DNA of 64,000 nucleotides from Pontibacter pudoricolor (GTDB lineage: Bacteria > Bacteroidota > Bacteroidia > Cytophagales > Hymenobacteraceae). The stretch is from positions 1,612,001 to 1,676,000 of the forward strand of contig NZ_CP048106.1 of assembly GCF_010092985.1 (NCBI RefSeq), given 5' to 3'. Below are positions 1 to 64,000 of this stretch, one piece after another. Within the stretch, counting starts at the first letter, position 1, and each line of letters begins with the position of its first letter. Position numbers and translations under genes: made by a program. The notes below the pieces were generated by a model. The model ran no database searches, was not told where the DNA came from, and saw only the letters and a list, made by a program, of their open reading frames with translations.

Positions 1-2
1 TG

Positions 3-1814
3 GCAAAACACCGTGATGCATACGCCATGTCTGATAACACTGTAAAAGACCCTGTACGGATGCAGAAACTGAATGCCTTCTTCTTCTGGACCTCGTGGGC
101 CTGTGTTACCGAACGTCCGGGTAAAAATATCACCTACACCAATAACTGGCCTGCTGAAAAGCTGGTAGCCAACGAGCCAAGCAGCGACCTGATCATCTGG
201 ACAGGTTTCAGTGTCATTAGCCTGATAGCTGGTGTGGGCCTGCTTGCCTACTATTATGCTTCTAACAAAGAGGATGACATAGACCTGAGCAAACTGCCAA
301 AGAAAGATCCTTTGCTGGGCTTAAATGCCACGCCATCTATGAAAGCAACCTTAAAGTATTTCTGGATAGTGACAGCCCTTATACTCGTGCAGGTTACATT
401 GGGAGTTGTGTCGGCCCACTACGGTGTAGAAGGCCAGGCCTTGTATGGTTTCCCGCTCGCCGATTACCTGCCCTACTCTATTACTAGAACCTGGCACGTG
501 CAGCTCGCCATTTTCTGGATAGCTACCTCCTGGCTGGCAACCGGTCTATACATTGCCCCCGCTGTGTCGGGCTACGAGCCAAAATTCCAGAAACTGGGGG
601 TAAACTTCCTTTTTGTCTGCCTGCTTATTATAGTTGCAGGTTCGTTGGCTGGGCAGTGGTATGGCATCATGCAGAAACTGGGATACACTGAAAACTTTTG
701 GTTCGGACATCAGGGGTATGAATATGTAGACTTAGGGCGCTTCTGGCAGATATTCCTGTTAGTAGGCTTATTCCTGTGGCTGGGCCTGATGGTGCGCGCT
801 ATTCTGCCTGCTTTCCGGAACGATGCAGAAGGGCGTCATCTGCTGGGTATGTTCCTGATCTCATCGGCTGCAATTGCTATCTTCTATGCATCCGGCCTGA
901 TGTGGGGACAGCATACCAACCTGGCCATTGCCGAGTACTGGCGCTGGTGGGTAGTTCACCTGTGGGTAGAAGGCTTCTTCGAAGTTTTTGCTACCGTGGT
1001 AATTGCCTTCCTGTTTGTGCGCATGGGCCTGCTGGATACTAAAATGGCAACATCGACAGTACTTTTCTCTACCATCATTTTCCTTTTCGGAGGTATTATC
1101 GGTACGTTTCACCACTTATACTTCAGCGGTACGCCAACTGCTGTAATGGCCCTGGGTGCTACATTTAGTGCCCTGGAAGTTGTGCCGCTTGTACTTATTG
1201 GTTTTGAAGCCTACCATAACCTGAAAATAAGCCGCCTTACCCAGTGGATCAAGGCGTATAAGTGGCCCATCTACTGCTTCGTGGCCGTAGCTTTCTGGAA
1301 CCTGGTTGGTGCAGGTGTGTTCGGGTTTGTGATCAATCCGCCAATTGCACTTTATTACATGCAGGGGCTGAATACAACACCTGTGCACGCACACACTGCT
1401 CTTTTCGGGGTATATGGTATACTTGGTATAGGGCTGATGCTGTTTGTACTGAAAGGTCTGTCCGGCCGTCGCCGCTGGAAAGATGGTGTAATAAGCTTTG
1501 CTTTCTGGTCCCTTAACATTGGCCTTATCCTGATGGTACTGATAAGTGTGCTTCCTATCGGGCTTATGCAGACGTGGGCAAGTGTGGAATACGGCTTATG
1601 GTATGCCCGCTCTATGGAGTTTATGCAGACAGACACCATGGAAACACTGCGCTGGCTACGGGTTATTGGTGACACGATCTTTGCTGGTGGTATTGTTGCC
1701 TTAGCCTGGTTCATCATCGGTCTTAAAACAGGTTGGTCGCTAGAGCAGGACGAAGATGTGCAGGACATAGACCTCATCCAGACACAGGAAGATGAACTAA
1801 CTATAAAAAAGTAG
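3..1814 (+). CDS. norZ: Quinol-dependent nitric oxide reductase (qNor), 5'-truncated by the window edge
   Basis: This integral membrane enzyme reduces 2 NO to N2O with electrons from quinol. The frame is open to the left edge (codons read through from base 3), so the methionine at 27 is probably not the start and the N-terminal part lies outside the window. Counting from that methionine, the heme-copper core ligands are visible: H157 (low-spin heme), H311 with E315 in VHLWVEG, H362-H363 in GTFHHLYF (FeB site) and H454/H456 in HAHTALFG (hemes). About twelve membrane segments follow a soluble stretch containing SYTNNWP-type residues (ITYTNNWP), typical of qNor rather than the cytochrome c-linked NorB. 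A hairpin terminator follows the stop. It is the NO-to-N2O step feeding the NosZ enzymes encoded 26-36 kb downstream. Family assignment is confident; the true start cannot be seen. Confidence 0.93.
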   Translation, partial: AKHRDAYAMSDNTVKDPVRMQKLNAFFFWTSWACVTERPGKNITYTNNWPAEKLVANEPSSDLIIWTGFSVISLIAGVGLLAYYYASNKEDDIDLSKLPKKDPLLGLNATPSMKATLKYFWIVTALILVQVTLGVVSAHYGVEGQALYGFPLADYLPYSITRTWHVQLAIFWIATSWLATGLYIAPAVSGYEPKFQKLGVNFLFVCLLIIVAGSLAGQWYGIMQKLGYTENFWFGHQGYEYVDLGRFWQIFLLVGLFLWLGLMVRAILPAFRNDAEGRHLLGMFLISSAAIAIFYASGLMWGQHTNLAIAEYWRWWVVHLWVEGFFEVFATVVIAFLFVRMGLLDTKMATSTVLFSTIIFLFGGIIGTFHHLYFSGTPTAVMALGATFSALEVVPLVLIGFEAYHNLKISRLTQWIKAYKWPIYCFVAVAFWNLVGAGVFGFVINPPIALYYMQGLNTTPVHAHTALFGVYGILGIGLMLFVLKGLSGRRRWKDGVISFAFWSLNIGLILMVLISVLPIGLMQTWASVEYGLWYARSMEFMQTDTMETLRWLRVIGDTIFAGGIVALAWFIIGLKTGWSLEQDEDVQDIDLIQTQEDELTIKK

Positions 1815-1851
1815 TAGCTATAGTTACATAAATACTTCTTGATGCACTTCC

Positions 1852-1890
1852 AGGAATGGCTGTCCAACTATGGGCAGCCATTCCTTTTTT
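1852..1890 (+). terminator. Rho-independent terminator after qNor
   Basis: An 11-bp perfect stem (1852-1862 with 1875-1885) is followed by a T-run. It lies 38 bases after the qNor stop. Confidence 0.85.
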
Positions 1891-1976
1891 CTGAGGCTGG
1901 TCTTCTTTAGGTATTACGTTAGTTAGCAGGTAGAAATTTTATGCTTTCTTGTGCATAATTCAGACCTTTACAGGTG

Positions 1977-4520
1977 ATGTCATCAATAACCATACTTCAG
2001 AATTTACCTGACTTACCTGTTAAGGAAGCCCTGCCGCGCCTGCTTGCTGCCCTGGAAACCAATACCAGGGTTGTGCTGGAAGCGCCGCCCGGAGCAGGTA
2101 AAACCACCCTCGTTCCGTTGGCATTGCTGGAAGCTGGCTGGCGCAACAACGGTAAAATCCTGGTACTGGAGCCACGCCGCCTGGCCACCCGCGGAGCCGC
2201 ACAACGCATGTCGGACCTGGTGCATGAGCCACTCGGGCAAACGGTTGGATACTGGGTTCGGATGGAGCATGTGGTATCTAATAAAACGATAGTTGAGGTA
2301 GTAACGGAAGGAATTTTAACCCGGTTGATTCAGGATGACCCGGCTCTGGAAGGAATTGCAGCTATCATTTTTGATGAGTTTCATGAGCGCAACCTGCAGG
2401 CTGACTTAGGTCTTGCATTGGCACTGGATGCCCAGGCAGTGCTGCGCCCCGACCTCCGGATACTGGTGATGAGCGCCACACTGGATGCTGTAACTATAGG
2501 TAAGTGGCTGGATGCACCTGTTATTACAAGCGAAGGCCGTCAATATCCTGTCGAAACACATTACCTGCCCACTTCCGAAGTGGCTGCGGCAGGAAACAGA
2601 CCGGCGGAAAGACTGAGCAATCTGGTACCCAAGGCAATACGAAAAGCGTTAACCGAACAACCGGATGGCGATGTACTGGTATTTTTGCCCGGCATGGGGG
2701 AAATGCGAAGGGTCGCTACACAACTGGAAGGCAAACTGGCACCAACTATAGACCTGCATATTTTGCACGGAGATCTGCAATTATCAAAACAAATGGCTGC
2801 TATACAACCTGCACCCAAGGGCAGGCGCAAAATAGTACTCGCCACCAGCATTGCCGAAACCAGCTTAACTATAGAAGGTGTAAAAATTGTGATAGATGGC
2901 GGCTATTCCCGTGTTCCTGAATTTGTACCCCGCACCGGGTTAACTACGCTGGCAACTATACCTGTTTCAAAAGCTGCCGCCGACCAGCGCCGCGGCCGGG
3001 CCGGGCGTCTGGGGCCGGGTGTGTGTTACAGGCTTTGGTCCACTGCCGACCAGGTGCAGTTAGCTGACAGGCAAAACCCTGAAATATGCGAAGCAGACCT
3101 AACCGGGCTGGCTCTGGAACTTGCCATGTGGGGCGTAAAAGATGCAGTTGCCTTAAACTGGCTGGATGTACCGCCCTCCGCTGCCATGGCACTTGCCCGC
3201 GATCTGTTACTTCGCCTGGAAGCTATAGATACAACCGGTAACGCTACAGCACACGGAAAAGCACTGGCATCGCTTGGCCTTTCTCCAAGACTGGGGCACC
3301 TGGTTATTCGTGGCCGTGAGTTTGGGTTTGGAGCTACAGCCTGTGCCTTAGCTGCTTTGTTATCTGAAAAAGACATCCTGAAGCAGCTGGAAACCGGGCG
3401 TGGCAATATTCTTCCTGATCTTCCCCTGCGCCTGGAATTTTTATCGGGTAAACGTCCGCCAATACCTGGCTTTGTGTTGGATGAAAATGCCCTCCGACGT
3501 GTGAAAGAACAGGCACAACACCTGATGCAACGCACCCGCAGTGCCAGCGAAACTATAAAACCGGACGCAGCAGGAATCTTAACCGCTCTCACCTACCCCG
3601 ACCGTCTGGCCCAACGCGAGTCATCGGGCCGTGTAAGAATGGTAACCGGGCAACGGGCCGCTTTGCCGACTGAGCTTTTCAGCGAAGCAGATTTTTATAG
3701 TATTGCGCATCTGGAGACCGGGAATCAGCCTCGTATATTGCTGGCTGCACCACTTAACAAGACAGAGTTGCTGGAGCACTTTGCAGAACAAATGGAGGAG
3801 TTGGATGAAGTCAGATTTGATGAAGCCACTGGCAGAGTGACAGCCCGTAAAATTACCCGGTTAGGTGCATTAATTCTGCAGGAAACCAACCAGCCGAATC
3901 CTGATCCTGAGCATGTAGCTACTATACTTTTAAAGGCCCTTAAGGAGAAAGGAATTGATAAACTTCCCTGGTCTGAGCAGGCTATAAATACCCGGCAGCG
4001 CCTGGATTTTCTGCATCAACTGGTACCTGAACTATGGCCCGATGTTTCGGATAAAACGCTAGAAAAAACGATAGAACTATGGCTTCTGCCGCATTTGTCT
4101 GGCTTACGAACTATAGAACAAGTGGCCAGGTTAGATTTTAATGAAATGCTGTTGTCGGACCTGAGCTGGGAACAACGGCAGGAAATGGACCGGCTGGCCC
4201 CAACCCACCTGGAAGTACCAAGTGGCTCACGCATTGCGTTGAACTATACAGACCCAGTCACCCCTGTACTTGCCGTGCGCCTGCAGGAAGTATTCGGGAT
4301 GCTGGATACGCCCAGAATTGGTGGTGGCAAAGTGCCTCTGCTGATTCACCTGCTCTCCCCTGCCTCACGCCCCGTACAGGTTACCCGCGACCTGCGCAGT
4401 TTCTGGACAAACGGCTATTTCGATGTCAGGAAAGATCTCCGTGGACGTTATCCCAAACACCACTGGCCCGACGACCCACTGGCAGCTGTTCCGACGCGTG
4501 GCATTAAAAGACCTCAGTAA
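1977..4520 (+). CDS. hrpB: ATP-dependent RNA helicase HrpB (DEAH/DExH family)
   Basis: Superfamily 2 DExH helicase of about 847 residues, close to the roughly 810 of Escherichia coli HrpB. Visible motifs are Walker A APPGAGKTT near residue 40, the DEFH box near 135, SAT near 168, and a Q/R-rich motif VI (DQRRGRAGR). The C-terminus carries the HrpB-specific tail with HHWPDDPLAAVPTRG. The frame begins with a GTG immediately before an ATG; I chose the ATG at 1977. The gene stands alone between the qNor terminator and a small open frame, and its stop runs directly into a copy of the AACTATAGTT palindrome. Its exact RNA substrate is not established in this phylum. Family assignment is firm. Confidence 0.95.
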   Translation: MSSITILQNLPDLPVKEALPRLLAALETNTRVVLEAPPGAGKTTLVPLALLEAGWRNNGKILVLEPRRLATRGAAQRMSDLVHEPLGQTVGYWVRMEHVVSNKTIVEVVTEGILTRLIQDDPALEGIAAIIFDEFHERNLQADLGLALALDAQAVLRPDLRILVMSATLDAVTIGKWLDAPVITSEGRQYPVETHYLPTSEVAAAGNRPAERLSNLVPKAIRKALTEQPDGDVLVFLPGMGEMRRVATQLEGKLAPTIDLHILHGDLQLSKQMAAIQPAPKGRRKIVLATSIAETSLTIEGVKIVIDGGYSRVPEFVPRTGLTTLATIPVSKAAADQRRGRAGRLGPGVCYRLWSTADQVQLADRQNPEICEADLTGLALELAMWGVKDAVALNWLDVPPSAAMALARDLLLRLEAIDTTGNATAHGKALASLGLSPRLGHLVIRGREFGFGATACALAALLSEKDILKQLETGRGNILPDLPLRLEFLSGKRPPIPGFVLDENALRRVKEQAQHLMQRTRSASETIKPDAAGILTALTYPDRLAQRESSGRVRMVTGQRAALPTELFSEADFYSIAHLETGNQPRILLAAPLNKTELLEHFAEQMEELDEVRFDEATGRVTARKITRLGALILQETNQPNPDPEHVATILLKALKEKGIDKLPWSEQAINTRQRLDFLHQLVPELWPDVSDKTLEKTIELWLLPHLSGLRTIEQVARLDFNEMLLSDLSWEQRQEMDRLAPTHLEVPSGSRIALNYTDPVTPVLAVRLQEVFGMLDTPRIGGGKVPLLIHLLSPASRPVQVTRDLRSFWTNGYFDVRKDLRGRYPKHHWPDDPLAAVPTRGIKRPQ

Positions 4521-4627
4521 ACTATAGTTTTAGCCAACTATAAAATACTATAACTCAGTTGCATCTTTTGTGTAGTCTCTCCGTCATCATGGTGTAATAG
4601 ATCTTAAACAGATAAAAATAAAGCACC

Positions 4628-4801
4628 ATGGAATCAATGTACATCTATGCTTTCGGCAGACAGCTTAACCAGTTAAAAGAGCAGCTGGACCAGCAAAACA
4701 CGAAACAAAACAACTGTGTGAAAAACACTTGCCAGGAAACAGAACAGCTATCGCAACAAAGCACTTGCTGCCCCAGAAAGCCGGTTGACACCAATTTATA
4801 A
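4628..4801 (+). CDS. Small hypothetical protein, 57 aa
   Basis: A 57-codon frame starts MESMYIYAFGRQLNQLK and ends at TAA 4799-4801. It is rich in Gln, Asn and Lys and has four cysteines in its second half (CVKNTC, STCC). The first half could form a short amphipathic helix. No family is recognised. In favour of coding are a clear ATG about 50 bases after a plausible AT-rich leader and amino-acid use unlike random sequence. Against it are the short length and the repeat-rich DNA just downstream. It could bind metal through the cysteines, but that is speculation. Confidence 0.45.
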   Translation: MESMYIYAFGRQLNQLKEQLDQQNTKQNNCVKNTCQETEQLSQQSTCCPRKPVDTNL

Positions 4802-4865
4802 ACTATAAAGTTCCGTCCATACCGCCAGTTTGAGCGCCAGCATTAACTGGTGGTGAAATATGGCA

Positions 4866-4919
4866 GCCAGTTTATAACTGGCGAAACTATGGTTCGGAAC
4901 GCGCCAGTTACAAACTGGC
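4866..4919. repeat. Pair of 17-bp palindromes (GCCAGTT-N3-AACTGGC)
   Basis: Two 7-bp perfect inverted repeats with three-base loops lie 20 bases apart, at 4866-4882 and 4903-4919. They differ only in the loop. They could be a small REP-like element or a dimer-binding site. Confidence 0.65.
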
Positions 4920-5063
4920 CTCATTTATAGCCACAAGCTGCGCTATCGCTAAACTTGCAGCATATCACATAATAGCATTAGCAACGCGGCCAGAGTCAGC
5001 GGGATAACTCACACTCGCGGGACGCGAACGAGGGCATTAGCAGAATAGATTCTCGTAAACTAT

Positions 5064-5104
5064 AAAAGCCCAAAACCACCGATCATCAGTGGCTTTGGGC
5101 TTTT
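5064..5104. terminator. Bidirectional hairpin terminator
   Basis: A 16-bp stem with one mismatch (5064-5079 with 5089-5104) is flanked by A-run and T-run. It serves the leftward rnk gene and any rightward transcript from the small frame at 4628. Confidence 0.8.
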
Positions 5105-5136
5105 TAAACTATAGAATTATAGTTTAAAATATCAGA

Positions 5137-5541
5137 CTATAAAAAAAGATCCCCTGCAGCTTCTGGCTGGTAAAGGATAGATTCAATTTTGTAATACAGC
5201 ATTCCCTGTGGGGCAGGCCATTCTACTTCGTCGCCTACTTTGCCACCCAGGATAGCGGTTGCAACCGGAGCCAGTACAGAAATCTTACGCGCATTAAGGT
5301 CAGCATCTTTCGGATACACAACCGTAATCTCAATTTCTTTCCCGGTTTTCATGTCTTTCAGGCGCACCAAGGAATTCATAGTTACTACATCAGTCGGCAC
5401 TTCTTCTGAGGCTACAACTTTTGCGCGCTTCAGTTCTTTACACAACCCTTCAACAGAGGCAGCGCCACCATTCTGGCGTTGCAACTGCACCAGGCTATGC
5501 AGGCGTTCTTGATCTTTTTCGGTTAAATAAATGGGGTTCAT
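5137..5541 (-). CDS. rnk: Rnk/GreA-fold nucleoside diphosphate kinase regulator
   Basis: A 134-residue protein of the Rnk family, which shares the GreA/GreB C-terminal FKBP-like domain and can bind RNA polymerase. The match to enteric Rnk is visible in EEVPTDVVTMNS near residues 46-57, in SVLAPVATAILGGKVGDE in the middle, and in the terminal YQPEAAGD. It has a short N-terminal helix pair instead of the long GreA coiled coil, so a transcript-cleavage role is unlikely. It follows the glutamate-synthase-like gene by only 6 bases on the same strand, suggesting one transcript, and ends at a hairpin terminator. Its biological role in Bacteroidota is inferred only from the family. Confidence 0.85.
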   Translation of the reverse strand: MNPIYLTEKDQERLHSLVQLQRQNGGAASVEGLCKELKRAKVVASEEVPTDVVTMNSLVRLKDMKTGKEIEITVVYPKDADLNARKISVLAPVATAILGGKVGDEVEWPAPQGMLYYKIESILYQPEAAGDLFL

Positions 5542-5547
5542 ATAAGT

Positions 5548-7110
5548 CTAGTTTAATATGAGTTGATGCTCTTTCGTGAGTATTGATCCTGGTTCTGTCG
5601 GCTTAAAGTAAATATCTTCAAAGCTCAGCGTTCTGCCAGATTCCACTCTTCTGAAAATCTTGTCCGGCGTAATACTGTCTATGCTGCCAAACCCGCAGGC
5701 TTCCATCACTTCTATGGTTGATTTTATAGTATTGCCATGGAAATTTGCTACACGCACTCTCTTATCAGCAACATCCAGACCCTTATAAAGGTTTTCGTCC
5801 TGCGTAGCAATACCTACCGGGCAACGACCTGAGTCGCACTGAAGCGCCTGTATACAGCCCAGTGCAAACATCATTCCGCGGGCACTGTAGCAAATATCCG
5901 CACCCAACGAGATCGCCTTTATTATATCTACGCCAGTTATGATCTTTCCGGCTGCAATCACGCGAACTTCTTTTCTGAGCTTATATTTTACCAGCATCTC
6001 CTGCACAAACGAAAGGGCATCGTAGAGCGGCATACCTAAACTATCTGTAAACTCTAGCGGCGCTGCACCGGTTCCACCTTCTGCTCCATCTATCGTAATA
6101 AAGTCAGGGAAAATCTGGTTATGCATCATTTCCTGGCAAAGGCGCTCAAACTCCAGTTTGTTACCGATACAAAGCTTGATACCGATCGGCTTGCCTTGCG
6201 ACAGAACACGAAGCTTCTCGATGAAAAGCAACATGGTGAACTGGTCCTGGAAAGCAGAGTGCGCCGGTGGTGAAGCAACGGTAGTATGTGGCACCACTTT
6301 ACGGATCGCAGCGATCTCCGGCGTGTTTTTAGCAGCTGGCAAAATACCCCCATGGCCTGGTTTTGCACCCTGCGACAGCTTTATTTCCACCATTTTAATG
6401 TTTGGATGGGCAACCTGCTCCTCGTATAGTTTCTCTGAGAAGTTACCATGGCTATCGCGGCATCCAAAGTAGCCCGTACCTATCTGCCAGATCAGGTCGC
6501 CACCACCTTCTATGTGGAACGGACTCACGCCCCCTTCACCGGTGTTATGCGCAAACCTGCCCAGTTTAGCTCCTCCACTTAAAGCCGTTACCGCTGTTTT
6601 ACTCAGCGAGCCGTAGCTCATGGCCGATATATTATAGATGCTGGCGCTATAAGGCTGCGTACAACGGCTGCCACCCACTGTTACACGCAGGTCTTCTTCC
6701 GTTACATGGGCCGGAAACATGGTATGTGCAATCCACTCGAAACCATTTTCCTGGCTGTTGGCCTGCATACCAAATGGCACCGTTTGCCGTACGTTCTTAG
6801 CGCGCTGGTAAACTATAGATCGCGTGCGGCGGCTAAAAGGCTTACCATCCAGGTCCGACTCAAAGAAATACTGGCGGATCTCCGGGCGAATACTCTCAAA
6901 AAAGTAGCGCAAATAACCTATAATTGGGTAGTTGCGCAGTATAGAATGCCTCGGCTGACGTATATTATGGATATAAACTGCCTGCAACGGTAGCACTAAT
7001 ACCAACAAAGCTATATAAGCTATATTTTGGTAAGCCAGGTATAAAATAAGGGTATAAATGGCTGCAAAAGCAACCGCAAAAAGTTGCCTTACGCTAAGTT
7101 TGATTGACAT
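5548..7110 (-). CDS. FMN-binding glutamate synthase-like protein, membrane-anchored
   Basis: A 520-residue protein with two hydrophobic segments at the N-terminus (about residues 10-45), then a complete GltS-type FMN TIM-barrel domain. Recognisable parts are the GEGGVSPFH loop, KPGHGGILP, the DGAEGGTGAAP phosphate-binding stretch and a cysteine cluster CIQALQCDSGRCPVG that matches the 3Fe-4S ligands of glutamate synthase. The glutamine amidotransferase domain and the GltD partner are absent. Stand-alone proteins of this type are common in Bacteroidota and have no firmly assigned substrate. It is the first gene of a probable two-gene unit with rnk. Confidence 0.85.
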   Translation of the reverse strand: MSIKLSVRQLFAVAFAAIYTLILYLAYQNIAYIALLVLVLPLQAVYIHNIRQPRHSILRNYPIIGYLRYFFESIRPEIRQYFFESDLDGKPFSRRTRSIVYQRAKNVRQTVPFGMQANSQENGFEWIAHTMFPAHVTEEDLRVTVGGSRCTQPYSASIYNISAMSYGSLSKTAVTALSGGAKLGRFAHNTGEGGVSPFHIEGGGDLIWQIGTGYFGCRDSHGNFSEKLYEEQVAHPNIKMVEIKLSQGAKPGHGGILPAAKNTPEIAAIRKVVPHTTVASPPAHSAFQDQFTMLLFIEKLRVLSQGKPIGIKLCIGNKLEFERLCQEMMHNQIFPDFITIDGAEGGTGAAPLEFTDSLGMPLYDALSFVQEMLVKYKLRKEVRVIAAGKIITGVDIIKAISLGADICYSARGMMFALGCIQALQCDSGRCPVGIATQDENLYKGLDVADKRVRVANFHGNTIKSTIEVMEACGFGSIDSITPDKIFRRVESGRTLSFEDIYFKPTEPGSILTKEHQLILN

Positions 7111-7472
7111 ATCAGTTGTAAAAATTAATTTTTCAGAGATACAGCTAGTGTAGATTACCGCAACAACTATATGCTACAGGCCAGAAACACTAGATACCAG
7201 GAGGAGTTAGAGCCGGATAGATTTCCGGCTTACTTGTTAAAGTCTTTTGGAGTAGAAAAAAAGTTAAGACAATATCCGTTCAGGTCATCGCTTAGAGAAA
7301 CGTGATTCGAAGCTGCTACAAGGCTTGTAAGCGGCAATTGTAACGTATGTGAGTGTATACTGAATGGCAGCACAGCAGGTTCAAATTTGGTTAGCCAAAG
7401 TAAGCAGATATTCTATTGAAATGCAACTTGTTCACGGTATACGCTGCTTAACCTATATATTGTTACATAAAT
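7111..7472. other. Intergenic region without a visible gene
   Basis: AT-rich DNA between the leftward nadB gene, which ends at 7473, and the leftward FMN-protein gene, whose start is at 7110. It should contain the promoter of the latter. No repeat, hairpin or convincing open frame was seen. Confidence 0.6.
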
Positions 7473-9029
7473 TTAGCTGCATATGTCCTGTATCCTTGTC
7501 TGAAGTTGAACAGGTTCGTATTCCATAAAATGTCCACCTACGCTTTCTCTCCTTAAAACACATGCATCGAGAATAAGTTCGACCACAGTCAGCAAATTTT
7601 TAACTTCCTGTACTGCAGCCGAATACCCCTGAAGGTATTTCAGGCTATATTTCAGTTCGGCGAGTTCATACGTAGCATGCAGCAAACCTTCTGCCGTGCG
7701 AACTATACCAACTTTTTCCCACATTAAAGTCTGCAATGCTTTTTTTGTCTTAAGTACAATTTTATCATCCCGGTTATCCGGCAAGCTATACACAACACTC
7801 TTAAACGCTGTACAATGAAGCTGCAGATCTGAAACTTTGACATGCTTAGCAGCCTCCCTGGCAAATACAACGCCTTCGAGCAACGAATTACTGGCCAACC
7901 TGTTAGCACCATGTATGCCTGTACAGGCCACTTCCCCGATCGCATATAACCCAACTATAGATGTCTGCCCATGCAGGTTTGTAACAACACCACCGCACTG
8001 GTAATGCGCCGCCGGAACTATAGGTATAAGGTCAGTAACAGCATCAACGCCGATACTTTTACATCTGGTATAAATGCCTGGGAAATTTCTTTGCAATCTA
8101 CCTCCGGGCAAACGGGTAGCATCCAGGTAAAGGCATTCTGACTGATGCATGTGCATTTGTTCGTACACGGCTCTGGCAACTATATCGCGGGGAGCAAGGG
8201 AGCCAAGCGGATGATATTGCTGCATAAACGAACCGCCATCGGGCAAAACCAGTTCTGCCCCAGCCCCGCGCAAGGCTTCACTTATCAGGAACGTGTCTGA
8301 AGAACCAGGATCATAAAGTGCTGTGGGGTGAAACTGGAAGAACTCCATATTCCGGATAGCTGCGCCTGCCCTGCGGGCCATCGCGAGTCCGTCGCCGGTA
8401 GCTATAGTTGGGTTGGTGGTAAATTGGTAAACCTGGCCGGAGCCGCCGGTTGCCAGCACAATAGCTTTAGCCAGTATCGTTTTATAGTTCCCAGTCACCA
8501 TATCCAGCACCTGCACACCGTAGCACACTTTCTCCTGACCTATAGTTTGCGTCAGCAGATCCAAGCCAAAGTGGTATTCTAAAACGGTGATATTCGGATG
8601 CTGAAGTACCGCTTTGCTTAAGGCCTGTTGTATGCTCAAGCCGGTGTGGTCTTTAACATGGGCGATGCGGTTTTGTGAGTGACCACCTTCTAACCCTAAG
8701 GCTATAGTTTCATCGGTAGCTGTATCAAAAAGTACGCTTTGCTGTTGCAGCCATTTTATAGCTGCAGGCGCACGCGCTACCATAAACCGGACTGCCAGCT
8801 CATCGCATAGCCCGGCGCCTGCAGTGAGGGTGTCCTGTATATGTTGCTCAAACGAATCTGTAGCACTCAGTACAGCGGCAATACCTCCCTGGGCATAAGC
8901 GGTGTTGGTCTCTGCCAAAGCAGCTTTGCAGAGCACCAATACTTTGTTTTGAGCAGCAGCTTCGAGGGCAAATGTCAGCCCGGCAATACCGCTGCCCAGT
9001 ACTACAAAATCATAGTTCAGGGAATCCAT
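7473..9029 (-). CDS. nadB: L-aspartate oxidase
   Basis: FAD flavoprotein that oxidises L-aspartate to iminoaspartate, the first step of de novo NAD synthesis. The 518-residue length is usual. The FAD dinucleotide motif GSGIAG is at residues 12-17, an ATGGSGQVY stretch sits near the middle, and FHPTALYDPG and GEVACTGIHGANRLASNS are characteristic of the fumarate reductase/aspartate oxidase family. The start codon abuts the nadA stop, so the two are co-transcribed and probably translationally coupled. Confidence 0.96.
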   Translation of the reverse strand: MDSLNYDFVVLGSGIAGLTFALEAAAQNKVLVLCKAALAETNTAYAQGGIAAVLSATDSFEQHIQDTLTAGAGLCDELAVRFMVARAPAAIKWLQQQSVLFDTATDETIALGLEGGHSQNRIAHVKDHTGLSIQQALSKAVLQHPNITVLEYHFGLDLLTQTIGQEKVCYGVQVLDMVTGNYKTILAKAIVLATGGSGQVYQFTTNPTIATGDGLAMARRAGAAIRNMEFFQFHPTALYDPGSSDTFLISEALRGAGAELVLPDGGSFMQQYHPLGSLAPRDIVARAVYEQMHMHQSECLYLDATRLPGGRLQRNFPGIYTRCKSIGVDAVTDLIPIVPAAHYQCGGVVTNLHGQTSIVGLYAIGEVACTGIHGANRLASNSLLEGVVFAREAAKHVKVSDLQLHCTAFKSVVYSLPDNRDDKIVLKTKKALQTLMWEKVGIVRTAEGLLHATYELAELKYSLKYLQGYSAAVQEVKNLLTVVELILDACVLRRESVGGHFMEYEPVQLQTRIQDICS

Positions 9030-10076
9030 TTACGCAAAAGCCAGCATACGCTCAATGGGTATAAGAGCTCGTTTGATGATCTCATCTTCCAGGGTTACTT
9101 CAAAAAGCCTTTCCTGCGGTGTTCCGATTGCCCGAAGCGAATCCAGTGTCCGTTGTATAGTTATCTGCTTCATGTGCGGGCACTTGATGCACGGAACTAT
9201 AAATTCTTTCTGCGGATACATACCCCGCAGCGTTGCACCCAAATCGCACTCCGAACCAAGTATGAACTGCTTACTTTTACTCTCACCAACAAACCTAATA
9301 ATATCGGATGTGCTGCCCACAATACCTCCGGCTCCTTTTAATGCATCGGTAACAGTATCGTCCGGAACCTCCCAGTGCACCAGTACCTGCGCTTCCGGGT
9401 ACATTAGTTTAAGTCCGTTTATACGCTGTGGCGTAAACTGCTCGTGCACTTCGCACTTACCTTCCCAGAGTATCAGTTCCTTACCAGTTTCGGCTTTGAT
9501 CTTGCTCTGCAGGTTGCGGCCCATGTACAGGTCTGGCAAGAATATAAGCTTATCTCCGCCCAGCGAGCGGGCAATATCCATGGCATTGCGGGAGGTGCAG
9601 CAAATATCGGCTTCAGCTTTGGTTTCGGCGTAGGTGTTAATATAAGCAACTACAGGCACGCCCGGCCATAGTTTCTTTAGCTTCTTCACATCTTCGCCGG
9701 TAATGCTTTCAGCAAGTGAGCAGCCGGCATCAAAACTTGGCAGCAACACCTGCTTTACCGGGTTCAGGATCTTGGCCGTTTCAGCCATAAACTTTACCCC
9801 GCAAAAAATAATATAATCCGCTTCCACAGTTTTGGCAGCTACACTCAGACCCAGCGAATCGCCTACAAAATCGGCAATGCCGCCATCTTCGTGTTTTACC
9901 TGCAGTTCGGCTGGCATGTAAAAATGCGACAGCACCACCGCGTTGTGCTTTTTCTTCAGCTCACGTATCTCTTCTACAGCATCAAGTAAAGCGGCTTCTT
10001 CTTGTTCGGGCAGGGCAAAAGGCTCCATGGCTCTGAGCTTTTCAGAGAAAGCGCCCCGTGTTTGGGTAGTAAGCAT
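9030..10076 (-). CDS. nadA: Quinolinate synthase
   Basis: 4Fe-4S enzyme that condenses iminoaspartate with dihydroxyacetone phosphate to give quinolinate. The 348-residue protein has three cysteines in family positions: C92 in FCGVKFMAET, one in the WEGKCEVHEQF segment, and those in the VPCIKCPHMK segment. Repeated motifs such as VLSHFYMP, VVAYINTYAE and VLVHWEVP mark the three-fold repeated sub-domains. It is the upstream gene of a nadA-nadB pair and starts 57 bases downstream of the Rrf2 gene, so read-through from the NO-stress operon is possible. Fe-S enzymes of this sort are NO-sensitive. Confidence 0.96.
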   Translation of the reverse strand: MLTTQTRGAFSEKLRAMEPFALPEQEEAALLDAVEEIRELKKKHNAVVLSHFYMPAELQVKHEDGGIADFVGDSLGLSVAAKTVEADYIIFCGVKFMAETAKILNPVKQVLLPSFDAGCSLAESITGEDVKKLKKLWPGVPVVAYINTYAETKAEADICCTSRNAMDIARSLGGDKLIFLPDLYMGRNLQSKIKAETGKELILWEGKCEVHEQFTPQRINGLKLMYPEAQVLVHWEVPDDTVTDALKGAGGIVGSTSDIIRFVGESKSKQFILGSECDLGATLRGMYPQKEFIVPCIKCPHMKQITIQRTLDSLRAIGTPQERLFEVTLEDEIIKRALIPIERMLAFA

Positions 10077-10133
10077 TTTGGGTCGTGTGTTTGTGTTAGA
10101 TTAAGATTCTAAAGTTGTTTGGCTGAACTATAG

Positions 10134-10616
10134 CTAATCCTGCAATCCGGCTTCAGAAATACTTTCCTTTGGCAGCTCTTCGTGCAGGTTTGTGATAAAG
10201 TACTTCCCTGAATTAATTCCATCTACCAGGTCCTGTATCGTTTTGGTACTGAATACTTTCAGCAGCTGGTCGCGGTAGGCTTTTATTTCGTTATGCAGCG
10301 GGCAGGGGTGTGTATCAGAGCACATTTTCATGCCCATTCCACACTTCCGGAAGGCTTCCATGCCATCAATGGTATTTACCACTTCCAGCAGGCTTATTTC
10401 GTTGGCTGGCCTGTGCAGAAAAAAACCGCCGCCTGGCCCTTTCATGGAGGCGATAATGCCTTTACGAACCAGGTCCTGCAATATTTTACCCATAAAATGG
10501 GCAGGCAAATCCAGCTCTTTCGCTATTTCCTTTATGCCTGCCTTTAGCCCTTGCGCATCACTCAAGGCGATGTATACAATAGCACGCAGCGCATATTCCG
10601 CTGTTTTCGATAACAT
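10134..10616 (-). CDS. Rrf2-family transcriptional regulator, probable Fe-S sensor
   Basis: A 160-residue Rrf2 protein with an N-terminal winged helix (MLSKTAEYALRAIVYIA, then the recognition part around residues 30-55) and a PGGGFFL wing near 61-67. Three cysteines, C92, C99 and C105, are spaced CX6CX5C, resembling the cluster-binding loop of IscR and NsrR. NsrR is a repressor relieved by NO, and this gene is last in a block of NO-stress genes, so an NO- or Fe-S-sensing role is likely but inferred. A perfect TAnnTTTG box lies 37 bases upstream, suggesting its own promoter in addition to operon read-through. DNA targets are unknown; the dyads near ric and nos are candidates. Confidence 0.85.
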   Translation of the reverse strand: MLSKTAEYALRAIVYIALSDAQGLKAGIKEIAKELDLPAHFMGKILQDLVRKGIIASMKGPGGGFFLHRPANEISLLEVVNTIDGMEAFRKCGMGMKMCSDTHPCPLHNEIKAYRDQLLKVFSTKTIQDLVDGINSGKYFITNLHEELPKESISEAGLQD

Positions 10617-10652
10617 GAGAATCTGTTTATACTTTTAACACTAACACGGCTG

Positions 10653-10660
10653 CAAAGGTA
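10653..10660 (-). promoter_or_regulatory. Candidate -7 box (TACCTTTG) for the Rrf2 gene
   Basis: On the minus strand this reads TACCTTTG, an exact match to the Bacteroidota TAnnTTTG consensus, 37 bases before the Rrf2 start. The -33 match is weak: a TTG only 15 bases upstream. Confidence 0.45.
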
Positions 10661-10663
10661 CTA

Positions 10664-10981
10664 CTATTTCCCTTCCAACTGCCGCATCCCCTCTTCCGTG
10701 ATCATTTCGGTAGACCAAGGCGGAGACCACACCAGATTTACTTTTACATCCAGATTCGGAAAACGTTTTAAAAGTATCTGCTCCGTAGCAGTTGTAATAG
10801 TGCCGCTCATCGGGCAGCCGGGTGTTGTCAGGGTGAGTTCTATCTCCAGCACGTCGCCATCCAGGCTCACACTATAGATCAGCCCCAGGTCAACTATATT
10901 TATGCCCACTTCAGGGTCGATGATGTATTTTAAGGTTTCGAAAACTTCATTTCCGAAGTCTTCAGACACTTGCGTTTCCAT
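10664..10981 (-). CDS. DUF59/MIP18-family Fe-S cluster assembly-type protein
   Basis: A 105-residue protein of the DUF59 family (SufT/PaaD-like). It has the family core DPEVGINIVDLGLIY at about 22-36, TTPGCPMSG with conserved C56, and a closing VWSPPWSTEMITEEG segment. Members act in iron-sulphur cluster maturation or in assembling diiron oxygenases. Its start overlaps the end of the upstream membrane-protein gene by 20 bases, which points to co-expression. In this setting a role in repairing clusters damaged by NO is a reasonable inference. Confidence 0.85.
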   Translation of the reverse strand: METQVSEDFGNEVFETLKYIIDPEVGINIVDLGLIYSVSLDGDVLEIELTLTTPGCPMSGTITTATEQILLKRFPNLDVKVNLVWSPPWSTEMITEEGMRQLEGK

Positions 10982-12269
10982 AGGAAAAAGGTTTTAGTTC
11001 CTGAACTTTATGCAGTAGCAATTGAAACACATTGGCCGTGTATAGCAACGATGTGATAGTAAAGCCGATAGCACCGGCAAGTATGATCTGTTGGTTGTTC
11101 AGCAGCACGCCTGTTACCAGCAGCAGATACCCAAACAGGTAACTATAGTTTTGCCAGCGCTGAATGGCATGGTTGTAAAGGTCTTTCGGAAGCGGGGTTT
11201 TAAAGCGGCCCACATAGTCTTCATACGCATGCATCCAAACTATAAAAGGCAATGTTTTAAAGGTTTGCCCTAGGATAATGGCAGATATAAAGCCCAGGAA
11301 AACCGAGATGCCATACACTAAATACACAGCTGAAAGCAACTGTTGTGGCAACGCAACCTGACTGCTAACTATAAACACCAGTACAATGGGTAAAAGCAAC
11401 AGGGCAAGGGCCACAAATGTCTGTTTCATGCCCAGGTCCATGTCATGACGCTGTCGTGTTTTGCTGGTCTCGTAAATGAATACCATAAACGATAGAATTC
11501 CGGCAACAACCAGAACCGCATACACCGGCAGTAACGCCGTATGAAAGAACAGGTGATCGAAAATGAAGAACACCAAGCCGGCATTGATCAGGTTATAGCT
11601 CCAGTTCAGTTTCTTAGTGCTCTCGGCGTGTGCCAGCAAAAACATCGGGATCAGTTTGGAGCCTACCCCGATAATGAGCAGCAGGAACCAACCGGCCATG
11701 CCAATATGCGCGTGCAGTTTTAAATAATGGGTGTGCTCTACCGGCAGAAAAGCCATTGTAAAGTTCAGCACCATGATCAGCCCCACTATACCCGTAACCA
11801 GCAACCAGATAGCCGAAGTAACTATAAAGTCAGATTCAATGGTCCATTTGGGTGCCAAGCGAGCCGTCTGGATTACGTTGATATTGAAGAGTATAAAAGA
11901 GATAACTAAACTACAGGCAGCAATGTGCATGACATGCCCTAACTCAAAATTCCAGAAGCACCAGGCTAAAAGTATCGTTCCTATTCCTAAAAATCCGAAG
12001 GCTATAGTTGCCAGTTTTTCAGAATATAGTTTGCAGTCGAGCACTACCGGCAGTAACTGGTACAGTGCCCCGAAAATAAGCATGGTTGCCCAGCCAAGTG
12101 CTGCCACGTGTGTTAAGGTCAGCAGCTTCGGGTGGAAGTAATGACCGCTAAAGGCATCGGTAGAGAACAGCAGTAAAATACTGAGCGCAACAAAAGCCAG
12201 GGCAGCAAAAGCGTAATGCGGCAGCACAACCCATTTGCCCGGCGAGTTGGATGTAGTGGCAGTGCTCAT
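10962..12269 (-). CDS. Heme-copper/NnrS-like integral membrane protein
   Basis: A 435-residue, roughly twelve-helix membrane protein. Histidines sit in helix settings that recall heme proteins: HPKLLTLTHVAALGW near residue 45, HTHYLKLHAHIGMAGW near 180, and a WMHAYEDYVGRF stretch near 340. Such proteins are often labelled cytochrome c oxidase subunit I-like or NnrS-like in Bacteroidota. The full catalytic ligand set of an oxidase or NO reductase is not evident. It lies between a DUF2249 gene (7 bases upstream) and the DUF59 gene (20-base overlap) in the NO-stress block. NnrS is a heme/copper membrane protein that protects metal centres during NO stress; that role is inferred from context. Confidence 0.6.
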   Translation of the reverse strand: MSTATTSNSPGKWVVLPHYAFAALAFVALSILLLFSTDAFSGHYFHPKLLTLTHVAALGWATMLIFGALYQLLPVVLDCKLYSEKLATIAFGFLGIGTILLAWCFWNFELGHVMHIAACSLVISFILFNINVIQTARLAPKWTIESDFIVTSAIWLLVTGIVGLIMVLNFTMAFLPVEHTHYLKLHAHIGMAGWFLLLIIGVGSKLIPMFLLAHAESTKKLNWSYNLINAGLVFFIFDHLFFHTALLPVYAVLVVAGILSFMVFIYETSKTRQRHDMDLGMKQTFVALALLLLPIVLVFIVSSQVALPQQLLSAVYLVYGISVFLGFISAIILGQTFKTLPFIVWMHAYEDYVGRFKTPLPKDLYNHAIQRWQNYSYLFGYLLLVTGVLLNNQQIILAGAIGFTITSLLYTANVFQLLLHKVQELKPFSYGNASV

Positions 12270-12276
12270 TGTCTGG

Positions 12277-13110
12277 TTATTTATAGATCAGCAGGTCAAC
12301 CTGGTTAGGGCCTACTTCCTTTATAGTTATGTTAAACCCACGCTCCTCGAGCTGTGGCAATAAAAATTGCGGCACCCGTTTGTGCACTACGTACAGGGCT
12401 TCTTGCTGTGGTAATATCTCCAGCTCACCAAGTATTGTTACCATCGGCTGCGGCATTTCCATAGCGCGTACATCAATGCGTCTTACTTTACCTGCAAAGC
12501 CTGCCAGCACATCATCAAAGCTGCCTGTCTCAGGTTTTATAGTTTGTTCTGGCGCATTATTGGTTCCAGCATCTTTCCAGAAGTAGGTATGCACCAGGTT
12601 TGCATTTTTAACATCGGTCCAGAAACTATAGCCTTTCTTTTTCAGGATGGCAATAAGCGGTGTTGGCTCAAAAGTGTTGATGATCAGCAAGGCATTGTTC
12701 TCCCCTATCCCGTCCACTGCGTTCATGATCTTCAGGAACGGATCGTTTCCGGAGGCTATATCTTCGCATACATCCAGGGCAACTATATGTTGCGCTGGTA
12801 GCTGCGCCAGGTAGGCCGGCATGGTCTTAGTTTGGGTTTCAGGTGTCTGCATGATGATCGGTTTTTTCGTATTCCTGGTTTTGCTTTCGCTGGCTATAAA
12901 ACCTAGCGGCTCCAGCTTTTCATAAAACTTTTCTATGTCGCAGCCGCCAATGCGGGCAGCATCGGCTATAGTTACCCGCGATGCCAGTATTTTGCGCAGC
13001 ACCGGGTTGCGAAGCTTCTCGAAGTACCTGTTTATACTTGCAATCGCATCTATCGCTGCCGGGTTCTCCTTTATCAGCGCAGATATTTTGGTGTTGGCCG
13101 CTATTTGCAT
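12277..13110 (-). CDS. DUF1858 + double DUF2249 domain protein
   Basis: A soluble protein of 277 residues. Residues about 1-70 resemble the DUF1858/ScdA_N helical domain (AAIDAIASINRYFEKLRNP). Two DUF2249 modules follow, one around ALDVCEDIASGNDPFLKIMN and one around IDVRAMEMPQPMVTILGEL. DUF2249 is repeatedly found beside or fused to Ric, hemerythrin and denitrification proteins, and its function is unclear. The frame can begin at a TTG (13119) overlapping the hemerythrin stop, but I chose the ATG at 13110. Spacing to both neighbours is under 10 bases, so it is co-transcribed with hemerythrin and the NnrS-like gene. Confidence 0.8.
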   Translation of the reverse strand: MQIAANTKISALIKENPAAIDAIASINRYFEKLRNPVLRKILASRVTIADAARIGGCDIEKFYEKLEPLGFIASESKTRNTKKPIIMQTPETQTKTMPAYLAQLPAQHIVALDVCEDIASGNDPFLKIMNAVDGIGENNALLIINTFEPTPLIAILKKKGYSFWTDVKNANLVHTYFWKDAGTNNAPEQTIKPETGSFDDVLAGFAGKVRRIDVRAMEMPQPMVTILGELEILPQQEALYVVHKRVPQFLLPQLEERGFNITIKEVGPNQVDLLIYK

Positions 13111-13115
13111 CGTTA

Positions 13116-13616
13116 TCAAGCCCGGGCTTTTACATTCCAGAATTCAGGAGTAAAGGTATCCAGGCGCGGGTCGTGTTTATGAGAAAGCAGTTTACCGGTC
13201 AGCTCCAGCTCGTCAGGGTTTGCCATCAGTTGCACATACGGAAACAGCTCTCTTTCTTCCCAGCGAATGTGGTCATTGAGGTCTCTTTCCAGTACTTTGA
13301 ACAGCTCTTTATTCATCGGGCTGCCACTTTTTATTAAGTCAACTATAGTTTGCAGCAACCTGTGCTCTTCTGCCAGTCGTGCCCTCACGGTATCATCTGA
13401 TTTCAGCACTCTTTTCAGTATCCACTCTTCTTCTTCGCAATGCTCTTTCAGAATGGTCTCCCAGAAATAGCGCACATAGGTACGCATCAGTTCCAGGTCG
13501 GTTCCGTTCTTCAGTCCCTGGCGTATCTTCCAGCAAAACAACAATCCGAAGTGGTGTTCACGGGATAGTGGCACCAGGCTCTTATCTCTTTTCTGGGGTG
13601 CTATTGCGTTTTTCAT
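13116..13616 (-). CDS. Hemerythrin HHE domain protein
   Basis: A 166-residue four-helix protein with candidate diiron ligands H21/H22 (REHHFG), H59 with the following glutamates (KEHCEEEEW), H85 (EEHRLL), H116 and E120/E121 (NDHIRWEERELFPY). The spacing fits the HHE cation-binding family, which binds O2 or NO or senses redox state. It is the first gene of the block hemerythrin, DUF2249, NnrS-like, DUF59, Rrf2. Its upstream gap toward ric is occupied by a 111-bp inverted-repeat element, so it may be expressed by read-through from ric. Confidence 0.88.
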   Translation of the reverse strand: MKNAIAPQKRDKSLVPLSREHHFGLLFCWKIRQGLKNGTDLELMRTYVRYFWETILKEHCEEEEWILKRVLKSDDTVRARLAEEHRLLQTIVDLIKSGSPMNKELFKVLERDLNDHIRWEERELFPYVQLMANPDELELTGKLLSHKHDPRLDTFTPEFWNVKARA

Positions 13617-13633
13617 AACAGTGGTAATTTAAA

Positions 13634-13744
13634 TGTCTGAATCAGGATTTACAGAATTTTATGATTTCCAGGATTTCGTTAACAGGAAAAGTATAATTCA
13701 TTAATCCTTCCCATCCTTTAATCCTGAAAATCCTGATTCAGACA
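13634..13744. repeat. Inverted-repeat element A (TGTCTGAATCAGGATTT ends)
   Basis: This 111-bp element has perfect 17-bp terminal inverted repeats at 13634-13650 and 13728-13744. It sits between hemerythrin and ric. A second, longer copy with the same ends is at 18534-18694, and a decayed end is near 51371. No open frame is inside. It looks like a non-autonomous mobile or MITE-like repeat, or a large transcribed hairpin. Confidence 0.8.
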
Positions 13745-13750
13745 TGGTAT

Positions 13751-14713
13751 TTATTTCACTACTTCTTTTTCCATCTCGATCGCTTTCGGGAACAAGATGT
13801 TGTTCTCTAAGTGGATGTGACGGAAAAGATCATCTTCAAACTCCTGCAGTTTCTTGAATGCAACTGTATAGGTAGCGCAGGCATCCGCAGGCAATGTATA
13901 GTTATTGGTAAGCTCACGAATCATTTCAAGCTCACGGCCGGCATGATCGTGTTCCATTTCCATCATGTTGATCGGGTTCTGGATAGAACCGAAGGCAGCA
14001 GGCTCCATTTTCACGCCGCTTTTCTTGGCTTCATCCAGCTGCTTAATGTAAGGGAACAGTACACGCTCTTCTTTCGGCATATGCGATTCCAGCTCGTTGG
14101 CTACGTTCGTGAAGTGCTTCACAACTTCCAGCAGTTCCGGGTGGCGCTGGCCGTGTACGCGGGCAATTTTAGTGGTGTATTCGTACAAAGCTGGTATAGC
14201 TTCGCGCACATATTTATGGTGCATGTTCACGATATAGTCTGCCAGGAAAGAAGGCTCCCATTTGTCGTACTCCGCCTGGCGGTTCTGCTCGGCTTCGTCC
14301 ATGGCAACCAGTTCTGCTTCCAGTTGGTCCTGGCTGATGCCTTTTTCTTTACAAACCTGTGCTACCGACTTTTTACCACCGCAGCAGAAATCGATACCGA
14401 ATTTTTTAAATACCTGTGCCTTGCGGTAATCTTTAGCTACCAGTTCGCCTACAGTTTCACCTTCTTCAGGGGTAAGCTTGGTAATGCGTACTTCCCATAC
14501 TTCAGGCCCCTGCTCCAGGTAATCAAACTTAAATATGTTACCACGCTCGCCCAGTAACTGGTAATACACCGGCTTTGGATCGTGGTCGTTATGGATAATA
14601 AAAGAGTCGCCGCCTTTCATATTGTCGAACCATTCAAAAATGGTTGGGTGCTTCATGCGAGGCTCCAGAATGGTAACATCTAATTTTCTTTCTGCGATTT
14701 GTGTGGTTTCCAT
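13751..14713 (-). CDS. ric: Iron-sulphur cluster repair diiron protein (Ric/ScdA/YtfE) with N-terminal DUF2249
   Basis: A 320-residue protein longer than classical YtfE (about 220). Residues 1-80 form an extra DUF2249 module (HPTIFEWFDNMKGG, YQLLGERG). It then carries the ScdA_N domain with paired cysteines C110-C111 in FGIDFCCGGKKS, then a hemerythrin-like diiron domain with MHHKYV, ESHMPKEERVLFPY, MEMEHDHAGREL and FRHIHLENNILFP. Ric repairs Fe-S clusters and releases or reduces NO at its diiron site. Its leader has a TACCTTTA -7-like box and an upstream dyad matching that of the right-hand nos operon, consistent with NO-linked control. Assignment is firm; the fusion order is seen directly. 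Confidence 0.93.
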   Translation of the reverse strand: METTQIAERKLDVTILEPRMKHPTIFEWFDNMKGGDSFIIHNDHDPKPVYYQLLGERGNIFKFDYLEQGPEVWEVRITKLTPEEGETVGELVAKDYRKAQVFKKFGIDFCCGGKKSVAQVCKEKGISQDQLEAELVAMDEAEQNRQAEYDKWEPSFLADYIVNMHHKYVREAIPALYEYTTKIARVHGQRHPELLEVVKHFTNVANELESHMPKEERVLFPYIKQLDEAKKSGVKMEPAAFGSIQNPINMMEMEHDHAGRELEMIRELTNNYTLPADACATYTVAFKKLQEFEDDLFRHIHLENNILFPKAIEMEKEVVK

Positions 14714-14749
14714 ATTGGTTAATTTTTGTTGTTATAATCAATCACCGGT

Positions 14750-14757
14750 GTAAAGGT
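14750..14757 (-). promoter_or_regulatory. Candidate -7 box (TACCTTTA) for ric
   Basis: Matches TAnnTTTG at seven of eight positions on the minus strand, 36 bases before the ric start and 17 bases from the upstream dyad. No -33 element is evident, as expected of an activator-dependent promoter. Confidence 0.5.
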
Positions 14758-14774
14758 AAAACGCGATTTTTTAA

Positions 14775-14800
14775 AATAAAAGATAAAAAGGTGTTTTATT
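14775..14800. promoter_or_regulatory. Candidate operator dyad (AATAAAAGA-N8-TGTTTTATT) upstream of ric
   Basis: The arms at 14775-14783 and 14792-14800 match in 8 of 9 positions with an 8-base spacer. The centre is about 41 bases upstream of the start expected from the -7 box. Arm sequence, spacer and distance resemble the dyad at 37278-37305 before the right-hand nos operon. Confidence 0.5.
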
Positions 14801-14973
14801 ATTTTATTAAACGTGCTACCTTTACAACAGGTTCAACAACAGCATCTTTAAGTTTAAAAATTTGTATTAAGTACCTTTTTAAATAATCGTTTATCATAAA
14901 AAAATCGTTTATAATTTTGATTTACAGGCACTTAAAATAACTATACAAGTTTACCACTATCCCCAAAGGGCAA

Positions 14974-14991
14974 AAATGACCGAAGTCATTT
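14974..14991. promoter_or_regulatory. Candidate CRP/FNR-type site (AAATGAC-CGAA-GTCATTT)
   Basis: Perfect 7-bp arms with a 4-base spacer, the geometry used by FNR, DNR and HcpR relatives. It lies between divergent ric and nrdJ and is nearly identical to the site at 22148-22165. Confidence 0.5.
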
Positions 14992-15221
14992 ATTTGAGTG
15001 ACCTTGCTCATCAAGGTTGGGTTTTATAGTTGATAGTTTAGTGAACTCAAAGTATAGCTGTTTTATATATATCAACTTTAGTTACTGCCTTCCAGACCCG
15101 GTTTACGGTTTGCAAGAGGCTGTTTAACCAGAGTTACCGGCCTTATCGGCCCAGAGCCCGTCACAGGCAAATGCGCAGCAATTATTAAGAAACCCTTAAA
15201 AAAATTTATAGAGCTACCCCT

Positions 15222-18200
15222 ATGAAGAAAAGTAAAAGAGCAGCCGGCCTGTCCTTCTCCCGGCATTTTACCACCGCAGCGCAAAATGCCTACGACATGT
15301 TCCGATTCGAGCTCCGTTCCTCCACTATCCGCAACCCGACAGGCGATGTGGTGGCAGAGCTGAACGATGTGGAAGTACCTGCACAGTGGTCGCAGATCGC
15401 GACAGATATCCTAGCTCAGAAGTACCTGCGAAAAGCAGGCGTACCTCAGGCCGATGGTAGAACCGGTTCCGAGAAATCAGCGAAGCAAGTGGTGCACCGC
15501 CTGGTAAAATGCTGGCAGGACTGGGGAAGTAAGTATGGTTATTTTGCGTCGGAAAAAGATGCGCTGGTGTTTTACGACGAGCTGGTGTATATGCTGCTGG
15601 GCCAGTACGCCGCGCCTAATTCGCCACAATGGTTTAACACCGGACTTTACAATTCTTATGGCATTTCAGTTAAATCACAGGGACATTATTATGTAGACCC
15701 CGCCACCGGCGAGATGAAGGAATCGACTTCTGCTTTTGAGCGGCCGCAACCACATGCCTGTTTTATACTTTCGGTACAGGACGACCTGGCGCAGAAAGGT
15801 GGCATTATGGACCTGCTGGTGCAGGAAGCGCGGGTATTTAAGTACGGATCCGGCGTAGGCACTAACTTTTCAAACATCCGGGGCAAGGAAGAAGAGCTGT
15901 CTGGTGGCGGTACCTCTTCGGGACTGATGTCTTTTTTAAGGGTGAGCGACCGTGCAGCCGGAGCTATAAAATCGGGTGGCACTACACGCCGGGCTGCTAA
16001 AATGGTGTGCCTGGACCTGGACCACCCTGAGATACAGGAATTTATAAACTGGAAAAAAGACGAGGAGAAAAAAGTAGCGGCTCTTATTGCGGCCGGCTAT
16101 TCCGGCGATTTTGAAGGGGAAGCTTATAATACGGTATCGGGCCAGAACTCAAACAACTCGGTACGTGTACCCAATACCTTCTTTAAAGCGCTGCACCAGA
16201 ACGGCGCCTGGCACCTGACTGCCCGCACCACCGGCAAAGTGCTCAAATCGATACCAGCCCGTAGTTTATGGAACCAGATAGCGGATGCTGCCTGGGCCTG
16301 TGCCGATCCGGGCCTGCAGTTTGATACAACTATAAACGAATGGCATACCTCTCCCGCGGAAGGCAGAATAAACGCATCAAACCCGTGCTCGGAATATATG
16401 TTCCTGGATGATACGGCCTGTAACCTGGCATCGCTGAACCTGCTGCGCTTTTTTGATGAGGGGAAACAGCGGTTTGATGTAGCCGCTTTCGAACATGCCT
16501 GCCGCCTGTGGACAGTAGTGCTGGAGATATCCGTACTGATGGCGCAGTTCCCTTCCGAAGCCGTAGCGCAACGCTCTTATGACTATAGAACGATCGGCCT
16601 GGGCTATGCCAACTTAGGTGCCTTATTAATGGTGCAGGGCCTGCCTTACGACAGCGACGAAGCCCGCGCCTTATCAGCTGGCATTACATCGCTGATGACA
16701 GGTACCGCTTACAGAACTTCTGCTGAAATGGCTGCGAGTTTGGGAGCTTTTGCCAAATATGATATAAACCGCGATGCCATGCTGCGCGTGACCCGCAACC
16801 ACCGATTTGCCACTTTTGATCAACCGGAGAACTATGATAACCTGAGCATTAAACCGCATGGCCTGGACCAGCAGCTTTGCCCCGATTACCTGTTAAAGGC
16901 TGCACAAAAATCTTGGAACGAGGCGCTGCAACAGGGAGAAAAATACGGTTACCGAAATGCACAGGCAACTGTGATCGCCCCAACCGGAACGATTGGTTTG
17001 CTGATGGACTGCGACACAACTGGCGTGGAGCCGGACTATGCCTTAGTGAAATATAAAAAACTATCGGGTGGCGGCTATTTCAAGATCATCAACCAGTCTA
17101 TACCAAGTGCGCTCAGCAAGCTCGGCTATAGTTCTGATGAGATCGAAGCTATTGTAAACTATGCCAAAGGCCATAATTCGCTCACCGGTGCGCCACACAT
17201 TAACCCGGAATCACTGCTCAAAAAAGGCTTTACCGAAGAAGAAATTACCCTACTGGAAGCAGCCTTACCAAAAGCCTACGACCTGTCGTCACTCTTTAAT
17301 ATATATACACTTGGCAAGGCCTGCTTAGAGCGCTTAGGCTATAGTTCAGCTGAATACCAGACGCCCGGTTTTAATCTGCTGCAGGCATTAGGCTATAGTT
17401 CGAAACAAATTGAAGAAACGAACGACTATGTTTGCGGCACCATGACCGTAGAGGGCGCCCCGTATCTGAAGCCGGAGCATTACACTGTTTTTGATTGTGC
17501 TAATCGCTGCGGCACCAAAGGCAAACGCTTTATTCACGCCGAAGGGCATATTAAGATGATGGCTGCGGTGCAACCCTTCATTTCAGGGGCTATCTCTAAA
17601 ACGATAAACCTGCCTAACGAAACGACCGTGGAAGAAGTGGCGCATTGCTACGAACTATCCTGGGAATTAGGGTTAAAGGCCTGTTCAATTTACCGCGATG
17701 GCAGCAAACTTTCACAGCCGTTGACTTCGAAAAGCAGCAGCACAGAAACGGAAGAGAAAACAGAAGAAAAGGTAACTATAACAGAAACGCAATTTAACGC
17801 AGAGCAGGTATTGCAGGCCGCTAAAGCCATTCTTTCCGATGCCTCGAACAACGGTTTCCGGGAAGAACTGACACGTATGGTGGAGCGACGAAAGTTACCG
17901 GACAAACGCAACGGCTTTACCCAGAAAGCAAAGATAGACGGCCACACGGTTTACATTAGAACAGGTGAATATGCTGATGGCTCTTTGGGTGAGCTGTTTA
18001 TTGATATGTATAAGGAAGGGGCTTCGTTCCGGTCTATTCTGAACTGTTTTGCTATTTCCGTATCGCTGGGCCTGCAGTATGGCGTGCCGCTGGATGAGTT
18101 TGTGAACCGATTTACGTTTACCCGTTTTGAACCAGCCGGCCGCGTGGAGCATCCGAATATAAAATCAGCCACATCGGTGTTCGACTACATTTTCAGGATG

Positions 18201-18521
18201 TTAGGCTATGAATACCTCAACCGGAAAGACCTGGTGCACGTGCACCCCGAAGAGCCGGAAATTATAGATGAAAAGCCTGTTACTGAAAACTTACCGGAGC
18301 AGGCAGCAACTATAGTTTCTGAAACTTCAACCACGAAAAGTAATGGAAAAAGCTATTCTGTTGTTACCCAAAGCAGGACGGTGCTGATGGAACAGACACA
18401 GCAGGTACTGGCCAGCATGATGGGCGATGCGCCGATCTGCAACGTTTGCGGCCATATAACTATACGCTCCGGCACCTGTTATAAATGTCTGAACTGCGGC
18501 AATAGTTTAGGCTGTAGTTAA
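15222..18521 (+). CDS. nrdJ: Vitamin B12-dependent (class II) ribonucleotide reductase
   Basis: A 1099-residue adenosylcobalamin-dependent enzyme making deoxyribonucleotides without oxygen. Family features are the active-site cysteine segment HACFILSVQD, NPCSEY at about 387-392, APTGTIGLLMDCDTTG, and a C-terminal zinc-ribbon-like tail with CNVCG and CYKCLNCG that would re-reduce the active site. A TSCPD-type segment (FTQKAKIDGHTVYIRTGEYADG) lies near residues 900-915. Three LGYSS tripeptide-like repeats in the middle are each encoded by a copy of the dispersed CTATAGTT motif. Its position among NO and denitrification genes fits growth at low oxygen. The start at 15222 gives a basic N-terminus; a slightly later start is possible. 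Confidence 0.95.
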   Translation: MKKSKRAAGLSFSRHFTTAAQNAYDMFRFELRSSTIRNPTGDVVAELNDVEVPAQWSQIATDILAQKYLRKAGVPQADGRTGSEKSAKQVVHRLVKCWQDWGSKYGYFASEKDALVFYDELVYMLLGQYAAPNSPQWFNTGLYNSYGISVKSQGHYYVDPATGEMKESTSAFERPQPHACFILSVQDDLAQKGGIMDLLVQEARVFKYGSGVGTNFSNIRGKEEELSGGGTSSGLMSFLRVSDRAAGAIKSGGTTRRAAKMVCLDLDHPEIQEFINWKKDEEKKVAALIAAGYSGDFEGEAYNTVSGQNSNNSVRVPNTFFKALHQNGAWHLTARTTGKVLKSIPARSLWNQIADAAWACADPGLQFDTTINEWHTSPAEGRINASNPCSEYMFLDDTACNLASLNLLRFFDEGKQRFDVAAFEHACRLWTVVLEISVLMAQFPSEAVAQRSYDYRTIGLGYANLGALLMVQGLPYDSDEARALSAGITSLMTGTAYRTSAEMAASLGAFAKYDINRDAMLRVTRNHRFATFDQPENYDNLSIKPHGLDQQLCPDYLLKAAQKSWNEALQQGEKYGYRNAQATVIAPTGTIGLLMDCDTTGVEPDYALVKYKKLSGGGYFKIINQSIPSALSKLGYSSDEIEAIVNYAKGHNSLTGAPHINPESLLKKGFTEEEITLLEAALPKAYDLSSLFNIYTLGKACLERLGYSSAEYQTPGFNLLQALGYSSKQIEETNDYVCGTMTVEGAPYLKPEHYTVFDCANRCGTKGKRFIHAEGHIKMMAAVQPFISGAISKTINLPNETTVEEVAHCYELSWELGLKACSIYRDGSKLSQPLTSKSSSTETEEKTEEKVTITETQFNAEQVLQAAKAILSDASNNGFREELTRMVERRKLPDKRNGFTQKAKIDGHTVYIRTGEYADGSLGELFIDMYKEGASFRSILNCFAISVSLGLQYGVPLDEFVNRFTFTRFEPAGRVEHPNIKSATSVFDYIFRMLGYEYLNRKDLVHVHPEEPEIIDEKPVTENLPEQAATIVSETSTTKSNGKSYSVVTQSRTVLMEQTQQVLASMMGDAPICNVCGHITIRSGTCYKCLNCGNSLGCS

Positions 18522-18533
18522 ACTGTCTGAATC

Positions 18534-18694
18534 AGGATTTACAGGATGAAAGGATGAACAGGATTTTTCATCAACAAAGTTTATCATCCCCCTACCCCCA
18601 TCAAAGGGGGACGATACATAGGAATTAAAGGTAGATTAAATCTGCGGACCTAAATCTTGAAAATCCTAAAATCCTGTAAATCCTGATTCAGACA
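18534..18694. repeat. Inverted-repeat element B (same ends as element A)
   Basis: A 161-bp element with 24-bp perfect terminal inverted repeats (18534-18557 and 18671-18694), beginning TGTCTGAATCAGGATTT. Its centre carries a second hairpin of C-runs and G-runs (CCCCCTACCCCC with AGGGGG). It lies between nrdJ and the haemoglobin gene and may also terminate nrdJ transcription. Confidence 0.85.
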
Positions 18695-18714
18695 ATATTT
18701 AAGTAACTTGCAAA

Positions 18715-19110
18715 ATGACGAAAAAGAAAGACATACTTAGTCTGGAGGATGTAAAGCTGCTGGTGGATACTTTTTACACCAGGGTGCGTGCCGATGAAAT
18801 GCTGGGACCAATATTTGATGAACGCATTCAGGACAAATGGGCGAAGCACCTGGATATCATGTACCGTTTCTGGCAGACTGTTTTGCTGGAAGAACTTACC
18901 TACCAGGGCAATCCGGGTGTGAAGCATATTACGCTGCCTGTAGATGAACAACATTTCGAGCGATGGCTCCAGATCTTTTACACAACTATAGATGAGCTTT
19001 TTACCGGTGAGAAAGCGGAAGAGGCAAAATGGCGTGCACAGAAAATGGCCGAGATGTTTGCCAGTAAAATTGAATTCTATAAACAGAACAAAGGCAGAAC
19101 GATCCTTTAA
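18715..19110 (+). CDS. Group III truncated haemoglobin
   Basis: A 131-residue globin of the truncated class III type. Visible features are the B-helix FYTRVRADEMLGPIF, the E-helix region with HLDIMYRFWQTVLL, a proximal-His region around HITLPVDEQHFERWLQIF, and WRAQKMAEMF near the end. Such globins bind O2 and NO and often neighbour NO-detoxification genes. It is followed after 13 bases by a small membrane-protein gene, probably in the same transcript. Its promoter must lie in or just after element B. Confidence 0.9.
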   Translation: MTKKKDILSLEDVKLLVDTFYTRVRADEMLGPIFDERIQDKWAKHLDIMYRFWQTVLLEELTYQGNPGVKHITLPVDEQHFERWLQIFYTTIDELFTGEKAEEAKWRAQKMAEMFASKIEFYKQNKGRTIL

Positions 19111-19123
19111 ATACTACCTATAG

Positions 19124-19552
19124 ATGAGCCCCGAACACTACCTGATACTGCTGACCTTTTTATGGGTTGGCTTCGTGAGCGCAATCAGTTTTATGGAAGC
19201 ATGGCTGAAGTTCAGGGCACCGGGCGTAACCTTACCAATTGGCCTGAGCATCGGGCGGCTGATTTTTAGCGGAATGAATAAAGTGGAATGGTGCTTCGGG
19301 CTGGCTTCGCTGGTGTTGATTATCGTTAGTGGTAGCCTGGGAATTACGACGTCCTTTCTCCTGTTTATACCGATCCTGATCCTACTGGTTCAAACGATCT
19401 GGCTACTGCCTGCCATGGGTAAACGCGCTGAGCTAGTAATCTCAGGTGTAGAACTACCGAAATCAGTCTTACACTTTTATTACATCGGGGCTGAACTTGT
19501 AAAGGTAATTTTGCTATGCAGCTTCGGAGTCACGTTGCTCGGAAACCTGTAA
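19124..19552 (+). CDS. Four-helix membrane protein, unknown function
   Basis: A 142-residue protein with four predicted membrane segments (about 5-25, 50-72, 76-96 and 118-140) and a polar loop FMEAWLKFRAPGV after the first. No heme ligands or catalytic motif are obvious. It starts 13 bases after the truncated haemoglobin, which suggests a functional pair, perhaps a membrane partner, but no family is recognised. The stop is followed at once by an AACTATAG copy. Confidence 0.7.
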   Translation: MSPEHYLILLTFLWVGFVSAISFMEAWLKFRAPGVTLPIGLSIGRLIFSGMNKVEWCFGLASLVLIIVSGSLGITTSFLLFIPILILLVQTIWLLPAMGKRAELVISGVELPKSVLHFYYIGAELVKVILLCSFGVTLLGNL

Positions 19553-19592
19553 ACTATAGTACCATGAATTTGGCTGGTTTCACAGGGTGTGC

Positions 19593-20906
19593 CTAGCTAA
19601 CTTTCTTTAAAGCAGCAACAGCTTTATTGCCGGCAGTTACACTTGTAGTTTGCAGCTGAGAGATAAAGAACAGCAGGACTCCCACCGGTAAAAGTATACT
19701 TACTCCAAAAAGCATTTCATTATAGTTAGGTATCGCTCCGGCTCCGACCCAATAGAAGATCCCCTGCAAAAACAGTAATGCTTCGCTACCGATAAAGCCA
19801 GCGATAAAAAGCCCCATCCCCCATTTGCTTACAGCTGATCTTAGACTTAACCACCCCTGCTGCACACAAAAGGCAACTATAAAAAAGCTTACAAACCCGA
19901 TCAGCACCAGGTGCAGGTACCCGATAATAAAGTTGCGCAACTGATAGGCTAAATCAGCCATGTACGGAAAGGCGGTGGAGAACTGCATCAGGGTTTTAAG
20001 CACAAATGCCGTGGATACAAGCAGAACTATAGTTTTGCTCCAGTTGCCAAATAAGTTCAACACTTGCTTACGGATAGGCCAGACTATAGCCACCAAAATT
20101 ACCAGGGCTATTACCTGTGCAAATGCTGCCACTCCACCCACTAAATAAACTATGGCATCAGGTTTTATCCAAAGCACAGATAGTAAATAAGCCGGTAAAC
20201 ATGCCCAGAACATCACCCTGAAAAACAGCAAACTATAGTTGCGGTTAAAGCTGATCTTGTGCGACTCAAGTAACCAGAACACCAAGCCTAACACGGCAAA
20301 AGTAAGCCAGCCGTTGTACAGAAAATGCAGGTAGAAATAAATGGCGTTATAGTATAGTTCGGTGCCGCTATGGCCCGTTGCCATAATCGGGCCCATTGCC
20401 CACGGCCCCAGCGACGAAAGCGCCAGGAAAAACAGCGCAGCTTTCACAAACCGAAAAGACAAACTATAGTTACCCGAATTTAAATTTACTGCTTTTGCAT
20501 CTCTCAGAAACTGGTAGATGAACCAGTAAGTAAGCAAAATATGGAGCGTTGAAAAGGTGATAGAAACAGCGCCATAACCCTGCACCGGAAAACTCAGCAA
20601 CATACCTAATACCGCACACTGCGCTAACCAGAACTGCCAGCTATAAATTGCTTTGTTCCTGAACGACGCAGGCAGATAAGCATGTATCAGCGCTATGAAA
20701 AGCACCGGGTAAAGCCAGCCCAGCAATGCCGCATGCGAGTGGGCATGCAACAGGTATTTATAGTTGAGGCCGGCAACAGGTTGTATAAAAGTCCAGCGCA
20801 GCAACAGGCCCAGCAGGGCAATTATGACCAGGCTAAGCAAGGCGCTTAACAGCGGTAAACGCCATTTACCTAAGTCTATAGTTACGTTGTTATCGGTTAC
20901 AGGCAC
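19593..20906 (-). CDS. Second NnrS/heme-copper-like multi-pass membrane protein
   Basis: A 437-residue protein with about twelve membrane helices. The first large histidine cluster, LLHAHSHAALLGWLYPVLF near residue 52, resembles the heme-binding helix of NnrS and heme-copper proteins; further histidines are in YLHFLYNGW and YLHLVLIGF. It differs clearly in sequence from the protein at 10962-12269 but has the same general layout. The GTG start overlaps the upstream lipoprotein stop by one base, indicating translational coupling. Function in NO or respiratory metabolism is inferred from neighbours. Confidence 0.6.
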   Translation of the reverse strand: MPVTDNNVTIDLGKWRLPLLSALLSLVIIALLGLLLRWTFIQPVAGLNYKYLLHAHSHAALLGWLYPVLFIALIHAYLPASFRNKAIYSWQFWLAQCAVLGMLLSFPVQGYGAVSITFSTLHILLTYWFIYQFLRDAKAVNLNSGNYSLSFRFVKAALFFLALSSLGPWAMGPIMATGHSGTELYYNAIYFYLHFLYNGWLTFAVLGLVFWLLESHKISFNRNYSLLFFRVMFWACLPAYLLSVLWIKPDAIVYLVGGVAAFAQVIALVILVAIVWPIRKQVLNLFGNWSKTIVLLVSTAFVLKTLMQFSTAFPYMADLAYQLRNFIIGYLHLVLIGFVSFFIVAFCVQQGWLSLRSAVSKWGMGLFIAGFIGSEALLFLQGIFYWVGAGAIPNYNEMLFGVSILLPVGVLLFFISQLQTTSVTAGNKAVAALKKVS

Positions 20907-21346
20907 TATTTAAAGTAGGTTTGATACTGAGCCAGTCTGGAAGCCAGGCGATCGCGGGCAGCAATGGCAGTTTCCAGATCGTCTGCTTTTAACGTTTTTA
21001 CGTCTTCCAGCATCGGTACTAAATATACGTGCAACATGTCGTGCTCCGGTCCTTTCATGCGGCATTCATTAAACACTTCATCAAACCCAAGCTGTAGTAC
21101 ATGCCCTAATTCATTTATAGCTTCCAGGTTGCTGGTATCCGGCTGGCTCAGGTGGTCCTGCATTAGTTGCTGTAGCTGTTGTATGTTTGCGTTGGTAGCA
21201 TCATCGGCTTGCCAGCGCTCTACCCCGTTCAACGAAAGCTCTGATTGCTCTGCATGTACCTCGGCATGGCCGTTTTCCAAAGTATGGTTACCTGAGCAGG
21301 AAAAGAGTAGGCCAGCTATAAATAAAGAAGCGATATAGAGTTTCAT
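20906..21346 (-). CDS. Lipoprotein, unknown function
   Basis: A 146-residue protein with a signal peptide and lipobox LLFSC (lipidated Cys17), so it is probably anchored in the periplasm or outer membrane. The mature part is acidic and helical. It has His/Cys/Met-containing segments (GHVLQLGFDEVFNECRMKGPEH, here split by helices; DMLHVYLVPM) that could bind metal or heme, but no known motif is present. It is upstream of and coupled to the NnrS-like gene. Confidence 0.7.
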   Translation of the reverse strand: MKLYIASLFIAGLLFSCSGNHTLENGHAEVHAEQSELSLNGVERWQADDATNANIQQLQQLMQDHLSQPDTSNLEAINELGHVLQLGFDEVFNECRMKGPEHDMLHVYLVPMLEDVKTLKADDLETAIAARDRLASRLAQYQTYFK

Positions 21347-21405
21347 AAGTACTTGTTTAAGGTGATGATATTTAAAGAGAAGCTGAAGGTTTTCTGAAGC
21401 CTCAG

Positions 21406-22032
21406 CTATAGTTGTGCGGTTTCAGGCACTTCGCGCACTAATTTTATAAGGTCCTGCTGCAAGGCCTTGCTGCGGTCCTTTGCATACCATAGTTGTACCT
21501 GCTGCACCAGCTCCTCATGGCCAGCATCAGGTCTTTCGGTTTTAAACTGAACTACCTGCTGCTGTATAGCTGCCGGACGAGCTCCCCAGGTAAATAAACG
21601 TTCGCCGGTTCCTGCATCTTCGCAGATCAGTTTTGGGATCGATCTGCTTCCGTTTGTGAGACAGGTATTCATTAGTTCCGGATTTTCGTCGCGCAGTAGT
21701 ACAGTCAGGGTTATGCCCGGTGTTTGTTCGGCAATGGCAGCAATGGCAGGCAATAGTTGTGCACCATCTCCGCACCATGCTTCTACCAGTAACAACCAGT
21801 TCCAGTTCAGGGCTTTTTGTGCGAGCAAGTCACTCAGTTCTGGTTGCAGTACAAACTGTTTTTCCACACGTTTCATGCGTTGCAGGTTCAGTTTTGTAAA
21901 GTCAATCTTTTGTTGGGTCTGCTCATCACCGGTTGTTTTTCCCCGGGCAATCAGTTCTTCGGTAAAGGCTTTAAATTCCTGGTAGGTCATTGGGTTTACC
22001 AGCTCGCTATAGTAGGTCTGTGAAGGTATCAT
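21406..22032 (-). CDS. Thioredoxin-fold protein with a single-cysteine active site
   Basis: A 208-residue protein of the thioredoxin family as found in Firmicutes and Bacteroidota. The position of the CxxC motif reads AWCGDGAQ, so only one redox cysteine is present there; a further cysteine pair is NTCLTNG and LICEDAG. The frame extends to a GTG at 22050, but the ATG at 22032 is the better start. It is preceded by two CRP/FNR-like palindromes (22081-22098 and 22148-22165). A disulphide reductase role is doubtful given the CGDG motif; a binding or mixed-disulphide role is possible. Confidence 0.75.
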   Translation of the reverse strand: MIPSQTYYSELVNPMTYQEFKAFTEELIARGKTTGDEQTQQKIDFTKLNLQRMKRVEKQFVLQPELSDLLAQKALNWNWLLLVEAWCGDGAQLLPAIAAIAEQTPGITLTVLLRDENPELMNTCLTNGSRSIPKLICEDAGTGERLFTWGARPAAIQQQVVQFKTERPDAGHEELVQQVQLWYAKDRSKALQQDLIKLVREVPETAQL

Positions 22033-22080
22033 GGTGTGTAATTTATACACTGCAAGTATAGCATAACCTGTTAACTTATA

Positions 22081-22098
22081 AAGTGATACTTGTCACTT
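22081..22098. promoter_or_regulatory. Candidate CRP/FNR-type site (AAGTGA-N6-TCACTT)
   Basis: Perfect 6-bp inverted arms with a 6-base spacer, 49 bases upstream of the thioredoxin-fold start. Geometry matches the sites at 14974 and 22148. Confidence 0.45.
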
Positions 22099-22147
22099 CG
22101 CATAAAAAATTCGAGGATTTTCCGAATCGCTTAAGATAACCTGCACT

Positions 22148-22165
22148 AAATGACGGAAATCATTT
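22148..22165. promoter_or_regulatory. Candidate CRP/FNR-type site (AAATGAC-GGAA-ATCATTT)
   Basis: It differs from the site at 14974-14991 at two of 18 positions. It lies between the leftward thioredoxin-fold gene and the rightward proline dehydrogenase gene. Confidence 0.5.
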
Positions 22166-22316
22166 TAGATACTGACACTACTCATTTCGGACGGGTAAAA
22201 CTATAGGTAACATTGCCGGATGATTCAGTGATCATCTGCCTGCCTATGTTCGGTAACATCCTGCAAAGATGCTCCCGGCCCAGAACCAGGTAAAAACAAC
22301 TATAGCTTTTTCAACC

Positions 22317-23513
22317 ATGAATAATAGTGTCGCTCAAAAAACCACGCACGCCTTCAATGCCAACAACATGCAGGTAGCGTTCAGTACTAAAACCGATTCA
22401 GAACTTAAACTGGCCAACTTCCTCTTTACCATGATGGGCAAACCTGCATTGGTGAAGATAGGCGGTGTTGCTACCAACATGGCGCTTAAACTTGGCTTAC
22501 CTGTTAAAGGTCTGATCCGGAAAACAATTTACAAGCACTTTTGCGGTGGAGAAACCGTGCACGAGGCGCAAACTATAGTTGCACGGCTGGCAGCTGCAAA
22601 GGTGCACACCGTACTGGATTATGCCGCCGAAGCGCAGACCGATGAAGCTGGCTTTGATATGGTCCGGGATGAGATCCTTGGCAACATTGCGCTGGCTAAT
22701 AAAATGAAGTCCTTTTCTTACCTCAGCATTAAGCTAACAGGTATTGGCCACAAGGATATCTTCCAGAAACTGCATGAAAAGAAGCCACTAACGGAACAGG
22801 AAACACAGGCCTATGAAAGAACGGAAAACCGCCTGGATGCTGTCTGCAAAGCTGTATCAGCAGCTAACCTGACCTTGTATATTGATGCCGAAGAAAGCTG
22901 GATGCAGGACCCGATGGATGAACTGGCTGAGAAGATGATGTTTGCTTACAACACCAGCCGGGCGGTGATATTTAACACCCTGCAAATGTACCGGGTAGAC
23001 CGCGTTGTCTACCTGAAAGCCTGCATAGAACGCTGCAAAGATGCCGGCGTAATAGCCGGTATAAAAATAGTGCGGGGAGCTTACCTGGAGAAAGAGCAGG
23101 AACGTGCCCGCACCTACAACTATAGCTGCCCGGTATTTACCGTAAAAGCGGACACCGATAAGAGCTTTAACCAGGCCATCGATATTTGCCTCGAAAACCT
23201 GGACCGTGCCGAACTTTGCGCTGCCACGCACAACGAATTCAGCACCACGTATTTAACGCAGCGCATCCTAAACGATAAGATCGGAAATCATCAGCAACAC
23301 ATCCATTTCTCGCAACTATACGGCATGAGCGACAACCTGACGTTTAACCTGGCAGATGCCGGCTTTAATGCCTCTAAGTACCTGCCGTATGGCGATGTAG
23401 CTACAGCCATTCCTTATCTTATCCGCAGGGCTGAAGAAAACACTTCTATTGCAGGACAGATGAGCCGGGAACTGGAAATGTTGCAGGATGAATTAAAACG
23501 CCGCCAACTATAG
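22317..23513 (+). CDS. Proline dehydrogenase
   Basis: A monofunctional FAD proline dehydrogenase of about 398 residues, oxidising proline to pyrroline-5-carboxylate. Family segments include VLDYAAEA, SIKLTGIG, LYIDAEESW, KIVRGAYLEKEQERA and CAATHNEFS, followed by LPYGDVATAIPYLIRRAEEN near the end. The frame begins at 22269, but the ATG at 22317 aligns better with homologues that start shortly before FNANNMQVAFSTKTD. It is not fused to the P5C dehydrogenase half (PutA). The last codons and the stop lie in a copy of AACTATAGTT. Confidence 0.92.
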   Translation: MNNSVAQKTTHAFNANNMQVAFSTKTDSELKLANFLFTMMGKPALVKIGGVATNMALKLGLPVKGLIRKTIYKHFCGGETVHEAQTIVARLAAAKVHTVLDYAAEAQTDEAGFDMVRDEILGNIALANKMKSFSYLSIKLTGIGHKDIFQKLHEKKPLTEQETQAYERTENRLDAVCKAVSAANLTLYIDAEESWMQDPMDELAEKMMFAYNTSRAVIFNTLQMYRVDRVVYLKACIERCKDAGVIAGIKIVRGAYLEKEQERARTYNYSCPVFTVKADTDKSFNQAIDICLENLDRAELCAATHNEFSTTYLTQRILNDKIGNHQQHIHFSQLYGMSDNLTFNLADAGFNASKYLPYGDVATAIPYLIRRAEENTSIAGQMSRELEMLQDELKRRQL

Positions 23514-23596
23514 TTTACTGGCTTGTGGCAATCTTACCAATATCTGTAACCCACTGACCTACAGCTCGTTTTTATAGTTTACCAACTACTTAAGCT

Positions 23597-23851
23597 ATGA
23601 GAAAGACATTGATAATAGGTTTAGGATTTTTTGCGTTTGCCTGCAACGATACGAACACGACGAATAAAGAATCGGACACCGAAGCAACCAGGACTGAAGA
23701 AACAGCAGGTGATAACGATGTAGAGATCGGATCCGGCAAAGAAATAAGCCCGCAACTGGAAGGCCTGGAAGATACCGGCCGCCTGGAAGTAGATACTCTT
23801 TCTTCAGCAACTGAAGAACACCAGCGTCAGCAAAAACAACAGAAACAATAG
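23597..23851 (+). CDS. Small acidic lipoprotein, unknown function
   Basis: An 84-residue protein with a short signal peptide ending FAFAC, so the lipid-modified cysteine would be Cys16. The mature chain is rich in Glu, Asp and Thr and closes with a Gln/Lys tail. No domain is recognised. It is followed by a strong hairpin terminator shared with the convergent nosY. Confidence 0.65.
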   Translation: MRKTLIIGLGFFAFACNDTNTTNKESDTEATRTEETAGDNDVEIGSGKEISPQLEGLEDTGRLEVDTLSSATEEHQRQQKQQKQ

Positions 23852-23864
23852 CAAGTAAAGCAAA

Positions 23865-23903
23865 ACAGGAGCGCAAGGTAATAACCTTGCGCTCCTGTTC
23901 TTT
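23865..23903. terminator. Strong bidirectional terminator
   Basis: A 15-bp perfect stem (23865-23879 with 23884-23898) and 4-base loop, followed by T-rich sequence. It lies between the lipoprotein gene and the end of the left nos operon. Confidence 0.9.
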
Positions 23904-23922
23904 TAAAGCAAACTATAGTTTG

Positions 23923-24690
23923 CTACAGGTCTCTCCTGGAGAATATACGCCTGGAGGTCAGCACCGGAATAAGTGCCCAGAGCAGCAGCAATCCAAAGGC
24001 GGCGGCAATTCCCAATACGCTCCCGAAAATACTTTTATACAACGCACCGGTATAGCCCATCAATGCCGACACATCCAGGTTCAGCAGCACTATAATCCGA
24101 CCCAGATCGATCGGGTTCAGTGCCGTCATAGCCAGTGTGGCATACTCCAGCGGATAATCGCCGAAAGCATATAGGATGAACAGTACAATACCATCGTAGA
24201 TCAGGGCAAAGTAGAACCACAACAGCAGCGCAATACCAATGCCTTTGGCTTTATCTCTGGTGATCACCGATGCCAGAAAAGCCATGGCCACGAAGATGAA
24301 GGTGATAAACACACCTGTAAGCACTAAGTATAAACCCGTTAGCCCTGGACTGAAGATGATGACCGGAATGCCTACACCAACTATAAAAGCAGCCGAAAGC
24401 GAGAATGCCACACCTAAATACTCGCTCATGAATATCTTTGTGCGGTTGATAGGCTGCGCTACCAACAGTTCTATAAACTCATAGGAGTTATAAAAGTGGG
24501 TGGTGGCAAAAACAATGCTTATCAGCGGCACGGTTAGCAGTACCAGGTTTAGCAGACTCAGAATGCCTTTATCAGGGCTGCCACCCAGGTTAAACAACCC
24601 GATCGAGAGCAGCAGCAGAAACAAAGTATAAGCTATGATGATCCTGCTTTTAACGATGTCGAGCAATACGTATTTGATGATCTTGTTCAT
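23923..24690 (-). CDS. nosY: NosY-type ABC transporter permease, left copy
   Basis: A 255-residue, six-helix ABC-2 type permease that pairs with NosF for maturation of the copper centre of N2O reductase. It contains SYEFIELLVAQPI and EYLGVA segments typical of NosY. By an ungapped hand alignment it is about 84% identical to the right-hand copy at 30595-31362, with an internal block of more than 35 residues completely identical. Its start overlaps the nosF stop by 4 bases, and it ends the left operon before the terminator at 23865-23903. Confidence 0.92.
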   Translation of the reverse strand: MNKIIKYVLLDIVKSRIIIAYTLFLLLLSIGLFNLGGSPDKGILSLLNLVLLTVPLISIVFATTHFYNSYEFIELLVAQPINRTKIFMSEYLGVAFSLSAAFIVGVGIPVIIFSPGLTGLYLVLTGVFITFIFVAMAFLASVITRDKAKGIGIALLLWFYFALIYDGIVLFILYAFGDYPLEYATLAMTALNPIDLGRIIVLLNLDVSALMGYTGALYKSIFGSVLGIAAAFGLLLLWALIPVLTSRRIFSRRDL

Positions 24691-25400
24691 GGGTGATATC
24701 CTTCGTTCATGATTTTGGCAACAGCGCGGCTCAGCCGGTCTTCCTGCGTATGCACTTTCAGGTCAACTATAGATTCATAGAACTTGATACTTCCATCTAC
24801 CAGGCACAGCACTTCGTCGGCCACTTCTTCTATCTCGCTCATGATGTGCGATGTGATGAGTATCAGTTTACCCCGCTTCTTTTCCTTCAGTATCTTGGCT
24901 TTCAGAATTTCGGCGGCAATAGGGTCCAGGCCGGCAGTGGGCTCGTCAAGTATCAGAACGGGCGGATCGAACAGGAAAGCCAGCGCCGCGCTCACTTTCT
25001 GCTTGGTACCACCTGATAAAGCGCCCATGCGTTTGTCATAGATCTCTTCCAGCGCATAAAGCCCTATCAGTTCCTCATCCACGCTCTTTTCTTTTTTACG
25101 GATGTCGAGGATCATTTCAATCACCTGCCGGATCTTCATGTTTTCGGGGTATTTGCCAATCTGGGGCATGTACCCGATCTGGCTGCGGTAGGCATACTTT
25201 TTAAGCACACTCTGGCCATTTATTTGTATGTCGCCGCTGTCGGGTAATACCATGCCCAGTATGCACTTGCTCAAAGTGGTTTTACCCGCTCCGTTTGGTC
25301 CGATAATAGACACGACTTTCCCGGCACCAAACTCAACGCTCACGTCCCGCAGCACCTGTAGTTTGCCGTAGGACTTGTGCAAATTCTTTATCGTTATCAT
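24687..25400 (-). CDS. nosF: NosF-type ABC transporter ATPase, left copy
   Basis: A 237-residue ATPase with Walker A GPNGAGKT at about 34-41, signature LSGGTKQKV and Walker B ILDEPTAGLDP followed by the H-loop SHIMSEIEE. With NosD and NosY it supplies sulphur or assists copper-site assembly of NosZ. The start lies 68 bases inside the end of nosD in another frame, a longer overlap than the 38 bases of the right-hand copy. The 4-base overlap with nosY shows tight coupling. Confidence 0.93.
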   Translation of the reverse strand: MITIKNLHKSYGKLQVLRDVSVEFGAGKVVSIIGPNGAGKTTLSKCILGMVLPDSGDIQINGQSVLKKYAYRSQIGYMPQIGKYPENMKIRQVIEMILDIRKKEKSVDEELIGLYALEEIYDKRMGALSGGTKQKVSAALAFLFDPPVLILDEPTAGLDPIAAEILKAKILKEKKRGKLILITSHIMSEIEEVADEVLCLVDGSIKFYESIVDLKVHTQEDRLSRAVAKIMNEGYHP

Positions 25401-26658
25401 GTTTAATTCTCTTCATCAAGGGTTTTTCATCTACCAGGTTTTCCGGTATAATGCTTGGCAACACTTTCTCCATGTTATCCATCAGATCCACCATAAAACT
25501 ACGCATAAACATAACAGAAGGCGGCACGCGTTCTACCAGCATGGCATACAAGCTAACCGGCCTGTACGGCACATCGCCCACGCCGTTTTTATCCAGATCG
25601 TAACCGGTATATTTCTCCCAGTAGTTGTTCTCAAAGTGGTTTAGCTGGCTGGTACCGTTTGTGCTTACATCAAAGGAGTTGCCGGTAAAATTATTCAGCC
25701 GGAAGGTATCGTCCATGCAGGTTGTCATTAGTTTTATGGCCCAGCCGTTGCGCTCAAAATCATTGTTCTTTATATCCAGACGGCTGGAGCTTTCCATGTA
25801 AATGGCAGTGGTATTTCGCCGGAAGATGTTGTTCCGGATCACGCTGTCGCGGATGTCTTTTAGCAGTAAACCATAGGCTGCCGCGCCCCAGTTATCTTCA
25901 AAGGTATTGTGTTCCATCCGCACATCATCGGTATACATTACGGCCACACCGGCCCCGTTATGCCGGAAAACATTATAGGTATAGGTATTGCCGTTGGAGA
26001 ACATAAAGTGCATCCCATAGCGCTGGTTGTTACGGCTTGTGTTGCGGTGTACCTTGCTGTTCTTCACCACTTCCAGGTAAATGCCGTCGCGGTGGCCCTG
26101 CACATTGTTGCCGCTTATTTCCACTTCATCGGTATAGTATAAATGGATGGCATTGCCCAGCGCCGATTCTGTTTTACCGGTATTCTCCCCTTTTACCACA
26201 TTATCCTTTATAGTTATCTTCTCTGAGTTCTGCAGGTAAATACCATAATAGGTGTTCAGGATGGTGTTGTTGAGAATACGGACGTTGCTGGCCCGGAAAA
26301 CACGAATGGCAGCATCATCGCGGATATAGCTGGTAGCAATGTTTTTGAGTGTAAGCCCCTCTATAGTTACATCGTCGACGGTAATCGTCAGGATCTGACC
26401 TTTATAGTTGCTGTCGATCACCGGGTTGTTCTGCCCGATCAGGCGGAGCGGTTTGTTTATTTCGATACCGGCTTCCTGGTAGGTACCTCCGTCTATCAAT
26501 ACGGTATCGCCGGGTTTGGCTTTTTGCACAGCCTGTTTCACCGAAGTATAGGGGCAGGATTTGCAAACTTTCAGGGTGGCGCTAAACGCAGTCTGACCAT
26601 AGAGTAACAAGGCCAGGATGTGTGCCAGTATAAAGATTAATCTATTCGGGTTTTTCAT
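25333..26658 (-). CDS. nosD: NosD, periplasmic copper-site maturation protein, left copy
   Basis: A 441-residue secreted protein with a signal peptide (about residues 1-26) and a right-handed beta-helix made of CASH/PbH1 repeats with many asparagines (NNTILNTYYGIYLQNS, RNNIFRRNTTAIYMESS). NosD works with NosF and NosY to assemble the CuZ centre. A CKSC-type pair follows the signal peptide (VCKSCPYTS). The C-terminal tail (about 12 residues more than the right copy) is encoded in the long overlap with nosF. It overlaps nosL by 17 bases. Confidence 0.94.
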   Translation of the reverse strand: MKNPNRLIFILAHILALLLYGQTAFSATLKVCKSCPYTSVKQAVQKAKPGDTVLIDGGTYQEAGIEINKPLRLIGQNNPVIDSNYKGQILTITVDDVTIEGLTLKNIATSYIRDDAAIRVFRASNVRILNNTILNTYYGIYLQNSEKITIKDNVVKGENTGKTESALGNAIHLYYTDEVEISGNNVQGHRDGIYLEVVKNSKVHRNTSRNNQRYGMHFMFSNGNTYTYNVFRHNGAGVAVMYTDDVRMEHNTFEDNWGAAAYGLLLKDIRDSVIRNNIFRRNTTAIYMESSSRLDIKNNDFERNGWAIKLMTTCMDDTFRLNNFTGNSFDVSTNGTSQLNHFENNYWEKYTGYDLDKNGVGDVPYRPVSLYAMLVERVPPSVMFMRSFMVDLMDNMEKVLPSIIPENLVDEKPLMKRIKHDNDKEFAQVLRQTTGAAGRER

Positions 26659-27103
26659 TTTTCTGTATAGCTAAAACTACCTCATCCCAGTTAAGCAGGC
26701 GGCCGCCACGCTCCTGTTGCATCTTTTGTGCAGTTCCCTTATCAGTGAATGCTGTCAGAAACATTCCCATCGGGCTTGGCAACTCCCGGCTCTGCAGAAA
26801 ATGGGCTTCCCGGGCATTTATAAGCTGGTTGGGGTTGGTATAGTCTGTAACCATCAGGTAGGCGGCATTGTTTCCCTGTTCCGGCTGCTCGTTCACAAAA
26901 GCGGCCAGGCACTCCGCCGAATCAAAATAAACGGTTTTCCCTTTGTCGTTCACCAGTTCGGCGCCGAAGCGGTTATCGGCCACGGTCATGTTGCAGTGGG
27001 CACAGTTGGCTTCGCCGTAAGGGATGGGTTTGGGCTCTATTGAGCAGGCAGTTAGCAGCGCAACTATAAGCATAAAGCTTACAAGGCTTTTTAAGGGTTT
27101 CAT
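26642..27103 (-). CDS. nosL: NosL copper chaperone lipoprotein, left copy
   Basis: A 153-residue lipoprotein with lipobox ending in C20 and the NosL copper-binding motif ANCAHCNM (C34, C37, M39). NosL delivers Cu(I) for NosZ. The conserved middle DKGKTVYFDSAECL and the PSPMG stretch also fit. It overlaps the nosB-like gene by 4 bases and nosD by 17, the same overlaps as in the right-hand copy. Confidence 0.94.
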   Translation of the reverse strand: MKPLKSLVSFMLIVALLTACSIEPKPIPYGEANCAHCNMTVADNRFGAELVNDKGKTVYFDSAECLAAFVNEQPEQGNNAAYLMVTDYTNPNQLINAREAHFLQSRELPSPMGMFLTAFTDKGTAQKMQQERGGRLLNWDEVVLAIQKNEKPE

Positions 27104-27699
27104 GTAGTTATCAGGGTCTGTTCTTCTAATTTATTTTTACGACTTACATAATAGGCTATGGCTGCAAATACAAGCGCCAGTAAAATACCCAGGCTACCGG
27201 TAGATGGCAGCGAGAGTGCTTCGAAATTGAGTAATTGCTTCCGGCCCAGAAGCGGCGGAATATAGGTCATGCCCGGCACTTTAATGGGCGCTTCCGGACT
27301 CAGGTTTGTACCAAACTTCACCAGCCACAGGTAAAAATCCAGTATGCCCACAGCACCACCGATCAGCAGTAATACACCCCAGTATAAAATCAGTCTCCGT
27401 TTACCCACCAGCGCAACTATAGCACCTGTTATCATGAAGGCAAAAACAATGTAGGGCATTATCTTAAGTTCTGCAAAAGACTCCGCATGGATCGGCTCCA
27501 TGCCAATGTAGTGGTTCAGGATGTTAAAGTTCTGCAGAACGCTCTCGGAGCTGCCCGATATTTTATTTACCCAGATGTGCATCTCCAGCCCTTCGGGATA
27601 TTGTGGCGCTTTCAGATAGATCTTCCACATCGGGGAGAGGAACAGCAAACCCAGAGATAATGCAGCCAGAAACATCAGTAATCTGCTTAACTTATTCAT
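27100..27699 (-). CDS. NosB-like membrane protein of clade II nos clusters, left copy
   Basis: A 199-residue protein with four membrane helices (about 8-26, 82-102, 108-128 and 172-190) and a periplasmic loop carrying LEMHIWVNKISG and LNHYIGMEPIHAESF, conserved in the right copy. In clade II nos operons a membrane protein called NosB commonly follows nosZ; its function is unknown. It is separated from nosZ by a hairpin terminator and joined to nosL by a 4-base overlap. Confidence 0.75.
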   Translation of the reverse strand: MNKLSRLLMFLAALSLGLLFLSPMWKIYLKAPQYPEGLEMHIWVNKISGSSESVLQNFNILNHYIGMEPIHAESFAELKIMPYIVFAFMITGAIVALVGKRRLILYWGVLLLIGGAVGILDFYLWLVKFGTNLSPEAPIKVPGMTYIPPLLGRKQLLNFEALSLPSTGSLGILLALVFAAIAYYVSRKNKLEEQTLITT

Positions 27700-27720
27700 G
27701 GTGCTATAGTTTAGTAAAGC

Positions 27721-27764
27721 AATAAAAAGCAGCGGAGCCTGCTACCCGCAAACTCCGCTGCTTT
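27721..27764 (-). terminator. Intra-operon hairpin terminator between nosZ and nosB, left copy
   Basis: On the transcript, a 12-bp perfect stem (27753-27764 with 27726-27737) is followed by a U-rich run. The right copy has an equivalent hairpin at 34534-34574 with different sequence, so it is likely a conserved attenuator. Confidence 0.8.
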
Positions 27765-27781
27765 GCTCTGTTAGCATATGT

Positions 27782-29836
27782 TTAGTTTATACCAGCACTG
27801 GCTGGGCCTCCGTTAGGGGGCGGTACCGGTTTTTTCTCCCCACTCGAGAACTTGATCGGTACATTTGATCCTTTCGGTGATACCCGTATGTAGCCCTGCA
27901 TTTCCTGGTGTAGTGCCGAGCAGAAATCGGTACAGTAAAACGGATAAACACCCGCCTGTTTCGGCACCCAACGCAGCGACTGCGTAGCTCCAGGCATAAT
28001 CAGTGTCTCAGCATTGTCGGCACCCATCACGGCAAATCCGTGCGGCACGTCCCAGTCCTGCTCCAGGTTGGTTACGTGGAAGATCACTGTATCTCCAACC
28101 TGCACCCCTTCAATGTTATCCGGCACAAAATGGCTTCGGATGGAAGTCATGTTTACCTTCACGGTTTTACCCTGTCGCGTTACGCTGGCATCAGCTTCTT
28201 TCTTCACAGCTTCAGGGTGTGTATTTTCATCCAGTTTAAAGAATTTCACACTGTTTGGTGCCACTTTATCGGCTGGTATACCCTGTGCATAGTGCGGCTC
28301 TGCCAGTGTCGGGAAATCGAGCAGCATACGCATTTTATCACCGGATATATCGATCAGCTGAGCAGAGTGTACCAGTTCAGGACCGGTTGGCAGGTAACGA
28401 TCTTTGGTGATCTTGTTCATGACAACCAGGTATTTGCCGTAAGGCTCCTTGGTATCACCACCCGGAATCATCAAGTGACCTGGTGAGTAGTATACCGGCA
28501 TCCTGTCCAAAACTTTCAGATCCTTCACGTTCCATTTTACTACTTCCGATGACACGAACATAGTAGAATAAGCATTGCCTTTGCCATCGAATTCGGTGTG
28601 CAACGGTCCTAAGCCCGGTTCTTTTACTTCGCCATATAAAACGGCATCATACTTAAACACAGGTATACCGTTCACTTCACCGTCAAAGGCTTTGTCTTCA
28701 ATGGCTTTCTGCATTTTAGAGAACGAGAACACTGGTAATGTTGAAGCCAGTTTACCGTTCACAACCATGTATTCTCCTGTCGGGTCTACGTCGATTCCGT
28801 GTGGTGATTTAGGCGCTGGCAACAGGTACATCATGCCCGGACATTCTTCCGGCAGCAGGTAACGCACTTTCTTCTTTATAGTTGAAGTTGCTTTGTGCGT
28901 ACCGTGGTCCAGTTTGTTGTGGTAGTAGTTGGCCGGCATCTCATGTGCTTTCCCTTCGGCAGCGTATTTAGCGGCCAGTTTCCAGTTAATGGCTGCCAGG
29001 TAGTCTTTATCGTTCTGCGATGCCCCCAGTTCCTTCATGGTTCTGGCTTTCTCAGTGTTATAGGTTGTAAAGAAAACCCAATCTCCGGAAGGTCCTTTTC
29101 CACCGTTGGCAAGGTCGTAGTCAAAACCCGGTACCAGCACCTGGAAATCCAGCTCCATATCACCTTTATCCTTATCCACTTTTATGAATGAAATGGAGCC
29201 TCTGAATTTATCTTTATACTCTTCCAGGCTTGCATCTCCCATTCCACCTTTCGCCAGATCCAGGGGAACTGAGAAGCGGGTACCAGCCAGAATATACTCG
29301 TTGTTGTTGGTTGGGTATGGAGAGCAGTGGTTACCAGCCGAGTTCGGTATTTCCATGATCTCAACCGTTTCAAAAGTAGTCAGGTCTATTCGGGCTACAC
29401 GTGGAGTGTTGTTACCGTTCACGAACAGCCAGCGGCCATCCGCCATACCTTCCGCTCTCGAAAGTTTCGGGTGGTGCAGGTCATCCCAGGGCACAAAGCC
29501 ATGCGATGTCATCAGCATCGGTCTGGTTTCTTCGTTGTAACCGTAACCGTTTTCCGGGAACTGTGAGAACACCGGAATCACCTTCAGCAATCTTCCTGAC
29601 GGAATGCCGTAAACAGACACCTGCCCGTTAAAGCCTCCAGACAGGAATGAGTAAAGCTCGTCGTGTTTACCAGGAGCTACATATACAGCTTTGGCTACAT
29701 CTTCGTCTACACTTTCCGTTTTGGCAGTGCTCCTGTTGCTCTCACTGCAGCTTTGCAAAAACAGACCAGATATAAGTGCCAGTGGCAGACCAACATCCGA
29801 TGCTATCGTTTTCAGTTTACCTAACAATTTCCCCAT
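27782..29836 (-). CDS. nosZ: Nitrous oxide reductase, clade II, left copy
   Basis: A 684-residue copper enzyme reducing N2O to N2. Instead of the twin-arginine signal of clade I it has a Sec/lipoprotein-like leader ending LFLQSC, as in clade II. CuZ-site histidines are visible in DDLHHPK, AGNHCSPY, SPHGIDV, GPLHTEFD, PGHLMIPGGD and AEPHYAQ. The C-terminal cupredoxin domain bears the CuA ligands C635, C639, H643 and M646 in YCTDFCSALHQEMQG. The C-terminal tail is Pro/Gly-rich and differs from that of the right copy. A c-type cytochrome gene precedes it by 27 bases. Confidence 0.97.
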   Translation of the reverse strand: MGKLLGKLKTIASDVGLPLALISGLFLQSCSESNRSTAKTESVDEDVAKAVYVAPGKHDELYSFLSGGFNGQVSVYGIPSGRLLKVIPVFSQFPENGYGYNEETRPMLMTSHGFVPWDDLHHPKLSRAEGMADGRWLFVNGNNTPRVARIDLTTFETVEIMEIPNSAGNHCSPYPTNNNEYILAGTRFSVPLDLAKGGMGDASLEEYKDKFRGSISFIKVDKDKGDMELDFQVLVPGFDYDLANGGKGPSGDWVFFTTYNTEKARTMKELGASQNDKDYLAAINWKLAAKYAAEGKAHEMPANYYHNKLDHGTHKATSTIKKKVRYLLPEECPGMMYLLPAPKSPHGIDVDPTGEYMVVNGKLASTLPVFSFSKMQKAIEDKAFDGEVNGIPVFKYDAVLYGEVKEPGLGPLHTEFDGKGNAYSTMFVSSEVVKWNVKDLKVLDRMPVYYSPGHLMIPGGDTKEPYGKYLVVMNKITKDRYLPTGPELVHSAQLIDISGDKMRMLLDFPTLAEPHYAQGIPADKVAPNSVKFFKLDENTHPEAVKKEADASVTRQGKTVKVNMTSIRSHFVPDNIEGVQVGDTVIFHVTNLEQDWDVPHGFAVMGADNAETLIMPGATQSLRWVPKQAGVYPFYCTDFCSALHQEMQGYIRVSPKGSNVPIKFSSGEKKPVPPPNGGPASAGIN

Positions 29837-29863
29837 AGTTCATTAAAATTGTTCAGAAATGCT

Positions 29864-30412
29864 TTATTTTTTCAGGTCATTCTGCCTCAGGTATTCTAAT
29901 ATAGCCCTGGCATCTTTTTCTGAGATATCCTGGTTGGTCATCTGTGTCAGGTGCTCAGCCAGCAGTTTTTTTGCTTCCGGATCTTTCTTGGTCATTTCCT
30001 CAGGGTTTATGATCATGTTCATGATCCACTCCGGCTTGCGGCGCTCTGTAACTCCTGCAAGGCCAGGCCCTACTACTTTCTGATCGGTCAGCTGATGACA
30101 GGCAGTACATTTGGCTTCGAAAATGTTCTTGCCTTCAGCAGCAAGGGCTTCATCAATTTTATCTCCTACTTCAACTGTTTTAACCGGCCCAATACCCATT
30201 CCATTATCTTCAATCTCTTCACCTACTGTCTGGTCAGCATCGTTTTGTGCAAGGCCTGGTTCTTCCTTCGCATCGGCACCTTTATTCTCATTCTCGCCGG
30301 AACCGCAACCCCAGAGAATGGTACCACAAAAAATAGCCATTACTGCCATACGCGAAGGTCTCAGGAAAAGACCTCGTAATTCTTCATGTGTCATTTTCAT
30401 AATTTTGTTCAT
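29864..30412 (-). CDS. Monoheme cytochrome c lipoprotein, left copy
   Basis: A 182-residue protein with a lipobox cysteine near C36, an acidic linker and a c-type cytochrome domain with heme motif CTACH at 102-106 and likely methionine ligand further on (WIMNMIINPEEM or HLTQMTNQ). It is the first gene of the left nos operon and is likely the electron donor to NosZ. Of the two methionines near the start, the one at 30412 was taken, but the MKM start four codons later is also possible. Confidence 0.9.
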   Translation of the reverse strand: MNKIMKMTHEELRGLFLRPSRMAVMAIFCGTILWGCGSGENENKGADAKEEPGLAQNDADQTVGEEIEDNGMGIGPVKTVEVGDKIDEALAAEGKNIFEAKCTACHQLTDQKVVGPGLAGVTERRKPEWIMNMIINPEEMTKKDPEAKKLLAEHLTQMTNQDISEKDARAILEYLRQNDLKK

Positions 30413-30594
30413 TTGGTGTGAGCCTATGTGTTATGGGCTTTATTTACGGGCAATAACCTTTACAGTTTGATTTTCTAATATTTACTCTGCTAAGGATGAG
30501 CGTAGTATAGCAAAAAAAGCGCTGGCATCCCGGCCAGCGCTCCAAAAAACAAAACACCAAATAATTACTTATCTATAGCTAAAACTGCTTATCG
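30413..30594. other. Leader of the left nos operon plus end of the right nos operon
   Basis: Holds the terminator at 30512-30541 and about 100 bases upstream of the left cytochrome gene. No TAnnTTTG box, dyad or CRP/FNR-like site similar to the right operon was found. Confidence 0.55.
30512..30541 (-). terminator. Terminator of the right nos operon
   Basis: A 9-bp perfect stem (30518-30526 with 30533-30541) followed on the minus strand by a run of Ts. It ends transcription from the right nos operon before the left one begins. Confidence 0.88.
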
Positions 30595-31362
30595 TTACAG
30601 ATCCCTTCTGCCGAAAATACTTCTGGAACTCAGGATCGGCACCAGTACCCAGAGCAGCAGCAAACCAAAGGCCAAGCCTATTCCCCACAAGCTACCCAGT
30701 ATACTTTTATATAATGCACCGGTATAGCCCATCAGCGCCGAAACATCCAGGTTCAGTAACACGATTATCCTGCCAAGGTCTACCGGGTTCAGGGCAGTCA
30801 TGGCTAAGGTTGCGTTCTCTAAAGGATAATCGGCGAAAGCGTATAGTATGAACAACACAATCCCGTCGTAGATAAGGGCAAAGTAAAACCACAGCATCAG
30901 CGCAATACCAATTCCTTTAGCTTTATCGCGGGTAATAACAGAAGCCAGGAAAGCAAGCGCTACAAAAATGAATGTAATGAACAAGCCTGTGAGCAGCAGG
31001 TAAACTCCTGTAAGGCTGGCACCGAAAAGCAGTACCGGCGCCCCCACGCCAATTATAAATGCCCCGGACAGCGACCCGGCCACGCCCAGATACTCACTCA
31101 TGAATATTTTTTTACGGGTGATCGGCTGTGCTACCAGCAGTTCTATAAATTCATAAGAATTATAAAAATGGGTGGTGGCAAAAACAATGCTTATCAACGG
31201 CACTGTCAGCAGCACCAGATTCAGCAGACTAAGTATGGCTTTGTCCGGGCTGCCTCCCAGGTTAAACAGACCGATAGAAAGCAGCAGCAGAAACAAGGTA
31301 TAAGCCAGCACAATCTTGTTCCGGATGATATCGTAGAAAACGTATTTTATGATCTTTCCCAT
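30595..31362 (-). CDS. nosY: NosY-type ABC transporter permease, right copy
   Basis: A 255-residue six-helix ABC-2 permease, same length as the left copy with about 40 substitutions by hand count, concentrated in the N-terminus and the last 30 residues. The block from LFLLLLSIGLFNLGG onward is nearly invariant. It ends the right operon and is followed by the hairpin at 30512-30541. The gap to nosF is 3 bases, in contrast to a 4-base overlap in the left copy. Confidence 0.92.
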   Translation of the reverse strand: MGKIIKYVFYDIIRNKIVLAYTLFLLLLSIGLFNLGGSPDKAILSLLNLVLLTVPLISIVFATTHFYNSYEFIELLVAQPITRKKIFMSEYLGVAGSLSGAFIIGVGAPVLLFGASLTGVYLLLTGLFITFIFVALAFLASVITRDKAKGIGIALMLWFYFALIYDGIVLFILYAFADYPLENATLAMTALNPVDLGRIIVLLNLDVSALMGYTGALYKSILGSLWGIGLAFGLLLLWVLVPILSSRSIFGRRDL

Positions 31363-31365
31363 GGC

Positions 31366-32073
31366 TTAGTCCTCCCCGTTCATAATTTTAGCGATCGCTT
31401 TACTCAGGCGTGCCTCGTTTGCCTGCGCTTTAATATCCGTAATAGTGTCGTGGAATTTCACGTTACCATCTACCAGGCACATCACTTCGTCGGCCACCTC
31501 TTCTATCTCGCTCATGATGTGCGAGGTGATCAGGATAAGCTTGCCGCGTTTTTTCTCCTTCAGTATCTTGCACTTCAGAATTTCTGCCGAGATCGGGTCC
31601 AGGCCGGCGGTGGGCTCATCCAGTATCAGTATCTTCGGGTCAAACATAAAAGCCAGCGCAGCACTTACCTTCTGTTTGGTGCCCCCTGACAGGGAGCCCA
31701 TACGTTTATCGTACATTTCCTGCAGCCGGTACAAACCGATCAGTTCTTCATCCACGGTTACTACATCTTTTCGAATGTCACGGATCATCTCGATTACCTG
31801 CCGGATCTTCATATTTTCCGGATACTTTCCTATCTGGGGCATGTACCCGATCTGGCTGCGGTAAGCGTGTTTCCCAAGTATGCTTTCACCATTGATCTTT
31901 ATGTCGCCGCTGTCGGGCAAGGCCATGCCAAGTATGCACTTGCTCATTGTTGTTTTACCGGAACCGTTCGGCCCAATAACTGATATTACTTTACCGGCCT
32001 CAAAACTTACATTTACGTCTTTCAGTACCTGCAGCTTACCGTAGGATTTGCGCAAGTTTTCTATCGTTATCAT
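31366..32073 (-). CDS. nosF: NosF-type ABC transporter ATPase, right copy
   Basis: A 235-residue ATPase with Walker A GPNGSGKT, signature LSGGTKQKV and Walker B ILDEPTAGLDP. The start overlaps the nosD end by 38 bases. It is highly similar to the left copy, differing mainly in the last 30 residues. It energises NosDFY maturation of NosZ. Confidence 0.93.
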   Translation of the reverse strand: MITIENLRKSYGKLQVLKDVNVSFEAGKVISVIGPNGSGKTTMSKCILGMALPDSGDIKINGESILGKHAYRSQIGYMPQIGKYPENMKIRQVIEMIRDIRKDVVTVDEELIGLYRLQEMYDKRMGSLSGGTKQKVSAALAFMFDPKILILDEPTAGLDPISAEILKCKILKEKKRGKLILITSHIMSEIEEVADEVMCLVDGNVKFHDTITDIKAQANEARLSKAIAKIMNGED

Positions 32074-33331
32074 GATCTATTTTGCTCATTAAGGGTTGTT
32101 CATCTACCAGGTTCTCAGGTATAAAGCTTGGCAGCACTTTTTCGATATTATCTAACATATCAACCATAAAGCTGCGCATAAACATAACAGAAGGCGGCAC
32201 GCGCTCTACCAGCATCGAGTATAAGCTTACCGGGCGATACGGCACATCACCTATCCGGTCTTTATTCAGATCGTAGCCACTATATTTGTCCCAGTAGTTG
32301 TTTTCGAAATGGTTAAGCTTCGAATCTCCGTTGGTGCTTACATCAAAAGAGTTCCCGGTAAAGTTGTTCCATTTAAACACATCGTCAGAGCAACTGCTGA
32401 GCAGGCGTACTGCCCAACCATTATGGTCGAAGTTGTTGCGCTGTATGTCGAGCCGGTTAGAGCTTTCCATGTAAATACCTGTAGTATTGCGCCGAAACGT
32501 ATTGTTATGGATCACACTGTTAGTGATGTCTTTCAATAGCAAACCATAAGCCGCTGCACCCCAGTTATTTTCAAAGGTGTTGTGCTCCATGCGTATGTCG
32601 CGGGTATACATTACAGCCACGCCTGCCCCGTTCTGACGGAAAATATTGTGCGTGTACACGTTCCGGTCTGAGAACATGAAGTGCAGGCCATAGCGCAGGT
32701 TATGCTGGCTCAGGTTATTCTTTACTTCACTGTCCTTCACAAACTCCAGGTAGATACCGTCGCGATGGCCTTTTACTTTGTTATTACTTATCGCTACATT
32801 ATCGCAGTACCACAGGTGTATGGCATTGCCCAAGGCCGACTCGTTCAGGCCGGTTACATCTTTACCTGTTACCACATTTCCTTTTACCACACAGTTATCA
32901 GAGTACTGCAGGTAAATACCGAAAAAAGTGTTCAGAATAGTATTGTTCAGAATTCGGACATTACTGCGTTCCACTACCCGTATGGCAGCATCGTCGTGGC
33001 GGTAACTGGTGGCTATATTTTTGATGGTCAGTCCTTCTATTGTTACATTATCTGATAATACCGTAAAGATCTGCCCTTTATAGTTTCCGTCTATTACCGG
33101 GTTATTGCGGCCCAGTATAGTTAAGGGTTTAGTTATTTCAATTCCATATTCCTGGTACACGCCGTTCTCTATCAGGACAGTTTCGCCTGGCTTCGCCTGC
33201 TTTACCGCCTGTTTTACCGAAGTATAGTCACAGGTTTTGCACACTTTAAGTGTACTGCCGAAAGCAACATTTGCCGTCAGCAGTAGCACCAACATGCACA
33301 GTATATAATATAGTTTATTCAGGTCTTTCAT
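32036..33331 (-). CDS. nosD: NosD, periplasmic copper-site maturation protein, right copy
   Basis: A 431-residue secreted beta-helix protein with signal peptide (about 1-25) and a VCKTCDYTS cysteine pair as in the left copy. PbH1-type turns run through the middle (NNTILNTFFGIYLQYS, HNNTFRRNTTGIYMESS). It ends LAQILR, about 10 residues shorter than the left copy, so the nosF overlap is shorter. It overlaps nosL by 17 bases. Confidence 0.94.
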   Translation of the reverse strand: MKDLNKLYYILCMLVLLLTANVAFGSTLKVCKTCDYTSVKQAVKQAKPGETVLIENGVYQEYGIEITKPLTILGRNNPVIDGNYKGQIFTVLSDNVTIEGLTIKNIATSYRHDDAAIRVVERSNVRILNNTILNTFFGIYLQYSDNCVVKGNVVTGKDVTGLNESALGNAIHLWYCDNVAISNNKVKGHRDGIYLEFVKDSEVKNNLSQHNLRYGLHFMFSDRNVYTHNIFRQNGAGVAVMYTRDIRMEHNTFENNWGAAAYGLLLKDITNSVIHNNTFRRNTTGIYMESSNRLDIQRNNFDHNGWAVRLLSSCSDDVFKWNNFTGNSFDVSTNGDSKLNHFENNYWDKYSGYDLNKDRIGDVPYRPVSLYSMLVERVPPSVMFMRSFMVDMLDNIEKVLPSFIPENLVDEQPLMSKIDHDNDRKLAQILR

Positions 33332-33779
33332 TATTTCTAACGGCTTGTGCCGCTTCTTCCCAGGTTAGTAGGCGGCCGCCATACTCCTGTTGCATTTGTG
33401 TGGCAGCAGCGTTATCGGCTACTGCGGTAAGGTACATGCCCATCGGGCTTGGCAGCGCTTTGGCCTGTAAAAAAGCAGCGTTGCGTGCAGCAATAAGTTC
33501 ACCAGGTTTTGTAAAGTCTGATACCAGCAGGTAAGCGGCTTTTTCGCCCTGTTCCGGTTGCTCGTTTACATAAGCTATCAGGCATTCTGCCGAGTCAAAA
33601 AAGTATGGTTTGCCTTTGTCGTTCACCATCTCAGCGCCATAGCGGTTATCGGCTACGGTCATGTTGCAGTGGGCGCAGTTGGCCTGGCCATACGGTATAG
33701 TTTGTGGCTCCACAGCACACCCCGACAGCACCATAAGTGCCATCGACAGGCTGCAGAGGTATAGTTTTATGCTTTTCAT
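33315..33779 (-). CDS. nosL: NosL copper chaperone lipoprotein, right copy
   Basis: A 154-residue lipoprotein with lipidated C21 and the copper-binding motif ANCAHCNM (C35, C38, M40). Overlaps with nosB (4 bases) and nosD (17 bases) are the same as in the left copy, so the arrangement predates the duplication. Confidence 0.94.
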   Translation of the reverse strand: MKSIKLYLCSLSMALMVLSGCAVEPQTIPYGQANCAHCNMTVADNRYGAEMVNDKGKPYFFDSAECLIAYVNEQPEQGEKAAYLLVSDFTKPGELIAARNAAFLQAKALPSPMGMYLTAVADNAAATQMQQEYGGRLLTWEEAAQAVRNNERPE

Positions 33780-34387
33780 GCTACTACTTTCCTATTTTTA
33801 TGAACGGCATCTATCGTTTGGTTGCGGAGACTGAAAAAGTAAGACAAACCGGCAATTGTTATAGCCATAAAGATTACAAGGCTACCCAAAGCCGGCAGTG
33901 ACAAGGCCTCGAAGTTAAGCAGTTGTTTATTTCCCAGCAGTGGCGGAATATAGGTCATGCCCGGCACTTTAATGGCAGCCATCGGATCCAGGTTTGTACC
34001 GAAGTTTACCAGCCACAGATAAAAGTCAAGTATACCGGCAGCACCGGCTGTCATCAGCAAACCCGTCCAGCCCAGCACCAGCTTTCGTTTGCCAAGCAGG
34101 CCAACCAGTACACCCGTAACCATAAACGCGATCACGATGTAAGGCATAAACTGCAGTTCGGCAAAAGACTCCGCGTGGATCGGTTTCATACCGATATAGT
34201 GGTTCAGGATATTGAAGTTTTGAAGTACACCTTCAGAGCTGCCTCCAAGCTTATTTACCCAGATATGCAGTTCCAGTCCTTCAGGGTATTGTGGGGCCTT
34301 CAGGTATATCTTCCACATCGGAAAGACAAACAGGAGGCCAAGAGACAGTGATGCCACAATCATCAGTATTTTTTGATAAGCTTTCAT
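33776..34387 (-). CDS. NosB-like membrane protein, right copy
   Basis: A 203-residue four-helix protein matching the left copy throughout, including LELHIWVNKLGG, LNHYIGMKPIHAESF, and FYLWLVNFGTNLDP. The last twelve residues differ. It lies 204 bases after nosZ, a longer gap than the left copy (82 bases), containing a terminator-like hairpin. Confidence 0.75.
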   Translation of the reverse strand: MKAYQKILMIVASLSLGLLFVFPMWKIYLKAPQYPEGLELHIWVNKLGGSSEGVLQNFNILNHYIGMKPIHAESFAELQFMPYIVIAFMVTGVLVGLLGKRKLVLGWTGLLMTAGAAGILDFYLWLVNFGTNLDPMAAIKVPGMTYIPPLLGNKQLLNFEALSLPALGSLVIFMAITIAGLSYFFSLRNQTIDAVHKNRKVVA

Positions 34388-34533
34388 CCTTTTTTAGTTT
34401 AAGATGATTAAAAAATGGGCTGCGGAAGGAGCTTATATTCTGTTCGCTTCAGCTCTTAACCATCCCCGTCTCTAAGTCAACCGAGAATTCAGGATGATGC
34501 TCCTGCAACACTGAAGTAAATTCGCAACTCTTA

Positions 34534-34574
34534 TTAAAAATTCAGCGGAGGTTACGCTGGGCAACCTCCGCTGA
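34534..34574 (-). terminator. Intra-operon hairpin terminator between nosZ and nosB, right copy
   Basis: A 12-bp perfect stem (34542-34553 with 34563-34574) followed on the minus strand by a U-rich run. The sequence differs from the left copy's hairpin but the position, right after nosZ, is the same. Confidence 0.8.
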
Positions 34575-34591
34575 TTTCCCCAGTTAAAGCA

Positions 34592-36634
34592 CTATTTTGT
34601 TGATGCTACTCCTGGTATGTTTTGTTTCTTTTTACCGGTCGAGAACTTGATCGGTACGTTGGATCCTTTTGGAGATACCCGGATGTAGCCTTGCATTTCC
34701 TGGTGCAGCGCAGAGCAGAAGTCTGTGCAGTAGAACGGGAACACACCGGCTTTCTTAGCTACCCATTTTAGGGTTTGTGTCGCGCCTGGCATGATCAGCG
34801 TTTCGGCGTTATTAGCACCCATCACGGCAAATCCGTGCGGCACATCCCAGTCCTGCTCCAGGTTAGTCACGTGGAAGTAAACTGTATCTCCTACCTGTAT
34901 GCCCTCAATGTTGTCCGGGGTCATGTGGCTTCGGATAGCTGTCATTTTCACGCGCACTCTGTTCTTGCTTTCGCGGGTAACACTTACTTCTGCTTCTTTC
35001 TTCACAGCATGCGGGTGTTTGTTCTCATCCAGCTTGTAGAACTTGGTGCTGTTTGGTGCTACTTTGCTGGCAACTATAGCTTGTGCATAGTGCGGTTCGG
35101 CTACAGTCGGGAAGTCAAGCAGCATCTTCATTTTCTCACCGGAGATATCGATCAGCTGTGCAGAGTGTGCCAGTTCAGGGCCAGTTGGCAGGTAGCGGTC
35201 TTTTGTAATTTTGTTCATTGCTACCAGGTACTTGCCATGCGGCTCTTTTGTATCACCACCCGGGATCATTAAGTGACCAACTGAGTAATAAACCGGCATT
35301 CTGTCTACAACCTGAAGATCATTTAACTTCCATTTCACAATCTCGGAAGACACGAACATAGAAGTATAAGCGTTGCCTTTACCATCGAACTCAGTGTGCA
35401 ATGGTCCTAAGCCCGGCTCTTTCACTTCACCTTTCAGTACAGACTCGTACTTCAGCACCGGAATACCGTTTTTCTCGCCGTCAAACTGTTTGTTTTTAAT
35501 GGCATCCTGCATTTTAGCAAAAGAGAACACCGGAATAGCTGAAGCAAGCTTACCACTCACTACCATGTACTCACCGCTTGGGTCTACGTCGATACCGTGT
35601 GGTGATTTAGGAGCTGGCAACAGATACATCATACCTGGGCACTCTTCTGGTAACAGGTAACGCACTTTCTTCTTCACAGTAGATTTTGCTACGTGTGAGT
35701 TCTCATCCATTTTATTGTGGTAGTAGTTAGCCGGCATTTCGCGCGCTTTGCCTTCTTTGGCATATTTAGCTGCTAATTTCCAGTTCACGGCTGCCAGGTA
35801 GTCTCTGTCGTTCTGAGAGGCACCTACTTCTTTTAAAGTACCGGCTTTTTCAGAGTTGTAAGTTGTAAAGAATACCCAGTCTTCAGAAGGGCCTTTGCCA
35901 CCGTTCGCTAAGTCGTAGTCGAAACCAGGAACCAGGATCTGGAAATCCAGGTCCATGTCGCCTTTCTCAGGGTCTACTTTAATAAAGGAGATGGAACCGC
36001 GGAATTCTTCTTCATACTTGTCCAGGCTCACGTCGCCTGTACCACCTTTCATATCCAGCGGAACAGAGAAACGTGTACCGGCAATTACGTACTCGTTGTT
36101 GTTGGTTGGGTATGGAGAGCAGTGGTTACCTGCAGAGTTCGGAAGCTCCATCACCTCAACTGTTTCAAACGTTTTCAGGTCGATGCGGGCTACACGTGGC
36201 GTGTTGTTACCGTTCACGAACAACCAGCGTCCGTCTGTCTGGCCATCCGTACGGGATAGTTTCGGGTGGTGCAAGTCGTCCCAAGGCACAAAACCATGAG
36301 AAGTCATCAACATCGCCTTAGACTCTTCGCTGTAGCCATAGCCGTTCTCAGGGAACTGAGAGAAAACAGGGATGATTTTCAGCAAGCGACCGGAAGGAAG
36401 ACCATAGACAGAAACCTGTCCGTTAAAGCCGCCTGACAGGAAAGAATAAAGTTCATCGTGCTTGCCTGGCGCTACATACACTGCTTGTGCTGCATCAGAA
36501 GAAACTGCTTCGGATGATCCGCTGGCACCACCTTCTGTTTTGCTACATCCCTGTAGCATAGTACCAGCTGCAACCGCCATTAGCAGGGCAGCTTTTGGTA
36601 CTAGTTTTTTCAATTTAAAAATTGAAGTATCCAT
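34592..36634 (-). CDS. nosZ: Nitrous oxide reductase, clade II, right copy
   Basis: A 680-residue clade II NosZ with a Sec/lipoprotein-like leader ending TMLQGC. The CuZ histidine segments of the left copy are all kept (DDLHHPK, AGNHCSPY, SPHGIDV, GPLHTEFD, VGHLMIPGGD, AEPHYAQ), and the CuA motif is at C636, C640 onward (YCTDFCSALHQEMQG). Leader and C-terminal tail differ most between copies, which could mean different anchoring. Both copies therefore look catalytically intact. The upstream cytochrome gene is 29 bases away. Confidence 0.97.
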   Translation of the reverse strand: MDTSIFKLKKLVPKAALLMAVAAGTMLQGCSKTEGGASGSSEAVSSDAAQAVYVAPGKHDELYSFLSGGFNGQVSVYGLPSGRLLKIIPVFSQFPENGYGYSEESKAMLMTSHGFVPWDDLHHPKLSRTDGQTDGRWLFVNGNNTPRVARIDLKTFETVEVMELPNSAGNHCSPYPTNNNEYVIAGTRFSVPLDMKGGTGDVSLDKYEEEFRGSISFIKVDPEKGDMDLDFQILVPGFDYDLANGGKGPSEDWVFFTTYNSEKAGTLKEVGASQNDRDYLAAVNWKLAAKYAKEGKAREMPANYYHNKMDENSHVAKSTVKKKVRYLLPEECPGMMYLLPAPKSPHGIDVDPSGEYMVVSGKLASAIPVFSFAKMQDAIKNKQFDGEKNGIPVLKYESVLKGEVKEPGLGPLHTEFDGKGNAYTSMFVSSEIVKWKLNDLQVVDRMPVYYSVGHLMIPGGDTKEPHGKYLVAMNKITKDRYLPTGPELAHSAQLIDISGEKMKMLLDFPTVAEPHYAQAIVASKVAPNSTKFYKLDENKHPHAVKKEAEVSVTRESKNRVRVKMTAIRSHMTPDNIEGIQVGDTVYFHVTNLEQDWDVPHGFAVMGANNAETLIMPGATQTLKWVAKKAGVFPFYCTDFCSALHQEMQGYIRVSPKGSNVPIKFSTGKKKQNIPGVASTK

Positions 36635-36663
36635 CTTAATTATGGTTTTGAATTTAAATGCTC

Positions 36664-37200
36664 TTAGCTGTTTTTGTCATTCTGTCTCAGGAATTCCAAA
36701 ATGGCTCTGGCATCCTGCTCGGTCACGTTCTGGTTGGTCATCTGGGTTAAGTGCTCAGCCAGCAGTTTTTTTGCTTCCGGATCTTTCTTGGTCATTTCCT
36801 CAGGGTTAATGATCATGTTCATTACCCATTCCGGCTGACGACGTTCAGTAACTCCTGCAAGGCCTGGTCCTACTACTTTCTGGTCAGATAGCTGGTGGCA
36901 GGCAGAGCATTTTCCTTCGAAAATAGACTTACCGTTATCAGCTAAAGCCTGGTCAATATCGGCTCCTACTTCTACTGTTGTAACAGGGCCTATTCCTTTG
37001 CCATTATCTTCAGCAGGGGCAGCTGGAGCTTCGTGTGCCAAACCACTTTCTGATTCATTTTCTACAGCAGCAGTTTCGGCTTCACCTGATGAGCAGCTGA
37101 AAAGTAATGTACCACTAAATAGAGCTACAGCTCCCATCTTCATAGCTCTCAACAATTGGCCATTCAGCAGACTTTGGAATGTTTTACTCTGATTTTTCAT
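36664..37200 (-). CDS. Monoheme cytochrome c lipoprotein, right copy
   Basis: A 178-residue lipoprotein (lipobox LLFSC, C36) with an Ala/Glu-rich linker and a c-type heme motif CSACH at 98-102. The C-terminal half is almost the same as in the left copy, while the signal peptide and linker diverge. It opens the right nos operon, which has a recognisable promoter with a -41 dyad. Confidence 0.9.
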   Translation of the reverse strand: MKNQSKTFQSLLNGQLLRAMKMGAVALFSGTLLFSCSSGEAETAAVENESESGLAHEAPAAPAEDNGKGIGPVTTVEVGADIDQALADNGKSIFEGKCSACHQLSDQKVVGPGLAGVTERRQPEWVMNMIINPEEMTKKDPEAKKLLAEHLTQMTNQNVTEQDARAILEFLRQNDKNS

Positions 37201-37253
37201 CTTTTTGATTTTAGTGTAAGCGTTTAACTATAAGTTGGTGATTGTTTACAGAA

Positions 37254-37261
37254 CAAAAGTA
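37254..37261 (-). promoter_or_regulatory. -7 box (TACTTTTG) of the right nos operon
   Basis: An exact TAnnTTTG match on the minus strand, 54 bases before the cytochrome start. No -33 TTTG is at the usual distance; a dyad occupies that area. Confidence 0.6.
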
Positions 37262-37277
37262 TGTCTGATACTCCCGA

Positions 37278-37305
37278 TATTAAAAGACCTTTATCTCTTT
37301 TAATA
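37278..37305. promoter_or_regulatory. Perfect dyad operator (TATTAAAAGA-N8-TCTTTTAATA)
   Basis: 10-bp perfect arms (37278-37287 and 37296-37305) with an 8-base spacer. The centre is about 41 bases from the expected transcription start, the standard position of a class II activator. It resembles the dyad at 14775-14800 upstream of ric. Confidence 0.65.
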
Positions 37306-37319
37306 ATGACATTTATCAT
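37306..37319. promoter_or_regulatory. Possible CRP/FNR-type half-matched site (ATGAC-ATTT-ATCAT)
   Basis: Immediately beyond the dyad. Arms match in 4 of 5 positions with a 4-base spacer, similar in layout to the sites at 14974 and 22148. Confidence 0.35.
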
Positions 37320-37496
37320 CTTTCAGAGATATTTAACAGGTTACAAATGCTTCGGAAGGCAACCAGCGCTTAAAAGGCCTGTTGCGGAGTAATAGCGTTG
37401 CGTTGTTTGAGGCTATTTATCCGGATTCGTAAACTTTAAAAGTCAGTATCCGTTTTTTTATAGCAATTACACTTAACTATAAACCAGAAGATAACT

Positions 37497-37778
37497 ATGG
37501 AAGCACAAGAATTAAAAAACAAAGCAGACAGAATGAACCCGGAGCACAGAGAAGGCCCGGTAGCCAGAACCATTGAAGAATATACTGCCAAATTACCATC
37601 AGATCTTTTCTTATGGGCAGCACTGGGATCAATGGCGGTTTCTGCTACTTTAAAGATTATGAAAAAAGATGATGAAGCCTTATTTGTTGGTCAGTGGCCG
37701 GCTCCTTTCCTTTTACTGGGTGTGTATAATAAGCTTGTAAAAGTTGAGGGCCATGACAAGAAAGACAAAGGCAGATAA
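37497..37778 (+). CDS. Small conserved-looking protein with a hydrophobic hairpin, unknown
   Basis: A 93-residue protein with a polar N-terminal third (ending RTIEEYTAKLPSD), two short hydrophobic segments (LFLWAALGSMAVSA and QWPAPFLLLGVYNKLV) and a lysine-rich tail. It is probably membrane-associated. No family is recognised. It diverges from the right nos operon and ends at an exceptionally long hairpin terminator. Confidence 0.7.
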   Translation: MEAQELKNKADRMNPEHREGPVARTIEEYTAKLPSDLFLWAALGSMAVSATLKIMKKDDEALFVGQWPAPFLLLGVYNKLVKVEGHDKKDKGR

Positions 37779-37825
37779 GCTGTTTGTTCTTATAGTTACA
37801 AAACCACAAATTATAGTGTGCGGCG

Positions 37826-37875
37826 TAACAAATCAAAAGCCCCGGTCATAACTGACCGGGGCTTTTGATTTGTTA
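37826..37875. terminator. Long perfect hairpin terminator (23-bp stem)
   Basis: Perfect 23-bp arms, 37826-37848 and 37853-37875, with a TAAC loop and a GC-rich core. It separates the convergent 93-aa gene and hsp20. Confidence 0.9.
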
Positions 37876-37930
37876 GTACCCTTAAGGTTACTTTACATAA
37901 AAACTATACTATAGCACTGATAACTATAGT

Positions 37931-38395
37931 TTACTCTACATTAATGCGCTTTTTCTTCTGAACGGCCTGCTCTGCTTTCGGTACTCTTATATGCAGCACA
38001 CCATTATCGTATTGCGCTTTAATGTTATCGGCTTTTATAGTTTCAGGTAAGCGGAAAGAGCGGCTGAACGAACTATAGTTGTATTCGCGGCGCTTATAGT
38101 TGTCTTTGTCCTCTTTAAAGTTTTCCTCTTTCTCACAACTGATCGAGATCATGTGTTCATCGATCTCAATGTTGAAGTCGTCGCGTTTCATGCCGGGCAC
38201 AGCCAGGTCGATGGAATATTCCTTGTCTGTTTCGCTGATGTTGGCGGCAGGCAAATTGGCATTGCCCATACGGCTCATGTGCATCGGCATCAGGAACATG
38301 TCATCGTCGAACATACGGTCTATGTCGGTAAAGAAATTTGAGAACATACTGCGTTGAGCCGGTTTGTTCTCCTCTCTTCTTGTCATTGATTTCAT
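37931..38395 (-). CDS. Hsp20/alpha-crystallin small heat-shock protein
   Basis: A 154-residue ATP-independent chaperone. It has the alpha-crystallin domain from about residue 45 (PAANISETDKEYSIDLAVPG) through GVLHIRVPK, and a C-terminal tail with a KKRINVE motif. The Met-rich segment MFLMPMHMSRMG precedes the domain. Its stop lies in an AACTATAGTT copy. Single gene. Confidence 0.94.
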   Translation of the reverse strand: MKSMTRREENKPAQRSMFSNFFTDIDRMFDDDMFLMPMHMSRMGNANLPAANISETDKEYSIDLAVPGMKRDDFNIEIDEHMISISCEKEENFKEDKDNYKRREYNYSSFSRSFRLPETIKADNIKAQYDNGVLHIRVPKAEQAVQKKKRINVE

Positions 38396-38740
38396 TTCAC
38401 CTCCTTTTTTAGCTTACATAATTTAATACTATAGTTATAGCTAATACATAATTCTATACGATCTCATTTACAAGTTGTTAAGTATTAGCTTAACCAATAT
38501 AGCCGGTCCCAAAGTATAGCTGGATTATGATCTGTCCTTGCTGCACGCACATTAACTATAGCTCATCCTTAAACCTGGTCTGGTAGCTAAAAAATCCGAA
38601 GTTATAGTTGGAATAGCCGCTTAAACCTCCTCGTGTCCGTATAGGTAAAGATGCTAAAATCAGTTACGATACATAAGTAGCGTTGCATTTAAAAGCATAC
38701 CCATGTAGTATAAGTCTTAACCTTCTTACCCAAGCTATTT
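38396..38740. other. Intergenic region without a visible gene
   Basis: AT-rich DNA upstream of leftward hsp20 and rightward YbhB-type gene with several CTATAGTT-type motifs. No convincing ORF or promoter consensus. Confidence 0.55.
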
Positions 38741-39196
38741 ATGGAACCGGTCAAGCCTGTTAAAATCCATCTTAAAAGTTCTGCCTTCGATGCCGGCGAA
38801 ACTATACCGGAACAGTATACCTGCGACGGAGACGACGTAAACCCCGGGTTGGAATTAGATAATATTCCTGCAGCAACCGTGAGCCTGGCTATATTGATGG
38901 AAGACCCGGATGCACCCTCCGGAACCTGGACACACTGGCTTGCCTGGAACATTCCGCCCAGCCAAACTATAGAGGAGAACAGCGCAGAGGGTGTATTGGG
39001 CAAAAACGATTTCGGCACTATACTGTACCAGGGCCCATGCCCTCCTATGGGCACACACCGTTACTTTTTCAGGGTGTATGCGCTTGATATAAAACTGGAT
39101 TTACCGGCAGGCAGCACACGCGAACAAATGCTTAAAGCCCTGGAATTTCATGTAATAGGGTCAGGAGAATTGATGGGCCTTTACAGTAAGAAGTAA
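38741..39196 (+). CDS. YbhB/YbcL family Raf kinase inhibitor-like protein
   Basis: A 151-residue PEBP-fold protein. Family landmarks are IPEQYTCDGDDVNPGL near residue 20, LAILMEDPDAPSGTWTHWLAWN near 50, and GPCPPMGTHRYFFRVYALD near 95. It probably binds anionic ligands or membrane phospholipid head groups; its physiological role is unknown. No signal peptide. It stands alone. Confidence 0.93.
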   Translation: MEPVKPVKIHLKSSAFDAGETIPEQYTCDGDDVNPGLELDNIPAATVSLAILMEDPDAPSGTWTHWLAWNIPPSQTIEENSAEGVLGKNDFGTILYQGPCPPMGTHRYFFRVYALDIKLDLPAGSTREQMLKALEFHVIGSGELMGLYSKK

Positions 39197-39380
39197 AAGT
39201 ATTGAGCCAACTGACAAAACTACAGTTTAGTAACTAGTTATAAATGTTTTACTTTATAATTAAATAACTATTTACCTATATTTTTTTGGCATAAAATATG
39301 TATCTTGTGTTGCAGCCTAGCTTCGGATAGCTGTAGTGCCAGTTCAATAAAATTCACAATTCCTTATAACCTGCCGGTTT

Positions 39381-39824
39381 ATGCTAATGGAAGAGGTATC
39401 TGCTTATATAGAGTTCAGGATGGATGCTGATAAGAAACTGCTGTATGGCAAATGGCTGCGCGATGTAAACAATAATGAATACATGGCCGGTCTTAAGCAG
39501 ACCTATAGTCTGATAAGCAGCAACAATATAGTACGTTGGGTTCAGAACAGCGAACAACTGCGGCCACGCACCCTGGCAGACCAGAAATGGGTGGCCGAGG
39601 AATTTGCGCTCCTGCTTTCCTTAAGCTCTATTAAATATATAGCTATAGTCGTGCTGCCCGAATCGGCTCATTATAATGTGCTACTATCGTTGCGGGAGAA
39701 AGCATATCGTATATTTGGTAAAAATAAATGTATAGAGCTTTTCGAAACAGAGCAGGATGCTCTTGCCTGGCTCATTCCTAACCTGCAGTTTTACCGTCTG
39801 CCATCAACTATACATACGATCTAA
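39381..39824 (+). CDS. SpoIIAA/STAS-like protein, paralogue 1
   Basis: A 147-residue soluble protein. Its order of motifs, LLYGKW near residue 20, a mid-section LRPRTLADQKWVAEEFALLL, IKYIAIVVLPES, and a closing ELFETEQDALAWLIP, is shared with proteins at 46282-46698 and 47722-48147. This looks like a SpoIIAA-like/STAS-type single domain, often annotated as hypothetical in Hymenobacteraceae. No catalytic residue is apparent. It is followed by the orphan HTH at 39988. Confidence 0.65.
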   Translation: MLMEEVSAYIEFRMDADKKLLYGKWLRDVNNNEYMAGLKQTYSLISSNNIVRWVQNSEQLRPRTLADQKWVAEEFALLLSLSSIKYIAIVVLPESAHYNVLLSLREKAYRIFGKNKCIELFETEQDALAWLIPNLQFYRLPSTIHTI

Positions 39825-39987
39825 ACTATAGTTTCTTACATCTTTACGTTTGTAATACGCCATTATAGTAAGCCGGAATCAGGACCAGTTTCAGTGCAAA
39901 AAATCATCAAAAGTGAGTATTGCGCTTGGTATAATTTAAGCTCATATTTATAATTCTGTATAAAATGAATTTGCAGGAGCTTACCGT

Positions 39988-40197
39988 ATGGAAAGACATG
40001 TACAAATATTAAGTGACCGGGAGCGCAAGGTGCTTGCTTTATTGGCAGATGGCTATTCAGAAGCTAAAATAAGTTCTAAGATGCACATCTCGGAGCAAAC
40101 CGTCCGCAAGCACATCCGCAACATGCTTGTAAAGCAAGGGTTTGTCAGCCCTTACCAGCTTATAAACTGGGCCTACAAAGAGGCTGTTATATCTTAA
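39988..40197 (+). CDS. Stand-alone LuxR-type HTH protein, 69 aa
   Basis: A 69-residue protein consisting almost entirely of a GerE/LuxR DNA-binding domain (LSDRERKVLALLADGYSE, ISEQTVRKHIRNMLVK). No receiver or sensor domain is attached. An AGGAG Shine-Dalgarno-like sequence lies 8 bases before the ATG, unusual in this phylum. It probably works as a small DNA-binding regulator or with a partner, but targets are unknown. Confidence 0.8.
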   Translation: MERHVQILSDRERKVLALLADGYSEAKISSKMHISEQTVRKHIRNMLVKQGFVSPYQLINWAYKEAVIS

Positions 40198-40279
40198 AGA
40201 GATTAGAAGTTAAAGTTTAGATTATTTGAAAGACCATGCGGGGTGACATTGTTACCTCGCATTTTTATTACAGGCACTT

Positions 40280-40993
40280 TTAGATCAGGTCGAAGGCGCG
40301 GGCGTATTGGGTAAGCTCAAAGAAAGAGCTGGTCCCAAGCTTCTTTTTAAGGTTACGGCGATGCGTTTCTACCGTAGATACGGAAATAAAAAGTTCTTCT
40401 GCGCTTTCGGAGGCGCTTTTACCCAGCGAGATATGCTTCAGAATTTGGCGTTCCCTCTCCGAAAGCCTGCCATAGCGGTTATAGTTTTTGCGAAGGAAAA
40501 TATTCTCTTCGAGCAGGCGGGCCACTTTCGAGGTAACATGGTGCAGCGGGTCTATCGGGAAAGCAAGGGCTATAGTTAGCAACACCTTCCCTTCATCGTC
40601 GCGCATCAGTATTTTTAAAGTTGTAAGGTGCCAGGCCCAGGAATGGTCTTTGGAAGCGCGAACTTGCTGAAAAAGCGAAGCAATCTCATCATCACTGTTC
40701 TTATTGATCAGGTCTGTCACTTTTGCTATTTGCTCCGGGCTATCCTCCGGGTTAAAGAACCTTGCATGGTACTCCTCCCCCATTTCCCTAATCTGCTCCA
40801 GTGTAAAGCCTAACTCTCTGGTACCGCGCGGCGACATATACTCCACCGTCATGCCTTTCTGAAAGTTAAGGACAATGACGACTGCCGGAAGATCATTGGC
40901 CACAGCAGCAACTTCAGAGATCTTTTGCTGAATGCGTTCTTCGAGCGTCATCTCTTTATTATTGGTAGATGGTAAAGAAACAATTTGCTTCAT
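40280..40993 (-). CDS. PAS-like sensor fused to LuxR HTH transcriptional regulator
   Basis: A 237-residue regulator. Residues about 40-150 look like a PAS domain (VEYMSPRGTRELGFTLEQI, FFNPEDSPEQIAKV), typical of Bacteroidota one-component regulators. The C-terminus is a LuxR-type HTH (LSERERQILKHISLGKSAS, VSTVETHRRNLKKKLG). No phosphoacceptor receiver is present. It converges with the small LuxR HTH gene, which ends 82 bases away. Confidence 0.88.
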   Translation of the reverse strand: MKQIVSLPSTNNKEMTLEERIQQKISEVAAVANDLPAVVIVLNFQKGMTVEYMSPRGTRELGFTLEQIREMGEEYHARFFNPEDSPEQIAKVTDLINKNSDDEIASLFQQVRASKDHSWAWHLTTLKILMRDDEGKVLLTIALAFPIDPLHHVTSKVARLLEENIFLRKNYNRYGRLSERERQILKHISLGKSASESAEELFISVSTVETHRRNLKKKLGTSSFFELTQYARAFDLI

Positions 40994-41340
40994 ATGTGAT
41001 TAATAACAAATAAATATACTATATATTATATTTAATTTAAACTTTACCGTGAAATAAATTACGAACTATACCACTTAGAGATCACAAATACTCAGAAGTA
41101 GGTATTCCTATTCTTTATAAATCTCCTGACCTTTGGTATCTCCGGGGCATCCCAACTATGAAAAATAATTAATAAATCACTGTATTTCAGAAGAGTAGCA
41201 TGTAACTATAAAAAAAGGCCTTTTTTATAATGGCTATTTACATTCCAGAAAACATATATAACGTTATTAATATATTTTAGTATAAGTACCTGTTTACCAC
41301 CAACTCCTAACAGTATCACCCTTAAAAAAACCCTCTGCGC
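40994..41340. other. AT-rich divergent intergenic region
   Basis: Very AT-rich between the leftward PAS-LuxR gene and the rightward outer-membrane-type gene. It must hold promoters for both; no clear consensus found. Confidence 0.55.
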
Positions 41341-42219
41341 ATGAAACACCTGTTTACCACCCTGTTATGCTGCCTCTCCGCTGGAGTTTGTGTAGCGCAA
41401 AATGATCCTGCTTCGTCTCCAATTCTTTCAGTTGATTCGACCACAACTATACAGACTGCGTTGCCAAACAGCGCTCCTGTTGCCACCACACCTGAGGTGA
41501 ATGAGGTCTTTCGTAAGAATGGAATTAAAATGAACCTGTCTTCGCTGGCTTTCAGCAACTATAGTTTCAGTTATGAGCGCGCTATCGCCCGCAAAATAAC
41601 ATTGGTTGGTGGCTACAGCTTTCTTCCGGAAACCAAACTGAGCGACATTCCGCTGGTAGATAAAGGAATTAAGTTTGCTGATCTGGATGAAGAAGGTGAA
41701 GAGGGCGACGAGATTGGCAAGATCCTGGATGAGGCTAACTTTTCATCTAATGCCATTACTGGTGAGGTTCGCTTCTATACAGGTAAAAAGCCGGGCGCAA
41801 GAGGCTTTTATGCATCGCTTTACGGGCGCTATACAACCATGAACCTTACGCATTTATATGTGTATGAAGGGGATGCAGGTCTGGAATACGACCTACCGAT
41901 CAATGCCAAGCTCACAGGTTTTGGTGGCGGGGTAATGCTGGGTGCTCAGTGGCTGATAGCAAAACGCGTTACCTTCGACTGGTATATAGTTGGTGGCCAC
42001 TATGGTAAAATGAAAGGCGACTTTACTGCCAAAACAGACCTGAGCACTATGCCGCAGGAAGATAAGGCCGAACTGGAAAGAGAGATTGAAGACGTAGCCA
42101 GCAACGGCGACAGAAAATACTTAGACGCTACCATAAACGACAACGGTATGTTTGGTAAATTAAATGCCCCGTTTGGCGGACTTCGTGGTTTCGGATTTAA
42201 TTTGGGTATAGCTTTCTAG
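41341..42219 (+). CDS. Secreted beta-barrel-like protein, unknown function
   Basis: A 292-residue protein with a signal peptide (about 1-19, ending SAGVCVAQ). It contains alternating aromatic and glycine-rich segments (NYSFSYERAIARKITLVGGYS, RGFYASLYGRYTTMNL, GGVMLGAQWLI), typical of an outer-membrane beta barrel, and an acidic insert near residue 120. It resembles DUF3575-type proteins. The last segment RGFGFNLGIAF ends in an aromatic residue, as outer-membrane proteins do. A hairpin terminator follows. Confidence 0.7.
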   Translation: MKHLFTTLLCCLSAGVCVAQNDPASSPILSVDSTTTIQTALPNSAPVATTPEVNEVFRKNGIKMNLSSLAFSNYSFSYERAIARKITLVGGYSFLPETKLSDIPLVDKGIKFADLDEEGEEGDEIGKILDEANFSSNAITGEVRFYTGKKPGARGFYASLYGRYTTMNLTHLYVYEGDAGLEYDLPINAKLTGFGGGVMLGAQWLIAKRVTFDWYIVGGHYGKMKGDFTAKTDLSTMPQEDKAELEREIEDVASNGDRKYLDATINDNGMFGKLNAPFGGLRGFGFNLGIAF

Positions 42220-42295
42220 GAGATAAAAGAACCCCAAGCTTTTAGAACCTGGCACTATACTTCCGCTCTGATTTTATGCTTAAACCCTATTAGTT

Positions 42296-42330
42296 AAAGG
42301 CCACCCCACTGAGGGTGGTCTTTACTTTTT
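42296..42330 (+). terminator. Rho-independent terminator after 41341 gene
   Basis: 11-bp stem (42296-42306 with 42313-42323, one wobble) followed by a T-run. Confidence 0.8.
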
Positions 42331-42603
42331 AAGAGAATCAACTGGATGTACTGCTTATCTATACAACTATTACTCATCGAAGCGGTTTAGAATTTTATGT
42401 GCCTTTGCGTTACGCCCATGCTATGGTGTTTTCACCAGCAGGCATTGGAACCGGTTCAATGGATTGGTGGTAAAACACCATAGCCGCCAGGCTAAGCGTA
42501 GTTTTTAGAAAATTAAGCAGTTTTAATGCTCTTTTGGGCTTCCTGGTCCGAAAGCACGCTGCCTCTAACTTCCAAGTCCCCGTAGATCAGCCTTCCTTTT
42601 TAT

Positions 42604-42652
42604 GCGGACAAGGATGTCCGCTGCAGACAAAGTCTCGGACACAGCTGTCCGA
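42604..42652. repeat. Triple hairpin with GGACA/TGTCC arms
   Basis: GCGGACA-AGGA-TGTCCGC (42604-42621), a short AGAC-GTCT hairpin, and TCGGACA-CAGC-TGTCCGA (42635-42652) follow one another. The first and third arms share the GGACA core. It may be a structured RNA or repeat element. Confidence 0.5.
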
Positions 42653-42970
42653 AACAGCTTACCCTGACGGCTATGGTGAAAACACTAACAATGGCTCGTT
42701 TTTCTCCTCCATAAACTCTAAACAACTTCATTACCCGCTCAGCAGGCACACGATCTAACTCTTAGTTATAGCTCTATAGGTTCCACCAGACCACACTATC
42801 ATAACTATAGCAGATAAATTCTTTAAACTATAGTTACTGTACAGGCAACCCCTCTACTTCTTTCCTCATCTTTAGCTCAACCAATACCAAAATTCTCTCT
42901 TCTGTTCGTCCTGAAACGAGGGATGTTAGCAGGCAAAAAACTATAGTTCATCTAATTTTTAAATAGTACC

Positions 42971-43001
42971 TTGCATTACAAAGTACCTTAGAATATATTT
43001 G
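42971..43001 (+). promoter_or_regulatory. Bacteroidota-type promoter for the TonB-type receptor
   Basis: A TTG at 42971-42973 and an exact TAnnTTTG box (TATATTTG, 42994-43001) are spaced by 20 bases. The gene starts 37 bases after the -7 box. Confidence 0.6.
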
Positions 43002-43038
43002 TATCGGATTATCAATTTACACACGCCAAAATAACACT

Positions 43039-45477
43039 ATGAAAAAGATGTACTACTTCCTTCTTGTTATGCTGTTCTGCAGCTTTGTAACAAGCACTTA
43101 TGCTCAAACAGAGGGCATACTTACCGGCACAGTAGCCGACGATAAAGATCTGGGAATTGGGTTTGCCAATGTAGCTGTGCTTGATGCGGCTACAAAAGCT
43201 GTAGTTACCGGTGCCATTGCCGACATGGACGGTAATTTCAGGATCAAAACTCCGGCAAAAGGCAGCTACCTGCTCAAAATCAACAGCCTGGGTTACGCTA
43301 CTTTCCAGACACCAGCTTTCGAAATTTCGGGGCCCGCTATGGCCAAAGACTTTGGAAAACTAAAGCTTGCCTCTGACGCTACTGCGCTGAAAGAAGTTAC
43401 CGTGCAGGCACTTCGCCCGACTATAGTTAACGAGGCTGATAAAATGGTGGTAAGCGTGGAAGGAACGGCGCTTGCTACCGGCAGCACGGCGTACGAAGTA
43501 CTCGAAAAGTCGCCGGGTGTTTGGGTAGACCAGGACGGAAACATTACCCTGAACGGCAAAGGTGGCGTACAGATACTGTTAAACGGAAAGCCATCTTACC
43601 TGAGCGGTAAAGACCTGCAAAACCTGCTGCAGGGCATGTCAGCAGAGAACCTGAAAAACCTGGAGATCATCACCAACCCATCTGCAAAATACGATGCCGA
43701 AGGCACGTCAGGCATCATTAATATTAACCTTAAAAAGAACGAGCAGTTCGGATTGAACGGTGGCGTATATGCCGGTTATCAGTATAACGAGCAACACACG
43801 TATACAACCGGCGCTAATGTAAACCTGAAAAACGGCAAATGGAACACTTCCGTTAACGCTGACTTTTCGAACCGTTCCCGTTTCCGGGACCTGGAAACAG
43901 AACGTGTTGTTAACAGCGAAACAGGCAAAAAATCGCTGACGCAGGATGGTCTCGAAGATGGAAACCGGGTTTCGCCAACGTTGCGCCTGGCCACTGATTA
44001 TGACCTGAACGATAAACACAGCGTTGGTATAGTTGCCAACCTGCAGTACTCCGAGTATACCAACACTTTTGGTACAACAGGGATTCTGCGGGACATGAAC
44101 CCAGCCAACGATACACTGATACATTCTACCTCAACGGCAAATGGAATTTACAATAACAGTACGTTTAACTTACACTATACTGGTAAACTGAATGAAACCG
44201 GAACTACGCTCAGCGCAGATGTAGACTTTGCCACAATCAGTAATGAAGAGGAAACCAGTATGTTGCACAGCTACAAGCGCATAAACAGTACTGAACCAGG
44301 CCTTACAAACCTTTTTGGAACCGAAAACCCGACAAACTATAAAATTTACTCTGCTAAAACAGACTTTGCCAAACAGCTGGGCAAAAAAGGTAAATTAGAA
44401 CTGGGCGCCAAGTTAAGCCAGGTTATTTCGGATAACGAGCTAAACTTTTATGAGATAAACGACGACATCAGAACGAAAGATCTGGGGCGCAGCAGCCACT
44501 TTATTTTTACCGAAGATATACTGGCGGGCTATGTAAACTATACTACAAGCTTCGGCGAAAAATGGAAACTACAAACCGGCCTGCGTGCTGAACAGACTTT
44601 TGCCGAAGGCGATTCCAAAACGCTGAACGATTTCCCCGACCGCAGCTACCTCAACTTCTTCCCGAGCGTATTTGTGCAGCAGCAGGTAAGCGAAAACTAC
44701 CAGATCGGATACAAGTACAGCCGCCGCATAAGCCGACCTTACTATGGCCACCTGAACCCTTTCGTTTTTTACATAGACCCGAACACGCTTGCGACTGGCA
44801 ACCCCTACCTGAAACCACAATACACCAACTCGTTTGAGGTTACCCAGATGTTTAAGCAGACTTACAACCTGGCGCTAAGCTACGCGGTTACCAAGGACTT
44901 TATTGGCGAAGTTCCGGTGTCCAATAAAGAGAAGAACCAGACTATTTTTGAGCGTCGCAATATGGATGACTTTACGAATATTGAAGCAACGCTTGTAGCT
45001 CCAGTTCGTGTGCTGCCGGGCAAATGGGAGATCAATAACAATGTGAGCATGGGTTATCAGCACTTTACGGTGAAGGTTGGAGAAGTTACCGAAACTACAG
45101 AGCAGTTTAGCTATAGTGCTCAGAGCAGCAATAACATTTCGTTACCAAAAGGAGTGCGTTTAGAGTTAACAGGTACCTACCAGGGCCCGGGCGTGTATGG
45201 TTTGTTTGAGTTTGAGGATCAGTGGTGGATTGATGCCGGCCTGAAGCGCTCTTTCCTGAACGATAAGCTGACCATGACCATGAACGTAACCGATATTTTC
45301 AGAAGTCGCCAGCTTAAACTAAACACGATGGTTGATGGCAACTCCAACAAAATAGATCAGTACCATGGCATGCAAAGTTTGAGACTGCACCTGCGTTACA
45401 ATTTTAACAAAGGCAAAGCTTTCGAAAGCAAAAAACGCAACGTGAACCTGGAAGAACTGAACCGTACCGGCAATTAA
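43039..45477 (+). CDS. TonB-dependent-receptor-like outer-membrane beta-barrel protein
   Basis: A 812-residue outer-membrane protein. It has a signal peptide (about 1-22, ending TSTYAQ), a CarboxypepD_reg-like/SusC N-terminal domain (GTVADDKDLGIGFANVAVLD), a plug-like segment (EVLEKSPGVWVDQDGNITL, GGVQILLNGKPSY, IITNPSAKYDAEGTSGIIN), and an OMP beta-barrel to the end. There is no adjacent SusD, so it belongs to the group of receptors without a carbohydrate partner. The substrate is unknown. It has its own promoter. Confidence 0.9.
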   Translation: MKKMYYFLLVMLFCSFVTSTYAQTEGILTGTVADDKDLGIGFANVAVLDAATKAVVTGAIADMDGNFRIKTPAKGSYLLKINSLGYATFQTPAFEISGPAMAKDFGKLKLASDATALKEVTVQALRPTIVNEADKMVVSVEGTALATGSTAYEVLEKSPGVWVDQDGNITLNGKGGVQILLNGKPSYLSGKDLQNLLQGMSAENLKNLEIITNPSAKYDAEGTSGIININLKKNEQFGLNGGVYAGYQYNEQHTYTTGANVNLKNGKWNTSVNADFSNRSRFRDLETERVVNSETGKKSLTQDGLEDGNRVSPTLRLATDYDLNDKHSVGIVANLQYSEYTNTFGTTGILRDMNPANDTLIHSTSTANGIYNNSTFNLHYTGKLNETGTTLSADVDFATISNEEETSMLHSYKRINSTEPGLTNLFGTENPTNYKIYSAKTDFAKQLGKKGKLELGAKLSQVISDNELNFYEINDDIRTKDLGRSSHFIFTEDILAGYVNYTTSFGEKWKLQTGLRAEQTFAEGDSKTLNDFPDRSYLNFFPSVFVQQQVSENYQIGYKYSRRISRPYYGHLNPFVFYIDPNTLATGNPYLKPQYTNSFEVTQMFKQTYNLALSYAVTKDFIGEVPVSNKEKNQTIFERRNMDDFTNIEATLVAPVRVLPGKWEINNNVSMGYQHFTVKVGEVTETTEQFSYSAQSSNNISLPKGVRLELTGTYQGPGVYGLFEFEDQWWIDAGLKRSFLNDKLTMTMNVTDIFRSRQLKLNTMVDGNSNKIDQYHGMQSLRLHLRYNFNKGKAFESKKRNVNLEELNRTGN

Positions 45478-45868
45478 TAAAAAGTAAATAGTTAAAGTTT
45501 GTAAATGCTGAGGCCTGGCCTTTTACCTGTTCAGGTAAGCGGCCAGGTCTTTAGATTTATGCGGCCCCTACGCTGTTCAACATAAAAAAGCAGCAATCTA
45601 TAGTTGGTTTTAAAGCAGGCGCAAATACTAAAATAAAACGGCATTGTAATTCCATCAATTTAGAAACTTTGGTACATACTGTTATCCCTTATTGCCACTA
45701 ATTAGCTGCTTTAATGACCTGCTTATGTCATCTAAATAAAAATGTGCATAAATTTTTTATGCGTTTACAGCCAATAAAGGCCCTTTTTTGGATAAAATTT
45801 TAATAATTCAAAAAAATATGAACATTTCCTAAAAGCTTAATGTAGTAGGTGTATAAATTAACAACATT
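45478..45868. other. Intergenic region: receptor terminator and long cspA leader
   Basis: Holds a nested hairpin at 45512-45553 and then AT-rich DNA that presumably forms the long 5' leader of the cold-shock gene. No ORF. Confidence 0.55.
45512..45553 (+). terminator. Nested hairpin, probable terminator
   Basis: Outer stem GCCTGGCC with GGCCAGGT (one wobble) around an inner TTACCTG/CAGGTAA stem, followed by T-rich sequence, after the receptor gene. Confidence 0.6.
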
Positions 45869-46060
45869 ATGAATAACGGAACAGTAAAATTCTTCAACAA
45901 CGAAAAAGGTTTTGGTTTTATCAAGGATGAAAATTCAGAAAAAGAGTACTTTGTACACGTTACTGGATTGATTGATGAAGTTAGAGAAAACGACAGAGTA
46001 ACATTTGAATTGCAGGAAGGCAGAAAAGGACTGAACGCTGTTAATGTAAAGCGTGCTTAG
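45869..46060 (+). CDS. cspA: Cold-shock domain protein
   Basis: A 63-residue RNA chaperone consisting of a single cold-shock domain. RNP1 is KGFGFI and RNP2 YFVHV, with N-terminal GTVKFFN. It binds single-stranded nucleic acid and melts RNA structure. A perfect palindromic terminator follows the stop within 27 bases. The leader is long and AT-rich, as usual for this family. Confidence 0.95.
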   Translation: MNNGTVKFFNNEKGFGFIKDENSEKEYFVHVTGLIDEVRENDRVTFELQEGRKGLNAVNVKRA

Positions 46061-46087
46061 TATAAACATATAAATGCAAGCATCACC

Positions 46088-46119
46088 AAAAAAGGCTTAC
46101 CATATGGTAAGCCTTTTTT
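46088..46119. terminator. Perfect 32-base palindrome terminator
   Basis: A perfect palindrome centred on CCATATGG with A-run and T-run ends, directly after cspA. Confidence 0.88.
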
Positions 46120-46281
46120 GTTTGCGTACAAGCCTTATTGTTTATTCGCAACTATAGTTATAGGTTGTTTTTTTACAGAAGCGCCGCTACGTATAGTATT
46201 CTTGTTTCCAAAAGAAAAAATTGGCAGAAGGTTATTAATGAAAAGGTAGCGCCTTCGGAAAACAGCCTGCAAACAGTGTTC

Positions 46282-46698
46282 TTAATTTTGATCTTCCCGA
46301 ATCCATTTCAGCGCACCTGCTTCATCGGCAAAGTTCCGGAACTCAAATGTAATGCCTAAGCGGTTAGTAGCTTCTTCAACTGCATGATCAACCACGTTTT
46401 CGCGGTGCAGATCTGTTGTTGCCAGTCGGGCCATTTTCTTCAGCCTTGTGCTTGTCAGGTACTCCGAAAAGCGTAGCATGAGGGCCCGGTGTTCTTCTTT
46501 GTCAAGATCAGCTTTACTTTCTCTTGAGTCTATCAGCAGGTTTTTTATGTCGTAATGCCGGAGGGTATCAATGAGCTTTTTCAACGAAAATTCAATCTCA
46601 GGCATTGTCATTCCGCTCATGTCCGGCCACCGTAAAAACAATATATCCTGTACAACGTCGTACTTAAGTTCTATTAATCCGTCTTTGTGTAATAACAT
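46282..46698 (-). CDS. SpoIIAA/STAS-like protein, paralogue 2
   Basis: A protein of about 138 residues when started at the ATG at 46698 (MLLHKDGLIELKYD), which matches the length and layout of the other two paralogues; the frame extends upstream to a GTG. Shared features: an N-terminal strand, LRHYDIKNLLIDSRES, LKKMARLATTDLHREN, and a C-terminal FADEAGALKWI. Function unknown; a STAS-type protein-interaction role is inferred. Confidence 0.65.
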   Translation of the reverse strand: MLLHKDGLIELKYDVVQDILFLRWPDMSGMTMPEIEFSLKKLIDTLRHYDIKNLLIDSRESKADLDKEEHRALMLRFSEYLTSTRLKKMARLATTDLHRENVVDHAVEEATNRLGITFEFRNFADEAGALKWIREDQN

Positions 46699-46920
46699 CC
46701 GTAAAGGGTAAGCCATGAACCGTTGTAAAGGTACTAAATAGGTGTAATGCTTGCACACAAAGCGTGAGTAATTGCAGCTATAGTTTCAGGTTAATCATCC
46801 GTTTCGGATTCAGAAGCATCATGCTTTAACTATAGATAATTGCTGGTAAGCAACTTAATAAATGAAAACAGCCGACTCCTATCCTTATAGAAGCCAGCTG
46901 TTTCCAGTATTATATTTTTG

Positions 46921-47355
46921 TTACCTCGAAGCTATCTGGCGCAGCGTGTCACGCATTTCGGTAAGCAGCACTTCTTCTTTGGTTGGTGCAGGCGGCACAT
47001 CTGGTGCAGCGGCCTTTTTACGCATCATGCGGTTCATGGCTTTAATAATCATGAAAATGATGAAAGCCAAAATCAAAAAATTCAACAACACGGTAATAAA
47101 ATTACCCCAGGCAAATACTGCTCCCAGCTTCCGGGCTTCTTCCAGCGCAAGCCCGGTTGGCACTTCCGAGGCCAGAGGCACATACAGATTCGAGAAGTCC
47201 ATATCGCCGATCAGTGCCCCGACAAGCGGCATAAACAGGTCATTTACTACGGAGTTTACCAATCCGCTAAATGCAGCACCAATAATAATACCTATTGCCA
47301 GGTCCATTACATTGCCGCGCATTGCGAACTCCTTAAATTCTTTCATCATTCCCAT
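46921..47355 (-). CDS. mscL: Large-conductance mechanosensitive channel
   Basis: A 144-residue MscL that opens as a pressure-relief pore on osmotic downshift. Family landmarks are the N-terminal [24 protein letters not shown] (TM1 pore helix; here split by helices), [11 protein letters not shown], a periplasmic loop, TM2 ([19 protein letters not shown]) and a charged C-terminal helix ([13 protein letters not shown]). Start MGMMKEF could begin at either methionine. Confidence 0.96.
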
Positions 47356-47721
47356 AAATCAGGATCGTTTATATTGTTTTAATTATTCCCATCTTTTTAC
47401 GATACATGGGTTTTTGTAAATATAGCATAATCATTTTATTAGCAACCATTTACACAGGTATTTTCTGAGCAGATGATCTTTTCTTATTCCATATTTTCCT
47501 GATTTTAAACACTGAACCGAAGCGCAGGTAAAGCAGATCAGCCAATGGATCTGTTTCTTACTGTTCCATAGCTTTTGTTCATCTCTGAATTAGTCAACAC
47601 CCATCATCTGAAAGGGAATTGCCTCTGAAGCGCGTCATTTCCAGGAAAGTATTGTGACCGGCAAAGGTCAATGGCTTATGCCAGTATGAATGCGAAATTT
47701 CTTAATAGACGACTTACTCAA
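47356..47721. other. Intergenic region without a visible gene
   Basis: 366 AT-rich bases between leftward paralogue 3 and the leftward mscL start. No clear hairpin, repeat or ORF. Confidence 0.55.
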
Positions 47722-48147
47722 CTATACATTGACTTGAACAACCAGTTCGGGGGTAAGACCAGGGCATAACCACTGAAGTGCTGCCGGAATACTTTCAAAA
47801 TGTTCCAGCTCTTTTATATGTCCATACATGTCATAGATCTTATCACGCATGTTCTCGGCAGCCATCTCCAGGAACATGTCTTCGCGTCGCACCATCGCAA
47901 TGTTCTTTACAAAACTATCGCGTATCAGCAGCCCGAAGGTTTCCACAGCCCACCGCTGGTCTTCGAGGGTAAGGTTGCTGGAAGTGAAGTCCACCAACCA
48001 ATGTTTCAGGTGAAATTCGTTTATCAGATCCAGGGATTTGAGCATAGCAGCTTTATAATCGGCGTGGCATACAGGCTGGCAAATTTTAGAATATAGCAAG
48101 CTATGCCCTGGTACTACTTTTCCAATGTAATACTCTTCGAGTCGCAT
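47722..48147 (-). CDS. SpoIIAA/STAS-like protein, paralogue 3
   Basis: A 141-residue protein closely matching paralogue 1 in motif order: SLLYSKI near residue 15, LVDFTSSNLTLEDQRWAVETF (split by a turn), VKNIAMVRREDMFLEM, and ELEHFESIPAALQWLCPG at the end. No catalytic motif. Three such single-domain paralogues occur within 9 kb. Function unknown. Confidence 0.7.
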   Translation of the reverse strand: MRLEEYYIGKVVPGHSLLYSKICQPVCHADYKAAMLKSLDLINEFHLKHWLVDFTSSNLTLEDQRWAVETFGLLIRDSFVKNIAMVRREDMFLEMAAENMRDKIYDMYGHIKELEHFESIPAALQWLCPGLTPELVVQVNV

Positions 48148-48530
48148 ATCAGGGCAGAGTTTATTTTATACTTTGTTACTTATTATTTTAATTTTCCTTG
48201 TACGATGTTTTATCACTAATGGGATATATATTAAGGATATATAGTAAAAATTAAAACATTATTAACACGATTCTTAAAAGCTACCATGTTAGCTATGGCC
48301 CATCATTAGCAAATACATAGCTCCGAAAATCTGCACCCTTTCTTTAAGACACATCCCATCATTCAATGCATAACAGCCAAATTTTAAAGCATTTACCAGG
48401 CTAGTAGATGAACGTTCTGCAAGCCTCCTCAAACTATAAACTTTCAGCCCCGGCTGTACAACAGCTATATAAAGTAAAGCCCCGGAAGACAGAATCAACC
48501 GGGGCTTTAAAACTGTACTAAAGGTAGAGC
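48148..48530. other. Intergenic region with terminator of the metallopeptidase gene
   Basis: AT-rich DNA upstream of paralogue 3 plus a terminator at 48476-48508. A 69-codon frame at 48289-48498 overlaps that terminator and is probably spurious. Confidence 0.55.
48476..48508 (-). terminator. Terminator of the M57 metallopeptidase gene
   Basis: A 10-bp perfect stem (48476-48485 with 48499-48508), AAAGCCCCGG with CCGGGGCTTT, 22 bases after the stop. Confidence 0.85.
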
Positions 48531-49334
48531 TTAGTACAGGTAATTAAGAGCAGTTTTATCGTTTGCGTTAAAGTAACGGTTCACACCAGAACCGATACAA
48601 GCCAGCATCCATGAGTTTGGATCAGCACCTGTTGGTGTGCCCGGGATATGGATGGCGCCTACTGTAGAAGCACCTTCGTTGTAGTAAGAACCACCGCAAG
48701 AATATGCACGGTTCATGTAGTCTGTGTGGCGGAAACCAATGCAGTGACCAATTTCATGGGCAAGGATTGTAGCCAGGTAATTTGTACCAGGGTTCGAGCC
48801 AAGGTAATCTGAGTTAACCTGTACTCTGTTGTAAGGATTACCACCTGAAGGGAAACCAGCCGACGCCAGGTAAGAGGAACCTGATGGTGCTTTTGTGATC
48901 AGGATGTTATAACCTGAGGATACACGCTGGAACTTCAGGCGAAGGTTTTCTGCATTGTAACGACGGATAGCCTCATCAACAGCTGTAACATACGAAGAAG
49001 GAAGGCTGGTAGAAACAGCTACATAAATAGTACGGGACGTACTAACGCTAACCAGGTTAGAAGTGCGGTACTGTTCAGCTTCGCCAACGCGCAGGGCCTG
49101 CACCAAAGTAGTCTGGTTCAGATCTTTGTCAGTAAGCAGGATGTCACCTTCTACCAGGTAGCCGCCTTCTACTTTCTGTACATTATCTTTGCTAAAGCCA
49201 AGCTGCGAAATTCTGGACAGAGCCATTTCCGAAGCTTCGTTTGCAGCTACCGCTGTTTCTTCTTTCTGCTCGCAAGACGAGAACAAAAGTGTCGCCACCA
49301 TAGCAGGCAGCAGGAGTAAATTTTTAATTTTCAT
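48531..49334 (-). CDS. M57-family zinc metallopeptidase (HEIGH type), lipoprotein
   Basis: A 267-residue secreted protein with lipobox LLFSSC (C21). The zinc motif is HEIGHCIGFRHTD at 193-205, an HExxHxxGxxH metzincin signature. The AHEIGHCIG context matches the dual-action HEIGH metallopeptidase family (M57). Residues about 100-180 hold the remaining catalytic-domain strands. It is likely cell-surface or periplasmic. Substrate unknown. Single gene with its own terminator. Confidence 0.9.
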   Translation of the reverse strand: MKIKNLLLLPAMVATLLFSSCEQKEETAVAANEASEMALSRISQLGFSKDNVQKVEGGYLVEGDILLTDKDLNQTTLVQALRVGEAEQYRTSNLVSVSTSRTIYVAVSTSLPSSYVTAVDEAIRRYNAENLRLKFQRVSSGYNILITKAPSGSSYLASAGFPSGGNPYNRVQVNSDYLGSNPGTNYLATILAHEIGHCIGFRHTDYMNRAYSCGGSYYNEGASTVGAIHIPGTPTGADPNSWMLACIGSGVNRYFNANDKTALNYLY

Positions 49335-50122
49335 GTGTTTAAGGTGTTAAAGTGAAACATATATTAAAAGTGAAACAAATTCCGGTTGCTCCACCTCTGG
49401 CAAAACTATAGGTATGTTTAAAGCAATAAGTCGCTTTATAGTACAGCCGTAGCTACCTAAGTTCCGGTTGTATAGCCGGGTAACCGCAGGTTGATAAACT
49501 GCCAACTATAAGTTTTCTACATACCAAACTTATTTCTATTAATTAGTATAATAAAGGAAGGTTTTAGTATTAAAGTAACATGCAGCCGGCTATACTTTCA
49601 GCACCCTGTAACCTGTGTTATGGCAAAGAAGGAATACCTTTTAGCACCGCATTTTCAAGTGCACCGCAACTTACACCAATTCAGATATTTAGCTAAACAA
49701 CACGCCCTTCAGTAGTTGATGTGGATTTAATAACAAAAGCTCAAAAAACCTGCTACAAACAATGTTACACCACTGATAATCAACAGATAAATTGTTATAA
49801 CTCCAGTTAATGGGAAGAAACACTATAGAAAGTAACATCTGGCCAAAAGCATATCCAATCATTTTTTTATGAGGTGTCTCTTTTCTTACCCATGAAACCA
49901 GCAGCTATGGCTTTTGCCTACCTGTTTCGCCACCCATTTCACGATTTACTTTTTTATGATTCTAAACAGGCTGGTCTCCTCAGAGCTCCATTTTCTGTTT
50001 ACCTTTTCCGGGTACTGCCAAACTATAGCCGCTTGCCTGAACATTGCTAAATAATTTCCTTTGCCCGGGTTTATGGTTTCGGAGGAATTGTGTAGTATTA
50101 GGTACCTTTTACATGTATCCTT
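49335..50122. other. 788-base intergenic region, no gene seen
   Basis: Between the leftward metallopeptidase and the rightward deacetylase. AT-rich with two CTATAG-type motifs; no convincing ORF, hairpin or promoter consensus apart from a TATGTTTC near-match before the peptidase. Confidence 0.55.
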
Positions 50123-51034
50123 ATGTTTACCTTTTTCCGCCGGCCATTTGTGCTGATCGTCCTGCTTATAGTGCTGGTTGCTTCCGCTTTTTTCTTTCTT
50201 ACACCTGATGCGGCACGTTCCTCCTCGGTACAGCCTGAACAGGAAGAAACTATAGTTGCAGTTAATGATACTGCCGATACAATACCTGTTTCTGAAACCG
50301 TACCTGTTAGTGACCTCCCTGCGGATGCTGAAACTATGCTGGCGCGTAAACAGGTACCCATTTTATGTTACCACCAGCTTCGTAACTGGCGTCCGCGCGA
50401 TTCTGAAATGGCAAGGACCTACATTGTGGAAGAAGAGAATTTCAGGAACCAGATAAAAATGCTGGCCGACAGCGGCTATCACTCCATCCTCCCCGACCAG
50501 CTCTACGACTACCTGCTGCACAACAAACCGCTGCCCGAAAAGCCTGTTATGTTTACTTTTGACGACACAAACCTGGACCATTATACCGTTGCCGCTCCGG
50601 TGTTAGAAACGTATGGTTTTAAGGGAGTGTTTTTTGTAATGACAGTATCGCTGGGGCGGCCAAACTACATGACCAAAGCGCAGGTAAAGGAATTGTCAGA
50701 TGCCGGCCACGTAATAGGCTCGCACACCTGGGATCATCAGAATGTAAAAAAATACACGGAAAAAGACTGGCCAACGCAAATAGAAAAACCATCGCGACAG
50801 CTGGAAGAAATAACCGGTAAGCCTACTGAATACTTTGCCTACCCTTTCGGCTTTTGGAATGAGGCCGCTATTCCTGAACTCAAAAAGAGAAATATAAAAG
50901 CAGCTTTCCAGCTTGCCACCTCCAGAGACGCAAACGAACCACTTTACACAATTCGCCGCATTATAGCCAGTGGGTACTGGTCACCAAAGCAACTGCATAA
51001 AAGCTTGATAAATAGTTTCCAGGATGGGAAATAA
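50123..51034 (+). CDS. Polysaccharide deacetylase (CE4/NodB), membrane-anchored
   Basis: A 303-residue protein with an N-terminal membrane anchor (about 8-27), a Ser/Thr/acidic linker and a NodB-homology domain. Motif 1 is TFDDT at 145-149 (usually TFDDG), motif 2 SHTWDH at 200-205, with metal ligands D147/D148, H201 and H205; AYPFGFWNE is motif 3. It removes acetyl groups from N-acetylglucosamine polymers. With the GH and GT2 genes nearby, it could take part in exopolysaccharide formation, but the genes are not an operon. Confidence 0.9.
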   Translation: MFTFFRRPFVLIVLLIVLVASAFFFLTPDAARSSSVQPEQEETIVAVNDTADTIPVSETVPVSDLPADAETMLARKQVPILCYHQLRNWRPRDSEMARTYIVEEENFRNQIKMLADSGYHSILPDQLYDYLLHNKPLPEKPVMFTFDDTNLDHYTVAAPVLETYGFKGVFFVMTVSLGRPNYMTKAQVKELSDAGHVIGSHTWDHQNVKKYTEKDWPTQIEKPSRQLEEITGKPTEYFAYPFGFWNEAAIPELKKRNIKAAFQLATSRDANEPLYTIRRIIASGYWSPKQLHKSLINSFQDGK

Positions 51035-51982
51035 GGGTAGGTTACAGTGTAATGATCAGCTTAATCCAACCACACCGTCATCTCCTCAGCGCCACGCTCG
51101 CTACCTTCGAAATCGCTTCCCGGTAGCCTAAGGCAGGGGACTTTCAGGCCTTTGCTATAGTTGGAGTTATAGTTTGTTTTATGGTTTTACCCCTTCCCAG
51201 CCTTCCCCTTTAAAAGAGGACTCCTTCCCCCAGAACAGGGGAAGGAGTTTGATTTATGCTATAATCTTGATTGTAGTTCTATAGTTCATATTGCTGGCGC
51301 GAGCGCCCCCGCTCGTGACTTACGATGGTGTTGAGTCTCCCGACTCAACTGGCCCGCCAGGGACAAGGAATTGTCTGAACCGGGATTAAGTGAGATTTGG
51401 AGGATTTTTGGGATAAAGGTTATTGCTATAGTTGATGTTTTCGTTTTATAGTTGTGGTTTTAACCCACCCCTACCCCTCCGAGGAGGGGAATTTCAGCTG
51501 TTGCTATAGTTAGATGAATTGTTCTATAGCTACTGCCCACGAACAGGACTGGTCGCGACCTGTCCCTGCGGAACTATAGCCACGATAATGCGATGCAACT
51601 ATAGTTTCTCCAAGCAACTATAAAGTTAGCTATCGAACTGATCGCAGTCTTTGGGTTGAGCGCCTTTGATTTGTTGCGGTGCCGCCAGGCAACCCGAGGT
51701 ACGAGGGTAGCAAGAAAGCAGCAGCGCGATGCCCTTATCGAGGGCCCCTACCCCCAAGACGGGGCTTCCCGGCCGTGAGGGCACCAAAGCTAGCTATAGA
51801 ACTATAGGTAAGTAGAGCTCCCAGGATTAGAAGTAACTATGAAAGAAAGGCTTAGTTCGAATAGCAGAGTGGCAAACTATAGAATCCAGATTTCTCCTGC
51901 TGTCGAAATGACAAAAGAGAACTATAAGACACATAAGCCCCTTCGGCTAACGACCAGGACCTTAGCAACATGCAACATTACC
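51035..51982. other. 948-base repeat-rich intergenic region
   Basis: No credible gene. It contains a terminator at 51221-51250, a decayed end of the TGTCTGAATC element near 51371, several C/G-run hairpins, short GC-rich inverted repeats (51299-51330) and about eight CTATAGTT/AACTATAG copies, the highest local density in the window. A 91-codon frame on the + strand overlaps the end of the next gene and seems spurious. Confidence 0.6.
51221..51250 (+). terminator. Terminator downstream of the deacetylase gene
   Basis: A 10-bp perfect stem (51221-51230 with 51238-51247), CTCCTTCCCC with GGGGAAGGAG, followed by a short T-run. It is 187 bases after the stop. Confidence 0.65.
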
Positions 51983-53296
51983 TTAACGCTTTACATAATA
52001 AGGGAAATTAGCTGTTGCAACGTTGCCGTCTCCATCATACAAATAGACAAACAACCTATAAGCACCCTCCTGTTTAGGAGTAAGAGCGATCTTGTGGCCA
52101 TCTATCTGCTGTAATACGCCTTTTACAGGCGCCGGCTTTTTTTCTTTTCCAACATTGCCATCAGCGGGTTCAGTTTCGGGCAGCACTTCCCACTGCAGGC
52201 TGAGCGGCTTTCCTTCAGGGTCGAAGGCATAAATACTGGCTGTTGCCGGTTCACCTGGCTTCAGGTAAACGTTATCAATCGCATGCTTATCGTTCAAGGT
52301 TAAGTAAGCTACATACGGAGCCTCGTTTTTGTCGCTTTTCTTTCCGGTCCATAGTTCCTGCATTACATGTACCAGTTGCGTCTCTTCACCAGTGTCGGCG
52401 ATAAGGCTGAACCACGTGGGTGTTTTTTCCTGTTTGCTGCCCCACATAAATACATAACTACCCAGGCATTGACCGGTATCTGCTGCAACAGTGCGCTCAT
52501 AACGTTCCTTACTGTAGGTTGCTTTCTCAGAGCTGGTCTGCTCAATTGGAGCCAGCCACTCAGTATAAAAAGCTTCCCAGTAACCACGTGCGCCAAATTC
52601 CGAAATAATGTACGGTCCTTTCCAGTCGGTTTTAGCCAGCTCTTCTCGCAGGTTGTGCATTGCCCCGAAAGAGTTAATAGAAAGCACATCCAACGCAGGG
52701 CAGCGCTCCGCTATCAGGTTTACATCTTTCAGGGGTACGTTCATTACAGTGGTGGTAGTGGGGTGGTTTGGATCCAGTTCATGAATCATTTCGGCAATTC
52801 CGTTCACAGCATCCCACACTTTTACATTTGCACTTTGGGAGTATAGTTCGTTGCCAATTCCCCACATCAGTAAAGCCGGATGATCTTTATATTTGAGTAC
52901 GATCTTCCGGATCTCCTCCTTTTGCAGGGCAACCATTTTTTTGTCATAGTAATTAAAGCCGTCAACTTCTCTCGGCAACCATAAGCCCAGTGTTACTGTC
53001 AGCCCATTGTCATGCGCTTCATTTAATATGCGTTCAGCTTCGTCGGTGTGCCATACCCGTATCGAATTACCTCCATATGCTTTTACCCGGTCGAAATACT
53101 GGTAACCGGCTGCGCCTTTTATAAAATAAGGCTTGCCGTGGCGGTACAGCTTATAGTTTCCATCGGAGCCTACAATTTCGACGGTGCGTCCTTTAGAGGC
53201 ATAAGTACGTTCTGTAGCAGTACCTGAACTACAGCCAGCAATACCGAATATAACAAAAATTGTATAGATTATAACACAAGAGCGATACAAGGGCAT
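51983..53296 (-). CDS. Glycoside hydrolase-like TIM-barrel lipoprotein
   Basis: A 437-residue protein with lipobox FGIAGC (C22). A TIM barrel of the GH2/GH5-like clan A follows, with acid/base E150 in LLMWGIGNE and nucleophile E233 in IISEFGARG. A C-terminal beta-sandwich-like part (about 335-437) contains an insert rich in Lys/Pro. The linkage cleaved cannot be told. It is convergent with the deacetylase and divergent from the GT2 gene; a role with their polymer is suggested only by proximity. Confidence 0.82.
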   Translation of the reverse strand: MPLYRSCVIIYTIFVIFGIAGCSSGTATERTYASKGRTVEIVGSDGNYKLYRHGKPYFIKGAAGYQYFDRVKAYGGNSIRVWHTDEAERILNEAHDNGLTVTLGLWLPREVDGFNYYDKKMVALQKEEIRKIVLKYKDHPALLMWGIGNELYSQSANVKVWDAVNGIAEMIHELDPNHPTTTTVMNVPLKDVNLIAERCPALDVLSINSFGAMHNLREELAKTDWKGPYIISEFGARGYWEAFYTEWLAPIEQTSSEKATYSKERYERTVAADTGQCLGSYVFMWGSKQEKTPTWFSLIADTGEETQLVHVMQELWTGKKSDKNEAPYVAYLTLNDKHAIDNVYLKPGEPATASIYAFDPEGKPLSLQWEVLPETEPADGNVGKEKKPAPVKGVLQQIDGHKIALTPKQEGAYRLFVYLYDGDGNVATANFPYYVKR

Positions 53297-53536
53297 TTTT
53301 AAAGTTATTTGTAGATCCGGCAGTTGAAAAATCTGCCTTAAGAGAACATATACGCCAGAATACGAGTATAGCAGACGTAGGTTAATTTAATTATCCGAAT
53401 ATTTCGATTCCCGAACAAGCAAACTCAAGCACCTTACACCCTGATAGAGTAACATTATGCTTACGGCACCTCTACACCATACTGTACCCCCAAATTAAAA
53501 CAGCCGGCCCCGCAGGACGTCAGAACAATCCGGTTC

Positions 53537-55255
53537 ATGATCGTGCTTGGACTTTTCTGTATGGCAACTTTCCTGTATTGGTTTATAGATAAAGAACATA
53601 TTGGTTATGCGCCGCTTTTCTGGCTACTGACAACGGCCCTTGGCTTTAAACTACTGCGCACCCTGCACGAGTGGTATCATTACTTTTCGGTTAGCGTACC
53701 CAAGCGCCCTAAGCTGCAAACCCCTTTTACCGTAGATGTTTTTACAACAGCATGCCCCGGCGAGCCGCATAGTATGATCATTGAAACGCTGGAGGCCATA
53801 CAGAACATCCGTTACCCGCATACTACTTACCTCTGCGACGAAGGCGATGACCCCGTGCTGAAGGCGGCTTGCCAGCGGCTTGGTGTAAAGCATATTACCC
53901 GAACTATAAAAGTAAACGCCAAGGCCGGTAACGTAAACAATGCCCTGCAATATGCCACAGGAGACATCTGCCTGATACTGGACCCCGACCACGTGCCTGC
54001 ACCGGAATTTTTAGACGAAGTGCTGCCTTTTTTCGAGAACCCTGAAATTGGTTTTGTGCAGGTAGTGCAGGCCTATAGCAACCGCAAGGAAAGCCTGGTA
54101 GCTTACGGAGCAGCTGAGCAGACCTATAGTTTTTATGGCCCTATGATGATGGGAATGAACAGCTACGGTACTGTGCAGGCCATCGGGGCGAACTGTACGT
54201 TCCGGCGTAAGGCCCTGGATAGCATAGGCGGCCATGCTGCCGGTTTGGCCGAAGACATGCACACCGCCATGCAACTGCATGCAAAAGGCTGGAAATCGGT
54301 GTATGTACCCAAAATTTTAACGCGCGGACTGGTACCAGCCACACTGGCTGCTTACTATAAACAGCAGATAAAATGGGCACGCGGCACCTTCGAACTACTA
54401 TTTGCTGTCTATCCGAAACTGTTCAGCAAATTTACCTGGCGCCAGAAGATCCATTACTTCTCGTTGCCGCTGTATTACCTGTTTGGCGTTTTTAACCTGG
54501 TTGATTTTGCCATTCCTATCCTGGCGCTGGTGCTGTACGAGTTTCCGTGGTATGTGCCACTAGGCGATTTTGTGCTGATGTTTGCGCCGTTCTTCTGTAT
54601 TTCCATTTGTATCCGGCACTTTGCGCAGCGCTGGTTCCACGAGACAAATGAGAACGGCTTCCATATGTTTGGCGGCATTCTGCGGACGGGCACCTGGTGG
54701 ATTTTTACCCTGGGGCTAATCTATTCTATACTTCGCATTAAAGTACCGTATATACCAACCCCTAAAGACGACAAGCCAAAGAATAACTTATGGCTTAGCC
54801 TGCCAAACATTGTCATCTGCGGCCTTAGTATCTGGGCCATATACTTTAGCCAGCATTTGTATGGTCATATGCTGGACAACCCTTACCTGCAAATGATGGC
54901 TGGTTTTGCGCTGGTAAATGTGGCTATAGTTGGTAGCATCGTTGTGCTGGGTCAGGAAAAGCTTATGAATTCGATCAGGACCGGTATCATACAAGCACCA
55001 GTATTACAGCCGGTTTTAATGCCAGTCAGGTTATTTATCTGGCGCACCCGTCATAGTTTTTATGGCAGTATCCGGTACTTTGCCCTAACGCTAACTATAC
55101 TGGCTGCTATTATTGCATCTGGCTTTTTAATGGAGGAGTATAACTATACAAACATCTTTGACAACGAGGATCAGGTTGAAGCCAAAAGAGAAAAGATCGA
55201 AGTAAAAGACAGCTTAGTTATTCATCCGGTGATTTACAAAATCGATAAGCAGTAA
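53537..55255 (+). CDS. Glycosyltransferase family 2, cellulose-synthase-like membrane protein
   Basis: A 572-residue processive GT2 enzyme. The GT-A domain carries CDEGDDP near 100, DPDH at 149-152, AED at 238-240 and the QQIKW version of Q(Q/R)xRW at 276-280 that holds the growing chain. Two N-terminal and about six C-terminal membrane helices surround it, as in cellulose or poly-N-acetylglucosamine synthases. It probably extrudes a beta-linked polysaccharide. No BcsB-like or PilZ domain was seen. Confidence 0.9.
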   Translation: MIVLGLFCMATFLYWFIDKEHIGYAPLFWLLTTALGFKLLRTLHEWYHYFSVSVPKRPKLQTPFTVDVFTTACPGEPHSMIIETLEAIQNIRYPHTTYLCDEGDDPVLKAACQRLGVKHITRTIKVNAKAGNVNNALQYATGDICLILDPDHVPAPEFLDEVLPFFENPEIGFVQVVQAYSNRKESLVAYGAAEQTYSFYGPMMMGMNSYGTVQAIGANCTFRRKALDSIGGHAAGLAEDMHTAMQLHAKGWKSVYVPKILTRGLVPATLAAYYKQQIKWARGTFELLFAVYPKLFSKFTWRQKIHYFSLPLYYLFGVFNLVDFAIPILALVLYEFPWYVPLGDFVLMFAPFFCISICIRHFAQRWFHETNENGFHMFGGILRTGTWWIFTLGLIYSILRIKVPYIPTPKDDKPKNNLWLSLPNIVICGLSIWAIYFSQHLYGHMLDNPYLQMMAGFALVNVAIVGSIVVLGQEKLMNSIRTGIIQAPVLQPVLMPVRLFIWRTRHSFYGSIRYFALTLTILAAIIASGFLMEEYNYTNIFDNEDQVEAKREKIEVKDSLVIHPVIYKIDKQ

Positions 55256-55277
55256 GTCTCCGCTATAATTTAAATTT

Positions 55278-55330
55278 AAGGTCTCACCTATAGCCTATAA
55301 TCAAGCTATAGCTGAGACCTTATCTTTTTT
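55278..55330 (+). terminator. Terminator after the GT2 gene
   Basis: A 9-bp outer stem (55278-55286 with 55313-55321), AAGGTCTCA with TGAGACCTT, and an inner CTATAGC/GCTATAG pair, then a T-run. Confidence 0.85.
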
Positions 55331-55422
55331 ACAGTCCTTCATAATTACCGGAGTATAACTAAATTTTTATAGTTTAATTTATAGATTTACAGTGCAATAG
55401 CATTCATCTATACTTCAAGCCT

Positions 55423-58400
55423 ATGAGAACAACTGTACTTACTTTCTGGTTAATCTTCTTCTGGTTAATCTTTGCGCTTCACTTGCCCTTAATAGCACAG
55501 GACCACGATTATAAGCTAAAATCCATTATGGGTCAGTCCCTGAGTTGGCCATTGGACTTTGCAATAGATAATAATGATAACATCTATGTAGCTGATAACT
55601 TATCCTTAAAGATTTTTAATAACGGAGGTCAGATTTTAAAAGAACATGTTTTTAATGATGGGAAAACGAAATATGGCTACTCCGGTGTAACTGTTGCTGC
55701 TGATAGTAAAGGTCACTTTTACGTTATCAGGGGAGATAGCAAGGTTTATAAATATACCATTGATGGCGATATTGTTATGTCCTTTGGAGGATTGGGTACT
55801 GCACCTGGACTTTTCAAAAGCCCTTCAGATATAGAATTAGATAATCTTGGTAATATATACGTTGCCGACACCGATAATCACCGAATACAGAAATTTGATA
55901 GCAATGGTAACTTGCTTCAAATCATCGGTAGCTTTGGTTATGAGAAAGGGAAACTTTACGAACCTCGGCAGATAAAGATTGATTCTAATTTTAACATCTA
56001 TATCGCAGAACGTAACCGATTTCAAAGATTTAATCCTGACGGAAGTCAGGACATAATGATCGACTATGAAGGTCCGAGTGGTATTGCAATTGACTCAGTA
56101 GGAAATTTTTATCTTTCGTATTGGGGGAGGTACTATGTTAAAAAATTTGACACGAATGGAGTACTCTTGAATACATATTTTAGCAAAGGTTCTGCCGAAG
56201 GTTACATCTATGGAGTAAATACACGACTTGCGTTTGACTCTAAGGGCAATTTCTATATTATGGAAGATGATCATAGCTCACTACATAATAGAATACAGAA
56301 GTTAAGTCCGGATATGAAACCAATTTCATCTTTTGGCAATACTGGTAGAGGAATGAGAAGTCAAGTAGAACCCGGCTTCCAGATGGAGTTTGATTTTGAA
56401 GGTAATTTTTATAGTGTAAGCGAAGATAAAGTTAAATTTTTCAACAAAAATGGGGACTTTATTTTAAGCTTTGGATGGGTAGGAGATAAAGACATATTTA
56501 ACTCATATCGAATAAGGGACATTGCGTTAGATAAATATGGTGATGTTTATATACTCACTTCTGATACTAAGGGTACAGTGCACAAGTTCTCACCTACAGG
56601 TAACTATATAGCGAGCTTCCACCAAACTCCCATAGATCCTGAATCAAACTTTTTACCAACTAGGCTCTTTTTCGATAGAGGAAATAATATGTACCTGTTG
56701 CAGGATGCTAAGTGCTATAAATTCAACCATGAACAAAAACTAATATCGAAATTTACTTTTGAAGTGCCCTACAATGAATACGGCCTTTTATACCCTATTA
56801 AAGATATACTTGTGGATGATACTGGTCTTATCCATATGGCGCATAACTCATATATTAAAACTTTTACACCTGAAGGAAAATTAATTCGCCAGTTTAAAGC
56901 TTTAGATAAAGCACCCGAAAAGTGGGAGTTAATTTCATCTTTTGCTCTGGATAATAAGGGTTTCGTTTACGTAGTTGATCAGTTGACCATCAGAAAATTT
57001 AGTAAAGATGGAAATCTTGTAGCAACTATACCTGGTAATCGTGGTTATAATGTCTCACTTAATTCCAAAATAAGTGTTAGGCCAGACGGATCAGAGATTA
57101 GAGTAGGTCTTAATAGTGATGGTTTTCTAAAAACGGTTAAGATTTATCAAAATGGTATTGTACCAGTTACGAATATTTTATCTGGTACAATCTATAATGA
57201 TGCAAACAGCAATTGCATAAAGGAGGATGAGCCTGGTCTTGAAGGAACAGTTATTGAGGTGCAGCCAGGACCATATTATGTTAGGAGTAATAAAGATGGC
57301 CGGTTTTCTGTTGAAGTTGGGGTTGGAGAGTACAATATCAAACAGATTATTCGAAGCGTTCCTGGACGTGAAATAGAACAAATTTGCCCAAGTAATTCTC
57401 AAACCCACAAAGTAGCCTTTTCATCAGCAGGAAATATTAAAGCAGACATCAACTTCGGCAATAAAGTAACCCTCTCCCCTTACCTAACCACCAGCGTATC
57501 TTCTACGCGCCGTCGTCGTTGTTTCGAAAGCACCACCAAAATAACTTACGCCAACGCAGGGTATGCCCCGGCCGAGAATGCCAAAGTATACCTACAACTT
57601 CCAAAAGAAATAGAACTGTTATCAGCAGATAAACCCTACACAAAACAGTCAAATAATACTTATGTGTTTGACGTAGGTACTGTTGCGCCCGGCGAAACCA
57701 GAACTATAACTATACAGGACAAAGTAACTTGCGGCGATGAAAGCGTTCGTGGCCTGACGGTATGCACCAGAGCATGGATATCGACAGGCAAACTTCCTGA
57801 AAAACCAATTGCTACGGTAACCGGAGAATGCGATCCTGCTACAGGCAGAGTTCGTTTTGTTATCCACAACACCGGCCCGCAAGACATGGAAACAGGTAAG
57901 CTTTTCAGGATATACAGAGACGGTAAATTATCGACGGTAGAGCAATACAAACTGGCTGGCGGCGATAGTCTTGTACTATGGATACCTGCCGTTGGTAAAA
58001 CCCTACGCCTGGAAGCTGAGCAGCCGGATGGAAACGGCGATAATACGCTGGCAAGCGCAACGATAGAAGGTTGCCAGGCAGGTGGAAGCAACACGCCTAT
58101 CAGTACGGGTTTTGTAAATGCCCTGCCACCGGATGAAGAAGAGGCTGAAGCAGCAGAAGAATGCCTGCTTATTACAGACTCTTATGACCCGAACGACAAG
58201 CAGGTAACTCCTACTGGCCTCACCTCCGAAAACTATACACCAACCGGTGTGGCGCTCACCTATAAGATCCGTTTCCAGAACACCGGTACAGATGTGGCTT
58301 ACCGTGTTGTTGTGGTGGATACTTTGTCAGAAAACCTGGATATCAGCACGCTGCAAATGGGATCTGCATCGCATAACTATAGATTTGATGTAACCGGCAA

Positions 58401-59913
58401 AGGCAGCCCTGTTCTCACCTGGACCTTCGACAACATTATGCTGCCAGACAGCAACAGAAACGAACCGGGCAGCCACGGCTATATCCAGTTCAGTATTAAA
58501 CCTAAGGCGGACCTGCCAGAGAAAACTTTAGTGGAGAACTTTGCAGATATCTTCTTTGACTTTAACTCGCCAGTTCGCACCAACATTACCACAAACCGCA
58601 TTTACGACATGCCGGAAGTTATAAGCGAAGCAGACAGACTAGAAGCAGATGATGTTATCGCAACCCCAGGCATTATTGGTTTTACACCGGAAAGCGGCAA
58701 GTTTGGGGCAGAAGTTATCATTAATGGCAAAAAGTTCGCTAACGAGCCGGCACTGAATAAGGTATACTTTAATGATTTACCGGCAACTATAGTTTCGGCT
58801 ACTGAAACAGAGTTAAAAGTTATAGTACCGGCCAATGCCACCTCGGGTAATTTAAAGATCCAGACAAACGATGGCGTAGCGCAAAGCACCGATGGTTTTG
58901 AAGTGTATCAGCCTCCTGTTGTCAGTGCTTTCTCACCGAAAGAAGGTATTTCAGGAACTACCGTAACCCTGGAAGGCAGCCATTTAACTGAAGCATGGCT
59001 GCAAACTATAAAACTGGGAAATCAGGTTTGTGAGATCATCAGCAGAGAAGGTAATAAGGTAGTTGTAAAAGTACCGCAAGGCGCTGTAACAGGTACGTTT
59101 GAAGCCATTAGCAAAGGCGGCGAAGCAAAGACGATTGATGCCTTTGTAGTATGGCACCAGCCGGCTATAACTAACCTGAGCAAAACCACAGATAAAGCTG
59201 GCGCAACTATAGAGATCGCAGGTGCTAACTTTGCCTCTGCTCCTGAACGAAACACTGTAAAGTTTGGAACCGTGCCGGCCAGGGTGTTGCAGGCAACTGC
59301 AACTGTATTAAAAGTACAGGTACCAAAAGGTGCCGAAGATGGTCGGGTAACTATAGAAACGCCAGGCGGCATAGCAGAAAGCACTGTTCATTTCACTTTT
59401 ATTCCGGCGCCTGAAGTACTTGCCTTTACCCCTGCTATTGGCACTGTTGGCACTGATGTTGTGCTAACCGGAAAGCACTTTTTGACACTCGGAAAACCTG
59501 ATACTATTACGTTTAACGGCCAGAAGGCGGTAGTGCTGGAAGCCACTCCTACGCTGCTTAAAGTAAGGGTACCGCGTGGGGCAAGCTCGGGTAAAATAAA
59601 GGTAGCCGGTGTTGGAGGTTATGCTGTAACAGCTGATGAGTTCAGAATTGAAGAGCTTAGCCCGGAACAGGCCATTGAAGTTTACCCGAACCCGACTACC
59701 GGCAACTTCACCATCCGGTTTATACACGCTGATTTCGAAGTGCAGCAGGTGCAGTTGTTCTCGACTTTGGGGCAGTTGGTTTATTCAGAAAAAGTAAACA
59801 GCCCGAGACCTGATCAACTGGAAATAAAGCTGGCTACTCCTAAACCAGGTATGTATATGCTGCATATAAAAACCGAACGTGGACTGGTTATCAAAAAACT
59901 GAATGTGCTGTAA
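55423..59913 (+). CDS. Large secreted NHL-repeat / SdrB-like / IPT-repeat protein with T9SS sorting tail
   Basis: A 1496-residue protein: signal peptide (about 1-26), six or more NHL-type beta-propeller repeats to about 560 (GNIYVADTDNHRIQKFDSNG is a clear example), a SdrB-like domain around 592-675 (SGTIYNDANSNCIKEDEPGL), DUF11/DUF7619-type domains to about 1085 (SYDPNDKQVTPTGL; FADIFFDFNSPVRTNIT), four IPT/TIG domains to about 1420 (GTTVTLEGSHL, GATIEIAGANF) and a type IX secretion tail (VYPNPTTGNFTIRF). Base composition changes abruptly near 57,460: about 23% GC in one sampled 60-base line before (55561), about 48% after (57781). The CTATAGTT motif is absent from the first half and present in the second. 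The gene may be a fusion. Domain functions are extracellular adhesion or binding, unspecific. Confidence 0.88.
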   Translation: MRTTVLTFWLIFFWLIFALHLPLIAQDHDYKLKSIMGQSLSWPLDFAIDNNDNIYVADNLSLKIFNNGGQILKEHVFNDGKTKYGYSGVTVAADSKGHFYVIRGDSKVYKYTIDGDIVMSFGGLGTAPGLFKSPSDIELDNLGNIYVADTDNHRIQKFDSNGNLLQIIGSFGYEKGKLYEPRQIKIDSNFNIYIAERNRFQRFNPDGSQDIMIDYEGPSGIAIDSVGNFYLSYWGRYYVKKFDTNGVLLNTYFSKGSAEGYIYGVNTRLAFDSKGNFYIMEDDHSSLHNRIQKLSPDMKPISSFGNTGRGMRSQVEPGFQMEFDFEGNFYSVSEDKVKFFNKNGDFILSFGWVGDKDIFNSYRIRDIALDKYGDVYILTSDTKGTVHKFSPTGNYIASFHQTPIDPESNFLPTRLFFDRGNNMYLLQDAKCYKFNHEQKLISKFTFEVPYNEYGLLYPIKDILVDDTGLIHMAHNSYIKTFTPEGKLIRQFKALDKAPEKWELISSFALDNKGFVYVVDQLTIRKFSKDGNLVATIPGNRGYNVSLNSKISVRPDGSEIRVGLNSDGFLKTVKIYQNGIVPVTNILSGTIYNDANSNCIKEDEPGLEGTVIEVQPGPYYVRSNKDGRFSVEVGVGEYNIKQIIRSVPGREIEQICPSNSQTHKVAFSSAGNIKADINFGNKVTLSPYLTTSVSSTRRRRCFESTTKITYANAGYAPAENAKVYLQLPKEIELLSADKPYTKQSNNTYVFDVGTVAPGETRTITIQDKVTCGDESVRGLTVCTRAWISTGKLPEKPIATVTGECDPATGRVRFVIHNTGPQDMETGKLFRIYRDGKLSTVEQYKLAGGDSLVLWIPAVGKTLRLEAEQPDGNGDNTLASATIEGCQAGGSNTPISTGFVNALPPDEEEAEAAEECLLITDSYDPNDKQVTPTGLTSENYTPTGVALTYKIRFQNTGTDVAYRVVVVDTLSENLDISTLQMGSASHNYRFDVTGKGSPVLTWTFDNIMLPDSNRNEPGSHGYIQFSIKPKADLPEKTLVENFADIFFDFNSPVRTNITTNRIYDMPEVISEADRLEADDVIATPGIIGFTPESGKFGAEVIINGKKFANEPALNKVYFNDLPATIVSATETELKVIVPANATSGNLKIQTNDGVAQSTDGFEVYQPPVVSAFSPKEGISGTTVTLEGSHLTEAWLQTIKLGNQVCEIISREGNKVVVKVPQGAVTGTFEAISKGGEAKTIDAFVVWHQPAITNLSKTTDKAGATIEIAGANFASAPERNTVKFGTVPARVLQATATVLKVQVPKGAEDGRVTIETPGGIAESTVHFTFIPAPEVLAFTPAIGTVGTDVVLTGKHFLTLGKPDTITFNGQKAVVLEATPTLLKVRVPRGASSGKIKVAGVGGYAVTADEFRIEELSPEQAIEVYPNPTTGNFTIRFIHADFEVQQVQLFSTLGQLVYSEKVNSPRPDQLEIKLATPKPGMYMLHIKTERGLVIKKLNVL

Positions 59914-59928
59914 CAATAGTTAAATGAC

Positions 59929-59962
59929 AAAAAAAGAGACGCTTTCAGGCGTCTCTTTTTTT
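59929..59962. terminator. Strong bidirectional terminator
   Basis: A 14-bp perfect stem (59929-59942 with 59949-59962), with A and T runs at either side, between the convergent large secreted protein and the lipoprotein at 59968. Confidence 0.92.
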
Positions 59963-59967
59963 GTGAT

Positions 59968-60648
59968 CTACAGTTTGCTGAACACTTCTTTTTGCAGGTA
60001 ATTTTTGTTATTTGCAGGCTGGGCCGGTGTTGTAGCTGTATATTGCCGGACCTCCTGCGTGGTCAGGTTAATTTGCCAGATAGCAGGATATTGTTGTTGC
60101 CCCAGGCTGTCCTGCACCAGGCCTACCACTACTACTTCATTTTCCGAGCGCCACCAGCCATCATCGAACTGGCAGGGAGTGCCACAAAACATCAGGCGGG
60201 TTTTCTCCCCTTTTGCAGGATCAACTATGGCTACTTCGCTATCCGGCGAATCAGCAGTAATTTCCGGCTTCTTCAACCTTCTTTTCCTGAATACCCGTTC
60301 ATAACTATAAATATCCAATACTTTGCTTTTATCCGGAGATGGGATGAACAGTTTCGGGTATTCTTTCTGTAGTTCATGCCAGTTCGTTGCAACCGGGAAA
60401 GTCAGCAGGTCGGTTTCCCAGACCTCGCGCAATACAAAGAGCGAATCTGCTGCCCTGTCATCTATTTTGTAAAAAGAAAACCAGTCGCTCAGTTCCTGTT
60501 TTGTATCCTGCACCAGTGAGATCCGCTTCTGTTCTTCCTCTGCTACCCCAGATTGCTTATTCACCGTTTGCTCCTTTTCATCCTGTCCCTGGCAACCCAC
60601 CAGCCATACAAAAAGCAAACTATAGCCAAGCCACCTGGTTAAATTCAT
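59968..60648 (-). CDS. Lipoprotein, unknown function
   Basis: A 226-residue lipoprotein starting at the ATG at 60648 (MNLTRWLGYSLLFVW, lipobox WLVGC); the open frame extends 23 codons upstream but gives no good signal sequence. The mature part has a Glu/Gln-rich linker and a beta-rich domain (SKVLDIYSYERVFRKRR, MFCGTPCQFDDGWW, AIWQINLTTQEVRQYTA) that could be a single-blade propeller-like fold. No family recognised. It follows the VWA gene by about 78 bases in the same direction. Confidence 0.65.
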   Translation of the reverse strand: MNLTRWLGYSLLFVWLVGCQGQDEKEQTVNKQSGVAEEEQKRISLVQDTKQELSDWFSFYKIDDRAADSLFVLREVWETDLLTFPVATNWHELQKEYPKLFIPSPDKSKVLDIYSYERVFRKRRLKKPEITADSPDSEVAIVDPAKGEKTRLMFCGTPCQFDDGWWRSENEVVVVGLVQDSLGQQQYPAIWQINLTTQEVRQYTATTPAQPANNKNYLQKEVFSKL

Positions 60649-60726
60649 ACATGCACCCATTTTGTAAAGTATATCTGTAAGCAGATACGCACAGATTGAG
60701 TACATGTATGAAAACATAGTTGATAG

Positions 60727-62583
60727 TTACTTTTTGCTGGCTCTTGCATCCATCAGCTGCACGGCTTTTACCAGTTTTACGAACTCACCGCGGTTTCCGT
60801 CTTCATCTTTTCCGCGGGCCTGTTGCGCCAGTTCCAGCACCTGGTTATAGTTGGCTGATCCTTTAAATTTAGAATCGCGGAGCAACATACCATAAGCTGC
60901 CACCGCCGCCGAGAATCTATAGTTGTCGGATAGTTTTTCCGGAGCTATAGTTTGGGTGCTAACTATGGTTTGCAGCAGTTTGCTCTGGTCGCCGGCTGGT
61001 TCTTTGTAGCGCAGTTTCAAGGTAAGCAGTTCGTTGGTTGCAGCGGCTTTGGTGTTCAGTTTTGTTTCCTGGTATTTCAGTTCATCAACTTTCTGCAGCT
61101 CGGTTTTGCTGTTTTTGGCATTGGCAGGCACTATTTCGTAAAGCGCGGTTACACTATGGCCAGCGCCCATGTCACCGGCATCTTTCTGGTCGTTGTTAAA
61201 ATCTTCGTTTTGCAGCGCGCGGTTCTCGTATCCGATCAGGCGGTACGCTTTTACGTGTGCCGGGTTAAACTCGAGTTGCAGCTTTACATCTTTGGCAATG
61301 GTAAACAGTGTGCCGCCAAACTCATTTACGAATACTTTTTTAGCTTCCAATATATTGTCGATGTAGGCATAGTTGCCGTTTCCTTTGTTAGCCAGCTGCT
61401 CCATGCGCGAGTCTTTCAGGTTGCCGGTTCCGAAACCCAGTACGGTCAGGAAAACGCCTGTTTCACGCTTCTTCTCGATCAGTCTTTCCAATTCGCCAGA
61501 GCTCGATACGCCCACGTTAAAATCGCCGTCTGTAGCAAGTATAACCCGGTTGTTTCCGCCTTTAATGAAATGCTTTTCTGCTTCCCGGTAAGCCTGGTTT
61601 ATTCCAGCCGCTCCGGCGGTCGCTCCACCCGCTTCCAACGCTTCAATGGCTGCCAGCATTTCCGCTTTTTTGTTTGTTGATGGCAACACCAGTCCGGCAG
61701 CTCCGGCATACACCACAATCGCCACTTTATCCTGCGGGCGCAGTTGCTCCACCAGCATCTTAAATCCGGATTTAACCAACGGCAATTTATCCTGGCTCAT
61801 CATCGAACCCGACACATCGATCAGGAATACAATGTTAGATGCCGGCAGGTTATCGGTCGGAATTTCTTTGCCCTGCAGGCCGATGTGCAGCAACAGGTTC
61901 TCCTTATTCCAGGGGCAGGCAGCCAGCTCCGTTGTTACCGAAAACGGATGTTCTTTGGTTGGTTGCGGGTAGTCGTAATCAAAGTAGTTGATCATTTCTT
62001 CGATGCGCACGGCATCCGCTGGTGGCAACTGCCCTTCGTTTATAAAGCGGCGCACGTTGCTGTATGATGCATTGTCCACGTCGATAGAGAAAGTTGAGAG
62101 CGGGTTCTTTTTAGCTTCCAGGAAAATACTTTCCGGCAGGTGCTGGTATTCTTCTGTGTTGAATACGGGCGGGGCGTAACCGAATGTTGCCTGATCTGCC
62201 ATCACGGATACTCCAGCTACTTTGCCGGCTAAGGCTCTGCTTCTTCTGCCCTGGGCTGTAACTATTACTTCTTCCAGTTGTCGTCCATCAACTTCCAGGG
62301 CAACATTAATAACTGAGTCTTTTTTTATAGTTACATCTTTGCTCTTATAGCCAATGTAGCGGAACGACAGTGTCTTGTCAGAGGCTGAAACCAGCAATTT
62401 ATAGTTCCCGGCTGCATCAGTAGCGACGCCTTTGTTTGTACCTTTTATAGTTACAGCAACGCCGGGCAGTGGCTGCGCTGTAGCATAATCTGTTACTTTA
62501 CCGGTTATAGTTCTGGTCTGCGCTATAGTTGTGATGGATATCAGCAGCAAGCTGAAAACGAGTAAGTAGATGTGCTTTTTCAT
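60727..62583 (-). CDS. VWA-domain protein with CarboxypepD_reg-like N-terminus
   Basis: A 618-residue protein. Signal peptide (about 1-22, ending TTIAQ), a CarboxypepD_reg-like domain (ITGKVTDYATAQPLPGVAV), a YfbK-type N-terminal segment (NPLSTFSIDVDNASYSNVRR), a von Willebrand A domain with the MIDAS motif DVSGSMM, and a C-terminal DUF3520-type part. Bacteroidota proteins of this type are often tied to outer-membrane or stress functions. The start at 62583 (MKKHIYLL) is chosen over an upstream ATG for the signal peptide. It diverges from the ECF sigma operon. Confidence 0.88.
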   Translation of the reverse strand: MKKHIYLLVFSLLLISITTIAQTRTITGKVTDYATAQPLPGVAVTIKGTNKGVATDAAGNYKLLVSASDKTLSFRYIGYKSKDVTIKKDSVINVALEVDGRQLEEVIVTAQGRRSRALAGKVAGVSVMADQATFGYAPPVFNTEEYQHLPESIFLEAKKNPLSTFSIDVDNASYSNVRRFINEGQLPPADAVRIEEMINYFDYDYPQPTKEHPFSVTTELAACPWNKENLLLHIGLQGKEIPTDNLPASNIVFLIDVSGSMMSQDKLPLVKSGFKMLVEQLRPQDKVAIVVYAGAAGLVLPSTNKKAEMLAAIEALEAGGATAGAAGINQAYREAEKHFIKGGNNRVILATDGDFNVGVSSSGELERLIEKKRETGVFLTVLGFGTGNLKDSRMEQLANKGNGNYAYIDNILEAKKVFVNEFGGTLFTIAKDVKLQLEFNPAHVKAYRLIGYENRALQNEDFNNDQKDAGDMGAGHSVTALYEIVPANAKNSKTELQKVDELKYQETKLNTKAAATNELLTLKLRYKEPAGDQSKLLQTIVSTQTIAPEKLSDNYRFSAAVAAYGMLLRDSKFKGSANYNQVLELAQQARGKDEDGNRGEFVKLVKAVQLMDARASKK

Positions 62584-62701
62584 GGCTGTTCGTGTTTGGT
62601 TTCCCTCATGATGCAGCACGCCACACGATTCCATAAATAAATATTAAAAATTTTTAATTGATCGTTTTTGTGTTTCTTTAAATCTGGATCTCAGCACAAT
62701 T

Positions 62702-63289
62702 ATGTTTCTAAAGTTTTTCAAAAAGGCCGACCCACCCGACGACCTGCAGCTGGTGCAACAGTACCGGGCTACAGCCGATATGGATTGCCTTGGCGAGCTT
62801 TTTGAACGACATACCGAAATGGTGTACCTGGTTTGCCTGAAGTACCTGCGCGACGAGGAAGAAAGCAAAGATGCTACCATGCAGGTTTTCGAGAGCCTGA
62901 CCGAGCTGTTGCTGAAACACGACATTGCTAATTTTAAAAGCTGGCTGCACGTTACCACTAAAAACCATTGCCTGATGCAGCTGCGGGCTAAAAAAGGAAA
63001 AGAACAGGTACGCTTAGAAGATGCCTCGCCGCCGTTTATGGAAAACAGCGATCTTTTTCATCTTAGTGATGCCGAGCAGAAAGAAGAGGACGAAAAGCTG
63101 CTGACACAGGGCCTGGAAACTTTGCCGCCAGAACAACGAACCTGTGTAGAGCTGTTTTACCTGCAGCAAAAGAGTTATAAAGAGATTGCCGGACAGACAG
63201 GCGGCGACCTGAACAAAGTAAAAAGTTACATACAAAACGGGAAACGGAACCTGAAACTATACATGGAGAAACACCATGAACCACGCTAA
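62702..63289 (+). CDS. ECF-type RNA polymerase sigma factor
   Basis: A 195-residue sigma-70-family factor. Region 2 is at about residues 25-90 (LFERHTEMVYLVCLKYL, KDATMQVFESL) and region 4 at 133-185 (LPPEQRTCVELFYLQQKSYKEIAGQTG). It would bind core RNA polymerase and redirect it to extracytoplasmic-stress promoters. The ATG of its presumed anti-sigma factor lies inside its last codons (14-base overlap), so the two are coupled. Confidence 0.92.
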   Translation: MFLKFFKKADPPDDLQLVQQYRATADMDCLGELFERHTEMVYLVCLKYLRDEEESKDATMQVFESLTELLLKHDIANFKSWLHVTTKNHCLMQLRAKKGKEQVRLEDASPPFMENSDLFHLSDAEQKEEDEKLLTQGLETLPPEQRTCVELFYLQQKSYKEIAGQTGGDLNKVKSYIQNGKRNLKLYMEKHHEPR

Positions 63290-64000
63290 CCACCACATAC
63301 ACTTCGGTGCAGACGGGCACCCGACCCTGGAATTGCTTCGGCAATACCAGGAAGGCTTGCTATCGTCTGCCCTGAGCCACCGGCTGGAGCGCCACCTGCT
63401 GGACTGTGAACTATGCACGGATATAGCCGAGGGCATGGCTTTATCAGATGCTACCCAAACCAAAGCTGCCGTTTCCGATATTAACCAGCGTTTAACTATA
63501 TCTAAAGAAAAACACGGAACTGCAGCCTGGTATTCTGACTGGCGTGCCGTAGCCGCTGTATTTGTGCTTCTCTGTTCGGCTGTAATGGTATTTTATTATC
63601 AGTATACCAACTTACAAAATGGACCTGAAACTATAGTTGTAGAAAAAGCTACTGAAAAGCCTGAAACTATAGCTCCGGAGCCAACTATAAACTACGCGCC
63701 TCCTATTGCTACGCTGGATGCTGAGGTAACTGAAGAAGTAAAGCCCACTCAGCCTATAGATAAACCAAAACTGAATACAGCTAAAACTATAGTTGCTGCT
63801 GATCCGCTAGACAAGTTTATAGCTGGTGACGAAGTAATTCTGGATGAAGAAACTATAGCTAAAATTGCAGATGCAGATATAACTGAGTCGGTAGCTTTGG
63901 GAGAGGTTACATTTGATTTCAAAGCTGACAGCACAGCAACTATAGCTACTGTAAAACCAAAAGCCAGGGCAGCTACAGCCCCGCCAATGAGTCTTCAGCG
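63276..64000 (+). CDS. Anti-sigma factor with zinc-finger-like N-terminus, partial at window end
   Basis: The frame begins ATG 63276 and is open to the last base, so it is incomplete at its 3' end (more than 241 residues). N-terminal motif ERHLLDCELC gives the H40-x3-C44-x2-C47 arrangement of zf-HC2 anti-sigma domains. A single membrane helix (about 91-107) follows. The extracytoplasmic linker repeats ETIA/ETIV/TIVA peptides, each encoded by a copy of the ACTATAG motif. Overlap with the sigma gene supports a sigma/anti-sigma pair that binds the sigma factor until a signal arrives. The C-terminal domain lies beyond the window. Confidence 0.85.
   Translation, partial: MNHANHHIHFGADGHPTLELLRQYQEGLLSSALSHRLERHLLDCELCTDIAEGMALSDATQTKAAVSDINQRLTISKEKHGTAAWYSDWRAVAAVFVLLCSAVMVFYYQYTNLQNGPETIVVEKATEKPETIAPEPTINYAPPIATLDAEVTEEVKPTQPIDKPKLNTAKTIVAADPLDKFIAGDEVILDEETIAKIADADITESVALGEVTFDFKADSTATIATVKPKARAATAPPMSLQ

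What the first reader, a model, noticed from the sequence alone, without database searches (positions are those of the whole stretch)
1..64000. Highly iterated palindrome AACTATAGTT across the chromosome segment
About 80 half-site octamers were counted by eye in 64 kb, roughly 30-fold over a base-composition expectation of about 2.6. The palindrome is found in genes in several reading frames and both orientations, in intergenic DNA and often abutting stop codons. Selection for protein sequence cannot explain this, so the signal is at the DNA (or RNA) level. It recalls the HIP1 element of cyanobacteria (GCGATCGC), uptake sequences, or target sites of a solitary methyltransferase or nucleoid protein, but none of these is demonstrated.
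Basis: partly seen in the sequence, partly recalled or inferred. Interest (0 to 1): 0.85.

Follow-up and report, generated by a model that had tools for sequence, protein, structure and literature searches.

The report
Iterated DNA motif with species dialects
Bacteria of the genus Pontibacter carry thousands of copies of a short DNA 'watermark' whose spelling differs between species; it looks like the self-recognition tags that some bacteria use when taking up DNA, although the usual DNA-uptake pili appear to be missing here.

Summary
AACTATAGTT occurs 22 times in the window (shuffles 0.07) and 1164 times in the 4.34-Mb genome (reversed control 8). The palindrome is not the basic unit: that is the asymmetric AACTATA(G), one per 340 bp in 464 kb; the palindrome is two overlapping units. 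The genus is Pontibacter. Its 50 genomes show dialects: AACTATAG (5), AAGTATAA (22), AGGTATAG (12), with 11 low in all three. Three carry two dialects; matched positions switch dialect by one C/G change. Where alignable, units arose mostly by substitution and are conserved beyond controls; in genes they exceed codon shuffles 6.6-fold; there is no replication-strand bias; small replicons are poor in them. This resembles DNA-uptake-sequence dialects of Neisseriaceae, but T4P/T2SS platform genes were found in 0 of 50 genomes and no receptor was found. Best reading, inferred and untested by uptake: a self-DNA watermark kept by a pilus-independent import system. Methyltransferase, Chi and mobile-repeat readings fit worse.

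The parts
1..64000 (.). whole window: 196 oriented copies of the unit AACTATA (105 of them AACTATAG), spread over both strands
4520..4529 (.). AACTATAGTT; first base is the last base of the stop codon of ORF 1974-4520 (+)
11141..11150 (.). AACTATAGTT inside ORF 10962-12269 (-)
13341..13350 (.). AACTATAGTT inside ORF 13116-13616 (-)
18308..18317 (.). AACTATAGTT inside ORF 15222-18521 (+), class II ribonucleotide reductase
20025..20034 (.). AACTATAGTT inside ORF 19593-20906 (-)
20231..20240 (.). AACTATAGTT inside ORF 19593-20906 (-)
20462..20471 (.). AACTATAGTT inside ORF 19593-20906 (-)
22571..22580 (.). AACTATAGTT inside ORF 22269-23513 (+), proline dehydrogenase
23506..23515 (.). AACTATAGTT overlapping the stop codon of ORF 22269-23513 (+)
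23911..23920 (.). AACTATAGTT between ORFs, 2 bp from the end of ORF 23923-24690 (-)
37922..37931 (.). AACTATAGTT sharing the stop codon of ORF 37931-38395 (-)
38071..38080 (.). AACTATAGTT inside ORF 37931-38395 (-)
39824..39833 (.). AACTATAGTT sharing the stop codon of ORF 39381-39824 (+)
41557..41566 (.). AACTATAGTT inside ORF 41341-42219 (+)
42826..42835 (.). AACTATAGTT between ORFs
42939..42948 (.). AACTATAGTT between ORFs
46150..46159 (.). AACTATAGTT between ORFs
50248..50257 (.). AACTATAGTT inside ORF 50123-51034 (+)
51597..51606 (.). AACTATAGTT between ORFs
58785..58794 (.). AACTATAGTT inside ORF 55423-59913 (+)
63629..63638 (.). AACTATAGTT outside listed ORFs of at least 110 aa
63785..63794 (.). 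AACTATAGTT outside listed ORFs of at least 110 aa

Best explanation
The iterated sequence is a DNA-uptake-sequence-like watermark. The unit AACTATA(G) marks chromosomal DNA of this Pontibacter lineage. An as yet unidentified surface or periplasmic DNA-binding protein is inferred to prefer DNA that carries the unit during natural transformation. Fragments with the unit are imported and recombined more often, so point mutations that create a unit spread by biased transformation and those that destroy one are replaced. When the binding protein shifts specificity, the genome-wide set drifts to a new dialect (AAGTATAA, AGGTATAG, AACTATAG). SHOWN here: copy number, asymmetric unit, dialects, origin mainly by substitution where alignable, conservation, matched-position dialect switches, no replication-strand bias, scarcity on four small replicons, no hit to the T2SS/T4P platform family. 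INFERRED: uptake, receptor, competence, and drive by transformation rather than by another process.
For: Thousands of copies with one sharp consensus: AACTATA 1367 against 17-254 for each of the 21 single-mismatch forms in 464 kb. Three related dialects in 39 of 50 Pontibacter genomes; on an RNR tree of 39 rows (Pontibacter and four outgroup rows) the states need at least 8 changes (9 if two-dialect genomes are a state of their own): AAG is spread over most of the tree, AGG is one clade, AAC appears in two places. Three genomes with two dialects at once, as reported for a Neisseriaceae genome (PMC3630211 section 6). In the two sister genomes AAGTATA is 11 of 19 and 15 of 35 of the single-substitution states facing an AACTATA, but 0 of 26, 1 of 22, 0 of 6 and 1 of 9 in four genomes of the AACTATAG dialect. 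Conservation above control 7-mers in all six relatives that carry AACTATA in force. Few gaps at aligned units, 3-12 per relative. 700 copies on the skew-leading and 667 on the lagging strand. Small replicons poorer than main contigs: observed/expected 0.9, 1.0, 2.0 and 5.0 against 8.8-9.8. Riemerella, also Bacteroidota, transforms with proteins unlike the known machinery (PMC8459023 passages), and R. columbina prefers its own DNA with no uptake sequence identified (PMC7965970 section 16). ComEC is present in 50 of 50.
Against: Uptake was not tested, and none of the 12 papers shown (of 1,088) holds the word Pontibacter. ComEC is present also in the 11 genomes low in the three dialects, so it does not discriminate. 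T4P/T2SS parts, on which the known uptake-sequence systems depend, were not found. The one receptor candidate tested (DUF5689) does not track the motif: 22 of 50 genomes, beside SusC/SusD-like genes in the window genome. Spacing is more clustered than random (CV 1.28 against 1.13), whereas known uptake sequences are reported as somewhat more regular (PMC1626085 passages). Only 2-3 of 63 intergenic palindromes extend to a hairpin. The AGGTATA dialect is not denser in intergenic DNA (1.2 against 1.5 per kb). Two low-density chromosomal stretches, L007 and L008, are not visibly mobile. From 31 to 156 of the 196 window units fall outside the aligned DNA, depending on the relative, so the history of those is unknown.
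Confidence: 0.6

Rival explanations
1. Binding sites of an abundant nucleoid or chromosome-organising protein whose specificity evolves by dialect; selection keeps about 3 sites per kb on the chromosome.
For: Dense, genome-wide, in coding and non-coding DNA, conserved, sparse on small replicons, tandem copies at spacings 8, 12 and 20.
Against: No such protein identified. Selection on more than ten thousand sites (extrapolated from 464 kb) that also re-spells itself between sister species is hard without a drive. 11 of 50 species are low in all three dialects. Spacings 8, 12 and 20 come largely from one recurring intergenic linker.
Confidence: 0.17
2. HIP1-like element tied to a DNA methyltransferase that recognises the motif.
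For: The AACTATAGTT form is palindromic and iterated as HIP1 is; HIPs are linked to orphan methyltransferases in cyanobacteria (PMC4390886, abstract start in the listing and passages).
Against: The unit is asymmetric and the other dialects are not palindromes. PF01555 methyltransferases are found in 31 of 50 genomes but not in four of the five AACTATAG genomes; the fifth, G161, has only partial matches. PF07669 matches 47 of 50 genomes: strong in G161 and G184 but weak and partial in G000, G164 and G155, so no strong hit is common to the five. PF02086, PF00145 and PF02384 were not searched.
Confidence: 0.08
3. Chi-like or other replication/recombination-polarity sites.
For: Iterated, conserved, dense on chromosomes, sparse on small replicons.
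Against: 700 against 667 copies on the skew-leading and lagging strands, p = 0.39; 3.5-fold denser between genes in four AACTATAG genomes; overlapping inverted pairs enriched.
Confidence: 0.04
4. A transfer drive other than transformation (for example motif-biased packaging by a gene transfer agent, or motif-directed repair or gene conversion), or a neutral context-dependent mutation bias.
For: Any process that copies motif-bearing alleles preferentially would give the same pattern of substitution, conservation and dialects.
Against: A pure mutation bias should also act on resident small replicons, which are poor in the motif, and would hardly demand the same 7-8 bases in all contexts. No transfer-agent genes were sought.
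Confidence: 0.11

Closest known systems
DNA uptake sequence (DUS) dialects of Neisseriaceae (Frye et al. 2013, PMC3630211: abstract and section 6 read)
   Same: Thousands of copies; clade-wise dialects differing by one to few bases; a genome with two dialects in nearly equal numbers; transversions between dialects; some family members without an obvious repeat.
   Different: 7-8 bp against 10-mers; no T4P/T2SS platform protein found in the genus; no receptor known; uptake never shown here; phylum Bacteroidota.
Uptake signal sequences of Pasteurellaceae (Redfield et al. 2006, PMC1626085: passages read)
   Same: No orientation bias, coding and non-coding copies with non-coding excess (in the AAC and AAG dialects), origin by point mutation rather than insertion, subclade variants.
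   Different: Density 2.9 per kb for the 7-mer core (1.6 per kb for AACTATAG) against about 1 per kb; spacing clustered rather than regular; no pilus platform genes.
HIP1 of cyanobacteria (Elhai 2015, PMC4390886: abstract start in a listing, and passages read)
   Same: Short, highly iterated sequence, very high observed/expected, function unproven.
   Different: Unit here is asymmetric; palindrome only in one dialect; no matching methyltransferase found in the two families searched.
Natural transformation of Riemerella (PMC8459023 passages, PMC7965970 passages and section 16)
   Same: Bacteroidota; DNA import with ComEC but with surface proteins unlike the known machinery; preference for own DNA in R. 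columbina.
   Different: No uptake sequence identified there (their k-mer table lists A/T-rich runs); the DUF5689 candidate does not track the motif in Pontibacter.

Membership tests
DNA uptake sequence (DUS/USS) | very many copies of one short motif, about 1 per kb | tested here: met
   AACTATA 1367 and AACTATAG 747 oriented copies in 464 kb; AAGTATAA up to 3584 and AGGTATAG up to 2713 per strand
DNA uptake sequence (DUS/USS) | perfect copies far outnumber singly mismatched ones | tested here: met
   7-mer: 1367 against 17-254 per variant; 8-mer: 747 against 1-398 per variant, the highest being the A at position 8
DNA uptake sequence (DUS/USS) | no orientation bias | tested here: met
   700 against 667, p = 0.39, strands assigned by GC-skew sign
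DNA uptake sequence (DUS/USS) | preferentially non-coding but many copies in genes | tested here: inconclusive
   met for AACTATA (7.0 against 2.0 per kb), AAGTATA (3.3 against 2.0) and TAGGCCA (2.7 against 1.5), not for AGGTATA (1.2 against 1.5)
DNA uptake sequence (DUS/USS) | arises by substitution, not insertion | tested here: met
   3-12 gapped units per relative against 37-162 aligned without gap; 31-156 of 196 units not alignable
DNA uptake sequence (DUS/USS) | dialects that follow phylogeny | tested here: met
DNA uptake sequence (DUS/USS) | scarce in mobile DNA | tested here: met
DNA uptake sequence (DUS/USS) | more regular spacing than random | tested here: not met
   CV 1.28 against 1.13 simulated
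DNA uptake sequence (DUS/USS) | type IV pilus with a sequence-reading minor pilin | tested here: not met
   PF00482 in 0 of 50 with 13 of 14 controls positive; PF00437 only short partial matches, 3 of 50 over the cut-off; minor pilins themselves not searched
DNA uptake sequence (DUS/USS) | motif increases DNA uptake | not testable with these tools
   needs an uptake assay
HIP1 / methyltransferase-linked palindrome | palindromic unit | tested here: not met
   unit AACTATA(G/A/C) asymmetric; other dialects not palindromic
HIP1 / methyltransferase-linked palindrome | co-occurring methyltransferase | tested here: inconclusive
   PF01555 and PF07669 do not track; other methyltransferase families not searched
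Chi / KOPS | bias to one replication strand | tested here: not met
mobile repeat family | copies share flanks and insert as a block | tested here: not met
   diverse flanks; few gaps against relatives where aligned; 23 recurring linkers only

The most novel reading that the evidence does not exclude
Pontibacter (and, with other spellings, a few Hymenobacter-like species) possess a sequence-specific self-DNA import system built without type IV pili. Its unknown receptor has changed specificity several times within one genus, re-spelling thousands of chromosomal sites each time. It would be the first uptake-sequence system outside the pilus-based Neisseriaceae and Pasteurellaceae known to me (recalled, not from a call).
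Probability: 0.5. Interest if true: 0.95.

Novelty: new variant of a known kind. Interest (0 to 1): 0.86.

Why it matters
If it is an uptake sequence, it shows that self-DNA watermarks evolved independently in a phylum some of whose members import DNA without the familiar pilus machinery. It gives a genus with three dialects, three two-dialect genomes and motif-poor species in which to find the receptor and watch specificity evolve. It could also explain why Riemerella-type Bacteroidota prefer their own DNA, and give a practical tag for transforming hard-to-engineer Bacteroidota. If it is not an uptake sequence, a genome-wide code of thousands of sites with species dialects and no known reader is at least as surprising.

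Tried and rejected
Type IV pilus/T2SS genes: PF00437 gave only short P-loop matches (3 of 50 just over the cut-off) and PF00482 gave 0 of 50, so a ComP-type receptor was dropped. DUF5689, the Riemerella candidate: 22 of 50 genomes and missing from many motif-bearing ones; it sits beside SusC/SusD-like genes in the window genome, beside a TonB-type receptor in G149, and inside a large endonuclease/LTD protein in G152; dropped. ComEC presence (50 of 50) and its neighbourhood in the window genome gave no lead; the ComEC neighbourhoods fetched from five other genomes were used only for k-mer counts or not at all. Methyltransferases PF01555 and PF07669 do not track. Terminator role: 2 of 63 intergenic palindromes have at least 8 of 9 flanking pairs (0.28 expected) and 3 have at least 7 (1.22 expected); dropped as a main role. 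Chi-like strand bias: none. Even spacing: not found. RNA-level role: copies are in excess on both strands of genes (472 against 83 and 282 against 31 by codon shuffle), so a DNA-level signal is preferred. A test of L007/L008 as mobile DNA failed: their genes look ordinary. A small contig of G183 (L245) was fetched but not counted, since G183 has no clear dialect. The first tree was wrong because minus-strand loci had not been turned; it was discarded and redone. The first conservation controls (seven 7-mers) were replaced by 90 permuted 7-mers. Papers: nine searches; no title or abstract start listed there names these motifs or an uptake sequence in Pontibacter; AACTATAGTT, AAGTATAA and AGGTATAG as whole words hit 0 papers. 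Subscription papers are not held.
Full report
WHAT WAS CHECKED. AACTATAGTT occurs 22 times in the window; 100 dinucleotide shuffles give a mean of 0.07 and a maximum of 1. In the whole genome (one contig, 4,344,619 bases) it occurs 1164 times; the reversed string occurs 8 times.

THE UNIT IS ASYMMETRIC. In 464 kb of this genome (window plus 20 stretches of 20 kb), AACTATA occurs 1367 times counted on both strands, one per 340 bp. The next base is G in 55%, A in 29%, C in 12% and T in 4%; bases further out vary much less. Each of the 21 single-mismatch 7-mers occurs only 17-254 times; the commonest is AAGTATA. The palindrome is two units overlapping by CTATAG: 123 unit pairs sit at that offset, and TT follows AACTATAG in 33% of cases against 10% background.

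WHERE IT LIES. By my own ORF calls (361 genes of at least 100 aa), intergenic DNA holds 570 units in 87.6 kb and genes hold 753 in 376 kb, with 44 on edges. Within genes the count is 754 (one more by a slightly different count) against about 114 after shuffling synonymous codons within each gene, with both orientations in excess. Density peaks within 25 bp after stop codons, where TAA or TAG supplies part of the unit. By GC-skew sign, 700 units lie on the leading and 667 on the lagging strand (p = 0.39). Units are somewhat clustered.

DIALECTS. In 204 family genomes AACTATAGTT is iterated in force only in five of the 50 genomes of this genus: G000 1164, G155 1300, G161 1087, G164 1124 and G184 1477. 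Three are intermediate (G191 330, G159 232, G195 104), two have 27-28, and the other 40 have 0-18; the 154 genomes of other genera have 0-8. The genus is not otherwise empty: de novo 7- and 8-mer counts in about 20-60 kb per species find AAGTATA(A) or AGGTATA(G) in its place in most species sampled. Whole-genome counts give AAGTATAA at 1116-3584 per strand in 22 genomes and AGGTATAG at 1397-2713 per strand in 12 genomes; reversed controls are mostly below 100 and at most 183. G161 carries a lesser set of AAGTATAA as well (1080 and 1045 per strand). G195, G159 and G191 carry both AAGTATA and AACTATA in force and are counted among the 22. Eleven genomes (G154, G160, G163, G174, G175, G179, G181, G182, G183, G187, G193) are low in all three; they are larger (median 5.8 Mb against 4.3-4.75 Mb, p = 3.5e-6, not corrected for kinship). 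Five of these eleven (G154, G175, G181, G183, G193) were sampled de novo and showed no comparable motif; G181 and G154 have weak ones of their own and G183 a weak excess of AACTATA and AGGTATA. An unseen dialect is possible in the rest. Contig lengths and record titles identify the genus as Pontibacter: G164 is P. populi, G161 P. fetidus, G155 P. burrus, G195 P. vulgaris, G172 P. mucosus.

BEYOND THE GENUS. In genus g4 (called Hymenobacter-like here by inference; no call names it), CTAGGCCA is iterated in 4 of 120 genomes (G034 2322, G036 2137, G130 2180, G122 1296 on the forward strand; the other 116 have 9-274), and one further species shows AACCTAGGT in 20 kb; most of the other g4 species sampled by 18-20 kb show nothing clear. 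In the non-Pontibacter named loci of at least 9 kb the best 8-mer scores z 5-11, one local repeat (L235) apart; Pontibacter species with a dialect score 17-52, and the two without score 7 and 9.

HISTORY OF SITES. Against syntenic DNA the unit is kept in 119 of 162 aligned places in G164 (control 7-mers 491 of 968), 66 of 137 in G161 (209 of 826), 36 of 74 in G184 (121 of 438), 27 of 69 in G155 (87 of 387), 36 of 81 in G195 (137 of 514) and 53 of 148 in G159 (173 of 844); Fisher p from 6e-3 to 6e-8. Against G152, which uses AAGTATA, it is kept in 1 of 37 (control 35 of 295, p = 0.15). In G195 and G159 AAGTATA is the commonest single-substitution state (11 of 19 and 15 of 35); in the four relatives of the AACTATAG dialect it is 2 of 63 in all. 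Seen the other way, AAGTATA places of G195 (89 aligned) and G159 (123) are AAGTATA in the window in 12 and 16 and AACTATA in 11 and 15, out of 31 and 41 single-substitution states. Gaps at aligned units are few (3-12 per relative), but 31-156 of 196 window units lie outside the alignments. So where it can be followed the unit arises mainly by point mutation, is held above control, and matched units switch dialect. On a ribonucleotide-reductase protein tree of 39 rows the AGG group is one clade, AAC appears in two places, and AAG is spread over most of the rest; at least 8 changes of state are needed with two-dialect genomes scored as AAG, 9 with a state of their own.

REPLICONS. On small contigs of four AAGTATA species (G147 204 kb, G148 116 kb, G152 139 kb, G166 74 kb; 20-60 kb of each read; probable plasmids, that of G166 with a transposase, cation-ATPase and efflux genes) AAGTATA is observed/expected 5.0, 1.0, 2.0 and 0.9, against 8.8-9.8 on 40-60 kb of larger contigs of the same genomes.

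MACHINERY. The T2SS/T4P platform family PF00482 is found in 0 of 50 Pontibacter genomes (13 of 14 control genomes positive), and PF00437 gives only short partial matches. ComEC (PF03772) is in 50 of 50, with one stop inside in G186 and in G167. Riemerella, also Bacteroidota, is transformable; in the passages I saw, its transposon screen names ComEC, DprA, a DUF5689 surface protein, a helix-hairpin-helix protein and an outer-membrane protein, and says that four of the essential proteins resemble nothing in the well-known machinery (PMC8459023). Transformation of R. columbina is competed by an equal amount of its own DNA but not of R. anatipestifer or E. coli DNA, and that paper's raw k-mer table did not yield an uptake sequence (PMC7965970 section 16). 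DUF5689 itself does not track the motif in Pontibacter. Methyltransferase families PF01555 and PF07669 do not track it either.

INTERPRETATION. The combination of thousands of copies with one sharp consensus, dialects by clade, two-dialect genomes, origin by substitution, no strand bias and scarcity on small replicons is that of DNA uptake sequences (PMC3630211 section 6; PMC1626085 passages; scarcity in integrative elements from the title and abstract start of PMC7371117 in the listing). A self-reinforcing drive by biased import explains how thousands of sites can be re-spelled between sister species. What is not shown is uptake itself, a receptor, or competence of Pontibacter. What does not fit is irregular spacing, absence of pilus genes, ComEC in motif-poor species and the missing intergenic excess in the AGG dialect. 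I therefore say that it works like an uptake sequence with probability about 0.6, and I do not file it as a member of the pilus-dependent family. A chromosome-organising protein remains the chief rival.

Noticed in passing
about L002:9103-9317, L012:19227-19332, L013:3944, L015:15739-16038, L019:16573-17028, L020:1490-1942 and others in the window genome: Intergenic mosaics of recurring modules (for example AAATTCCCCTCTTGGGAGGGG, GGTCGCGACCTGTCC, ATTTCTCCCGCTGGTCGAAATGACA) joined by a ~30-bp linker with phased units, consensus AACTATARAACNATANCNNNAACTATAGCAA; 23 places with the 20-bp spacing in 464 kb, all intergenic by my ORF calls.
   Followed up: partly
window 23923-37200: Two tandem copies of a nos-like operon (ABC transporter, NosD, NosL, protein with nos_propeller, cytochrome c; three genes of the second copy were scanned); the stretch is poor in AACTATA, with a 4.2-kb gap at 28876-33078.
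   Followed up: partly
G147:C1:1944098-1946633: Tandem array with AGGTATAG at a period of about 66 bp, 39 copies in a capped list, in a species of the other dialect.
   Followed up: no
L147:15750-17159 and onward: Serine recombinase gene beside a stretch of several kb with few units, perhaps a small integrated element.
   Followed up: no
G152:C6: A 139-kb contig with a methyltransferase gene repeated exactly 74,337 bp apart, perhaps a plasmid assembled twice.
   Followed up: no
L235 (Ignavibacteria MAG, 13 kb): ACCAATTA/AATTACCA occurs 22 times against 0.2 expected, probably a local repeat.
   Followed up: no
L089 (g3) and L181 (Adhaeribacter terrigena): Weak excess of AAACGCTA in both (12 against 0.9 each), perhaps another, sparser dialect.
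   Followed up: no
L002 and other G000 loci: GGTCGCGACC is the next most over-represented palindrome after AACTATAGTT among the top 10-mers of the 464-kb sample (22 double-strand counts against 0.24), as part of the intergenic modules.
   Followed up: partly
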